Below are positions 1-64,000 of a stretch of 64,000 bases of DNA, in pieces; the first letter of the stretch is position 1; the number at the start of each line of letters is the position of its first letter. A program made the translations under genes and the position numbers. Location: positions 439,001-503,000 of the forward strand of contig JAFCMP010000357.1 of NCBI GenBank assembly GCA_017506865.1, written 5' to 3'. This DNA is from Tribonema minus. Lineage: Eukaryota > Sar > Xanthophyceae > Tribonematales > Tribonemataceae. A model generated the notes under the pieces. It searched no databases. It worked only from the letters and a program-made list of their open reading frames with translations, and was not told the DNA's origin.

Positions 1-744
1 ATCGCAGGTACACAATCCACTTGATGACTTGTCCGACAAAGCGATCAGCTTGCCACAAAGCTGTTGAGTTGAATGCATTGGCAGTTTGGTCATTGTCAGC
101 GTAGAGGGCAGGGATTGACAGAGCTGGACGCAGTAGCAGTAAACATTGCAGGCAAACGGAGATTGCCGCAGCAGCCAGACCCTCGGACCTCTATATGTTT
201 ATGCACCATGTCAGCGCTCCAGATGTACTCTTTACAATTGACAACCCTCCACATGGCGTCGAGGGAAGGATAGCAGGCGAACCAGGCTGTCATTGAGACG
301 CGCAGGGGGCGCTGTACGAGGTTGACGTTAAGCGCGGTATGATGCATCACGCAGTGACAAGATGTCACACGTGCAGTATCGTCTATCTGGGCTGTTTCAC
401 GTGCCCTAAGTGTGATGGTCACCGCCGCGCCAGAGAGTGACAGCCACGGCACCCATTGGCAAGCAGACACAGGACTCGCGACCTGTGTATGTGTGTTGTG
501 GACGCAACATCTGTACAACAGGCATATCAGTGCTCAGCATGACCAGCAACAATCTCGATATTTGCTGAGCTAAGCCATTCAGGCCTGTATACTACCGTCA
601 TCATGAGAGCACCTGCATTGCCGTGCCACCACAGCCGACAGCGGAAATGAACACAGAGCGAATCGGTGCGCAGGGCAGCTGAAGAATGGGTGGGAAAGGA
701 ACCCCTGCTGTCATTAAGAAGCAACAACCGCAGGGACCATCTGC
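1..744. other. No gene recognised (left edge, downstream of eIF1A)
   Basis: Only short overlapping open frames on both strands, without recognisable motifs or phase-consistent splice partners. It should hold the 3' UTR and terminator region of the minus-strand eIF1A gene. Nothing else is visible. Confidence 0.5.
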
Positions 745-3241
745 CTAGATGTCATCAAAATCAATGCCAATGTCGTCAGCGTCGCCGCCGTCGTCCATCG
801 CAATGTCCACAGCAGTTTCGTTGATTCTTGCGTGTTCCGGAAGCTCTCCGTACTGCTTGAGGTTTCTGGCTTCGTCGGCGTTGTAGCGGTGTATGATGTC
901 CACCTTGTCATCCTGATATTCACGCAGGCCGCATAACACTATGTCACCAGCGCTCACCCACACCTGCCGAGTTGGGGTCAGAGTTAGGGGGACAGGGTAG
1001 GGTTAAATGAGGGCTTCAGGTGGGGGTAAGGCTAAAATCAGGGTCACTTGTGGTCATCAGCGTCATGTCACCACGCGGTAGCATCAACTTGCAGCGTGCG
1101 TGAGCAAGGGCAAAGGGGCAATCAGCCGTGTCATCATATGCTCATCACACAGAGCTGTGCGAATGCTAGACAAGGCATCATTGTCAGATGAGCTTCGTGG
1201 ACGCAAACTTGCACATTCAATGAGGTCTGATGTCGCATGTCATGCCACTGCAGGCAGATGCGTGGTCAGGGAGTGCTGTGATCGTGATACAGATCAGGAG
1301 CACTGAGGACCAACGCAAGCGATATGAGTCATTCGACTACTATGGATATGATGGCACAGTTTGACTCATGGCCAACGACTGCATCAACGGCGACAACATT
1401 TATTGGTGGAAGGCACTTGCGGCCAACCATCCCTTGTCACCTAGAGCTCTACAATCTTTTGATTCGTTTCCATGACTTTGTGCTTCATACTTGCGTACAA
1501 ACACCTCCCTGGACTGTGATCTGAAGGAATTGAAAACGCCGCATTCACATTCACCTTTTAAAATAGGAATGGCTACTCATCAATGACCGAAATGCGCGAT
1601 TTGTTGCCATTGAACTGTAGGGCTACACCACTTCCATTGAACTGTAGGTGTACACCACATGATCAGTTGCCTGTCTTGAGATGCCTATCGACTCCTCGAC
1701 AGCTTTCCATGGTGATCGTCGATCTGATGGCAGATGCAGCGCTCGTGAACAATACCACACCTGATGACAAGGGTCAGCACAGCTTGCTTGTGGTGATGCA
1801 GGCGCATGTCAAACTTGAAGTTGTAGGTGAAACTTGAAGTTGCACCACCGGGATGCAGAGGGTCCCTCAGATCAATTTTGACACTTGTTGCGGGACGGTG
1901 GACCCAGAGCCATGATTGGCAGTTGTTGTGAGACGGCACACCTTACTGCTGAAATGGTGCAGCCTTGCTGCCAATACCTGCACAGTAACTGCGGCTTTTG
2001 GGGTGCCGTCAACACATGCATCACAGCGTGAGTGCTGCACGAACATACCTTTTTGCGCATCTTTCCGCGAATGTGCCCCAGCCTGGTCACCCCATCGTAG
2101 CAGTAGCACTCGCACCGCCCGTTGCCCAGCATGCGCACTACCTGCGCATACTCCTGCCCGAACTCCTTGTACTCCAGTTCACGCTTGGTCTCCTCTCCGT
2201 CATTTTTACCCCTGCGCCTGTTTTTACCGCCCTTGCCTGCAAGTGCACGTAACGTAGAAGGTGGCTTTAGATGCAGTGAAAGTGAAGCGGTGCGGCAAAA
2301 GCATCCAGGGGCGATGGGGTGCACCGCGGGCAGGTATTGATGGTCCGTGAGTGCGATCGTGCTACTGCTGACAGCCCTGTCGATGATGTGCGAGCGATGA
2401 TCCAATTAGTGCCTGAATGCTGCTGCCGCAGCAGCTGTGACTGGTATGTAGAGCATGCAGTGTACCCTGTACAAAACACGCACTGTATGGCGCAGTTGAC
2501 GCTAATAGCGTCAACAGTAGACGAGCAGGTCATCGCTAGTAACACACGATGGTGTTCAGTATCACTTCTGGCACGAGAAGTAAGCATAATAGCTATTGTC
2601 TCGTACTGAAACAGCTGCACAATTGGTATGGCAGGTATGTAATGGCGCAGGCTGATGTGAACATCTGCCAAGACAGCCACTTCGACGATGCACCACAGTA
2701 AAATAAATATGCATGACAGCAGAGACTGACTTAGATCACAACTACAACCTTGCGTAGTAAGCCTGATCAGAGCCTTCTTTCAAGTAGAAAGCGAAGAACA
2801 CTGCTGCGTAATTCTGCGCAAGCAATCAAATCATCTTTTCAGGCAACTGTATCATATTGCGCCATGCTGTGCTCTGATCCAACCTGACAATAAGCAGCAA
2901 CAGGGCCTTGTTGGCCTGGCGCATGCTCAGCGTCACCACGACGAGGAAACTCGATGTTATGCAATGTCCAATGCAAACAAAATTCTTTTGACACCAGTGA
3001 GTGAGTGCCTTCAACTGCAGGACTAGCATCAGCAGCGACTTCTGAAAAGATCGCTTTGATGGCGGTTTACTGCGATATGGGCCTCAACGGCGACAAGTAA
3101 CATCAAAGCGCTATGATGCGAGCAACAATATCATGCTGCGAGTCGCGATCCAGCGTGCTGCTGGCTTCATCCGCCACCAAACTAAAGTCGTGAAAAGCAG
3201 GTTGACACGATGTAAGTTCCCTGACCTTTGTTTTTAGGCAT
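745..3241 (-). CDS. EIF1A: Eukaryotic translation initiation factor 1A (eIF1A)
   Basis: eIF1A binds the 40S A site and promotes scanning and start-codon selection in the cytosol. Three exons on the minus strand: 3241-3226 (ATG plus MPKNK), 2236-2049 and 963-745, with phases 1 and 0, giving 140 aa against about 143 in other eukaryotes. Visible landmarks are the basic N-terminus ([10 protein letters not shown]), the OB-fold segment [28 protein letters not shown] at the second junction, the segment [19 protein letters not shown], and the acidic tail ending DIGIDFDDI. The exon 1 donor is GTCAGG, the exon 2 donor GTATGT. Exon 1 is present twice: a second copy with ATG at 3284-3282 and the same donor encodes the same first residues, so either copy would give an identical protein. 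The gene diverges from the LHC gene over a short shared upstream region. Identity is very secure; the choice of start copy is open. Confidence 0.94.
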
Positions 3242-3297
3242 AACAAGGCCTGCCGTAAGTTCCCTGACCTTTATTTTTAGGCATAACAAGGCCTGCC
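3212..3297. repeat. 43-bp tandem duplication of the eIF1A start exon
   Basis: Two copies of a 43-bp unit beginning GTAAGTTCCCTGACC at 3212 and 3255. On the minus strand each carries ATG, the codons for PKNK and the GTCAGG donor, so the duplicated unit is the first coding exon with its splice donor. Confidence 0.9.
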
Positions 3298-3483
3298 GGT
3301 GCTGCTTATGCTCAGTGCCTCTTTCGCCAGCCCTCGCTTCGCCCGCGCCGCTGCCCCTGCCTGCCTGCTTTTTTTGCTGATGATATTCGATGATGCTCAT
3401 CTAGTCCCCCTCCTCTGATCTCTGTTCAACCCCCCTCGTGCAGCACAACAGTTGCCACTCCTTAGACTACCAACCTTAGGACC
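3285..3483. promoter_or_regulatory. Divergent upstream region shared by eIF1A and LHC
   Basis: Only about 200 bp separate the outer eIF1A start copy (minus) from the LHC start (plus), so both core promoters and 5' UTRs must lie in or overlap this stretch. I see no convincing TATA box. A CCCCTCGTGCAG acceptor-like string near 3443 could mark a 5' UTR intron of the LHC gene. That the promoters lie here is inferred from gene arrangement. Confidence 0.4.
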
Positions 3484-5977
3484 ATGAAGGTACGCGGCGC
3501 GGGGAGGAGACTGGGTTAGTTGCTTCCAATGCAGCAGCTGCTGGCTTTTGCGTTCAGCTGCGGATCAGGTGCCCACATGCGCGGCGGAGGCTCATGACCA
3601 ACTCTGTTGTTGTTGCTGCATGTGCTGCACCACCAGGCCACTGCTGTCGTCGCGCTGGGGCTTGCGAGCGGGGCAGTTGCCTTCGTCCCCTCTGCCTTCA
3701 GCGGCAACGCCCTCGCGGTGGCCCGCCCCAGGTGATTGCCCAAACCTCCTGGCTTGTCAGCTTTTACGTACTGGAAGAGATCTGGACGTTGTAGTGGCTC
3801 TGCTCTGTGAGCAGCTAGCACATGCAGTGCTGACTCGGAACGGTGCTGCCTCGTCTCAATGCTTGCCTGCCGCTGCGCTCTGGTTGAACCCAGACCCGGC
3901 TGCGTGTTGATGTATGAATCAAAAGTCAAAACTAACTTCAGGTGGACGAGGAGAGGCGCTGTCTAACTTGCAGCTGCGGCAGCAATGACATCTGCGCCTC
4001 AATGCCCCTACAACACTGCAGCTCGTAATCTGGCGCAGCTGAGTGTCGGCTGTCTCCTCATCGCAGCGGCTTATGCCTCAACCTCTCCATACACCGTCCT
4101 ATTGTTGATTCGGCGATGCTAACCTCGCGCCGTCTTCGCTGTTGCTTGAGTCTCGCAGCAGCTCATCGGCGCTCCGCATGTCAGACGATGTCGGTGTGAC
4201 CAAGGTGAGCTTCCGATCTGATGCTGGGGCCCGGCTTGTGCAGCTCCAGATTGTGCACGTGCTCCCCTTTGCCTTACCTCGCCCACAAAACTTCGGCAGT
4301 TGCCGCTCTCCCATTGTGCTTGTCAGCGGGTGGTCAGCGGGTGTGCTGCTAGTTTGCGTATTGCTATGGTTACAAGTCCTGACACTCGATTGGGTACTTT
4401 GCAAAGGCAAGGTGCTACTGCAGTTGTTTCAGCTCCTCACGAGCCAAATACTTGTCTGCATCACTTCTGCTCTCAGCCCATGGGATACTGGGACCCTTTG
4501 GGCATGAGCAAGAACCTCTCGAGCACTGACCGCCGGTGGAGGCAGGTGGAATACAAGCACGGCCGGATCGCCATGTTGGCGACCATCGGATTCGTAAGTC
4601 CAACAACACAGTAAAATACACTTTGATGGAGAATGTTGTGGCAGCAACTAGTCAACATGGCACAGAAGTGGGGTGTAAATGCCAGCTTGGTTTCAGCAGG
4701 AGCAACATCTGGCTGTGCTATGCTCGTGTGGGTGGCTCTGCTTTGACAAATGCAGAGGAGCCTTTTTTCAACTCTGATGATGATCTTTTTGAAAGAGGTC
4801 ACTTCCATCATGTGCAATCCAATTGCTGGTGTATGTAATAAAAGCGGTTACAGGCACGTCCTGCGCTTAATGGCCTGGTTGACCCCATGTGCGCCCCACC
4901 TACGTCAACCGCATGAGGCCTGTCAGCATCTGCAAGTTCAGCATCCATTTAAAAGGGACAACAGGTTTTGTTTTTCAACAGAATTTGTGTGCAACATGCA
5001 CATGTGGCCGAGATGCGTGTGGAGGGCCAGCTGGTGAAGGCTGCAGCACCTGCTTCAACTGCTTCTCACGCACAAATTCCAACAAATTTCTGCTCTCCAC
5101 CGCCATGGAAGCTTGACCGCCTCAACGGTCATCTATCTACTCTGGGTTCGCGTGGATGATTTCATGCAGATTCCATCTAACTTGCCACGTATTGGCAACT
5201 GCACGCCCCCCCCCCCCCCTCCCCCCAGATCGTGCCCTACTACTTCAAGCTGTTCCCCGACGGCAAGCCCGGCGTGGACGCCCTGACCACGGTGCCCCAG
5301 GCAGGCCTCCTCCAGGTCTTCGCCTTCATTGGCGCGCTTGAGTTCTGGGTGTTCTGGCAGTCTGCGGACAGGGAGCCTGGGGACGTGGCCCCCGAGTTCC
5401 TCAAGTGGAAGCGGTACTCAGACCCCGCCGTGCGTGAGGACAAGCTCAACAAGGAGCTCAACAACGGCCGCCTCGCAATGGTGAGTGGCGGCAGAAGGCA
5501 GCTGGTTGGCACGATGGCGAATGGTGCAATGCGCTGTTGCCAGTTGTGTGTGAGGTGTATCCAGTTTCACTGCAGCTTTTTTATTCTCATGTGTGGCTTT
5601 ATAAATATATGCGCACACAAGGCAGAACCCACAAAGATGTTGCGCTGGCGCTTACACTCCCTTCCTTTGACTAGGCCCTTTTGTTTGTAGCAGCCCACCT
5701 TCATCACTTGCATCCTGCAAGATTCACTCATGGTATGCTTTCAAGCACATTGATCATGCTCGCGCTGCTTAACTTGAGTGAAAGTTGTCCGTCCGGAGGA
5801 TTCATCAACCTCGCTATGTATGTGCTCAATCCTTTTCATCTCTATTTGCACTAGAAGGATCCGTGCTGACTTGTCACATGACCGCTGTGTATCCTTTGTG
5901 CGCTCCTGTCGCAGGTTGCTATCATGGGCATGCTCGTGCAGGACTGCATCACCGACAAGCCGTTTCCCTGGGTTTGA
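3484..5977 (+). CDS. Light-harvesting chlorophyll-binding protein (FCP/LHC family), plastid-targeted
   Basis: Antenna protein of the thylakoid membrane. Six exons: 3484-3489, 3637-3731, 4159-4204, 4477-4593, 5229-5480 and 5915-5977. All junctions are in phase and give 192 aa. The first exon encodes only Met-Lys. Exon 2 gives a hydrophobic signal (ATAVVALGLASGAVA) running into FVPSAF, matching the A-F-V-P cleavage motif of proteins imported into red-derived complex plastids. The transit segment ends near ALRM. The first helix carries the LHC signature EYKHGRIAMLA preceded by GYWDPLG. The second is around GLLQVFAFIGALEFW. The third carries KELNNGRLAMVAIMGMLVQD. The E/R and N/R pairs that bind chlorophyll and link helices 1 and 3 are present. 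Which FCP or LHC subfamily it belongs to cannot be settled by eye. Acceptor tracts include a long C run before exon 5. Confidence 0.92.
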
Positions 5978-8046
5978 GTAAGCGCGCTCAAGCGTCGATC
6001 CCCCAACTTCAACTTCAAGCCCTTGGAGCATCATCATGGCGTGCTCCCCCTAGACCCCCGAGGGCATGCCATTTTGACAGTGCGCTGGTTGTGGGTACGC
6101 ACAGCTCGTAGATACACCCCAAGAACCCTCCTGTGCCTGCCCACGTGGCCGCGTTCTGTGTAGATATTTTTTTCTCAACATACAATTTTACATCAAGGTG
6201 CTTGGCTGGCTCTGCTTTTCTTCTTTTGTCTGCGAATGCTTGGCTGATTGCCGATGCCTGTTGACATTGATGATTTATGCTTTGTTGGTGTGATGGTCAG
6301 AGAGTTGCTGTGCATTCAAGTCAGCATACCGTCCGGAGCCCATGTGGGACACTGCACCAGGTCTTCAAGCTCCATTAATGTATAGCATGATGAGTGAGGA
6401 AAGTTGGTGCATGTGGAGTTGGGAGGTTGCGGGGGAAATCAGGTACTTGAATTATAGAACATGGTCTCCCTTTATCGGGCATTGACAAATGAGGGAGCTT
6501 GTCCTGGGCTCCCCAGTGTGGCAGCTGAAAATCTTTGTGCACCTGCCACGACATGAGTTGAATGTGTGGCCAGGCACATTGTCTTGTTAAATGCGTTGAT
6601 CAGACAAGTTCTCCCTGCACATGGACATCTATTGGAAGGCCGGCACTTGGGCGTGCAGTGAATAAGCCAAACCTCTCATTGCTCGGCTGTGTCTGCTGTG
6701 CAAGAGGTGATGACCCGTATGGCCATGTTGAGAGAGGGGGGACAGGTGGACAGGCTATTGCGGCAATGAGGCACTGCTTCGAAAGAGGCGGGGGGAGGGC
6801 AATTCATCATAGCAAGGTTGACTTGAGCTGTGATCTGTCCTTTTGTGACGAGACATTGAGTCATGCTCAACACTGTCGCTCGCTCGTCACACGGAGCATC
6901 ACGGCTGCACCCTCTATTTGTACCCTGTCAGCAGATGTATGCCATGGTTCGCACAAGGGAGGGTAACATACATGTATATATGCACCGTGAGTGAGCTGAG
7001 AGATCTATGTGTTGCATCATTTTGTGTCTAGACATTTGAGTCATAATCCATACAGGTCTCTTGCTTGTGACAAGGTGGATCACGTCCATTCGTGCCCCAT
7101 CAGCAGGAGACGCATGCCATGGTATAGTCAACTGATGTTTGATCCTTGACGCCATGCCACAATGTCACAATCACAGAATGTTGCCCCCAAACAGCAAGCA
7201 GACATGGGGCCTGAGCATGACCTGAATTTGACCATCTAAGTGTGCTGCAGACCCAGGCACAGACAAACACACAATAGGCGACCACAACGTGAACATGGCA
7301 GCGCAAGAGGCGTGTCATTTGAGGTGGCGCAAGGCCAGGCACCATGGGCGTCCCGTGCGCATAGTGTTAGGACAGGTTGCCGATAGTAGTGGCTCTGCCA
7401 CTCCACAGCTTGTGCGCACTGGGTTTAAATGGGCGTTACCCGGTGGCTGACAGGGGGCAACTGTGCACCATCCTCTGTCTGTGTCTGTGCTGCCGCAGCA
7501 GCTGCCTCATGGCCGCGTTCGACTGAGATCAGTCAGCGTGCGCAGGAGCAAGCGCAACGGGCATGCGCATCGTGTCGCATTACACCACGGCCGCTGGCCA
7601 CGTGTGCGCTCCACTCATGCACCTTCAAGCACCGGCCAGCATGAAGGCTCTTTCCCCACCGGCGCGTGTGGGGGGGAGGGGCGGGGGAAAAGGGGCCCTT
7701 GGGCCGCCCCCAATGATCTAGGGGGAGTGAGGTCTGGCATTTCCAAGGCTGGTGCCATACGTGGTTCATGCCGATATCGCTTGGCACTTTTGCTTTTATG
7801 GCCACCACGAGTGCGCTGTGTCCTGAGGCATGCGTCACCTGTGTATATGGATAAACGCGGCACACGTGCGGCAGCCATGCCTGTCGCTTAACGCACTGTT
7901 GGCTGTTGCCAGTTCCACCGCAGCTTCGTTGATGTCGCTGTCGCGGCTGCTGCTGCTGCTGGCGCTGCTGCTGCCGCCGCTGCCGCAAACCCATTGCTGC
8001 TGTCACTCTCACAGCAGCATTAAATTAAAGCGCTGCACGAACACCA
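5978..8046. other. Convergent gap between LHC and Mo25; no gene recognised
   Basis: The first about 150 bp after the LHC stop are its likely 3' UTR and contain two overlapping AACTTCAA motifs near 6010. The rest has only short shadow frames on both strands. A GC-rich stretch near 7660-7720 and CTG-rich sequence at 7940-7985 are low complexity. I see no tRNA, structured RNA or splice-consistent coding exon. Confidence 0.45.
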
Positions 8047-8468
8047 TCAATGGACGCCAGCTGCCGGTGCCGGTGCCGCTGGTGGTGCTGCGGCCGCCGC
8101 CCCCCCCTCGCCCCCCACTGCCCCCAGCACGTCCGCAACGGCCTGCGCATCCGCCGCCATCGCGCGCTTTTCTTGCGACCCCTGCATGCTATTTGTCCCC
8201 CCTCTCGGCTCCCCTGTGGACCCCTCGCGCGCCCTAGCGAGCATCCCCGCCACGTCCTGCGAGACCCGCCGCGAGCCGGGGTTCGACTCGCTGGGGGGAG
8301 GCTCCTCCAGCGCCTCCAGGGTGGTGATGAGCAGCGCCTTTTCGTCGCGGAACTGCTCGTCGTCCTTGTCGTTGTGGAAGTTCTCGAGGTACGTGATGAG
8401 CTTGGCGCGGTTGGCCACCAGTATGCGTGTGATCTCGGGGGGCTTCTTGGGGTTGGCCACAAAGACCT

Positions 8469-8499
<31 letters not shown>

Positions 8500-9635
8500 C
8501 GGGGGTCGCAGCGAAAGAAGGGGGGGGTGGGTGGGTCAGCATATAGCCTCAGTGAGTGGCTATTGATGGGTGAGGATTCAGAATTCACACAAAAAATGGG
8601 TGCCTGACCACGGGCAAGAGCCTTTTTTAACAACCCACTGCTGCAATGCTATCATGAGGTCATGGCTGAATCTGTCCGTTCCACTTCAAAGCACATAATA
8701 AATCATGCACAATTTGCACATCAATAATGTGACATCGTAGCTGTCGACAGAAGGGGCTGTTTAACCAATGATGTACGAACCACGTGTTGCCATCAAAGCA
8801 CGCCAGAGAGATTTAAACAGAAGAGAAGAGCAACTGGGCATCCGACGCTGGGCCTAACCATTGAGATGCCAGCCTCCGGAGAGCACACTGGTTTTCAACT
8901 TTAATTGTGGCAGATGACAGCCAACAAAGGAGTGTCGCCAATGTGTAGACTATGTCATTAGTCACATATAAGTACATGATTCTTATGCTGGCGCTAGTTT
9001 TTCCGCTCCCGTTGGACCTCTCCACCGCATCTCTGGTGATTCGAGGCACAAGACCATGCATGGCGAGCACGCTGTGGTAGACAGTAGGCATGCCCCTCGT
9101 GCGCAGTGCACATGGGCTAGCACTAGCAACCGACTGGGTTTTTGAAGCTCGTGTTTGAACTTGTTGTCCGCCAGCGCACAAAGTGCACAGCAGCGCTACA
9201 GCAGCTGGGGTGGAGTTACAGCAGGTCAGCATTGTCGCCTCCATCAATCAGAACAGCACTTCACAAATCTGTTCTTTTTAGAGTAGTCTAAGCGGGCCCG
9301 TTGCAGCCTGGCTCACTCGGGTGATCCATGCAAAGTGTGATTGTTCGATAGCTTCGTTTTGAGCATTGCTGCTGCATCTGATCACGAGAAACCCCTCATT
9401 GGTTGATACCACCAACACTCAGGATGCCTGTGTAGGATAATGATGATGACGCTCAGAAAATGATCATATCACTGCAACAGCGCAAGGTACCGCCAGGGGC
9501 GCTCGTCAGCGCCACATGCAACGAGCATTGCGAATTCAATACACGGATTGTATTCTTTTTAAGTACATGGAGCGTCACGCAGCAGACGTCGAGCTGGTCG
9601 AACACCGCAGCGACGGTTTATACACAAAAAACACA

Positions 9636-9670
<35 letters not shown>

Positions 9671-12600
9671 TGAAGACGTGGAAGGCCTCGTACTGTATGT
9701 TGGGCGACTTGTCGCGCAGCAGCATCATCATCTTCTTCAGGTTGTCGCGGTTGCAGATGTAGCGCATCATGACGGCAAAGTTGCTCCTGTCCAGCAGCAG
9801 CTCGCCCAGGAGCTTGAGAGACTGCCGCCGCGTCACGTAGTTCTCGCTGTCCAGCAGGATGGTGTACTTGGAGAATACGGTGTCAAACCTGCACAGATAC
9901 AGGTGCCGCAGGATTCGTTCGAAAGCGTGTGAGGCACTAGCGGGCAGTATTATTGGTTGATTATTGTTGTGGCGTACCAGATCTTAGCGCTGTGTAGGTC
10001 AACTGTCAGTGGGGGCGCGCAACAAAGTGTTCACTGTCGAGCAGGATGGTGTACTTGGATCACACAGTGTAAGTCAAACCTATACGGCGCACGCATCCCG
10101 CATCCATTTGTTTCCCCAAAATCAGCGACGAGCACGTGATGAAGTCGCATTCGTGTTGGCGCATAGGTTCTGAACACTGTGTGATGTGCCTGTCAGTAGA
10201 TAATATCAAGTGTAGAGTAGCTAGGCAACGCACCACATGACCCATGAGCAGGAGGAGTGTCTTGCTTGAACGCAAACCTGCATGCCCGCATGCAGCGCGC
10301 ATGCAACACGCCGACTGTATTGTGGTCATTTGTGAGGTCCTGGCTCGTGTTCCGTGGATGCTTATGTAAGGCAACCTCGCATTCAATTCAACGTACCGCT
10401 GAAGCTGACCAAGTACCTGTGCTCACAGCATGAATTTCTGGTACTTCTATTCGACATCATTTTTTCCCACCCCGCTATTGCAGGAAGCTGTGACATGTTA
10501 CCTCAAGCATCACGAAGGCAGACATGACAATTTCATGAATGGGCATGTGCACCCAGGCCCATCACACGTCAAAGATGATGTCGCCGGCAGCAATTGCGCA
10601 TCCTCTCCCTCGTAAGAAGCCTTTACTATGTCTTTGAGTACAGCTTCACATGATGCGCCGCTTCACTGCACGTAACGCTTGATTGCTTGCATTCGCGCCC
10701 AGCAACTTCAAGAGAGCACCGGAGCCTGTTGCACACGCCTACCTTCAATACTAACAAAACCTCTCCGTGAAAGGAATTTCAAACTTAAACTTGCCATCCT
10801 CAAGCAGTGACGCACCTCTCCGACAGGAACTCGCTGGCCGCCGCCTTGTTGCGCGTGAGCAGGTCGCGCAGCGTGGCAAAGGCGTCGCTCGCGACGTCGA
10901 AGTTGGGCAGGTGGACGTAACTGTCAAAGAACAGCCACAGCATGTCGTCCGCCAGCGTCGCGCGCGCGAGGCTTTCGTAGCGGATGCATTCGCGCAGCAT
11001 CGAGCCGCACAGGATGGCAATGTCGGGGTTGCCGTAGGCGAGGATCTGGTTGGGGGGGGGGGGGGAGCGAAGGGAGGCGGTGTGCAGGGGGGGGGGGGGT
11101 TGAGCACTGTGCATGGAATGCGGTGCTCACGCTGAAGAACTGCAAGAGAGTGAAGCGCGGTAGTTCAATTATTGCTTTATGCAATGCTCAGCACTGCAAG
11201 AAAGCAGCGTTCAGTGGTGGAGGAGGCGTATTGAGCCCACGGCTGGAGCAACTTCAAGTGACTTTGCAGCATTCACATCAGTTGTCGTGATCAGGTACTC
11301 TACGGACCGTACGCGCAGAGCATACTAGCAGAGTGTACTCTAGAACTGTCAAAGCAGTTTCTTGTCTGACTACCTTGTGGTGAATGTGCAAAGGGCCACA
11401 CACAGGTTGTGTCCGTGTCCGTGCTATGCTTGTATTGGCACAGTCGCACTTCAAATATCATGCACCATATTGTGACCATTTCTGATGCATCGTGTACTGC
11501 GTATGCAAGCCCGCACAGCGTCACGCACTGTACGATACACAGATCAGGAGAGAAATGGAGTATGTATGGAGAAATAGAAAATCCAATATGCTGAGATCAA
11601 CCATACAGCTGGCACATGAGGAACGTGTGTAGCATCAAGCATGAAGTTAAAGTGAAACTTCCCTTCCAAAAGCACAGGTTACCAACACAGGCAATTGATT
11701 CGACAGTGGCAGTGACAGGGCACTGTGCGGCTACGCGTAGTGTCGCTCCACGCGTATAACAATAGCCAGCACAGCACTGCACAGCTGAGTTTGGCTGCGG
11801 GGAAAGCGCCTGCCAGCATGCATGGATGGAGCGCCGCGGGCTGTGATTCCAGTGCGACAGTAGAGCCGCATTTGCTGAACAGCAACGTTCAGCGGCAATC
11901 AAACCAAGCGATGAGCAATGCAATCTACGACCCCACTCTGCTCATTGACCTATCCATCCGCGCTGCGCAGATGCAATGTTGAAGTATGTGATATCCAGCC
12001 CTCAGTTGCACCTAAAGATTCAGAATGCTAATGAGTGGTTGCATTGGTATCAAAAAGTCACAGGCACAGCAGCTGATTGCAACACTTCTCTATCGACAGC
12101 TGTCAGGCTGCACCTGTTGTGCTCGGGTGTGCAGGGTTGCCTCGGTAGCACAGTTGACACCATTCTTGCACAGCAGTGCTTTGACGTTTGCTGGAGCTTA
12201 AAAAGATCACCTACCTTTGATGAAATTATATCCAACTGCTCTTCACAACAAGCCAGTGCCATCAAGGATTCCAGCCAACTGTGTTGGTACATGACAAAAG
12301 TCGAAACTCAAGACACACTCACCAGATCCTTCACCATGGTGGGGTTCTCCGCAACATAGTCCGCGAAGCCCTCGTGGTTCTTGCGCACGAGGTTGTTGAA
12401 CACCTGTGCCACATCCTTTCTGGCCTCAAAAGGCAGCACAGGCATTGCCTCAATCAGCTGGGGCATCAACCCAGCCCCCCTCAGCGCAGCGCTGAGCTCC
12501 TTGCACTTCGCCTCCACGGGCTCCTTATCCTCCTCCCCATAGAGCACCTCCTTCATCGCCACCAGGCGCTTGCTAAGGCTCGCCGCGTTGCCCTCAGCCA

Positions 12601-12682
12601 TGGCTGCGCAGGCTGCTCGAACCAGCTGCTCTGGCGTCTTCTTCTTCTTGAGAGCACTTAGCAAGCTCGACATGATTGCCAC
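8047..12682 (-). CDS. MO25: Mo25 / CAB39 (calcium-binding protein 39) scaffold protein
   Basis: Mo25 is a helical-repeat scaffold that activates STE20-family kinases and, with STRAD, LKB1-type kinases. Minus-strand exons: 12682-12323, 11045-10816, 9888-9669 and 8466-8047 (phases 0, 2, 0), giving 409 aa, or 406 if the second Met at 12673 is used; animal Mo25 has about 340. Diagnostic blocks: [89 protein letters not shown]; and [19 protein letters not shown]. An Ala/Pro-rich C-terminal extension of about 60 residues is extra to the family. The exon 2 and exon 4 acceptors follow C-rich homopolymer tracts, and the exon 3 donor runs straight into a TG microsatellite. A decayed copy of the start of exon 3 lies in the intron upstream of it. 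Confidence 0.93.
8469..8499 (+). repeat. G31 homopolymer (C31 in the Mo25 transcript)
   Basis: An uninterrupted run of 31 G on the plus strand sits directly against the AG acceptor of Mo25 exon 4, so the transcript would use a pure C tract as polypyrimidine tract. Confidence 0.9.
9639..9668. repeat. (AC)15 microsatellite abutting the Mo25 exon 3 donor
   Basis: About fifteen AC units on the plus strand. On the coding minus strand the first TG units form the intron's GTGTGT donor. Confidence 0.9.
9842..10085. repeat. Partial duplication of Mo25 exon 3 start
   Basis: About 28 nt around GAGCAGGATGGTGTACTTGG at 10032 onward match the exon 3 sequence at 9845 onward (period 187), and flanking TCAAACCT is also shared. 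The copy lies upstream of the real exon in the transcript and has lost its frame. Confidence 0.75.
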
Positions 12683-12947
12683 TTCAGGCTAACGCGGCAG
12701 AGTAGCACTAGAGCGCGCCAGACACACGAGCTCTCGCTCACCTACTACTAGTACTGAGAGTGCTTGCGCGTCCGAGCAGATCACTTGCGTTTTGCAGAGT
12801 TGTCGTACATATACGTGCGTACGCGGGGGGGCAGTGCTCATGACTTTTTGATTGTGTGTCTTACAGCATCACCAAGAAAGCAAGACTGGTGTGCGTAATC
12901 ATCATGATATAAATGATAAGCTGTACATGTACAGCCGCAAGAGAACC
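12683..12947. other. Short gap between Mo25 start and the upstream minus-strand gene
   Basis: About 265 bp that should hold the Mo25 promoter and 5' UTR plus the 3' end of the next minus-strand gene. No motif I can name. Confidence 0.4.
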
Positions 12948-14466
12948 TCACTGCAAGCCCAGCTCTGTCCGCATGACAACCACCCTCTGCCGCATCTGCT
13001 CATGCCGCTGCTGCAGCCTACGTAGCTCTGCAAGCGCCATCGCGGCCTGCTCTCCATCTCCACTGCCGCTGCTTGCACCGCCCTCGTCAACGCCATTGTT
13101 TGATGCACGATGCCTCTGTGGTACCGTTTGCCTACCTGCAGCCCTGTGCTGCACGCTGTTCCCCTGCGGCACCACGCGCACTGCATCCCGCACTGGCACT
13201 GCGTGAAAGCGCGGCGCGTTCAGACAGCGTCGTGGCGCGCCCTCCGACTGCGTGTGTCGCGGCCGCGGCGGCGCGCACGCCGCCAGTCCCATGCCCTTCG
13301 CGTTGCAGTGCTCATCGTGGCAGTGCTCATCGCTGTCGCCAGCGCTCAGCTCGCTGCCAGGCCCGTCACGCGCCTGCGGCCGCCTGCCCCCCCGCCCCCT
13401 TCCCGCAAGACCTCCCCCAGCCTGGCCTCGGGGCTCCCTGCCGTTGGCGCTGGCCCAATTGCCGGCATTAGCGGTAGAGGTGCTGAGCGCTGCTTCAGGC
13501 ACGGCAGCTGTAGCAGCAGCAGCAGCGATAGGAGGGTCCGTCGTGCGGGGGCGGCAGCGCTGCTCCGTGCGCGCCGCGTCCGCCGTGGCGCGGTTGATCT
13601 GCGCGAGGTTCTGCGAAAACTCGCGCACGCGCGCCGCGTTCGCGCGCTTCGCCTGGAGCTCTGGCGTATTGAGATCGGGCTGCAGCTTGCCCAGCTCGTA
13701 GTACGCCCTGCAGTGGCGGTCACATTGGTGCATTCAGTGTAGGCGCAGCGGACTGCATGTTTGTGCACAGAAGGACCAGGGTACCAGGATAGCACAGCCT
13801 TGTTGCATCTTGACCAGATGCAAATAGGCACATGACACCAGGGAGGCTTGAAAGCACCTGTGGGATGTGAGGGGCGTTGTTGGAAGGCGGTGTGAAGCCA
13901 CAGCAAAGGAACGGCGCATGCTCGTGGCACATGTGAGCTGCAAGAATGTGATCGCCGCTCACCTCGGGCGCGTCTTCCTCCACTCGCTCAGCGTGAACGG
14001 CGTGTACTCCACCGGCCGCGCCTTGCGGCTGTACAGCAGCAAGTCCGACTGCGCCTTGACGTGCTTGGCATTGATCTCCTCTCTCGTGGGCCCCTCACCA
14101 CCCCCCTCAGGCCCGTGCTGCGGATCCCCCAAGTTCTGCCTCACCGGCGCTGGCCTTCCCGGCATTTTCCCCGCGCCTGTGGCTCTCCTGTCCGCTACTG
14201 ACAAGGCCAGGCGGTGGTCCGGTCTGCCATCCGCAGATTGCGCTGCTGTCTCGCTGTGTGCGTGGATCGTGTTGATTGGCATCTCTGCGCCCCAGATAGG
14301 TTGTCTAGTGGGTGCACGGGTCTGCATCGGTGACTGCAGCGCCGGCGGTTGATCCCGGTAGTTTTCCAGGTATGTTGGGTCCAGTGACATGGCGGGCGGA
14401 CACTGATCATGCATATGCTGTTGTCCTTCGTAGGGAGACTGAGACTTGACGCCAAATGCCTCATTG

Positions 14467-14511
<45 letters not shown>

Positions 14512-15062
14512 TGCTGCTGATGATGATGATGATGCTGCTGCCAATTGCTGCTGCTGTGTTCACCCATCATGTCCGGCGTGTCATCCATAACGTAACCAGT
14601 GCCTTGATGGTGTACTGCCGGTGCTATGGCATAGGGCACATCAAACACAGGTGCACGAACGCCTGCGTCAGCCGCAAACAGCTGCTGGCCTGCCTGCTGG
14701 AGTTGGTGCCTGCTGGCGGCGCTGCTGCTGGCATTGTGTCGCCTTAGGCGCATCTTTGCGTAGCTGTTGGCTGGTGCCTTGAGCATGCTGCTTATGCCCT
14801 GGGGCGAATGAGACAGGCGCACCCCTGCTTCGGGCACGGCTTGCCCTGCTGCTGCCATGTAATAATCCAATGAATCGCCGGCGGTGCAGCTGTTTGACAC
14901 CACATGCTGGTGATCCTGGTACGGGTGCTGCCGACGCCGTCGCTGTCCAGCCTTCGCGACGTCTCCCTGAGTAGCATGGCGTTGCTGTGCATCTAGTTCG
15001 TCCTCCTCCAGCAGAGGATTGGCATGAGCATGCACTCGACAACGATCCTGCTTCATGCTCAA
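12948..15062 (-). CDS. Polyglutamine protein with a JHY-like motif, possibly ciliary
   Basis: Two minus-strand exons, 15062-13963 and 13707-12948, join in phase 2 (donor GTGAGC, acceptor CTGCAG) to give 619 aa. Further upstream exons are possible because the first Met has no independent support. The N-terminal half is low complexity and carries a His run followed by about 17 Gln encoded by a CAG tract. Across the junction lies the one conserved-looking block, PVEYTPFTLSEWRKTRPRA then YYELGKLQPDLN and KRANAARVREFSQNLAQIN. From memory this resembles the PYTL...YYELG...L-PDL block of JHY (C11orf63)-type ciliary proteins, but I cannot verify that by search. The C-terminus is Ala/Arg-rich and ends in a short coiled coil (AELRRLQQRHEQMRQRV). 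The coding call is fairly secure because the motif is continuous across a phased intron; the function is tentative. Confidence 0.6.
14468..14534. repeat. CTG/CAG trinucleotide tract with ATG/CAT repeats
   Basis: About 17 TGC units, one TTG interruption, then four or five TGA units on the plus strand. On the coding strand they encode a His run followed by polyglutamine. Confidence 0.92.
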
Positions 15063-16838
15063 AGCTTCTTCGGCTGCGTGCGGCTGGTGCTGCTGCTTCT
15101 ATTTGGTATTCAAAAAAAAGAGTGATGCGACTTCCGTTACATCTGAAACTGCAAAAGCCACAGAGCAAGCAAATACTTGCCTAGGCGAGCTGCAGCAGCA
15201 ATTGCGGCAGCGCGAGCTCGGCGGTAGCACAGCATCACACCCACTTGCTGAAAGCACGCTGGCAATCAGCATAATGGGTCGGTGAGGATGTTGTGTACAC
15301 CAACGGTGTCATGTGTGCTGTTGAAGCTGACTGTAATTGCTTTTGCGGACTCCATGTGGTAGTGTGTCACTGTCACGAGGCACTTGGCATGCCCTCCATT
15401 GCCCAACTATCAAAGCGCTCCACATATCATGCATTGTGCATGCTCAGCAGGACTGTGTGTGCAGCGCGGACACGCACCATCCTCATTTTCCATGGGGACC
15501 TGGTGAGCAGACTTCAGAAATCAGCTGATCTCAACAATGTCATGGGGCCCTGTGAATGCTATGCACTTGCGATGTGATGTTTCACAAGCATGGTTGCCGT
15601 GAGGTCAAAGATACTAGCTGCAGTCGCTGCATGGTAGCGTCAACCTCTGTGACTTCTGTGGCACCAGCAGCACTCGCGGTGGCTGCAACGGCATTTGCGG
15701 CCTCTGCAGTACTGATACTACTAGCGGTGTATGTAGAGACACCTGTTGCCAGTGGCTGCGGCCGAGCCTGCTGCACTCCACGCGACAGCTCCAAAATACA
15801 AATCGCTCCTGTCGCGCCTGCGCCGCCATTGCAACAGCTGCAATGTGAAGGCGCAGGCAGTGGCAATGAGCCGGGCACACATCCTGGCTAGAAGCACTGA
15901 TAGCAGCAAAGTCAGTGGGAGTGACGGCGCTGCCAAACGAATATCCCAGAAGTATGCCGGAACAACCAGCAGCAGCAGAGCCTCGGACGGCGCTGGGACC
16001 AGATGATGCAGTACCTGCACACTGCACTGCAGCGCCTGCCGCATCCGTGGCAGTGCAGTCAGCAATGGCGGCAGCGACAGCAGCGTTGGTGTTGGCAATT
16101 GCAAGTGGCGGCGACCTGAGGACACCAGCACCCGCAGCACCTGCTCTGTCGGGTGCAGCAACAGCGGCACTTGAGGTCAAAAGCCGAAACGCAGCGCCTA
16201 TGCACAGCAGCATAAAAGGCAGCATGCATGGTTTCCGCTCATGCAGCCCTTGAGGACAGCGATGGCGTCTCTGCTTATGGCAAGCATCGATGAGCCTGAC
16301 CATGTGCCTCTACCAGTCACATTGCCACAGCAGCCATCAATGGGACCTCTTCCACTGCTGAGCCACCCGGGCGAGAGAGTCAACACCGCCACCAGTTGCT
16401 CACGGTCAAGCTGCTGGATACTGGACGCTTGAGGGGCATAGCACTAAGCAATCGCCTACGCGCTTGGCCCTGTCTGTAGTGCATTACATGGCACAACCCT
16501 GGTGGACAATTCAACAAAGATGACCTTCACAGTGGCATGCAATGGGAATGGGCAAGTGGACATGGCTGAAGCTATTAAGGGAAGCCACAAAAGAAAAACC
16601 TGCCCGTGTACGGTAGTGCGTGTTGTCTTCCGTCTAGATTGAACACCAGACCCAGAAATACTTTTGAAGTAGTCAATACCACGACAATGACTGATCATCA
16701 GTATACGCAAATGAGCATATTAGATTGTGTCTGCATCGATGTCAAGCATTGCTGGTGTGACCAGTACAATCAGGTGTGACCAATAAAATCAACGCAAGTG
16801 AGGACCATTGTGCCATTTGCGAGAAACATTGCAGACAG

Positions 16839-16866
16839 ACAAGACAGACAGACAGACAGACAGACA
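16839..16866. repeat. (CAGA)n microsatellite
   Basis: About six to seven CAGA units in a row just before a larger tandem duplication. Confidence 0.85.
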
Positions 16867-16890
16867 ACAACGCACAATGCCAATCTGCGC

Positions 16891-17156
16891 ATAGCTGCGA
16901 TGAGCGTGTCGTTACCATGCGTGAGCCCCCTCTCCCCCCCCCCTCCCCCAAACACCCCGGAACTAGGCAAGCTGCGACCACGATGCGCACCGCTACCTCT
17001 TTGCATGGCTGGCGACTAGGAGATAGCTGCGCTGAGCGTGTCGTTACCATGCGTGAGCCCCCTCTCCCCCCCCCTTTTCCCCAAACACCCCGGAACTAGG
17101 CAAGCTGCGACCACGATGCGCACCGCTACCTCTTTGCATGGCTTGCGACTAGGAGA
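16891..17156. repeat. 132-bp tandem duplication, two copies
   Basis: Copies begin at 16891 and 17023 (ATAGCTGCG/C, then TGAGCGTGTCGTTACCATG) and run through GGCGACTAGGAGAT. Nearly identical apart from C-run length and single changes, so recent. No coding function visible. Confidence 0.9.
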
Positions 17157-17981
17157 TCAACTATTGCCTTGACAAGGGGGAAAAAACACTCTACAAGGCT
17201 ACGAAGCTGGTCCGGAAGCACGTAGCGTACACGAAAGAGTGAAACCTTTTCTGCCTCGCTTCCCGCGCGTGCGCACGCGTGCAGTGCTGCTGCTGCCGCG
17301 CCTGGCCGCCAGCGGATAAAGCGCCGGGGCCCGAAAAAAAAAGAGGTGTGTACTGAGAACTGAACGAGAGGGAGGCTTGATGGGGGGGGCGCAGCGCACA
17401 GCGCCCGCCAAGAGGCGCAGGTGATCCGCTTCGCCGCCCATCATGCACAACACACACATCACACCTCGACCACCACTGCGCGCTTAGATAGCCGCGTATG
17501 CGAAGAGTCACCCATCCCCCCCCCCCCCCCCCCCCCCCCCCCGGCACTGTCTGGCGCCGCGGCAGCGCTATGCCCGCTTGTCCCCCCCCCCGCTTCCCTC
17601 CTGACTGCTTGTCCCGTGTGGATGAGGACCACCTCACTGAGGCGGCAGGCAGTGCCACACCCTGAAACACACACACCATCCCCCCCCCCCGCCCCCCGCC
17701 CCCCCCCAGTACCCCCTCGCTCAGCCCCCCCACCGCGCAGCCCCCCCCCCCCTAACAAAACAGGGGGATGACTAGTAGGATACAACCAGACCAGCTTCCT
17801 AAGCGGCGCGTTCGCAGCGTGGTCTTGCATGGCAGATAAGCGTTGAGTCTCTCCGAGCCGAGGCTGCATGGCGCCGCCGCACTCTATGTGCGCATGCCCC
17901 CCCTTCCCCCGAACACCCCCTCCTCCCCTCCTTCCTCCCCCTGCTCCTGGGGGGCGCGCCCTGGCGAAAATGGGGGGCTCA

Positions 17982-20900
17982 TCAGCCCTGCACCAGCTTC
18001 CACAGCAGCGCGTTCGCGCCCCAGTCCTTACTGTCGGGGAAGTTCTTCTTGGTGGCGAGGATGACCTGGCGCGCGCCGGCGGAGCGGAGCGCTGCCACGC
18101 TGGCCCTGCGCGTGTCAATGATGGTGCGCAGCGCGTGCAGGCCCTGGGACTGGACGATGCTGTCCTCCGGGTTGGCGCGCATCGTGTCCTGTGGAGGAGG
18201 ATGCGGCGGCGAGTGAGTGCGCCGTGTGATACGGTAGGTATTCCTTCCATCTGATACGGTATGTATCATGTGGTAGCAAGAATGTGAGCGATGACGTGAA
18301 TGCTATCAAACCTCCTACGTTAAGTTGCGCTGTCGGTGGTGCGATGGGCGTGTAGTGGTGTCCGTGTGGCAAGCGTGTGTGCAAACAACTGACAAACAGT
18401 TATGAGGTATGTTTTGACAGCAGGCACGTGCAAACGCACATGCAATGCCTACGGTGACATAGCACCAAATGGCAGTTCTCAGTGAGTGGGGGGGTGTTAC
18501 AAGGTAAGGTAAGATAGGTCCATTGTGTCAAGCACAGATCTTTCCGCGATTCAGGTAGTGATAGGTCCTCTTCAAATTATTACCTTCCACACATATTAGA
18601 TTGCTATGTTTTGCAGTAGCTGATACATTGATGCCGCTGTCAGTTTGGTCACAGTGATGCACATGATGCAACATGCGCGTATGAACGCAAAGAGTGGAGC
18701 TGTGCGAGTATGCAGATGGGGTGGGTGGTGCTTGAAGTTACCTATCTGTCAAACTATGAATGCGCGGAAAAGGTGCCAAGAGGTCTGCAGCTGTACATGA
18801 CTTGTTTGAAAAGGTGCGTGCGGAAAGGGGCACTGCACCCAACTTGATTATGATGGCAACGCTTGCGAGCACGTCAAATATCAGCAAAGCTCATGAGTAA
18901 GCTGGCTGACTGCGAGGCTGTTTGCCTCTGAACAGCGATTGCATTCTTGCATCGCATCAATCAGATTGCTTGCATCGCATCAATCAGATTGCAGTCGTTT
19001 GCATTGACTGATTACCCTGTCTAGCATGAAGTCAGTTGCACAAATGGTTGCAACTTACAACACCTCTAAAGTAACTCTTTGTGACAGTCGCTCTACCCCA
19101 GTCATGTGTTGATGGTGTCATACTATCACCTCAACAGCGCAACCTGCATCAAACACTAACATGGTAGTTGATGAATCGCAAAAAACTGCACGACACTCAT
19201 ACGTTGTGATAATAAATGTCATATCAACAGTACAGTATAGATCAAGCGCCAATACAATACTTGAGAAACAGGAAATCTGCACCACAAAATAAACTATGTA
19301 AGAGCTACAATATTCCTAAAGCACATAACAATGCACAAGCAAAAGTCAGGTAAATGTCGCATATCTACACCTAGTGTCAAACACAGAAGCCTGGTACCAG
19401 GATTGCATCATACTACACATGCCAAGTTTCATTTGCTGAATGCCTTCCTCAACAAGCTGCTTGTTGTTCCCTACAAATATGCAATCCAGTGGGGCCTACA
19501 GAGCTGATCAGCACATTAATCAAGAGCGTGTTGCATGCAACCACACGCCTATGAATGGGAAATGTTGACTATAGACTTGTAGCGACACGGTCTTTTTGAA
19601 TTTCAATTCATGTCAAAAACTCACTGGGCTTGCACCTTCATCGTGCAGCACACAGTCACATCTGCAGTTCTGCACTCACAGAGGTTCAGATACTTTAAAT
19701 GTACATGAGCGTAGCAGTAAAATTAGAAAGGATACTGCTAATCATAGCAGGTACTTGCTGAGTTCTGTATCTAATGTCGACACCAAAAACGGTGCAACGC
19801 AAGAGACGGCTTCAACATACAGAGCCTCGTGAATAAAATCTACAAAAGATGACACAATTCTCGCCAATTACAACAATCTGCGGACCTTTATGTGTTCAGC
19901 TAAGTCATTGTCAAATTGGAACAGCAGCTGAACATGGGTATGGTAGTCCTCCAGCATCAACTATGAGTCAACACAGAAAATGAAAAGTATATCCTCGGCA
20001 GACAAGCACACACTTTTTTCCAAACATAAATGTAACTACAAATTTCACACCAAAACTCACCAGGACCACCTTGTAGTCCATCTCGCTGGTCAGACTCGCA
20101 GCCGCCGCGCTCGACGCACCACCCTCCGCGGGCGCCGCGGCAGTCTCCGTCACAGTCGCCGTGGGCGCGACCTCCGCCGCCTCCGCCTCCGGCGCGCCTG
20201 CCGCTGCCGCCACAGCGCTCGGCGCTGCCTCCGCCACGTCAGCCTTGGACGTCCCCATGTTGGACAAAGAGGGCCGCTTGGTGACCACCTGCACGAGCTT
20301 GGCGAACTTGGACGTCTTCTTGGCGGGCACCTTGAAGGAGCCGCCGCCGGCAGTGGCGGCGGCAGCGGCGCTGCTGGTGTTGCTGACGGTGCTCTCAGAG
20401 CGCGTGTCGACCGGCGCCGCCGCGGCCACGCTCTTCTCTGCGCTTGCAGCAGCAGGCGCTGCCATCGCCGCTGCCGCCGCTGGCGCCTCCTCCGCAGTCT
20501 CTGCAGCAGGCACGCTCTCCTCCGCCGGCGCTGCCTCGGCTGCCTCGGCGGCAGCGGCGCCGGCGGGCTCCTCCGTCGGCAGCGCCGGGGCGGCGTCTGA
20601 CACTGCGGCCTGCGCAGCGTCGAGTGACTCGGTTGCCGCTGCCTCGGCGCTCGCCGCGGCGGCAGCAGCAGCATCGCCGAGCCCGGCAGCAGCAGCCGGC
20701 GCCTCGCCATCGGCAGCGACCTCCGCAGCAGCGGACGGCTCATCGGGCGCCGTGAGGCTCTCTGTCACACCCTCCATGAAGACGGAGGGCTCCACAGCTG
20801 CCGCCGGCTCCGCGCTGTCCTCGGCGGCAGGAGCGCGCTCCGCCGCCGCAGCCCCCGCCGGCGGCGCCTCCGCATCATCGGCGTCTGCGGCGGCGGCAAC

Positions 20901-22658
20901 CGCCGCGCCGCCGAGCACCGCGCCGCCCAGCGCCGCGCTGACGCTCTCACCAATGGCCTTGACAGACACCGTGGTGGGCTCCGCGATGGCGGCGGCCACG
21001 CTCTCCTGAATGGCGGCGACGGCGTCGGCGGATGGCGCCGCCGCGTCCGTCTCGCCGCCGTTCGGCGCAGCGGCAGCAGCAGCGTCCGTCACCGCCGCGG
21101 TGAGGCTCTTGGTGACCGCGTCGATGGACTCGGAGTCGGGCGCCGCGACTGCTGCGGCGACGCTCTCTTGGACGGCGGCGGCGGCCGACTCTGCGAGGGG
21201 CTCCTTGAGCGCCCCCTGCACCGTGTCGGTGATCGCGCCCACGGGGTCCGCGGGCAGCTTCGACACGGCGGCCTCCATGCTCTCCGCGAGCGCGGGCTCC
21301 GCGGCGGCCTCAGTGGAGGCCTGCGCGGGTGCGCCGGCAGCGCCGTTGACGCTCTCGTTCAGAGCAGGCGCGCCGTCGGCGGCAGCAGCGGTCGCGGAGG
21401 CCGCGTCGTCCGTGGTGGTGGTGGCGACGGGAGCAGCAGCGGCGGCGGGCGTGGTGGTGGCCGCGTCGGCTGCGGGCGCAGCGGCCGAGCGGTCGGCGAC
21501 GGCAGTGATCAGGCTGTCGACCGCTTCGCTGCTGGCGGCCAGCGGCGGCGTCGCTGCGTTTGCCGCCGCTGCCGCTGGGCTTGACGTCACGGGGCTGGGC
21601 GTCGTGGGCGCGTTGCCCCCCGCACTGGCGCTGCCGGCGTCGCTCTTGAGCTCTCCCTTGCCCTTCTTGGTGACGGCCTGCACGAGCTTCTTGAAGGTGG
21701 ACCGCTTCGACTTAGCGGCGGCCTTGGGGACCTGCGACGGCGCGGCGGGCGAGGCGATGGGGCTGGCGGTGGCGGAGCCGATCAGCGCGCCGAGCTCGCC
21801 GACGGCCTGCTCGATCCTCTGGTCCGTCATGGCCGGCACAGTCACCTCCATGTCCTCGATGGGTGCATCCTGAGTGGGGACGTCAGCTATCACCGACACC
21901 GCCGGCTCCTCTGCCGCTGGCTGGTCTGCTGCAGGCGAGGACTCGTCTGCTGCAGAAACTGACTTGTCTGCGTCTGTCGCTGCTTGGTCTGCCGGCGCCG
22001 CTGCCGCGCCATTGGACGCTTCGTCGGTGCCTTGCTCGGCATTTTCATCAGGCTCAGCGGCGGTGTATTCGGTTGTGCCGACGGTGGTGGTGGGCGCTTC
22101 AGCCAATGCCGCCTGCACGTCCTCCTGAAGCGCCGACACGAGGGCAGCAGGCTCGGTTGTAGGGGCTGCCTCGTAGACGCTCCTGTCGCCCTCGCCGGCA
22201 GCATCGGTCTCCGGCTCAGTCTCCACGAGTGGCGTGGGCGCCGACAGCTCCATGGCAGGATCGACCACCTGCTCGGGGGCTGCCTCGGCCTCTGGCTGCG
22301 CGACTGCATCAGCGTCCGACACTGTGCCATATGGCGCCATTTGTTCCTGCTCATTCTCGCCCTCGATCGACTTGGTGGCCTGAGCCGAAGATTCTGCCGC
22401 CGCAGCTGCCTCGCCTCCAGTGGCACCGGTCTTGAAGCTGCGGGTGCGCTTCTTGACGATAGCTACGAGCGCTATCAGCGCCAGAAGCGCCAGGGCCAGC
22501 ACAGCAGCTCCGGCACAAATTAGGTCTTTGTGCTCATGTTCGAAGGGGATGCTGTCGAGGTGCTTCCTCCACGCCGCAGGAGGGGTGGCCACCGGAGCTG
22601 GCGCCTCCACGACTGGGGGAACCTGCTGCTTCACTGCCTGTCTACGCTTGATGCCCAT
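17982..22658 (-). CDS. Ala-rich single-pass membrane protein with C-terminal armadillo-like repeat
   Basis: Two minus-strand exons, 22658-20061 and 18188-17982, joined in phase 0 by a 1.87-kb intron (GTGAGT...CACAG), giving 934 aa. The N-terminus is short and basic, then a transmembrane helix at about residues 47-68 (LICAGAAVLALALLALIALV) followed by KKRTR, so a cytosolic C-terminal bulk is likely. The middle is a long Ala/Glu/Ser/Pro-rich region with repeated S-V-x-A-A and E-S-V-A-A-A-type phrases. It contains two related basic blocks, FKKLVQAVTKKGKG and FAKLVQVVTKRPSL. After the intron the sequence reads VVLDTMRANPEDSIVQSQGL then HALRTIIDTRR and ends in WKLVQG, matching an armadillo-like repeat. 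I do not recognise the family. The splice is supported by the repeat being continuous across it. Codon bias is extreme (GCC/GCG), which also opens long shadow frames on the other strand. Confidence 0.7.
18946..18991. repeat. 23-bp direct repeat, two copies
   Basis: CTTGCATCGCATCAATCAGA plus TTG occurs twice in immediate succession within the long intron of the Ala-rich membrane protein gene. Confidence 0.9.
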
Positions 22659-25600
22659 ATTCTGTCAGTGGAGCACAGAAAAGTGCGAGGATGCGCCGAC
22701 TGTAGGAGTGAAGGTCAGGATCAAGCCGGCGAGCGGTGGCTGTATGCTGTTGTTGCAGGTGGTGGCGCTCTGCTCGGATTCAGGCTTCGTCGCTTGCCTG
22801 GCCGCCCCCTGCCTGCAACTCAACCAAAGATGATCCGGACTGTGTGTCTACCCCTCGAAGCTTCTTCAAGGGATTCGCTGCTCACTGCTGCAACTCCTTA
22901 CTTACTACTTAGGGTTGACGAGTAAGACCCTGACTGGGTGGCGTGGCACTGCAAACTTGTCTAGACGTCTAGGGCTGATGCATATGACGAGTGGGACCCT
23001 GTGCGCGAAAAAGGTCAGATGGTTGATGTCACCCTTTTTGCTACCAGAATACTACATGTACTTTTTATTGATTATCGCTCAGGGCGCGAAAAAGCCCAGA
23101 TGATGGTCTAACTTGATGCTGCTGTACGGAATCTGCATGTCGTGTGACTTATGAACGTACCTTGTGACGAAGTGTCTCGTGCACTATTCTTTTTCAGCTT
23201 GAGAGGCAAATCATTGATGTATGTGACGCTCGCTTCACAAGAGACAGCATTGAGACCCAAAAACAGGTACGTCATCAGAGGCAGAAGGACAAGTCGCTGA
23301 CCTGCTTGTTGTGGCGTACTTCGGTTGTGATGGCTTACTTCTGTCAGGGTTGCAGGCAGTGGTTGAGATTGCTGGTGCTGCCATGCAGCAAAGCAAGCAA
23401 TGTGTCCCAATACAGAACTTACAAGTGCTATTAGCAGCGGTTGGCTGACAGTATTGTCTCATGAGCACAGCACGTCACATTGGAAGACATATAATGACAT
23501 GCTAATGTTTCCAAACTGACAGCGACGGGTTTAAATGCTGTGGGTAAGTACCGCATGAATTCCTACACATGCTACATTGTATACCTGATGCAGAAGACCA
23601 AAACGATGGTACCGGTGTCAACGAACGAGACGTGCATATTGCCCCCACAATGCAAGCAAACAGCAGTTTGACAAGGACCTTGCAGTTGCTGAAAGAAGGC
23701 GCGGTGCTGCTCAAGCAAGTGTATTTATACAGCTCTGCATGGCGGCGGTGTCTCCGCTACAGCGGTCCCTAAGTAGTGAAGTGCGGAAAGGCACACTCAT
23801 ATCAGGATATTTCAACACCCGATTCCTGAACAACTGACTGCATGCGTTTGCCCTGACTTGTCTGTCTTGATCACATGGCAAGGTGGCAGCAGAGCATACA
23901 AGCAGCCGCTTGTTGTGGACTGATGAGTGCTGCAGTGCTGTGCTATTGGTGACAAAGCCGTTCACTCACACAACCGTCAGGCCTCCGCCACATGCGCCAT
24001 CCACACTGTGTGCCTGCACCCTCATGGGAATGACCAGCGTGCCTTCCACGTCGTCGCCAGTCAGGGGCTGCCAAGCCAGTGTCCCGTGGCCGACCATATG
24101 GCAGTCCAGACGCTCCCATGAGCGATCATTTTCAAGGAGTGGTTCATTGAGGCACTCGCAAACATCTACATGTAGCACCCGCCGGCACAAATTGCAGCTG
24201 TAGAGCTCAGCGCAGAGTCGCAGGATCGTCAGTTTGAGCGCAGATGTATGCTCGCCCTCCACTGCCTATGACATAATGCTCAGAAGCTGCACTGGCACGG
24301 GCGCCAGCGTCGCGCCTAAGTTGCTGGGGCAGTGGAGACACTATTGCAGACCTGCAATGCGGTAGACATTGCGAACCCCTGCAAGGAGGGTCCACAAGAC
24401 GCACGTCAGCACTCCACACTACTTGGTAATCAAGATTTGAAGAGACGCAATGTGCTGCCGTGACACCAGGATAGCCCGCCCAACTCTTTCGCACAACCAG
24501 GAGTGCCGAGCTTGCATCGCTTGTGGGTATGCACTAAGTGAGGACATGGTGGTTCAGTGATGGGGGTGAGAAATACGCAGCCAATGAGAAGGGACTGGTA
24601 CAGCTAAAGCCCACACAAGTGAGCAGCTGCTTGCCGTGCGCCAGCTTGCGTGCGTGCAACAACGGCGCCGCAAGACAAGGAATAACGTGCGATCATGTCA
24701 AGCACTTACTGTAGGCGGCACTCTCAGTGCCTTTCAATGTGCTGTGTTGAGCCCAGTGCTGCACAGATCACCAGAGCTTCATGGAAATGAATCAAAAGAT
24801 TGTAGAGCTCTAGGCGACAAGGGATGGTTAGCCGCAAGTGCCTTCCCCCGATAACCGTGGTCGCCGCTGCTGCAGTCATTCACCACGAGTCAAACAGTGC
24901 CATCATATCCACAGTAGTTGAAAGACTTCTGTGTGCAAGCTTTTTAGCGTTCAAGGGCATGGGTGTTCAAATTTGGAAGTGCTCTAACCCACTTCTCAGG
25001 TGTGAGTGGCTCGGGAATTGGGGCTGGTGACTCGACAAAGTGCTCAAATGCACTGACTTGCTGACGCCGCAGGGGCATGCTTTGAGTTCTCACTATCAGT
25101 AACCCAATCGAATTCTTACCCTGCGTCTGTTTGGTGCTGCGTTCCTTGCTCCTTCGTATCTGTATCAGCCTCTGATATTTATAAATATCTACATCAGCAT
25201 CTGATATTTATAACGATGGTGCAAGACAGAAAAACACGTACATGAGTAGTACTGAGGCAGACTGCTGAGTGCCATCATCTGCTGTGTTGAGTGCAGGCTG
25301 CACCAATTTATTGCAAAGCTTTTGGAGTATGACCGCTTTACACTACATGGTCCTGACGGTGGTTGGCTTTCGCATTGAGGCCCATGAAAGCGCATGTTCT
25401 GATGACTGTTCCAGGAATCATATTTCGATGGCTGCTGTGTTGGCTTTACGCATATTGCATTGAGAAGCGTCAACTGTGGAAGTATTGATCTGGGGCAGCA
25501 TCAGAACGAGCCCACAATCGTGTGCTTACCCTGAATGGTCAGCCAAAACCTTGGCATCACAGCACAGCGGCAGACAGTCACCTATGATCACTGCGGCCAA

Positions 25601-25753
25601 CAGCATTGGCCCAGTGAGCTTCCCCGCTCCATCTCCCTCTCTCTCACCACTCGCAACTAGGGAAAAAATAAAGCCGCATTTATTCCTTAACCCCCGGTAC
25701 GGTAGGTAACAGAGGGTGCCTGGCGGCCGAGCTGCACGGCCGATCTTGCTGCC
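22659..25753. other. Divergent 3.1-kb gap; no confident gene
   Basis: Lies between the starts of the minus-strand membrane protein and plus-strand eS4, so it should hold both promoters. The only frame of interest is on the minus strand at 24262-23966 (CAELYSCNLCRRVLHVD is within it), preceded by an acceptor-like GGCAG. It has no partner exon I can identify and no recognised domain. A 28-bp A/T-rich repeat (CTGATATTTATA twice) sits at 25163-25212. Confidence 0.4.
25163..25212. repeat. 28-bp A/T-rich direct repeat
   Basis: TATCAGCCTCTGATATTTAT and CATCAGCATCTGATATTTAT follow each other directly. No further copies seen nearby. Confidence 0.8.
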
Positions 25754-28700
25754 ATGGTGAGTCTTGCGTGGCTCAAAGCTTCTGCGTCTGTTCCACTACT
25801 CGACTTTGTGCGTGGCGGCTTCGGCAATAATTCAAATTCTTGAAGTTGCCAGTCCACCGATCGAGGGTCCCCTTCATTGCCAACCAGGTCCTGTTGACCC
25901 GGCTTAGAGTGGGCGTCAGCAATCCGCTGGAGTTGTTGAATCATCTCACAAGTTGCCTCGGTAGTCTCGGTGTGTTCCCTGTGTTTTCTTCAGCTGTTGA
26001 AGTGCCATTCTCTACTGTCCAAGTGGCCCAGTTTGTTCAGACCAAAGAGTGATCAGCTACAGTGCTTCTCGGCTTCCTTTTGTCACACTTACTTTTTGCT
26101 GAGTTGAAAAGGTGTGGTGAGATTGCTAGCCTAGATTGTACGAGGTCATCACAAACTCAACCAGCAGAAGCACTACAATTGTACGTCGACGATGTTGCTG
26201 TGTGCTGACGACCTGCGCTGGTGGGCCATGCTGTTGTCACCAGACAAGGGGACCAAAAAAGCACCTGAAGCGCTTGAATGCGCCCAAGCACTGGCTACTC
26301 GGCAAGCTCGAGGGCATCTGGGCACCCAAGCCATCTTGTGGTATGTGGCTGCTTCCATTTTCATGTAACCTGCTTGCACGAGCATTTCGGCATGCCTTCA
26401 CCCCACTCTCCCCCCCCCCCCCCCCTTCACACACACATGCAAGCATACCCCCTGCGCCCGTGGAGCAGGGGCTTGTCTGGTCATCACCACTTGTGCAGCC
26501 ACTGCACTTGCCAACACAACTACTTCTACATAGTTTCATGCAGCCCATCATGGGTGATGTTGACGAGGGCACCTGTAACCTGAGCTCGGCATGATGTTGA
26601 TAAGGCTGGATGTCTTGTGCCTGCACAGTAGTAGCATACGGTAGCGTCGGAAGCACCAGCCATGCGTATACATACCTGCGTCGCGCTGTCAGGCTCAGCT
26701 TATGTGGCAGGCCGTTCATGTGTACATTGTCGCACTGTCACTTCTTTGCATGGTCATGATGCCTCAATCCAGTGCGATTTGAAGGGTGACTCCCGCTGTT
26801 CTCATCACACAGAAACTACGTTCATCACCTTTTTTGTCCATGTGGCAAAATGGCACGATGGACGTATTGCTTGAGTAGATGCTGCTGCGTGGATGCGTCA
26901 CATATGTTGCGGCTCTGACTCTTGATTAGCAATGATGAGGAATGGGTGAGATTCCTCGCACCTTCCTCGCCATCTGTCTTGTGCGCTTGCAAGTGTCAAA
27001 AACATTCAAGGAATTGCTGAAGCACTGACTGCTGCTGACGTCATGGCGCCTTTTCTCCGCTATTCCTCGCTATGCCAGGCCCTCACAATGCCAGGGAGTG
27101 CTTGCCGCTGATCATCATCGTGCGCAACCGCTTGAAGTACGCGCTGACCAAGGCGGAAGCCAACATGATCTGCATGCAGAAGCACGTCAAGGTGGACGGC
27201 AAGGTCCGCACTGACCTCAACTTCCCCGCAGGCTTCATGGGTGAGTGCCATTAGCTGACACATTGCCGTACGCTGCTAATAAGGCTGGCTTTGTGGTGAC
27301 TGCAGCTGCACCAGGCTCTGTGAACCGCGAGCAGACCCTATAGCAGTGCATGCTGAACGGTGGAGTGCACTCCTGGCTTCAACTTGCAGGTGTCACATGT
27401 CGTCTGCAAAGTATGTTTCACTGCACATTGGTCAATAATTCACCTGGCCTGTCCCTATCTACTGCAGTCTTTCACCCCATGCATCAGCGCGCAAATGCAT
27501 TTACATTGTTTGACGTTCAGTGAAGCGTTTTCTGGTGTTGAAGTTACACAAGTCAACTTCTCTTTTCAGTGTACTCCAGGCGCTACTTGTCCCACATCAG
27601 AGGTGATGCATGGTGGCTCAGCCGTCATGTAGAGCAGTGCACCTCTTCTGCTTGTTGAACAGCGAAGTCACCAAATGCCTTCCTGATTTGTTGCGAAATG
27701 AACGCGCAACAAGAGAGCACACTGGACTTCAGCCCACCATAGTCTTCCTGACCCATGCACCACTTTTTGACTTGTTGTACGTATATGTTCCCCCTCTCCA
27801 CCGCACTCATGCCTCCATGCCACTGCAGACGTCATCTCCATCGAGAAGTCCGCGGACCAGTTCCGCCTGCTGTACTGCTGCAGCAGCGCTCTCCGCAATG
27901 CTCAAGCCATACCTACATACCTATGCATGTGTTTGTGCAGACGTCGTCTCCATCGAGAAGTCCGCGGACCACTTCCGGCTGCTGTACTGCTGCAGCAGCG
28001 CTTGCTGCAATGCTCAACCCATACCTACCTACCTACACCGTGCGCGCGCGCAGACGTCATCTCCATTGAGAAGTCTGCGGACCAATTCCGGCTGCTGTAC
28101 AACACCAAGGGGCGCTTTGTGCTGCACCGCGTGAAGGACGACGAGGCCAAGTACAAGCTGTGCCGCGTGCAGAAGGTCGAGGTCTCCAAGAAGAAGATCC
28201 CGTATTTGGTCACGCACGACGGGCGCACCATCCGCTACCCAGACCCCCTGGTGAAGGCATGTTTGTGTATTCTTGAAGTAACTGCGCACGTAGTACAAGG
28301 TATGCATGGTGCAGGCATTGTGCTGCGCGATCTGAACAAAAGATCTTATCATTTACGTAGTCCGTTGATGGTTTTCTCTTCCTGTTTTCTTCTAACCCTA
28401 ACCCTAACCCTCGGCACGTCAAGAGCACGCCAAGCTGTGTGGAAGAGGTTTGGAGTCAGGTGCAGGTGTTCAGTTGACTGCATTGCAAAGAGAAGCATGA
28501 CAAGTACCGGTGGAAGCTATGTGGGAGTTGCAAGAAAGGATCTATGAATCCAACAAGTGCACCTGGGGCGTGCATCAGAAATGGACCATCTGCCACCTAC
28601 TAGCAAACTGGGTTCGTGCGACCGAGTGTGCTGGTGAAGCAAGTCGCAAAAAGGCCCATATATTTGCCTCGGTGAAGGTATACATACAAGCTGCGAATTT

Positions 28701-30106
28701 AGAGCTCGCACAACATGATGCAACTAGTGATGCACAACAGGCGCATCAATGTTACGTTGACAACCGTCCAGCTCTCAGCATTCTGCTGTGCAGCCGTGCT
28801 CTGTAAGTGAATCGTCTGGCCTTCATGTCATGATGCGGACGCTTGCGCGTCATGTTCTGCAAATGAAAATCGCTTTGAAGTGGCATTCATGGCCACGTTC
28901 GTAAGTAATTGGTGCAGTATTGTGGTTGTGCCATGCCGTTCAGTAGGAGCAAGAAAGACGCATCTGCAGTTACTGAGCAAGCTCACCGTACATGACGGCG
29001 CCATCCACGAGACTGAATGCTGGCAACGGTGCACATGTGTGCCTGTATTTGTGAGCAGCTTCAAGACATGCCAGTCATCACTTCCGCCCTGAGATGTGTT
29101 ACGCTTTTTGTTGACCTGTGGGAAGTGTTATACTTTCCAATATGAAGCGCACATTTGCTGCTCACTTTTAGTGTATCAAGTGATAGCCCACGTTCTGAAG
29201 CCATTTACTCCTGGATGGCCTGTACGATGTCAAGTTGCCTGTCACCTAGGAATAGTACCACTCTCAGCGAAGACAGCTCTACACTACGGCACGCAAGTCA
29301 CAGTACGAAGGCTGAAATCAAGTGTTTGCTTTGCCGGCCTTTCTCACTTGCAAGCTCATTCAGCTCCTGAAGAGCGTCAGCCGCTGATTTGCTCAAGCCA
29401 GTGCAGCTAAAGCTACACACAATAAAAGCAGTGCTTGAGCTACACAGCATGTCAATATGCGTTTTGGTGATGGACACGACGTGTGCGTGCCTGGCGCGTG
29501 CGCGCACATTGCCCGCATGTTGCCACATAACGGCCTCTTTCAACTGGCATTTTGAATTCTCCCTCGGCGATTTGAGCTCTTGAGAAAACACATCAGGGAT
29601 GCACACTCAGCGCTTCAGCGTCTCAAGCGCGGCCGCCATCTGCACCCCAGGGCACAAGCACTGCAGCGACTTCTCAGTTCCTGTGTGCCTGTCTGCTCCG
29701 TACTCAACACCTCAATACTGCTGTCAATGCGTGTGTTCACAACTGCCCTCAATGCGTGTGTTCACCACTGCCCTGGCAGGTCAATGACTCCATCAAGGTG
29801 GACGTGGAGACGGGCAAGATGTCCGACATCTTCAAGTACGAGATAGGCAACCTCTGCATGATCTCGCGCGGGCGCAACGCCGGCCGCGTCGGCGTCATCC
29901 AGCACATCGAGCGCCACCCCGGCTCCTTCGACATTGTCACGGTCAAGGACTCCGTGGGCAACGTATTCGCAACGCGCCAGGCCAACATCTTTGTGCTGGG
30001 CGAGTCGACTCGCCCCGCCATCTCGCTGCCGCGCGGCAAGGGCGTCAAGATGACGATCCTGGAGGAGCGCGCGCAGCGCGAGAAGCGCGCCGCCAACGGC
30101 AACTGA
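25754..30106 (+). CDS. RPS4: 40S ribosomal protein S4 (eS4)
   Basis: Structural protein of the small ribosomal subunit. Five coding exons: 25754-25756 (the ATG alone), 26244-26340, 27079-27240, 28054-28256 and 29780-30106. They give 263 aa, exactly the usual length. The N-terminus reads [20 protein letters not shown], followed by the S4 RNA-binding region ([29 protein letters not shown]). Next come [20 protein letters not shown] and [19 protein letters not shown], then a KOW segment ([18 protein letters not shown]). A start exon consisting of only the ATG is also known from animal RPS4 genes. Intron 4 starts GCATGT, a GC-AG intron, because the conserved VKVND needs the AAG codon kept. Just before exon 4 the intron contains two extra copies of the exon's first about 47 nt. 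Confidence 0.97.
27829..28100 (+). repeat. Threefold tandem array of eS4 exon 4 start (112/113 bp)
   Basis: Copies start at 27829, 27941 and 28054, each right after a CAG acceptor. The first 47 nt of each upstream copy differ from the real exon at only about four positions. Between copies the intron-like part (CATACCTAC...) is also shared. Confidence 0.95.
28394..28414. repeat. Interstitial telomere-like CCCTAA tract
   Basis: About three CTAACC units within eS4 intron 4, on the plus strand as CCCTAA. Confidence 0.85.
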
Positions 30107-31364
30107 GCGCTGCTGCTGCGGCTGCGGCTGCTGCGCGAGAGCGCGCTAGAGTAGGGGTCCATGCGCAAGTGGACGCCTATTTCCTTCCCTCGTACTACCG
30201 TTGTCCGTGTCTGAGTGTGGCTGCTTTTGCGTTGCACCGTGCGCTGTGGCTGCGGTTGCCGTGATCATGTGGGCTGTTTGTGGCAAGAGTGGCGAGGGCC
30301 CTTTGCGCGTGTGATGTCAGCTGCTTTGCGCCAAGAAATCTGCGCACGTGATGGCAAGCTCTTGCACGCAGACAACAATTGGCATGGTTGCGCAGTGTGA
30401 ACAATGTGGCCACTAGTCATAATCTTCAGTCATCCTGATTTGTGATGCCACGCTTCCAACTATATGCACCATGTCCGTGCCAGGGTTAGGTGCATGGAGT
30501 AGGCGGCGATAGGTGCTGATTGCTTGAGCGTTCTTGTGCTGATGCACTTCATTTGTGCTGGGCATGAATCTTACAAGACGCAAAAAGTCCCGACGATTGA
30601 TTGACGGTGTACAGTACATGTCTTGTTGCAACATTGTTACATTACACAGTGCTAAAAAATCATCAGCTACTAGCGAACTGCATTGCCATACTTCTTCATG
30701 CATACATTTATCTCGTTGAGCGCCATTGCAAGTGACCTTGATGCATTAGAGTCAGGTCCATTGCCGAGACAGCTCTACATCAGACAGCATCTGATAATGG
30801 CCTTCTCATTCACAGCACCTGACGGCAAAAAAAAAAGTACTCAGATTTGCTGAGCATCACCGATTTCCAACTTTTTTTTCTGGTTTAATCGCTCGTGTCC
30901 ACTCCCAGCTGTCAACCCCTCGACAACAACACCAGGTGCGTCATGGGTGGCAGAGACTGCGTGAGGCTGGTAGGAGCATGTCAGGCGCCCCGGCGGACCG
31001 CTGGGCTCGCAGCTGGCCGGTGGTGGGCTGAGTGTGGACACTGCGAACGTGTGGCCTTCAGAGGTCGGAGTGGAGCTGGCGACGAGCAGCGCACGATGGC
31101 GGCGTGCGAGTTGAATTTTTCTGTAGTGGTTTGTTGGCAGTGGTGGCAGGCATGGAAGTCATGCTCTCTAGGCAGCTGGCGCGCGTGCTGTGTGCTGGAT
31201 GCCCCTGGCAGGTGGCGGGAGGGCACATGTGCGGAATCTTTGGCTGAGCGGAGCAACGCTGGCACTCTCACACTCCCTCGTTTGGCCAGCATCCGCTTGA
31301 ACAGGTTGCAACACTACTCTGGCTGACCTCTGCTGCCTGCTTCTTGCTCTCGTCTGCAGGCACC
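30107..31364. other. Gap between eS4 and EF-1alpha (3' UTR, promoter, probable 5' UTR intron)
   Basis: No conserved coding sequence. A pyrimidine-rich CTCTCGTCTGCAG ends five bases before the EF-1alpha ATG, which looks like the acceptor of a 5' UTR intron, a common arrangement in this gene family. Confidence 0.5.
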
Positions 31365-33881
31365 ATGGGCAAGGAGAAGGTCCACATCAACCTGGTGGTC
31401 ATCGGGCACGTGGACGCCGGTAAGTCCACCACCACTGGCCACTTGATCTACAAGTGCGGTGGCATCGACAAGCGTACCATCGAGAAGTTCGAGAAGGAGG
31501 CTGCCGAGCTCGGCAAGTCGTCTTTCAAGTACGCATGGGTGCTTGACAACCTCAAGGCCGAGCGCGAGCGCGGTATCACCATCGACATCGCCCTGTGGAA
31601 GTTCGAGACTCCCAAGTTCAACTACACCGTCATCGATGCCCCTGGCCACCGCGATTTCATCAAGAACATGATCACCGGCACGTCCCAGGCCGATGTTGCC
31701 ATGCTTGTCGTGGCCTCGGGCGTGGGTGAGTTCGAGGCGGGCATCTCCAAGGACGGGCAGACCCGCGAGCACGCCCTGCTCGCCTACACCCTGGGCGTGA
31801 AGCAGATGATCGTGTGCATCAACAAGATGGACGACTCCTCTGTCATGTACGGCGAGGCGCGCTACAACGAGATCAAGGAGGAGGTGACCAACTACCTGAA
31901 GAAGGTCGGTTACAAGCCCGTTAAGATCCCCTTCGTCCCCATCTCTGGCTGGGCGGGCGACAACATGATCGAGCGCTCTGAGAACATGCCCTGGTACAAG
32001 GGCCCCTTCCTGCTGGAGGCGCTGGACAGCTGCATGCCCCCCAAGCGCCCCACGGACAAGCCCCTGCGCCTGCCCCTCCAGGTACAGAAAGCAAGCCTCG
32101 TATACACCTGTCTATTCGTGGTTGTTGGCAGGTTGTTTAAGTTATCTAGCCCTTACAGTCTGTTGTGCATGGCATGCATGACAGCTACTTGGTCGAGTGA
32201 TCTAGCCTTTAAGATCGCCTGTGTGACAGCATGCGTCACAGCAGTGGCCTTGCACTCCAATTCAGCAGCGTAGCAAGGGCAACCACACGTCAGGTTTACC
32301 AGTGCCTCATTGCCATGCTGGCCCTGCCTACATACAGCCCAATAATGCTGCTGTTAGAATTCCCCGTGGATTACACCGCTCACTTCATTTCACACACACA
32401 CTTTGTGCTCATCACGCAGGACGTGTACAAGATCGGCGGCATCGGCACTGTGCCCGTGGGCCGTGTCGAGACCGGTGTCCTCAAGCCCGGCATGGTGGTC
32501 GTCTTCGCGCCCACCGGCGTGACCACTGAGGTCAAGTCCGTTGAGATGCACCACGAGTCGATGGCGGAGGCTCTGCCCGGGGACAACGTTGGCTTCAACG
32601 TGAAGAACGTGTCCGTCAAGGACATCCGCCGCGGCAACGTGGCGGGTGACTCCAAGAATGACCCCCCTGTGGGCGCCGCCAACTTCCACGCGCAGGTACA
32701 GTGTTTAATTTCTTGTGGATTGTGAGCTTAGGCAGGATGTCGATTTTGTTACATGGGTTTCTGAGGTTTTTGATGTTTTCAAGTCAGTTCTCTTGACTTC
32801 TACTTCGTTGACCAACCTGTTTACAGCACCTGTTTGTCTGTCATCTGCCATGTTGGAGTAGGGTGCAGTTCTCTTCTTTTATTTGCTTGTATATATCTGT
32901 GATTGTGTGTTCCCCTGCCTGCTACATTGCTATGTACGTCTTAAGCATTGAGATCACCATAAATTGCAGTGGCATGCTCATTTTCACCTATGGCTCACGT
33001 GAATGTCAGCTGTGTCTGCCTGAGCCGCTGCGTCCCTGCTGACACTTGAACTTCAACGCTCAACGTCTCTGCAGGTCATCGTGATGAACCACCCCGGCCA
33101 GATCGGCAACGGCTACTCGCCCGTGCTCGACTGCCACACGGCGCACGTCGCGTGCAAGTTCGCGCACATCACCCAGAAGATGGACCGCCGTTCCGGCAAG
33201 GTCATGGAGGAGAACCCCAAGTTCATCAAGAACGGCGACGCCGCGATGGTGACCCTGGAGCCCTCCAAGCCCCTGTGCGTGGAGTCCTTCAGCGACTACC
33301 CGCCCCTGGGCCGTTTCGCTGTGCGCGACATGAGGCAGACGGTGGCGGTGGGCGTCATCAAGTCCGTGGAGAAGAAGGTGGAGGCGGCCAAGGGTGAGTG
33401 TTGATTTGACTCGGCGCCGCTGCCTTGTGTCAGTGGCTTGATGAGTGAATGTTTGTGCTTGAGAGGTCCTGTAAGAGCTGCTGGAGGCAGTGAGTACTCC
33501 TGTGCCTTTCGTTTTTAAAGTCTGTTGGGTGTCGTTTGTCATCAGGGTATGCTGAAACATGCTGGTGCAGAGAAGCATCTGGAAGTTGTCTGGCGCATGT
33601 GCATGTTGTGAATAGCAGATACATTGCTTCTTAGCTGACTGAAGCACAGCGCTTGGCTTTGAAGGGGACCAAAGCTGTGGTCGCTGCATCTGCCCTGCTA
33701 TTGAAGTATGATCGGAGACTCTCTGGCAAGTTGAACTCTCTGATAGATTCATAGTGGAAAGGTTGGGCGTGATGCAAAGGCAGTTCATCTTGCAGCTGCA
33801 GTGTCTTGACAGTAACTTCATGTCTCATGTTCTCATACACTTCCTCTTTCAACTCCTTTCACAGGCGCCAAGAAGAAGTAG
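31365..33881 (+). CDS. EEF1A: Translation elongation factor 1-alpha (EF-1alpha, canonical, not EFL)
   Basis: GTPase that delivers aminoacyl-tRNA to the ribosome. Exons 31365-32081, 32420-32695, 33075-33393 and 33865-33881 (phases 0, 0, 1) give 442 aa, slightly shorter than the usual 449-460. G1 is GHVDAGKS at residues 14-21, the switch region has GITID, G3 is DAPGH at 91-95, G4 is NKMD at 153-156. The domain II start [17 protein letters not shown] and domain [20 protein letters not shown] follow, and the protein ends KGAKKK. The last coding exon is only 17 nt. Wording such as [20 protein letters not shown] and [18 protein letters not shown] is close to what I remember of stramenopile EF-1alpha. 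Codon use is strongly C/G-ending, fitting high expression. Confidence 0.97.
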
Positions 33882-35704
33882 ACGTCCGCGCCCGCTCCGC
33901 TGCCCGCCTGCCCCGGCGGCGGCAGCGGCGGCGCGCCGCACACTGCCGCGCCGCCGCTGCCGCCCCCCCGTGTTCTCATGGCGCTGTGGTGCGATAGCGC
34001 GCGCCGGCGAGAGCTGTCCGCACTATGTTGGTGGCACTGGTGGCTGAGAATACGTGGGAGTGGGCAGGTTGGCGCGGCGGGGGCGGGGTCGGGGTTACTT
34101 CACATGCGAAGTTGCGAGGCGGCAGGGGGTGGAGGGGGCATGCTGCTGCCGAGCGCTGCCGCATGATGGTGGGGCCATGTTCTCGCCTGGTGCTGTTGTC
34201 GGCTCTGTCACGTAAATGAGGAGGTCGGGTGTCCACGCGAAGAGCTGTTATGGTATACCTGTCTGCTTGCCCTGGCTGTGGAAGTACGCGCTGAGTGGTG
34301 GCTGTACGTTGCATTGGTATGCTTGCTTATCTGTTTGCACTGGCTGTGCAAATACGCGTCGAGTGGTGGCTGTATGTTGCTTTGTGAGCATGCCTGCTTG
34401 CCCTGCTGCGCTAACAGCTTGTTAAGTGTGCAGGTGTGAGTCACCAGCTTGCATCATATCATGCTTTGCAACGGTTTGTAGCGACAAGTGAATTGCTATG
34501 ATTGTACTTCAGAAATATTCAGTTTTGCCACTGTGTTTGCTTGCTTCGAAAATCTGTGTCAAAGGCGTACTCATTCGTTTGTGCTACAGCATGCTACATG
34601 TTGGTACATGGTATCTTTGAGAGACACTTGTGCATTTATAGTTGGTGATAATGCTTGAACTGATCTTCGAATTGCGTTGCATGCATTTGCCTGTGGCACT
34701 CAGTGACGTACACCTTTCCTCACAGAGGCGCTTTGTGGAAACTGACATGTGTTGCAGGCTTCGTCTTGGTACATAAGTAATGATGCCATGCGTTTATCTT
34801 GTGCACTGCGGTTGGTTTTCAAGATCTGATGGTATGTACAATGCATGTCGCGGGGCACCATGTCCCACAACATCGTCATGAACAATATCGCCATGCCTCA
34901 TGTGTGTACGCTCGCTGACTCTTGGGGAAGGGGGGTACATGCTATAGTTCAGCGTACATGTACAATCGCCCTGGCGCGCTTACGCTCGGCACTGTCGGCA
35001 GCGCTCCACATGGCGTACTCTGGCCGTGTCATGACACACCTGGCAGAATCCAGGGGGAGGGGGCACATGGAGGAGGACGTAGGGGAGGACCCCGAGATGC
35101 CATTTGGCGGCGGCGGTGTGAGTGGTTGTCGTTGCGACACTTTCAGACTGTCATACGACATGTAGATTTTTTACAGATAGATGCCAATCATCTGGGCTCT
35201 TTCGCGCCCTGAGCGAGAATTAATAAAAAGTACAATGCTCTAGAAGTCGTTCCTATCCTGGATCAGGCATACCCTGGCAGTGCATATTTGAAGCAATCAT
35301 TTCAATCTTTGATGCTTGATGAATGTTTTAAAAAAAAAAAACCTGCATCAGAAAATGTGAGGCGTTCCGAGTTTTCGACCTCGGTTCGCTACGGTTCGGC
35401 TCGTTCCGAGGTTTCGAACTGTTGTGATATCGGCTAGCTGCGCTCGCATCAATAATTTTCCCTCGGTGACCGACGAGCAGGGGTGCGAGAGAGGAAAAGT
35501 GATCATGCGCGGTCATTGAGCCGTGCCGCTCGCCAGCGTCGCACTATCGCCATCATTGTTGCCGGCAGTAACAGCCTGGAAGGAGACGTCTCTGGAGACT
35601 AGCAGCAGCCTGCAACGCGTCACTTTCACCTGCTTAAAGCGTACCTCTTCTACGCAGCAAGAGCGTGAGACACAAGCACGGCCTGGCGGCACCGCGCGCA
35701 CTGT
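33882..35704. other. Intergenic region after EF-1alpha; no gene recognised
   Basis: Holds the EF-1alpha 3' UTR and the upstream region of the first propeller gene. A 68-bp repeat lies at 34272-34385. Near 35365-35425 there is an imperfect inverted repeat (GTTCCGAGTTTTCGACCTCGG against CCGAGGTTTCGAAC), which could form a hairpin. No tRNA fold is evident. Confidence 0.45.
34272..34385. repeat. 68-bp imperfect tandem repeat
   Basis: CTGGCTGTG...GAGTGGTGGCTGTA(C/T)GTTGC occurs twice with a period of 68 bp. Confidence 0.75.
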
Positions 35705-38700
35705 ATGAGAGAGCAGTTGGCAATATTTCTCTGCGTTCTGGTAGCCAGCACCGGTCTGTATGATGCCGGGGTGGCGGCACAGCAATATGTAGAAGTCAGC
35801 AGCAGCAGCTCGGGCATTTGGGATGCCCAAATCGATGTTCCTGCCGTCTGGCTGACTGAGCGGAGGCTGTCCGCTAGTTCCGGCGGCGGAGGAGGCGGTG
35901 GAGGGGGGTCATCCAGTGGTGGGGGTGGTGGGGGTGGCAATTCGGGCTCGAATGGTGGTGGCGGGTCGAACTCCGGAGGTGAGAGCGTGATGCCGTTGTG
36001 CCTTCGTTGTTTGTGAAAGCACGGATCCATAGGGACCGTTGCAGGTCGTGGTAATAGCACCAGCAGGGCCTCGCTGCGCATTGCGCTGGTTATCTGGTTT
36101 CATTTCCGCCACGCCTCTGCGAGGCGAGTGCTGGTGGTTGTGAACACAGGAAGGAGCATGCAGGAGCATGCCTTTGAGCTTGGCATGGCTGTAGTGCGGC
36201 TCAGGCTTCAAGGAGTTCAGCGCGTCCTTACACCTGTCACGGTTGATGTTGCTCGGCCAGACTCCATCATTTGATGAAGGTGAAAGTAGTATCAGCTAGC
36301 TCACACGAAGCTAGCTGTTGCTGCTCAATCAGCAACTGCCTTGCATCAAGAGCAGTCAACAACCTCTTGTCCAACGCTTGTTCAGCAATGCCTGCACGGC
36401 GCCTGCACACCATAGCCGTAGGTAGGACAGTGAAGCAGAAGCTGGACATTACACTTGCAGTGGTGCGCACATTGCAGCTGCCATGAGTTGTGTACGCAGG
36501 GCAATGGTGATTGTTGTACACAGCGCACACTGTACGTCCCCAGCAATTGTCTCTTGTTGATTGCCTAGTGCCCAGTAAGCAATCAGAACCTCACAAAAGT
36601 TGCGTGTTGTTGGGATGCGTTGCTGTTTTGAATGCATGTGCTGCATCTGCTTTGCGTCTGTGACCCCAGGCCCTGGTTCAGCATCCCACAACGTAACCGC
36701 AATTAATTTCGCAGGGCGTACATCACTATATCGCACCCTCCGTACTCAGCTATGCGCAGAAGGTGGAGCACTCGAGCTAAATTCATGCTTCGGCTCTCAT
36801 AACCTCGATTGCTATGATCCGTCACAGTCGCGTCAGATCATTCCTGCCAAGTTGCTGGCAACAGCGCACTGGCATGCGACTGTAGCGCGTCGCGCCCTCT
36901 TCCCGCCCGCCTCTTCAAATCACCGTTCGAATGCGTGTACATTAGCAGTCAGGGTGCCAGCAGCCACAGCGTGCATATCCTTGACACCTCATCCCCCCCC
37001 CCCCCCTATATGCCAAAGCGTTCCTTCTGCTGCGGCGCAAGTGTCGTCCACGCATTTTCGGCCTTCCCGTCACAGGTTCAACAACTGACCTGCCTCCTTA
37101 GGGTAACTCCAATCTCATACAAACCCTTGTTATTACCCTCACGTCCGAGCACACAACTGTCCGCTCACTCATACCTAACTCTCCGCATGCTCTACTTCAA
37201 CTGCTGCTGGGCCACACAGGTGACCCCGCCCCCCCTCCAGTGGTCCCCGCCCCCCCTCCTGAGACGCAACCGCCGCCGCTGCCTCAGACCGACCCCCCTG
37301 CCCCCCAGACACAACCCCCTGCGCCACAAACACAACCGCCTGTCCCGCAGACAGAGCCACCCGTCACTAATCCGCCAGTTACGGACGCGCCAGTTACGGA
37401 CGCGCCAGTTACGGACGCGCCAGTAACAGACGCGCCAGTGACGGACGCGCCAGTTACGGATGCGCCTGTGACGGATGCGCCAGTGACGCCAGCGCCTACG
37501 GCTGCGCAGACGCCTGCGCCGACAGCCGCGGTGGAGACGCCGGCTCCCACTGGTGAGTGAAACTGTTGAAGTTATGTGGTGAAGTTTCGTCATATATGGC
37601 ATCGTGAGGCGGCAGCAAGGCGAGTCGTTTGCTCTGCCATGTTGCTGCAGACTGTTGCGGTGCCTCGCAGCGGTACTCATGGTTACATACTGTTTGAATT
37701 GGTTTGTAACAGCTATGTCTACCCCTGTGTGCTCATAAATATGCTTTGTACAAACACTTCTGACATGGACGAAGCTTGCAAGCTGCGGATGAAACCAGTT
37801 TTGTTCGGATGAAACCAGTTTCGCTGCGAACAGCAATTCCCGCTTGCAAGATCATTTCCTGTGCAGCATCAATGTCTCCATCAGCGCAAGAGTGACTGAC
37901 GCGTGTGTGGGTAGTGCATGTGCGAATGTTGCTTTGTGTGTGCGATTATCAGCATGTAGGCATGCACATTGGCATGGCATCGGTGTGTCTGAGGCATTCG
38001 TGTGTCGTGTTTTATGTAGGTCTAGGTATGTATCGCCCCATGTTTATTGAGTAAACTTTTGGCAGTGCGTAGTCCAGCAACGCAGCTGTGCCCTGGACGC
38101 CTCAGGGTATGTATCGACGCCCGCCCGGAACCTAACCCTAGTCTTAACCCTAATTGTTGTCGACAGCGGCCGACACCACGCCCGCTCCAACAGCAGCCGA
38201 CACGACGCCTGCTCCAACAGGTACAGTGACTGCAGCAGACCTTTGTGTTCAGAATAATTTGTGTGTCATCGTGAGCACGAGAGTGTACCAGTGCTGCGGC
38301 GCACGCAGCGCGCAAGGTAAAGTGTGCATACGCGCGCGATTGACTGTACTCCGTGTCTATATGTTGTACGTCATAGATGTTCGTTGGGGTGTGCTGCAAG
38401 AGCGTGTCGTGTATGTGTGTATGTGTATATGTGTCTGTGTGTCGGTGTGTGAGTGACGTGTGTGTGTGTGCGTGTATGTGTGTGTGGTGTGCGTGTACAT
38501 GTGTGTGTGTGTGTGTGTATCTGCGTCTGTGAAAGTGAAAGCGAGCGAGTGCGTGCGTGGCGCTGCCGACGCTGCAGTGCACCTTCAAGTAGGCTTGGCT
38601 GTTTAACACAAGGTCATCGCTGTAGGCGCATGGCCAGGCCCCGTGTAACCCTAACCCTAAGTCTCTACTGCAATCATATTGACAGCGGCAGACACTACGC

Positions 38701-41700
38701 CAGCCCCAACAGCGGCCGATACCACTCCTGCACCTACAGCGGCTGATACCACTCCTGCGCCCACTGCGGCTGACACCACTCCCGCACCTACAGGTTGGAG
38801 AATCTAGCAGTGTAGGGCACAGCAGCGTTTGTGTACCTGTTGTATGTTGGTCTATGTGTGTTGTGTGAGAGAGAGACAGGAGGGCAGAAAGGTTATGTAC
38901 TTGTCTGTAGGTTTGTACCTGTGTGTGTGTGTGTGTGTTTGTAAGCGTGTGTGACGGTGAGAGTGAGCGAGTGAGTGTGTGTGTGGCGCCGTCGGCGCTG
39001 CGGTGCATCTTCACTGCATGTGATCATCTGTGTGTATGAGTGACCACATGGTCTATGTGCGAGTGGTGTGTACAATGCATGTGTGCCTGGGTAGGTAAGT
39101 ACCGTGTATTTGTGTGAGAGTGAGTGCACGCGCGTGTGTATGCGCGTGGCAATAGCATGCATAGGCACGTACGTATAGGTCAGGCGGGTACAATTTGTAT
39201 GCTTAGCAGTACCAGATAGCGGCTTAAGTCCATAGCGTAAGAGGTCATGGCTGTAGGAGCACGACCAGGCCCCATGTAACCCTAACCCTAGGCCTCCGCA
39301 TTCATGTTAACAGCGGCAGACACTACACCAGCGCCAACAGCGGCCGATACCACTCCTGCGCCTACAGCGGCTGATACCACTCCTGCGCCCACAGCGGCTG
39401 ACACCACTCCCGCACCTACAGGTTGGAGGATAAGCAGTGCAGGGCATGCCAGCAGTACCTGTGTGTGTATTGGTCCCTCTGTGTTGGTGTTTGTGCAGCA
39501 GAGAGGAAGGTAGAGTGATTGCGTACTTGCCTGTAGGCTTGTACCTAGCTGGCTGCGTGTGGGGGTGTGTTGTGTGTGTGTATATGTGTATGTGTGTGTA
39601 TGTGAGTGAGTGTGTGTGTGTGTGCGTGTGAGAGAGAGTGTGTGTGTGTGTGTGCAAGTACAAGTGAAAGCGAGCAAGTGCAAGTAGGCTCGCTGCTTGC
39701 GGAGTCTGACCTATATGTGATCCTGTGTGTGTGTGAGTGCATGTCTTTGCGCGAATGTGTGTATGCGATGCATGTAGGCGCGTTCGTGCCTGGGTAGGTA
39801 AGTATGGCGTATTTGTGTCAGTGTGAGTATGCGCGCGTGTGTTTGCATAGGGCCATAGCATGCACAGGCACATCCGTACGGCTCATGTCCCGCGTGTGCG
39901 AGATGTATATTGTGGAGTACTTATAAGATAGCAGCTTGACTCCATGGCGTAAGAGGTCATTGCTGTAGACGCACGACCACGCCCCATGTAGCCCTAACCC
40001 TAGGTCTCAACCGCATCCATGTTGACAGCGGCAGACACTACACCAGCGCCAACAGCTGCAGATACGACTCCCGCACCAACAGCAGCTGATACCACACCAG
40101 CCCCAACAGCAGCTGATACTACACCAGCGCCAACCGCTGCAGACACCACGCCTGCCCCGACAGGTGGGGGCTGGTGGAGCATGTAGTTGTTGAGCGCTGC
40201 AGCTTTTTTATTCCCTCTCCTCGGCTAGTGTAAGGGCCAGTGTAGGTGCGGTCAGCGAGCACTGATATCTGCAGTCAAACCGTTGCATTCCATTCATCAT
40301 AGGCGAATGCTGTTGTCTTAATAGCGTTGTTGTGTGTTCCAGTGTGCACAGTACAACTTCATCGTTGCTGCATCACCCCAGTAGTCTCTTTACAGTTAAC
40401 CTGTCCCATCGCTCCTGCAACAGTTTCTCGACCCTCCATGGTCACAGGTCGAGCTCCTGCTCAAGCACGAGAAGTAATGCAAAGCACATGCAGATTGTAC
40501 ATACACCAGCAACACAACGGCTCAAGTAGTACTCATTCATGTGCTCTCGTTGTGGCGCTGTACCTCATGTTTATTGTCACCTTGCTTGCCCGCAGGAGTT
40601 TGAAGACATTTCATGTCTGTGTTGGTTCTCATCAGTGCATTCATGTGTTCGCGATGCGAGGCTTACCGGGGTCCTGCTGAACTCGCACTTTGTACACGTG
40701 CCCATTTTGCCATCATACTCACTCAACACATGTACAAGCAGATGATAAGCAATGCTGAACCTGCCTTCTCACAGACGCACTTGCCGTTTTGCTCACCATG
40801 ATGCAGTCACCCTGTGCAGCATTGCCTGAGCCGCCCATGTTCATCACAACTCGCGTCATTCCGCGTCCCATCGCAACTACCTCAATGCCTGCGCTGCGCC
40901 CCCTTTCCCCTGCTTCACAGCCGTCGACACCACCCCCGCCCCTTCCGTTGGAGACACCACCCCCGCCCCCTCCGTGGGGGCCACCACCCCCTCGCCGAGC
41001 GCTGACGTCACATCCCCCAGCCCCACCGCAGTGGTCACCACCCCCTCCCCCTCCACCGGCGTGACCCCCGCCCCCTCCGTCGGCATGACGCCTGCCCCCA
41101 GCCCGGCGGCAGTTACGCCTGCGCCGAGCACTGCCACAAGTGCGGAGCAGGGCGGCAGCCAGGACGGCGGCACGGGCAGCAAGCAGTCGCGCGATGTGGC
41201 GCCGCCGCCGACGCCATCGCCAGTGTACTCGCCCCGTGGTGTTGATCTGGGGGTGCAGGACGTGGCGACGCTGGAGATGGTGTGGAAGTTCCAGGGCGAC
41301 GCGGGTGGTAAGCGTCACGAGTTGAAGTTGTAGTGCATGCGCGCGCGCGCTTGTGGTGGTGTGATTGCTGTGTGCATGCGCGTTGCCTGGAGGGATTGTG
41401 TGTATGTGACGATGCGCTCGTGCTGTAACGCTGTGTTTTACTGCTGCAAAGCATGGCAAGTGCGTCTCAGTCTAAGTTTCTCACGGCAAATGGCATGCTG
41501 GCGCTGACGTATACGCAACTTCAACTGCTGCTGTTGCAGGCGTGCCCACGACCTCCTACGGCAGCGCAGCTGGCACAAGCCAAACGTTTGTGGCGGGGGC
41601 CAGCGGCACAGGCGCAGGGTAAGTATTGAACTTTGCGAGGCTTGCTGACTTGGAGTACTACCATACATTGCTACTGCTTAGGACAAGGTCAAAAGCAAGG

Positions 41701-44700
41701 CTTGGGCTGAGCATGCTGACCGTGCGCGACGGCCGTGGCAGAAGTGACGCTGCGGCATGTTGTTGCAGTGATCATCAGTGTGACGTTTGCATTTGTCGAC
41801 TTGCACGTTTTAGGGGAACAGAAGTGGCTGCAAACACAGACAGCGTCGCAGTCTGCACCAAGTGCAAGCGTGTGGGACAGCGTCATCCTGCCATTCTGTG
41901 CTATGCGTTTGGCATGCGTCCAGACGCGCTGCGTGATGCGCGTGTCACTCCTCGCCTTGCGGTCATCTGCGGTATGTATGTATATATGTATATATACCCT
42001 TGCAACCCCTTGCACGCTTTCAGGCTTTGCACCCATGACCATGAACTCGTGCAGATCAAGCACAGCCCCTTTAACGCTTCGCGTGTTTCACCCCGTGCCT
42101 TCGCTCTTGAACCGCTCTCTCCGACATCAGAGCGACTTCAAGGCGCACGCGCGAACTGGCAGCGCCCCCCGCACCCCCTGCAGACATCACGGTGATGGCC
42201 CTGGCATCGAGCACGGGCAAGGAGGCTTGGGCGCGCACGTTTGGCTCCAAGGACTTGAAGGTCGACATGGGCTTTGGTCTGTCTTCCGCCGATGGCAGGT
42301 GCGCTGAGAGCTGTTATGTCGTGGCTTACCAGCATGCTTCTTTTCGCTGTTCTTGGTTATCATTGGTGCCATAGGAGACACGGAAGACGGCAGACGGCAG
42401 ATGCATTGAGCGCTGCTAAGTTGTAGCTTATCAGCATGCTTCTCTGCGCTATTCTTGGGTCTCATTAGTGCCGTAGGAGACAAGGAAGACGACTGACAGT
42501 AGGTGCGCTGAGTGCTGTTGTGTCATGGCTTATCTGCACACTTCCATACGCTATCCTTGATGACCATCGGTGCCACAGGAACCTCTGTGCGTGTGTGCGG
42601 GATGAGCGCATTACTGCTCTCATTCTGAATGTCATTTACCTTTGACGATGCATTAATAGGATATCAGCACACCTTAGACGGCGGTCCGTCGTGAAGGAGT
42701 CGAGCAGCACGACGGCTAATCTGACAGAGGTGTGATGACGGAGTCATGCATAACGACGGACTCTGGTGTGGCCGTCTGCAACAGTGCTGACAACGGCAAC
42801 AGTATTATCCAGCAGCAGCAGTCGGCGGTGTCGTGCAGACACGACGGAGATTTGAACCGGACAGTTGACGGAGTTGAAGTTATGTTTTTACATCATATGA
42901 GCACCCACACGCACGCAAAGGCTGTGATACGTCTATACGCTGCCAGCCTGCTATGCAACGATGCCGCAATCACTCAAATAAGCGTTATTTTTGGATCGAC
43001 GGAATGGAACGGAGCTGTGACAACTATGCGCAACAGACGTCGTGCAGACGACGGAAAGTGCACCATCCTTGCGCGACGGTGTCGTGCAGACGACAGCAAG
43101 TGGAGCACTCGTATGCGACAGTGTCACGACAGAGTTTTCATAAGCGCTGTCGCGACGGACCGTCACGACTCCGTCGTCTACGTTGCTCCGTCGTCTAAGG
43201 TGTGGATGTCTGCGCTTGCTGTGTGTTTGCAGGGTGTTTGTGGCTGGCGCGACATGGGGCAACATGCAGGCCGCCAACAAGGGGGGTGCAGACATGGTCG
43301 TGCTGCAGGTACGGCTTAATAAGGCCTTTCTGTATGTTTTTTTTTATTCTTGCTTTGGGCGCAGCTATTCCCAGATGATTAACGGCACAGTTGCTGCGAG
43401 AGGAGTCCACATTTTGCCGCTAAGGTACACAGTTCTCAAGCGCACTTGATGTAACCGCCAGCTCACTGCATACATACTTTCCATGGACTGCATGTATGAT
43501 GACTCGCACACAGGCTGTGCATGTCTGTGGGTGCCGATGGCCACTATGTAGCAGCTCGGATTTGATGCTGTACTGTGAATTGTGTTGTACTTCAAACTGC
43601 GTCATCATATGCCTCTCAGCATCTGAAAGTCCGGACCAAGCCGTGCTGCAGGTAAGAGTTTGACACAGAAGGTATGCATGCATGGCAACCTCAACCAGAG
43701 AGTGCCATCACAGACAAATGCCATGATTCATCAGTATGCAACCGAGGATCACGTTCATCAGATCTCACAAATTGCTGTTTGAACACAGAAGTCCACGCTT
43801 GGCTGTTCCGAACTTGCCCTCAACATATGTTCTTGGCCTACCGCTCTGCAGCTGAATGCCCATACGGGCGCCCTCATCAACGGGTGGCAGGGCGGCACGG
43901 CTGCCGACGACATGGCATTCACCGTCAGCGCTGCAGAGCAAGCCACGGGTCCTGCAGGTCCTGACACCATTGTGGGGGGTACGCAGGGGGGCGCCGCCTT
44001 TGTGAGCCGCTTCACGCCACACGGCAAGGCGCTGTGGGAAGCGGCAGGGCCTGCTGGGGTGAGCAGTGGTTGTTGAAGCTCATGTTGAAGTTGAGGCTGA
44101 TTTTGAAGTTGGGTCAATCGGCGGCAGCGCGGCGGCAGCAGCACGCGTTGCAGGAAAAACGCAGCGCATGTGCGCCTTGTTGTGCGTGAACTGCTTTGTT
44201 CATTTGGAACTACGCGACAAGGAAGCCGCTGTGGGAAAGCGCTGCCCATGCCGTGTCTGCCTGCCCCCCCTCCCCTGTCAATTCCCCCATCCAGGACACA
44301 CCTTACCAGGCTCAAACGTACGCAAATCTTCATGTGTCAAACCTTAACCAGACTCATATTGCTCAAATTCCCTCTGTCCGCCTCCCCTCGCGCGCACAGA
44401 CGGTGGCCGCCATCAGCACCTACGTCGACAAGGGCACAGGCACCGTAACAGCTCTCTTTTCCAGTGCCTCCCCCTTGGACGCCCAAAGCACCAGCACGGC
44501 CAACGCCATGTTTGTGGTACAGCGGCTCAACCTGGCGACGGGGGGCGTCAAGTGGACGCAGCCGAACGAGGGGGCGGTTGCCAGGGGCATGGCTGCGAGC
44601 AGGGGGGACATGATTGTGGCCGCTGGAAACAAGGGGTCCAAGGTCAGTGATCAGCTGCTTTCTGCTTGCTGAAATGGAGTAGCCTGAGTTTGTGTGACCG

Positions 44701-47700
44701 CTGCAAATGCCTCTCAAGAGATGCTGTAACAGCTGGCTGAAGTTTGGATGTTGAAGTGACGTACATGTGCTCTTGCCCTCAAACTGTGCTGTATTGCCTT
44801 GGTGCCAATCGTTGCTGAATGGCAACCCAAAGCAGCCTAATAACAGTGGCGCCGCAACTCATAGCATCAACACCGTTACTTTGATGCTGGTACCGCCATG
44901 CGCACAAGCTGACGTAACGGAACTGACTGTTGCGGTTACAGAATTGACTGTTGCGGCCTCTGCTCCTGGTCCTGACACTTGTCGCATGCGCAGTCCAAGA
45001 CATGCGCATCACTGCGCGCGCAACGCCACACGCTGGCACCAGCACACTTCATCCAAGCTGAGCGTTGCTGTCGCTATCTCCTGCAGGTGTACGCATCCGC
45101 CTATGCCTACGGTTCAGGCAAGCTGCTGTGGCAGTACACAGGGCGCTCGGGCTGGGCCACTTCGGCCACGCTCACTACGGGCGGCAACTTCCCGGTGATT
45201 GTCGGCAACACCATGGTCACCGGTGAGCGGCTTGAAGGACTGCAAATGAGTACTTTGACGTGGGAGTTTCGTGATTTTTGAAATTGCCGTGGTCACTGAT
45301 GAGGTAGTTGCAAGATGGTGATTTGAAGTATGTTTAGCTTGGGGGGTATTTTGCTTGGCCTCTTGGGTCACCATGAACTGCGCGCCGGCTTGCTGGGATT
45401 GTCAGGCGCGCCTTGTGTGGCTGTGAACCTTATGTATGCAAATGCTTGCGGGCATCATCGAACAAGGCCGCACTCAACAATGCTCATTTGTGAATCAGAG
45501 CGACACATCACAGTTGCTCTTTCAGTGAGTGAGTGCATCACTATGTTTTCTTGGCAGTTCACTTGTACATATTTGTGAAGCTGTCGGTACGGGCATCAGA
45601 CCATGTGCTGAAGTAGCTGATGACAGTAATCGTCTGCTTTGGCACTGCGCACACTAGGTGACCTCCTCTAATACCTCTCTTGTAAGGACTTCATCGCTGC
45701 AGGCTCAGGCTCCTGCAAAGTATAGCCCGGGCCCCTTGTTGCCTCATTATGGCTAAACACCTCGCCCGCACTGCAATCAACTTCAAGCTAACACAATGTT
45801 CAATTTGATGCGCCTGACGTGCCACAATGCTTGTACTGCTTTGCTTTGCAGAGAACGGGGTCACACGCATGGACGCTTTTGTGCAGACTCTAGACAGGGA
45901 AACCGGCAGTGAGCTCTGCTACTACTCCTTTGGAACGGGCTCTGATGATGTGGTGGTAAGCAGCGACTTTGTGACCATGTTGATGATTGAGTGTGTGATG
46001 GGGTTTGCATGCCGTGGTACCTTTGCGTTAGGATTAGTCATGCATGCTATTATCTTCTAGTGCTTTCGATGTGGTGATTTTCTCAAGCCTTGCTCACTGG
46101 AGCAATGGAACTTGCGGTTTCATTTGTGAAGAACGTATTCTATCCAAGTTTGTGCATCTGAGTATTGCTGGCATTGCGAGCATCTCCTGCACCTGCCCCA
46201 ATTGTCCAGTCAAAGCAAGTGATAGCCATATCATGCAGCTATTATGCAGGTACTACTACTTCGAAGTAGTACTGTAGCAGATAACCTTTTTCATGGCAGT
46301 GTACATTTCGGTGTCGTCCTACGGCAGGTCTTACCTCTGTCGTGCAGATTGTGAGTCACAGGCTTTGACGGTGACGATGCTGCGCACTGTGAGCAACACT
46401 GCCACTATGTGCGTGCTTCTCATCTAAAAGTCTGCGTCGTGTGAACATCAAGGCACTTCGCCAAGGCCCGACTTGATACATGCATACCTGCATCCCCCCA
46501 TTTCCCACCTTGCGCTGATGTCGCTGCAGTGGCCACCGCATGTGCAATCAGCTTTACTGACTCCGCTCTGTTCCCTTCCACTTAACACTACGCCAACTAC
46601 CCGCTACCCCTTCATACTACCCCTGCCAGGCAGCGACGCACCTTAAGCACCGGTCATGCGATCAGTGCTGCCGGCGGTGCCTGTGGGTGTGTTGTTCACA
46701 TTCATGTACGCCCTCGGCACGTTCAATGCCTCTGTTGTTGAAGTAAGCATCAGCGCTCAGCTGCAACACACTTCAACCTCAACCCATCAAGAAAACGACG
46801 TGGCTTCTGTGCTGCATTTTGTGCTGGAATGACTCCGTGTCCACACCAGCTTCACATGGCCAAGTTCAACAAACGCGATCACGCCACTCCTGATGCCATA
46901 TCACTCGTTGCCCGCGTGCACGCGATCGTACATGAGTCAGTACCACACCTTAAAGCAACTTCAACTCCAACCTCAACTGTGACACCACCGCAGGCCACTG
47001 GCGTCGTCTCCGACGACGGCCAGAAGATCACCGTCTCCGGCCACACCCCGGGGGCGCTGTTCACAGACGCGACGGGCGGCGCATCCAACGCCTTTGCCGT
47101 CGAATTCGACCAGTCCCAGCTCTGCTCGCTGCCGCCCAGCACTGCTCCTCGCGTCTTCACAGACCCCGCTGTCACCACTAAAGTGTCAAATACGCTGACG
47201 GGGACGACGGTGGTGGCGGGGGGGGGGGCGGTGGTCGTGGCGACGGTTTCGTCGCCAATAACGTCTGTGGTGCAGGTGGGGTCAGGGGCGAGCGCGGGGG
47301 GTACTGCGGCCTTCATGATGCTCACGCAGATGCAGTTCATCTCGACGGTGTCGCTGGTGGACGCGAACCAGAGCTTACAGGCGAGTGCGGAAGGGGGTTG
47401 GTCGTGAACTATCGACGCAACACGCGTGGGGTATGCTCACATGGGTGTACAATTCCATTTGCCCTGCTCGTGTGGGTGTGTGCACGGTTTTTACGTCAAC
47501 AGCGCAGTTGAAGTAACAACGCAGTTGAGCTGTGAGCAGGGGCCTACCGTTTGGTACCCACATAGTCGTCACAGAGGCAACTGCGGGGTTGAGATTGGAC
47601 AACTTGAATATAGGTCGTCTTGCGATGCGCACTCGTGGCTCGTCATCCTGCCCGACTGTGCATTGCAACATGTTCTAGAGCAGAGTCACTCGGATAGGGT

Positions 47701-50700
47701 AGGCACATGTGCTTGGTGCCTGGTGGTGCGGGCGGCTTGAATATGCATGAAATTGCGGGCAGGCACACACACACAGCATCAAACCTTGTTGTCAACGGCA
47801 ACACGTGTCTGTTGCAGAGTGCGTTTTTGGACACTTTGTGGTGAAACGCCTGAGAGCCGGTCTAGACTGGGCATCTGCAACTTCAAGAAGCGATAACAAT
47901 GAGCACTCTGAACCTTGGATGAGTTACAAATACTCATGCCCAGTTGGTGTTTGGCCTCTGTTCTTGTGACGTGCAGTTCTACGACTTGGCAGCAAGCCTC
48001 AAGTGGATGAACCTGTGGTGGGATGCGTCAGCCCTGGTGCCAGATGGCAGGTGTGTACCCCAAGTGTGACTTGTCATGTATGTAACTTCAAACTATGGGA
48101 ACCGAGACTGAGGTGACATTGACACGGCTACATAGTATACTGACCCAGCTGGTGCATCTTGCTGTGTGAAGGGTTCAGTGCGGTTGCAGTTTCACCTTGC
48201 CTGTCTGCGCCTCCTTGCTTTTTATAACTGGTGGGCTTGCACATTGCATATATGGTCCTTGTTAGTAACCGGTGGGCTTGCGCAATAGGCTCCTCCTTGC
48301 TCTTTGATTACCGGTGGGCCTGCGCAATAGGTGCACACACTCAAGGACCTCATCGCCTTGCAGTTGTGCTTACCTTGAACGTGCCACCACACGCGCGCTT
48401 GCTCCACTGCATGGATCGCGCATTTGAACAGATGGTGCATGTAACTTCAACGCAACGGAGATACTCTAGATATACCCCCCAGCGCTCTGCATCATTCCAT
48501 CTGCACCACAGGCAATGCAAGCGCCATGCATCACGCCTGCACCTCAGTGCTTTAGTACAGACCATCAGCAAGCTTGACACCGTGCTGCCGCCGTGCAGTT
48601 GTTGTATCGCGGCCGGCGCGTCCTCGCGCTGCACAACTTCAACCCCAATCTTCAGCATCAGTGAATCTGCCCGCCTATTTTGTTGCAGCTGCGTCGCGGA
48701 AGACCAGACGGGCGTTGGCGGCCCGACCTTTGTGGGCAACACGATACTGGTCTTTGGCATCACAACGCTTATGATCCTGATCCACCTCCTTGGGGTGTCT
48801 GTGGTGGAGGCCTACTGGCTGGCCAAGGACAAGGCGCGTCACCTGCAGACGGGAGCGCTGCAGACGGGAGCGCCCGCCTTCAACTCGCAGGCGGTGAGTG
48901 GGTGCAGGAGTGATCGGTGCAGGGCCCAACTGCGTGCAGTCTGCAATAAACGAATGTTGTTTTCTCTTGGACTTTCTCTCACGTTTGATTCTGCTGATGT
49001 GTTCACTTGCAGGCCAAGATGTTTGTTCATGGCAATCTGACAGTGTCCATGTTGTGAGCTGCAGGTTCTGGCCGCCACTACCTGCTGTCATTTGGCAGGT
49101 CAACCACCTCGCAAATCGGGTTCTTGTGTTTCTGGAGCATTGATCAGCCATGCGAATGTGGACACAATACTCGTGCCGACTAACGCCACTTGCCGTCCCA
49201 TGCGACCTTACCGTTATTGGCGTTGTCATCGCGCTCTTCAAGCGTGGCCACCCCGCAGATGAGCGTTCACTACTCCAACCTTCAACTACACGCCAGGCAA
49301 TATGCTGCAATGCGTGTGGCTGCCTCAGCTTTACAGCTGATGTACTGCCGCACTGCACCAAGCAGCTACAGCAACCGCACTCCCCCCCCAAAGTCACCTA
49401 CCTTACACTGCTGCTCCCTGACTTATTTGTGTCTTATTTGCGTTGTGTGCAGATGCGGCAAGCATCAACTACTGCGCCCATGGCGGAGGCGCTGTCGCCA
49501 GGGCCTACGTCCCCCGGGCCGCCATCGTACAGCGAGCCCGTTTCGCCCGCCGCCATTGTGCACATCGGCACCGCGCGTAAGGTAACTGAGCAATGCTGTA
49601 GAGGTTGCTAGCACGTGTCGCGTGTCGTGAGAAGTGTCGTAAGCAGGCCCAAGAATATTTGATGATGAGGTGCATTTGACGGCACAGCTACAGGAGAGCA
49701 CCCACGTGTCACGGTCGCTCATGCAGGTGCGCCGGTAGACGACAGTGCGCCGGTAGACGACAGTGCTGCTGTCGTCAACACTCATTGTAGCTGCTGATAG
49801 TGTATATGTGCAGCGGTAATGACACGACTGCTTCTGGCCCGGTGAGCCTGCCTCCCATGCATGCACGAATCAGTTCACCGAACCGCCCGTTGGTCGGTTA
49901 CGACTTTGTTGGGGCTTGCGCCGTGTTCTGCGTCCCAGCAAGCGCTTGCGCTTAGTAGCTGAACGTCAGCGCTTAGCTCTCCGTGGCCACATCATCCTTG
50001 TAAAATTGCCCCTTCAGTTGTTCAACTTGCACAAAGGCCTGGTGCCTTTGTTGGACTCATGGGCGCGCAGCACGCGCGCAACACACTCACGAAGTCGCTT
50101 TGCCAGTCAACTCCAGATGAAGTTACACCACTGACACTTCTGCCCCTCCCTTATGGTCGGTGAAAGTCACATTCAGAGTGCAGTCACACCACTGGCACTT
50201 CTGACCCTCGCTTGCGGTCTCGCCGCTGCAGGTCCTCGACCCGTCCTTCCTGCAGCCGGTGGACCACGTGCGCTGAAAGTCAACTTCAAAGTGAAGTTAC
50301 ACTACTGACGCTCCCAACCCTCCCGTGCGGTCTCGCCGCCGCAGGTCTTTGACCCATCCTTCATGCAGCCGGCGGACCACGTGCGCAAGCGCTCCAACTC
50401 GCTGTGGCTCCACTTCCCGCACGTCGAGCTCATCTTCCTGCTGTTTGCCTACGAGGGCGCGGTGGGAGCGGAGGCCTCCATGCTCACGAGCCCCTGCCGC
50501 TCACTTGTGGTGGCTTCCGTGGTGCTGTTGGTGCTGTACCCGATCCTGCTGCTCCTGCTGGCCATCCGCGTCATTCAGGTGTTTACATGTACATGCTTAG
50601 GTACTGGGTGAAGAATGTATGAAGTATGTGTGTGCCTCATTGTAGACTCTGGTATGAAGTATGTGTGGACTCTGGGAGGCACACTTAGGGTTGAGGTGGG

Positions 50701-53635
50701 TCTAAAATAGGGCTACCCTGGGCGAGGGTTGCTCCTGCGTCAATCCGGCGCGTGTTGTAAGTTGTTGTTTCTTGACATCTTGACACGAGCTCAAGTTCAT
50801 AGACTACATTGTCATGGTTGTCTTGCGTCCTGCGCGGAAAACGCTCGAATGCAAGAAATCTGCAATGTGTACCTCATGCGCAGGGACGCTCCCGCCACGA
50901 GACCCAACTATGAACCCCCACACGTACTCACTCACCCGTTCACTCACGACTCACTCACCCGCCCCCCCCCTGCGCCCCTCCCACCAGGCGCTGCGCGTCG
51001 GCACGGCGGTCTACGTAGCGCACCACAACCATGGCGCCCCCCCCCCGAGCACCCCCCCCTCTCTCAGGTCCTGCTGCAAAATCGCCGTCGCACTTTTTGT
51101 GGCATTCGCCAAGGCGGTCTGGAGCGCTCTGCGCGAGGCGTGGCTCACTGGCGAGAGCATCTTCGTGTCCGCCGATAAGGGGCACTGGCAGGTGCCGGAT
51201 GGCGTGGATGATGACAGGGAGAGGCTGGAGAGGGAGAGCTTCATCATAGGGTACGAGCCCGTGTTCAGGGACTTCAGCGCCAACGGGACGTATTACATCA
51301 TCGTCGTGCTGCTGCGGCTCATGGGCACGGCGCTGGTGAGCGAGCTGAGCGCTGACATTGGTGTTGAAGTTGAAGTCGTTGCGAACTTTGTGGTTTCACG
51401 AGGCTGTCGAGACGATGTTGCGTGCGCAACGTCACTGGCTGAGCTGTTGTACGCTTGGGCTGACCATGTGTGGAGCATACGCACTTGCCCACAGTGTATT
51501 TGCAAAGTGGTGATCGTGTAAATTGCGGTGGATGCTACAGAGGATGCTACAGAGTTGTGGCCTGTCAGCGATTGCGATTATACTCTGCACTCCAGTGAAG
51601 GCTGACCATCCTGGTGTGTTCTGCACAACCAACCTCGCCATGTCATTGTTGTGATGCCACTGAAGCGGGCATGTCGTGCACCAAAGCATACCGTACCTAC
51701 ATACTCTTCCAGCAGCTAAAACACGCCCTCTCGACGCCCCCATAAAGATTGCGGTGCTGGTGTCGGATGGCGCCCTTGCCATTGCATACCTACACAAATC
51801 ATCTGATATAAACACATATTCACATCTCTCACTCATCTACGCATGCTCCCCCCCTTGCAGATTGCGGTGCTGGTGTCGGACGGCGCTCTCTCCAGTGCCA
51901 TCCTGTGCTTCCTGTACCTGACCAACCTGCTGGTGCTGCTGGTGTGGCGGCCCTTCAGCAACTCATTCTTGCAGTTTGCTGAGGGCGTGACGCTCCTCAT
52001 CAACTTCGCGTGCCTAGTCATCACGTGGGTCGCCGCCGTGAAGGCCAAATACGACACCACGCTCAGCGACGTGCTTTACGGCACCTTCATGGCGCTGCAA
52101 GTTTTCAACCTCGTGGTGGTCATAGGTGAGCCGCGCCGGCAGTTTCAGCTGACGCTGTATGTATGTAGTCTATGTGTGTGTGAGGAGCTCACATTAGTGC
52201 TGATCTGGCAGAGGAATCGAGAATGGTACCACACCTGCATGTGCCAGTACTGTCATGGATACATCGGCACAGTAGGGTTATGCGTGATGCCTTGTTGGTT
52301 GCTGCTTCAACACACGCGCATCTGACTGTTGTCTGGACCTCTGCAAGCCAGATGAGCACCGCTGACACTGCCACTTTCGTTGCTGCTGCTGCTGCTGCTG
52401 CTGCTGCCGCCGCCACCGCCACCGCTGCTACCATGGTCACTGCAGTGCCCATCTATTTAGACATGATACTGGTCATTGTTGGGCGCGCCAATAACAAGCT
52501 ACGCAAGGACCTCAAGAGGAAGGACAAGAAAGCGCCGCCGCCGCCGCGCGTGCGTGTGAGCGCCAGAGACGTGTGCTACTACACGCGCGTCATGGTCAAA
52601 GAAAACGCCGCCGCCATGTGGCGCAGCTTGCGGCGCGGGGTGCGCTCGACCGATCAGGTGAAGTTTGAAATATTGAAGTTCAATAGTTGAGGTTGTAACT
52701 TGAAAGTTGGCAGATGTAGCTGTCGTTTGCGGCTCAACCTGTGCCAATGGGGTGGCTCCCTCCGACACGCACACCTATGGCGAGCGCTGCTTTTGCGCAG
52801 CCGAGCGGCTGGGTGGACTGTGCCATGGCCTTTGCTCTTCTTTTCAATTCTGGAAGTGGGGTGAGCATGTCTTGACGAGCTTCTGAGCACTGTCACAGGG
52901 CTCTCGCCACCATGCACACAAACACGGCCAAGGCTGGACACTCCCCGATAACTCAGCATATAGAGGGCAGACAGATACCAATGCCGTGGTTTGAATTCGA
53001 CGAGTTTGTCGCACGGCCGGCCACCCTATGCAGCACCTGAAGTATGCAGGGAGCACGATGTCTATTCTTCTTACATTATGTTGGTCCAGTGATCGTCGAG
53101 CTCCACCATTGGTGAGCAAGCTGTTTGTGCAAACAATCCTTTGAACCCTTCCAGCTTGATTATCATGATGCTCAGTCATTACAGGCATTGCGCCACCCCA
53201 TGATTGTTGTCACAAGAGTCGTCGAGTTTCATGCGCTGCCTATTCTGACGTGACACTGCCCCCGCCCCCCTGCCCTAATAACAGCGCTCGTTTCGGCGCA
53301 CAAGGCATCAACACATGTGCACCACTTGACACTGGACAGATCTTGTGAGCTGTTCCTCGGGCGCGCGCGCCTTCCTACTCAGACCTGACGCTGTCCCTGC
53401 CCCAATGACAAGTTGAACTTTCTATGCGGCGCCCAAGTTACCGTGCATCTACGCATGCGCCAGCGCTTGACGCTGGACAATCCTGTCGGCTTTTCCTTGG
53501 TGATGCGTGCAGGCTATCATGCCGCCGCAGCACGGGGTTCTGGCGCCACCCGTCAAGGACACAAGGCTGCCCCGCAAGGGCTCCATGAACAGCTCCAGCA
53601 TCATGTTCAAGCTGCCTCCGCAGAGCCCTATCTAA
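35705..53635 (+). CDS. Secreted-stalk, beta-propeller and multi-pass membrane (channel-like) protein, paralogue 1
   Basis: Twenty-three phase-consistent exons: 35705-35978, 37220-37552, 38167-38220, 38686-38793, 39314-39421, 40029-40163, 40921-41307, 41540-41618, 42131-42298, 43233-43308, 43852-44058, 44400-44642, 45087-45222, 45852-45955, 46994-47380, 47977-48050, 48689-48893, 49453-49581, 50345-50578, 50988-51335, 51861-52125, 52446-52657 and 53513-53635; 1462 aa. Residues 1-26 are a signal peptide, then a Gly/Ser linker. A Pro/Thr stalk (VTDAP and AADTTPAPT repeats) runs to about 430. About 467-880 form SBBP/PQQ-like propeller blades (for example TFVAGASG, VFVAGATWGNM, GADMVVLQLNAHTG, VTRMDAFVQTLDRETG). 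A membrane part follows with about 7-8 helices, including NTILVFGITTLMILIHLLGV, ELIFLLFAYEGAV and SVVLLVLYPILLLLLAI, and then YLTNLLVLLVWRPF. The tail is basic. The membrane part recalls fungal/protist TRP-like proteins; this is unproven. The exon 9 acceptor is the least certain. Confidence 0.8.
37372..37490 (+). repeat. 15-bp coding minisatellite (VTDAP)
   Basis: About eight units of CCAGTTACGGACGCG and variants in exon 2 of paralogue 1, encoding Val-Thr-Asp-Ala-Pro. Synonymous differences between units indicate some age or selection on the peptide. Confidence 0.9.
38611..40163 (+). repeat. Tandemly amplified intron-plus-exon units with telomere-like tracts
   Basis: Three units each contain GAGGTCAT.GCTGTAG, CACGACCA.GCCCC, a CCCTAACCCTA tract, a short spacer, a GACAG or AACAG acceptor and an AADTTPAPT exon. 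The exons start at 38686, 39314 and 40029. A more diverged relative precedes the exon at 38167. TG-rich microsatellites follow each exon. Confidence 0.9.
42299..42585 (+). repeat. 102-bp array at the exon 9 donor of paralogue 1
   Basis: Three units start at 42299, 42401 and 42503 (GTGCGCTGAG, ATGCATTGAG, GTGCGCTGAG), the first being the intron donor itself. Each continues with GTGGCTTA.C..CA..CTTC and ends with GGTGCCA/GTGCCG...GGAGACA. The sequence just before each unit resembles the exon end GATGGCAG. Confidence 0.85.
42668..43204. mobile_element. Candidate MITE-like foldback element with terminal inverted repeats
   Basis: The ends are inverted repeats: CACACCTTAGACGGCGG at the left and its near complement at the right (CCGTCGTCTAAGGTGTG), one mismatch in 17. 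The interior is full of subterminal GACGACGG/CCGTC and GTCGTGCAGACGAC repeats in both orientations. There is no transposase frame, so it would be non-autonomous. I could not identify a clear target-site duplication. It ends 28 bp before the acceptor of exon 10. Confidence 0.5.
48216..48335 (+). repeat. Short imperfect intronic repeats (ACCGGTGGGCTTGCGCAATA)
   Basis: Three spaced copies of ACYGGTGGGCYTGC with associated CTCCTTGCTYTTT lie in intron 16 of paralogue 1. Confidence 0.7.
50232..50386 (+). repeat. 113-bp duplication of the exon 19 acceptor and start (paralogue 1)
   Basis: A copy beginning GTCCTCGACCCGTCC at 50232 and the real exon beginning GTCTTTGACCCATCC at 50345 match at 37 of the first 42 nt, each after GCCGCNGCAG. 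Preceding intron sequence (CTTCTGACCCTC..TTGCGGTCTCGCCG) is also repeated, with a partial third copy near 50126. The copy reads into an in-frame TGA after 14 codons. Confidence 0.93.
51748..51895 (+). repeat. 113-bp duplication of the exon 21 start (paralogue 1)
   Basis: ATTGCGGTGCTGGTGTCGGA occurs at 51748, after CATAAAG, and again at 51861 as the real exon after CCCTTGCAG. Similarity extends about 30 nt. Confidence 0.93.
53250..53512 (+). repeat. Imperfect intronic duplication (about 131-136 bp) before exon 23
   Basis: CTTGACACTGGACAGA...TTCCTCGG at 53334 recurs as CTTGACGCTGGACAA...TTCCTTGG at 53465, and the preceding CTGCCC..GCCC stretch is also repeated. Confidence 0.65.
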
Positions 53636-54496
53636 GTCCGAGACGCCCAATCTCAGCACAGTGCTGTACCGTAGGAATCCATCCGGACTAGATCGTCGCC
53701 ATCAAATGTGTGTGTGGCGATGGCATTTTGTCACGCAGGAGGGGCAGGTTAGGCGAGCAGACCTTAGTGTTGCTGGGCTTCGAGTTTTTTTGCCGCATTT
53801 GCAGGTTGAACCAGACGCCTGCAAGCGATCTTCAGCCTCTCATGTGGCCCATCAGTGCGTGCGCGCTGCGTGCAAGGGGCGCAATCTCTTTGTAGACAGA
53901 AGACCATCCCTTGAGAAGCGGTCGCACTGCCCATGGAGAGCCTGCACGCTGTCATGCTAAGAGAGCGCCGAGGCGTGATATGTGTAAGTCCTGACGTGCT
54001 TTTAAGAGGACGTCGGGCACTCCATTAGGTTGTGTAGTGTCCTGTCCGCCTAGGTAGCTCTTTTGCGCCTCTCTCCCTTTCTGTGTGCCCCGCCTCCCCA
54101 ACGGTCGGTGACCAATGTCAGTTGTGCGAGTGGTGGTCAATGCTTGACAATGCCCCTTCTTTTGTGTAATGAAAATGTGATGGAGAAATGGATACAACGC
54201 TTAAGCACTGCACGCTTCGCTGTTTCATTGTGTGTTTATCGTTGGTCGCCCCCGCCACCCCCCGCGGGGGTCCCTGCGACGTTCAACGGCTGAATTCTGG
54301 GGGTTCCAGCGATTCAGCGATGAAAAAAAAATGAGTGATGCCATGCATGTGTTCGCTGGTTGCATGTGCAGCAAACGCGAGGCAAGTCTACGCTCGTGTC
54401 TGCACACTCTATGCCAGCCTGGATCCTCGCGCGTCAGTGGCAGCGTTAAACGGCAAGCTCTCGAAGGCACCAGCTTGAGGTGACCAAAGTCGGATC
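53636..54496. other. Spacer between the tandem paralogues
   Basis: About 860 bp containing the 3' end of paralogue 1 and the promoter of paralogue 2. The open frames here are short and unsupported. No repeat or RNA gene recognised. Confidence 0.5.
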
Positions 54497-57400
54497 ATGC
54501 TGCTGGCGGCAGTGACCTTGTCGCTGATAGCTGGTGGGATACGGTGTATAGACTGCGTTGAATCCAGCGCAGCGCACCAGCAAAAGGCAGTCGCCTCACG
54601 GCACTTGCATGCTGAGGACACCAAGGCAGTGTATCCATGGCCAGGGCAAGGACACGATTCTCGGCGGCTTTCGGCGTCGTCAGGCGCTGGTGCGGCCTCA
54701 AGTGCTGGGAGTGGCTCAGACGGTGGCCAAGCTAGCAGCGGGGGCGGCGGAGGGAGTAGCAGTGGAGCTCCGCCACCACCCGCATCCAGCAGTGGCGGCG
54801 CCGGGGGCAGTAATAGTGGAGCGCCTCCTGCATCTGGTGGGGGAGGAAGCAGCACTAGTGCAGGTGTGTGCAACTCTGCTTGTTGCGGATTCTGTGCTGC
54901 TACGCAACAAGCGCAGTGGTACGTACAAGTAGCAGCACTGCGTTCATGCGAAAAGTAGTAGCCGCACGAAGTGTGCCCTCGGTTTGCCAGTGAAGGCTGC
55001 TGTGGTAAAGCCTAGTTGGCTATGTCTGTGATGTTGGCTTCGACGATTTCATGACAGACAACGATAGCGGTACTGTAGTCCTGCTTCAGTACCATGCTTG
55101 GGGTGCAAGATCGGGGATAACGTGCGGGCGCAGCTTGTAACAAATCTCATGATACATTACACTCTTGCTGAAACATGAACAGCAGCACGCGTCAACTTTT
55201 GCGCTAGATTGTCCTCACTGAGCAGTGTTACATTGACAGCGAATTGACATGCCGCATGTCTCATCGCTGATGCGCGTCTGGGAGCAGAAAGTCACACTGA
55301 AACATATGGGATTGCGATCATGACTTCAATTGCAAGGGCAATTGTATGGGTGATTGTACTGGTCTGTGTCCTCAGCTGCAGCATGCGCCTAGCATAGCAT
55401 CGTCAGTCACTGCCTGTCCAAAACACTCCATCTCGACAAGGTTGAGACGCACTGTACAACTGATCGCCGACAGGCACATGTGAACACCAAGGCACAAGCG
55501 CTGTTTGTGTGTGGTCAGCATGTTCATTGGCGTTGTATCGAGAGTGGGAGTGGGGGTATGCATTCTGCGGCTGCGCCTATGCTTCCCCCCCCCCCCCCCC
55601 CTCCCTCTCTACACCCCAAGTTCGCACCTAATCTTGACCGAGAAACAGGCATACCGGTTCTCGCTCCACGACTCCTTACGCCCCGTCGTGCTCGGTTGGT
55701 TTCTTTGCTGACACAGGAAATGGCTGGCTACACTCCGCTTCTCACTTGTTAGACTCTGACGCTCTCTTGTCTCCAAAACAGGGCCTGCTTCCTTATTGTC
55801 TACGAAAGCCAACCTTTGTCTCAGCGAGAGTCGTCTGATCGGAAGTTGCGGCGGTGTCCATAACAAACAGGCATGCGTTTCACCCCTGCTCTACTGAAGG
55901 TATCCACCATATTACCTATGTTCTCCGCACTGTTGCGGGTGGCAGCAGCCCTCAACACATGCACCATACGCCATGCTGCTGAGATCTCACACGTACACTG
56001 GCACTGAGACTGTTGTCCTTGCCCAGCATCCACCTTGTGCCCGGTTGGCCCAGCAGCACCAATTGTGCTGCGCTCTCTCACAGCAGTACAGGCTGCGCGC
56101 AAGTACGCAAAAGGCGCTGTCTATCACACAGCTGCAAACTCATTCTCTTTCTGTCATGACTTGTCATTGTTGGTTGCCAAGCAGGCAACAATCCGTCCGG
56201 CAGCAGCCAATCAGATTCCTCATTCTTTTTCTGCCGTGTGTGTCATTTTTGGGTGCCGCCAAGCAGGCAACGCTCAGTCCGGCAGCAGCCAATCAGATGC
56301 CCCGCCGCCTGCTCAACCGGAGGCTCCGCCCCCCACCCCTCCCCCCCCGCCGCCGGCGGACAGCGGGTCTCAGTCCGGAGGCAGCAATGGTGAGAGAGGC
56401 ACTGATACATGTGGGCGGCAGTTTTGCTGCTTCTCTGTGGGATGACGTACCAGTGCGCATCTATGTGTGCGCCTTCGGCAAAGGCCGTCGGATATTTCAG
56501 CGGAGCGACGCATTGGCAATATTAAGTCGCCACTTGTCGCGGCGTGCGCAGCGTTCATCATGCTACAGGTAGTTTTCCAATACCATGTCAGTCCACTTTG
56601 TTTGGGTGTTGGCAGGCTTTTTCAAGAGGCCTGGCAAAAGCGATTGAGTGGCGCTTGCACCGTCATTGGAAACCTCTGTGCAGCTGCCATCGTGTACAGC
56701 AGCTAGTCTTGCCCATTGCTGACCGCTGACCGCTTAATTGCACGTTCTCTGAACGCAGGTGGCTTTCAGTCCAATGGCAGTGATGGCAGTGCAAGCTCTC
56801 AGGCAGGAGCATCCCAATCGTCCGGCGCCAGCTCTCAGTCAGGTGCCACTCAATCCGACGGCGGCAACACTGGAACTTCAACAGCAGGCAGTGACGTGCC
56901 TGCAACACAGGCGCCACCGCCGCCGCCTGAAGAGCCAGCACCAACGGCACCGCCAGCTGAGACGCAACCGCCTGCTGAGGCCACCGCACCCCCTGCTGCT
57001 GTGACCGATGCGCCGCAAGCGACAGATCCGCCGCAGGCAGCAACGCAGCCTCCTGCAGCAGAGACGCAGGCGCCTGTCCCACAGACCGACGCGCCGGTGG
57101 CGGACACTGCGCCGCCTGTGGACACGCAGCCTCCTGCTGAGGCCACAGCACCGGCACAGGGGACTGCCCCCCCCGCTGCTGACACCCTTGCGCCTGATAC
57201 GCCGCCGCCCGCCGCAGAGACGGCTGCGCCGGTAGCCGAGACGGCGCCGCCGGCAGAGACGCAGCCCCCTGCTGATGTCACGGCACCGCCTGCCGACGCG
57301 ACTGACGCTCCGCAAGCGACAGACGCGCCACAACCAGCCACGCCGGCGCCTGACACGCCGCCGCCCGCAACGGAGACCGCCGCACCAGTGCCGGCAACTG

Positions 57401-60400
57401 CTGCGCCGGCAGCGACGCAGCCCCCTGCTGATGTGACGGCACCGCCTGCTGACGCGACTGACGCTCCGCAAGCGACAGACGCGCCGCAACCAGCCACGCC
57501 GGCGCCTGACACGCCGCCGCCCGCAACGGAGACTGCGGCACCAGTGCCGGCAACTGCTGTGCCGGCAGCGACGCAGCCCCCTGCTGATGTCACGGCACCG
57601 CCTGCCGACGCGACTGACGCTCCGCAAGCGACAGACGCGCCGCAGCCAGCCACACCGGTGCCTGACACGCCGCCGCCCGCAACAGAGACTGCGGCACCAG
57701 TGCCGGCTACTGCTGCGCCGGCAGAGACGCAGCCCCCTGCTGATGTGACGGCACCGCCTGCCGACGCGACTGACGCTCCGCAAGCGACAGACGCGCCGCA
57801 ACAAGCCACGCCGCCGCCTGACACGCCGCCGCCCGCCGCGGAGACTGCCGCGCCGGTAGCAGAGACGGCGCCGCCGGCAGAGACGCAGCCCCCTCCTGAT
57901 GTCACGCCACCGCCTGCCGATGCGACTGAGCCCCCTGCTGCTGGCACCCCTGCAGCCGAGACCCCTGCGCCCAGCGCAGATGGTGGCGCTACAGAACCGC
58001 CGCCGTTTCCCACGGCACCGGTCACCGCTGCGGAAACGGCTGCGGACACCGCGGCCACTGCTGCCCCCAACACGCCGCTGCCCCCAGATGCAGGTACTCA
58101 GCCCCCCTCGCAGCCTCCACAGACTGCCATACCTACCGTGGCAGCGACGCCGGCTGACGGGACCCCCGTCCCGACAGGTGAGGCGCCGCCAGCCGCGACA
58201 CCGCCGCCGGGCACGCAGCCTCCCGCGACTCCCCCTGCAACGCCGTTGCCCAGCGGACAGCAGACGCCGGTGCCGAGTGGTGCGCAGACGCTCGCCAGTG
58301 ACGCGCCGGCAACACAGGCGCCCGGCGCCGAGCCAGCCACGGCAGCGCCTGCCAGCGACGCGCCGGAAACCGCGCCGCCCGCGACCGCTGCGCCGACGGG
58401 CGATGCCACTGCAGCGCAGACTGCCGCTCCGCCAGCTGTGTCCGTTGCGCCCACGCAGCCTCCCTCTGACCCCCAAGCTACTGAGCAGCCGACACCGCCC
58501 ATCCTCGGCACACCGGCGCCGTCAGGTCAAGGCACGGCTCCAGGAACGGCTGCCGCTGCTACTGTGGCAGGCGCTACCCCGGGGCCGACTGGTGCCGCCA
58601 GCGCCGCCGCAACCGCTGAGCCGACGGTGCCAGCCACAGCTGCTGCGACAGCGGCAGCAGCAACTGCGGCACCCACTCAGGATGGCACTGCTGCGAACGC
58701 TACGCCTGCGCCTGGCACCCCCGGCCCAACGTTTGCAGTCACGCCTGCGGGGGCAACGCCGCCGCCGTCGCAGGGCGCCACCGCGGCAGCGACCGGCACG
58801 CCAGCGCCCGCCGCCACGCTGGCAGCGGTGACGCCTCAGGTCACAGCAGCAGGCGCGACGCCCGCGCCGACGCAGGGCGGCACCATCGCTCAGCAAGCGA
58901 CGCCGGCGCCCGGCACCCCTGCTCCCACGCAGGGGGTGACGCCCGGTGCAACGGCTCCGGCGGCGACTGCGGCGCCGACGCAGGGTGGCGACGGGGGTAA
59001 TGCCGCCACGGCGGGGCCTGCGACCGTTGCGCCGACGCCTGACGGGACGCTTGCTGGCACAGCGGAGGGGACTGCTCCTGTGCCCACGGGAGTCGCGACT
59101 GCACCCGAGCAGGGCACGCCGGGGCCCACGGTCGGTGACACGGTGGCAGTTACGCCTGCAGCCGCGACCCCTGCCCCATCGCAGGAGGGCACTGCTGCTC
59201 AGGGCACGGCGGCGGCGGCGGCGACGCCCGCTGCGACGCTCGCAGGCACGCCAGCGGACACTGCCGCGGGATCGGCTGCAGCGCCGACGCAGCAGGGCTC
59301 AGCGGCTCCGCCCACGCAGCCCCCGCAGACACAGGCGGCGGCGACGCCCCAGGGCACCGCTGCAGGTGCGACGCCCGCGCCCTCGCAGGCGGCGACGCCG
59401 GCCGCTTCCGACGGCGCTTCGCCTGCGCCCACCGCGCAGCAGACAGCGGCAGAGACTGCAGCGCGGAGCGCGACAGCCGCGCCTGCGCAGGGCGCGACGC
59501 CGCTGCCGACGCAACCAGCGGCGCCGGCGACGGCAGCACCGCCCCGGGGCCCTGCGACAGAGGCTGTTACGCCAGTGCCTGCCACGGCGGCGCCGATGCC
59601 GCCTGCGGGCCCAGCAACCGCGGCGCCCTCCCAGCCTGCCGCTTCCGCGCCGCCGCCGCAACAGCCCGTCCCAACTTCAACTTCAAGTACACAGGAGCCA
59701 GTGGGGTGGTCGACGCCGTCGCCGAGCGCTGCGCCTGGGACCGCTGACACGCGCAGCGTGGCGACGCCTCCGCCCGTTGTGGCTGTTACGCCCGCGCCTG
59801 CGTACGTGGCGGGCGGCATGGACCTCGGCAAAGCGGACATTGCGAGGCTCCAGCCGCAGTGGGACTACCAGGGCGGGACTGCAGGTGATGTTTCGTGCTG
59901 TGCTGGCAGTTGGTGGTGTCACGCGATGCAGTGCATTGAGTATGGAGTGTACTGCTGTGTACCTCGAGGTCTGTATCTGGGAGTGATGCTCTGCGTTTTT
60001 GATTGTCTGGAGGCACAGCTACAACCTGGTGCGCTGTTGAAGTATTTCAGAGGTGCTCCTCAATGCTGCCAAATGCACTTGTGCGCAATGCCACATATCA
60101 TGTCTCATGGCATGCTAACCCTCTGGCGACGACGCTGATACCAGGTGCATTGCTACCAAAATGGTGCAATCAGCCATACAGTTGCGTTTTGTTGTCCTTG
60201 CAACCTAACGAGCTTGCTGCACTGGCAGGACGCCCATCACAGCTGCTGTCTGAGCAACGCAGCTGTTTTGTCATTTCGCTGTTTCTCTAAACATACAGGC
60301 ACATTAGGGTTCAGGACAACTAGGTCATCTGTGACCTTAGGACTCGCTTCTGCTTGATCTCTTGCACGTTGTCAGGGTCAACAGCAACTTTGAAGTACCG

Positions 60401-63400
60401 GTTAGGATAACATGCAGTCGTGCTCCCATCAATGAAATAAATGGTGCGCGCATCATGATAATGGTCATATACACAAATTGCCATTGTGATGTCCTGCAGG
60501 GCTGTACACAACAGCGGGCAGTGCGGCACCCAGCGCAACGCACGTGTTCATCGCCGGCACAGCCGGCGGCAACGGAGGGTGAGCAAAAACCATGCTTGTT
60601 GCATTGCTCAACGTGGCTTCAACTTCATCATCTGAGAGTCTCCAAGGTGGTGAAGCTGTACATGTCAGAACACGATGTTTGACCAGGCAGTGGTATGTCA
60701 ATGCTATGTGTCACTGTTTAAGTGCTTGCTCAAGCACAGATTGGGTGGTGCTTGAAATGACAGCAAATGCTTCTTGGCTGCTGGATTGGTGTTGCACGCG
60801 GTTTTGCCTACCCTGGCTCTTGCCATAAGGTTTAAAGGCGTACAAAGGCTGAGCGATTGACGCAGCAATGCTGACTGTCCAGAATTAGCCCCAGTATGTG
60901 CACAAGCATTGGGGACAATAGCAGCAACTTGACATACAGCAACTGAACGAGCGCATGTGGCGTCTTTGGCTTTGTGGTCACTGGCTAGCTGTAGCATGGC
61001 CCCGACCCCTCGTGTCCCCCATTGGTTTTCCTTGAGGCAACATTTTGATGCAAGGCGTTGACTGTGTTTTCGCTGCTTGACCGACGCAGGGTGCGTGAAC
61101 GGCAACTTCAAGTGGCAGTTGGAGCGGGTGACACCGACTTCAGCGTGACATCGCTCGATGCTGCGAGCGGTGCAGTAGTTTGGGCTCAGACATACAAGTC
61201 CATTGACTTCCAGGCGGACATTGCATATAGCACATACACGGCTGGTGGCAGGTGCACACATGCTTGGAACAGTATTCTGGGTTGCAAGCACCTGAATCCT
61301 CTGTGCTAGCATTGTGGACAGTCGTTTGAGCACCGAGCTCTCTGACATCTCACATGTTAATATGATGGCTCATTTTGTGCACCTCTCAAGTATGCTGTTT
61401 GGCGTATGACAGGTGCATAGATGAACCAGTAGCTCTTGAAGAACTTCCTGGGTTGCCAGTTGCGCACGCCCACAAGTGTGGGTGGATGTGGCAAGGCTGC
61501 ATACATGTATACGTTTGGAATGGGTATGAGAGCATGTACGCTTAAGGCCACTATCTTGTCTTGAATGCAACTGCTCTCGCACATCAGTCCATCGACCGCC
61601 ACACAGGTCCAGCACAGTCCGCGTTGTGCAACTCTGATGACCACACACATCACCTGCCTGCCCCCTTTGCAGGGTGCTTGTTGCAGGCGCTACCTGGGGG
61701 GACATGCGCGGCCCAAACCAGGGCGGCGCAGACATGGTGGTGCTGGAGGTGAGCGCTGCCACAATTTGAAGTCAGCACTGCTGCCCCTGCCTGTAGTCAG
61801 CACTGCTGCTTCTGTCTGTACTCTCCGCTGCATCATTGTCCCATTTCCGAAATGTGAGGTATGGCGAGTCAATGGCGCTGGGCATAGAGACGCGTGTGAA
61901 CCATGATGTGACAGAGGCGTATCCTCTATTCATCGCATACCTGGCATCATATCAGGATCGCCATGCATTGCTGTTGTACGTCAGCAGGTACGTCAGCAGC
62001 GTCCAATGACAAATGCCAGGCATAGGGTTTCAGGATGATTCTGCTTGCTGGTATTTTATCACGATGTATCATTGCTCATCGATCGTTGTGCCAACATGTG
62101 TCATCAATCGACAACTACCGCCACGCCATGACTGCTGCTGCTTCGGACGGCACGATCGCAGTGCACAACGTCAAGTTGGCTGCGCGCTCGATGTCTTGTC
62201 ATACGATCACCCACACTCGTTGGAGGATGCACGTTGCAGCGACATGTGTGCTGCTATCAACTTCATAGCTCGCAAATCAGCACGGCTCTTATGCCTCCAG
62301 TGACCACGCGCAACCATGGCCATTGCGCTTCACCCTCTAGAGCACTGCCAGACCCCCCCCCCCCCCCTCACCACACCGTTTTGCGACTGGCGCCGCACCC
62401 CAGCTCCATGCAGCCACTGGCGACATCATCGATGGGTGGCAGGGCGGTGGCGCAGGCGACGACATGGCCTTTGCTGTGAGCGCTGCCACACTGAGCACTG
62501 CTGCAGCGGGGCCGCAATCCATTGTGGGCGGCACTGCCAATGGCGCCGCTTCCGTGGGGAGATACGCGGTGGACGGCGAGAATGTGTGGGCCGCTGTTGG
62601 CGTCGAGGGGGTGAGCTGATTGTTCATTGATATCTTCCAGTAGCACTCGTTGCAGGATGATATGTCATCTGCTCCATGACTCTCAGTAGTACTTATTGCA
62701 GTGTGAAATGTCATGTGCTTCATGACATCAGATGACAAGTTGCTGCAAGGCAGCAACATGGTGCTGACTTCTGACGAGAGCGATGGTGTGTCAGGTGTCG
62801 ATCAATGTCAGATGGCCCGGATGGTTGCTTCAATGTACTGGCATCATATGCTGCCAGGGCAAGAAGTGTGCTGCCCACCGTAGCACTGAAGCCCGGTGCA
62901 CTCGTGACATTTGCTAACAACAATGGCAGCACACGTACGGCTGTCGCGCCAGCACACGAGATCAGCAGACTTTGCCACAGCGCTCAACGCATGTACGCAT
63001 GTATGTGTGTATGGTCGCCTGCCCAATACAACGCAATGATGACACAAACGCGCGCGCGGGCGAATGCGACCCCCCCCCCCCCCCCCCTTAGCCAATACCT
63101 ACATGCCCCCCGCACGCACGCCACAGACAACAGCAACGGTGGCAGTGCACGCCGACAAGGGCACGGGCCTCGTCACCGCGCTCCAGACCACCGCCTCCCC
63201 CGCAGACGCCTACTCTCCCGACACCTCGAACGACGCCCTGGCGCTGCAGCGTCTGAGCCTCGCCACCGGCGCGGTAGCGTGGAGCACTGACTATCCGGGG
63301 GCGGTGGGCGCCGCCATGGCTGCGCGCAGGGGCGGCAGCGTCGTGACGGTGGGGCACGAGGGCGGCAGCGTGCTGGTGCTGTCGCACGCGTACCGCGACG

Positions 63401-63856
63401 GCGCGCTGCAGTGGCGCTTCGCGGCGCGCGCGGGGTGGGCGACGGCGGTTGTGCTGAGCACTGCTGATGGCTATCCCGTTGTCGTGGGGAACACAGAGGT
63501 CACCGGTGAGTGACAGAAACGAACAAGATTTGGCTGTTGTAACAATATTGGTGTTCCATCGTAGCTACATTGCGTTTGACAGCGGTGGTGCAGTATGACG
63601 TCATTTTTTTCTGTCATAGTTTGAGCTGTGGTTGTGTTCAGCTGCGTTGTGCAACCCACCAGCGTGGACTTGATGCTACATTGCGTGACAGCATTGCAAC
63701 TTTGAGCCTCAGGGTGTTTCAGATGCGCACCTGCCTATACTCCTCTGTCTTGCAGAAAATGGGGTGACCAACGTGGATGCCTTTGTGCTGACCTTGGACA
63801 AGGACACTGGCGAGGAGCTCTGCTACTACTCCTTTGGGTCTCCAGCGGATGATATG
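54497..63856 (+). CDS. Secreted-stalk, beta-propeller protein, paralogue 2 (3' end outside the window)
   Basis: Nine exons seen: 54497-54863, 56267-56389, 56759-59884, 60500-60578, 61090-61251, 61673-61748, 62404-62610, 63127-63505 and 63756-63856. The frame remains open at a GTATGT donor, so the gene continues beyond the window; 1540 codons are present. The N-terminus (MLLAAVTLSLIAGG) is a signal peptide, followed by a Ser/Gly linker like that of paralogue 1. The 3.1-kb third exon encodes a Pro/Thr/Ala stalk of about 1040 residues, including a 52-residue repeat. The propeller part aligns blade by blade with paralogue 1 (VLVAGATWGDM, GADMVVLE, LHAATGDIIDGWQGG, VTNVDAFVLTLDKDTG), and homologous exons have the same length: 79/79, 168/162, 76/76, 207/207, 104/101. 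One exon of 379 nt equals two exons of paralogue 1. A membrane module like that of paralogue 1 is expected downstream but is not seen. Confidence 0.82.
56141..56305 (+). repeat. 80-82-bp duplication of the exon 2 acceptor and start (paralogue 2)
   Basis: CATTCT(C/T)TTTCTG...GCCAAGCAG followed by GCAAC...GTCCGGCAGCAGCCAATC AGAT occurs twice, with exon-like parts at 56185 and 56267. The second is the exon that fits the phase. Confidence 0.92.
57150..57960 (+). repeat. 156-bp coding minisatellite (52-aa stalk repeat), about five copies
   Basis: The marker CCGCCGCCCGC recurs at 57205, 57361, 57517, 57673 and 57829, exactly 156 bp apart. Each unit encodes PDTPPPATETAAPVPATAAP, then a stretch ending TDAPQATDAPQPATP. 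The length preserves the frame. Confidence 0.93.
61772..61820 (+). repeat. 24-bp tandem duplication in paralogue 2 intron 6
   Basis: GTCAGCACTGCTGCCCCTGC and GTCAGCACTGCTGCTTCTGT follow one another directly after the exon 6 donor region. Confidence 0.75.
62633..62730 (+). repeat. About 47-bp tandem duplication in paralogue 2 intron 7
   Basis: CAGTAG(C/T)ACT..TTGCAG...ATGTCAT.TGCT.CATGAC occurs twice in succession shortly after the donor of exon 7. Confidence 0.7.
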
Positions 63857-64000
63857 GTATGTTTAAAAGTCAGGACGCTCTCATGTGTTGCCGGTGTACT
63901 GCTGGTACAGCGTGTGTGGCTATGATGACAGCCTGATGCTGTTTTGACCATAGAGCACCATCAAAGGAATGCAACCACATGTCACTCATAATTAAGTATT

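What the first reader, a model, noticed from the sequence alone, without database searches (positions are those of the whole stretch)
8047..63505. Recurrent tandem duplication of splice-acceptor plus exon start, with a favoured 113-bp period
At five acceptors in four genes (Mo25 exon 3; eS4 exon 4; paralogue 1 exons 19 and 21; paralogue 2 exon 2) a segment spanning the intron end and the first 25-60 nt of the exon is duplicated. The geometry is always the same: the functional exon is the last copy and the decayed copies lie upstream in the intron. In three unrelated exons the spacing is 112-113 bp; the others are 82 and 187. Tandem duplication across an AG|exon junction is a known theoretical route to intron growth or gain, but a repeated, near-constant unit length at acceptors suggests a specific mechanism. 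Sequences are seen directly; the mechanism is inferred.
Basis: partly seen in the sequence, partly recalled or inferred. Interest (0 to 1): 0.9.

Follow-up and report, generated by a model that had tools for sequence, protein, structure and literature searches.

The report
Intron ladders of copied exon edges
In this yellow-green alga, introns carry rows of decaying copies of the neighbouring exon's edge, splice site included, on both sides of exons, which suggests that introns here lengthen by repeated short tandem duplications across splice junctions rather than by an acceptor-specific 113-base process.

Summary
All five reported duplications are real, but two readings fail. They are not acceptor-specific: in the 244 kb examined, duplicated edges are 23 acceptors and 17 donors (18:17 outside the window). 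And 113 bp is not favoured: periods spread over about 90-200 bp, and no edge cluster at 112-113 lies outside the window. 'Functional copy last' is forced by geometry. What remains is stronger than reported. After dropping coding repeats, 39 of 56 duplication clusters in genes span an exon edge, where random placement plus simulated decay predicts about 26%; a simpler shift test over all junctions was not significant (p = 0.076). Myosin, GSDH-like and kinase genes carry ladders of one to eight edge copies at both ends of exons. A transcript-derived protein joins only the outermost edges at four junctions (283/286 aa). Copies decay roughly like neutral debris. Two eS4 paralogues differ by one unit. 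Best reading: serial edge-spanning tandem duplication of once-short introns. The genome is probably Tribonema minus.

The parts
27824..27935 (+). eS4: first (outer) decoy copy of acceptor plus first 47-51 nt of the exon
   Evidence: 92% to decoy 2; 98% over 50 nt to the functional edge of the C17 eS4 paralogue
27936..28049 (+). eS4: second decoy copy
   Evidence: with the functional copy it aligns to the C17 paralogue's two-copy array at 90%
28050..28250 (+). eS4: functional copy and the exon it opens (acceptor at 28053/28054)
   Evidence: gene model; Pfam Ribosomal_S4e
10016..10070 (-). Mo25: decayed copy of the 5' end of the exon, in the upstream intron (spacing 187)
   Evidence: Mo25 by Pfam
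9669..9888 (-). Mo25: functional exon whose 5' end was copied
50105..50270 (+). paralogue 1: decoy copy of acceptor plus exon start (50158-50270) and a further partial copy at 50105-50158
50271..50578 (+). paralogue 1: functional copy (50271-50386) and exon 50345-50578
51737..51785 (+). paralogue 1: decoy copy of acceptor plus exon start (spacing 113)
51850..52156 (+). paralogue 1: functional copy (51850-51898) and exon 51861-52156
56139..56219 (+). paralogue 2: decoy copy of acceptor plus exon start (spacing 80-82)
56219..56389 (+). paralogue 2: functional copy (56219-56301) and exon 56267-56389
   Evidence: counted as 'mixed', not 'edge', because so little exon is included

Best explanation
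These are remains of short tandem duplications (unit mostly 90-200 bp) whose breakpoints fall one in an exon and one in the adjoining intron. The extra exon edge and splice site end up inside the intron. The outermost original acceptor or donor stays in use, so the protein is unchanged, the intron becomes one unit longer, and the copies decay as neutral sequence. Repetition, plus array expansion, builds ladders from either exon towards the middle of the intron. Edges dominate probably because the introns were short (about 120-250 bp) when hit: a 90-200 bp unit then hardly fits inside the intron, and one wholly inside an exon is not tolerated. Shown: the ladders, the use of both edges, the excess over random placement in the sample, the decay pattern at acceptors, and use of only the outer edges in one transcript-derived protein. 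Inferred: short ancestral introns, and the molecular origin (end-joining repair of staggered breaks or nicks with fill-in).
For: Edge clusters 39 of 56 after dropping coding repeats (undropped 46 edge, 18 intron, 8 mixed, 7 exonic, 1 intergenic). Random tolerated placement predicts 21%, and 26% after simulated decay and detection; placement into 200-250 bp introns predicts 75-66%. In L014 and L019, 21 of 23. Myosin mapping shows copies at both ends of exons. The kinase intron L025, picked from the table for its length before any repeat search, has acceptor copies at 203, about 376 and 581 bp and a donor copy at 282 bp. Transcript-derived P0241 agrees with the spliced model at 283 of 286 residues across four junctions, whose eight edges include seven with copies. 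Decay at acceptors: exon part 1052/1177 identical, intron part 1204/1520; codon-position differences 121/1247, 84/1251, 224/1236 over all edges. eS4 has two decoys on C357 and one on the C17 paralogue. Introns with edge copies are longer, median 820 bp (n=34) against 512 bp (n=143).
Against: The circular-shift test over all junctions was weak: 69 of 530 against 57.5 +/- 7.6, p = 0.076; for pairs at least 85% identical 22 against 12.8, p = 0.011, at least 90% 11 against 7.9, p = 0.20; outside four dense records (chosen after seeing their density) 21 of 432 against 28.3, p = 0.93 (that null includes coding-repeat arrays). Exons are mostly from my own gene finder. L014 and L019 supply 21 of 39 edge clusters. 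Several recent copies (90-97% identical) have a spacer without detectable homology, which a plain contiguous duplication does not predict. On the donor side exon parts (580/682) are hardly better kept than intron parts (547/675 at +7 to +60), and acceptor copies keep AG in 32 of 33, slightly more than neutral decay suggests. Copies of one array share history, so these counts are not independent. Intron length is partly circular as evidence. The decay rates in the simulation are my assumptions. No sister genome was available to show an empty site.
Confidence: 0.7

Rival explanations
1. A mechanism acts preferentially at exon edges (for example transcription- or splicing-linked breaks, or breaks at the borders of positioned nucleosomes) and copies the edge locally, whatever the intron length.
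For: Edge excess beyond decay-corrected random placement in present-day introns; spacers between near-identical copies; characteristic scale of 90-189 bp (50 events against 5 at 30-89); the same exon edges carry copies in the paralogues L014 and L023, with different periods at two of three.
Against: Short ancestral introns give the same excess without targeting. Intron-only duplications also exist (17 clusters). At the third shared edge the periods are alike (181 and 179), so that copy may be inherited rather than new.
Confidence: 0.18
2. The copies are functional: alternative or mutually exclusive exon edges, or decoy splice sites kept by selection.
For: AG kept in 32 of 33 acceptor copies that reach 15 nt or more into the intron; third codon positions differ more than first and second. 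Public T. minus models P0243 and P0246 contain doubled edge peptides.
Against: P0241 uses none of the copies at seven laddered edges. Copies are mostly partial exons, some with stops or indels. GT kept in only 14 of 20 donor copies; the codon pattern is near that expected when a neutral copy is compared with a constrained exon.
Confidence: 0.07
3. Insertions of a mobile, introner-like element with long target duplications.
For: Spacers between near-identical copies; introners are reported in diverse eukaryotes (PMC9860276, start of abstract seen in the listing).
Against: Three units tested are locus-specific: 50158-50383 matched only itself, L014:7090-7260 only its own locus, and the eS4 unit only two loci, both eS4. 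The copied part is the host exon edge.
Confidence: 0.03
4. Assembly artefact or chance.
For: Some contigs look duplicated (C90/C179, C144/C223/C278).
Against: Most copies differ from the functional edge by several to 30 percent; 0 pairs in shuffled sequence; the eS4 array occurs in two paralogues.
Confidence: 0.01

Closest known systems
Intron gain in a potato RdRp gene by a tandem duplication crossing the intron-exon boundary (PMC4974935; passages seen, abstract among them)
   Same: A tandem duplication covers the 3' end of an intron and the 5' end of the next exon, so splice signals are inherited.
   Different: There it made a new intron and an added exon in one gene. Here existing introns get longer, in several genes, on both sides, repeatedly.
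Tandem genomic duplication model of intron gain (AGGT model; review PMC3443670, passages seen)
   Same: Short tandem duplication supplies duplicate splice sites.
   Different: The model duplicates exonic sequence and creates an intron. Here the unit crosses an existing junction and the one transcript-derived protein examined is unchanged.
[quoted passage not shown] not held; known only from mentions)
   Same: Duplications inside genes interact with intron structure.
   Different: No comparison of edge ladders was possible, because the paper could not be read.
Small tandem duplications from fill-in at double-strand breaks with 3' overhangs (PMC8355091; start of abstract in the listing, passages)
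   Same: A general route to homology-independent tandem duplications.
   Different: Shown in mouse and human cells, with breaks having 43-bp overhangs. Nothing here tests the enzymes or break structure in this alga.
Direct repeats near intron splice sites (PMC11782384; abstract seen)
   Same: Direct repeats at intron borders.
   Different: Those are 4-30 bp repeats at or near the two ends of an intron. Here longer edge copies lie inside the intron.

Membership tests
[quoted passage not shown]
   Copies lie inside introns bounded by the outer edges; P0241 is uninterrupted across four junctions. Tested by transcript in that gene only
[quoted passage not shown]
   AG kept in 32 of 33 acceptor copies and GT in 14 of 20 donor copies that reach 15 nt into the intron
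Boundary-crossing tandem duplication (potato RdRp type) | Unit covers intron end plus exon start | tested here: met
   eS4, 50158 and 56139 arrays and others
Boundary-crossing tandem duplication (potato RdRp type) | Copied exon piece becomes a used exon | tested here: not met
   Not used in P0241 at seven laddered edges; other genes not testable without RNA
Introners | Similar inserts dispersed at many unrelated intron sites | tested here: not met
   Three units tested, all locus-specific or eS4-specific
Tandem exon duplication / mutually exclusive exons | Whole exons duplicated and spliced in | tested here: inconclusive
   Most copies are partial exons and unused in P0241; a few whole small predicted exons in L013 and L019 stay unresolved
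Minisatellite array | Head-to-tail array of near-constant unit | tested here: inconclusive
   Acceptor ladder of the L014 exon at 6849 has steps of mostly 102-114 bp, but many ladders have irregular steps

The most novel reading that the evidence does not exclude
Exon edges themselves are hotspots of local duplication in this alga, through breaks linked to splicing, transcription or nucleosome borders, so that intron growth is driven by a junction-directed process acting at both ends of exons rather than by random duplication filtered by selection.
Probability: 0.18. Interest if true: 0.85.

Novelty: new variant of a known kind. Interest (0 to 1): 0.6.

Why it matters
How introns become long is usually credited to transposons and small insertions (general knowledge, not from a call). 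Here introns keep a readable record of growth by duplication across splice junctions, with a unit count that differs between two eS4 paralogues, so the rate, size and fate of such events could be measured directly in one genus. It also warns annotators: the copies look like exons, my own gene finder called several of them, and two public T. minus models contain doubled edge peptides.

Tried and rejected
Green-alga origin: my first guess from genome size and base composition; rejected after a light-harvesting gene (Pfam Chloroa_b-bind; its ochrophyte look is from recall) and eS4 matches to Phaeothamnion and Chrysoparadoxa.

Acceptor-specific mechanism and a 113-bp period: rejected.

Selection keeping the copies: codon-position and splice-site statistics are near my neutral expectation; AG retention is slightly high and is reported as such.

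Intron gain by duplication in a paralogous myosin exon on C457 (L024): an intron splits the exon there, but no repeat was found in it.

Haplotype comparison: some contigs look duplicated, but no matching laddered stretch was found; the 10-kb queries did not list even their own location, so absence there means little.

Rows dropped before counts: L016-L018 (short contigs or contig ends; L016 has 5,000 N) from all gene statistics, seven edge clusters (three in window 37-42 kb, one each in L007, L009, L011, L013) and one intron cluster (L007) as coding repeats or doubtful, plus four edges of L019 pseudo-exons from the acceptor/donor count; eight 'mixed' clusters left out of the edge/intron ratio, two of which (L019) are edges by homology. 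In one search, all L007 and L009 edges and three L011 edges were dropped. In one search, the L025 exons were set by hand.

Displays for 50345, 51861, 56267, 42298 and some L014 edges aligned overlapping pieces and were not used.

Paper searches (10 of 10): in their listings I saw no description of such ladders, but the library is open-access only. Not held: Hellsten 2011, Gao and Lynch 2009, a plant paired-nick paper and the T. minus genome note, the last two asked for under identifiers from recall.

Full report
WHAT WAS CHECKED. The window is G000:C357:439001-503000 of a 158-Mb genome in 554 contigs. Mo25 and eS4 are confirmed by Pfam. A donor-side array was missed, 42288-42593, 102 bp x 3, beginning 11 nt before a predicted donor at 42298.

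ORGANISM. eS4 is closest to a EukProt protein named as a Trinity assembly product (94%), and among named algae to Phaeothamnion and Chrysoparadoxa (78%). A relative of the L014 gene is listed as Tribonema minus on a contig of 155,497 bases, exactly the length of contig C154, which carries a paralogue of that gene. Direct placement of that protein in the genome did not complete. Tribonema minus (Xanthophyceae) is therefore probable, not proven.

SAMPLE. 21 stretches (190.5 kb, L002-L022) were taken by place; three short or gapped ones (L016-L018) were left out. With the window this leaves 19 records and 244 kb. A self-trained gene finder recovered the Mo25 and eS4 exons and gave 319 acceptors and 318 donors. 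It also called some decoy copies as exons, which I removed where homology showed it.

CHANCE AND SYMMETRY. 227 repeat pairs with periods of 20-600 bp were found, against 0 after one dinucleotide shuffle in 500-bp blocks. Copies cover 49 of 319 acceptors and 49 of 318 donors. With exons of 40 nt or more and periods of 30-400 the counts are 34 of 266 and 35 of 264, and a circular-shift null gives 57.5 +/- 7.6 for both together, p = 0.076; with identity of at least 85% it is 22 against 12.8 (p = 0.011), with at least 90% 11 against 7.9 (p = 0.20). Four dense records, chosen after seeing their density (L011, L012, L014, L019), show 48 of 98 against 28.9 expected; the other records show 21 of 432 against 28.3 (p = 0.93). 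This simple test is therefore against a uniform genome-wide excess; its null includes coding-repeat arrays, which raise the expectation.

EDGE EXCESS. A sharper test asks, among tandem duplications tolerated in genes, how many cross one exon edge and how many lie in an intron. Clusters with periods of 50-300: 46 edge, 18 intron-only, 8 mixed, 7 exonic, 1 intergenic. Dropping seven edge and one intron cluster as coding repeats leaves 39 and 17. Random placement in the present gene structure gives 21% edge; simulating neutral decay (rates assumed by me) with the same detection gives 26%. Binomial p is 1.4e-7 even against 35%. L014 plus L019 give 21 of 23, the rest 18 of 33, and the rest without the window 13 of 26 (p = 0.001 against 21%). 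Edges hit: 23 acceptors, 17 donors; outside the window 18 and 17.

REPLICATION. Six later stretches (L025-L030, 43.2 kb; L025 and L026 chosen from the table for a long kinase intron, the others by place) gave 5 edge clusters (one in a coding repeat), 3 intron-only, 4 intergenic and 1 mixed, against 19% edge expected. In L025 the kinase intron carries acceptor copies about 203, 376 and 581 bp upstream and a donor copy 282 bp downstream (the donor one is the 'mixed' cluster). L026 shows none. In L027 a donor ladder of several copies follows the exon ending at 1710.

LADDERS. Mapping relatives of myosin onto L019 places edge copies at 13 of 20 edges of ten exons, by my reading; the donor of the exon ending at 7920 has four copies and the acceptor at 3221 three. 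In L014, 10 of 10 edges of the five exons from 2192 to 8323 have copies; the acceptor at 6849 has eight hits, with steps mostly 102-114 bp. A paralogue, L023, has copies at 3 of 6 edges (311, 1155, 1831); compared with the same edges of L014 the periods differ at two and agree at one (179 and 181), so that one may be inherited.

PERIOD. With exact 16-mer seeds, 119 non-coding events include 10 at 17-29 bp, 5 at 30-89 bp and 50 at 90-189 bp. Edge clusters have a median period of 130 (3 of 39 under 90), intron-only clusters 93 (8 of 17 under 90; Fisher p = 0.0016). No edge cluster outside the window has 112-113. A lower limit for edge units is what one expects if each copy must carry its own complete splice signal; that is inference.

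WHICH COPY IS USED. P0241, named as a Trinity transcript product, equals the L014 exons 995-1162, 2192-2420, 4576-4662, 5435-5568 and 6849-7089 joined, at 283 of 286 residues. Seven of the eight edges at these four junctions carry copies and none is used. After 7089 P0241 reads on into what looks like intron and contains an edge-like peptide at another spacing than in L014, a hint that ladders differ between strains. The eS4 protein P0001 has no extra segment at this junction, but residue for residue it resembles the C17 paralogue more than the window gene, so it speaks for that locus.

DECAY. For 43 edges (25 acceptor, 18 donor; coding repeats dropped), acceptor copies are 1052/1177 identical in the exon part and 1204/1520 in the intron part; donor copies 580/682 and 547/675 (+7 to +60). 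Differences by codon position are 121/1247, 84/1251 and 224/1236. A neutral copy compared with a constrained exon should show about half the divergence in the exon part and third-position differences nearly doubled; the acceptor side fits and the donor side fits less well. AG is kept in 32 of 33 acceptor copies and GT in 14 of 20 donor copies that reach 15 nt into the intron.

UNIT GAIN OR LOSS. The eS4 unit occurs at a second place, C17:429314-429477. That paralogue has one decoy plus the functional edge, where the window has two decoys. Window 27928-28262 aligns with it at 90%; window 27241-27823 shows no alignment to it. The window's outer decoy is 98% identical over 50 nt to the paralogue's functional edge. 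The unit at 50158-50383 and the L014 stretch 7090-7260 matched only their own loci, so these are not dispersed mobile elements.

MECHANISM. The simplest account is tandem duplication with one breakpoint in the exon and one in the intron, tolerated because the outer site stays usable, followed by neutral decay. Placement into introns of 200-250 bp predicts 75-66% edge clusters and 120-150 bp predicts 93-86%, near the observed 70% overall and 21 of 23 in L014 and L019. Introns with edge copies are longer (median 820, n=34, against 512, n=143), though partly by construction. The break type is not tested; fill-in at staggered breaks makes small tandem duplications in mammalian cells (PMC8355091, passages). 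Recent copies with non-homologous spacers suggest either filler at the join or rapid intron turnover.

COMPARISON. A single potato gene shows a tandem duplication across an intron-exon boundary, but there it created an intron (PMC4974935, passages). The classical model duplicates exonic AGGT (PMC3443670, passages). In the listings of ten paper searches I saw no account of ladders at both exon edges; many subscription papers are not held.

Noticed in passing
L014:9560-9742: A dispersed element of about 180 bp: 37 of the 43 matches listed are to this stretch, 76-89% identical, in many contigs. It lies after the exon ending at 9436; possibly a short mobile element.
   Followed up: no
L019:6488-6525: A stretch of about 38 bp at the intron end beside the acceptor of a myosin exon matches many contigs at 93-100%; unexplained.
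   Followed up: no
contigs C90/C179 and C144/C223/C278: Kinase matches with equal or near-equal scores at collinear spacings suggest duplicated or haplotype contigs in the assembly.
   Followed up: no
L024 (C457:797500-798450): A paralogous myosin exon is split by an intron of about 375 bp where L019 and the matched stretches on C401, C312, C79 and C509 are continuous; no repeat marks its origin.
   Followed up: partly
window 38131-40163: Exon-plus-intron units of about 520-715 bp are duplicated; exons encode a 27-nt repeat and introns contain long TG runs.
   Followed up: no
window 3212-3298: A 43-bp unit in two copies (98%), each containing GTAAGT and TTTTTAGG, upstream of the light-harvesting gene whose predicted ATG is at 3484.
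   Followed up: no
window 28392-28411: Telomere-like CTAACC repeats inside an eS4 intron.
   Followed up: no
window 16891-17157: A recent 133-bp tandem duplication (96%) inside a predicted intron, touching no predicted exon.
   Followed up: no
P0243, P0246 (public T. minus proteins): Both contain doubled or tripled edge peptides, so public gene models may include decoy copies as exons.
   Followed up: partly
L025, around 1336 (minus strand): The donor of the first kinase exon may read ACAG|GCAAGT, a possible GC donor.
   Followed up: no
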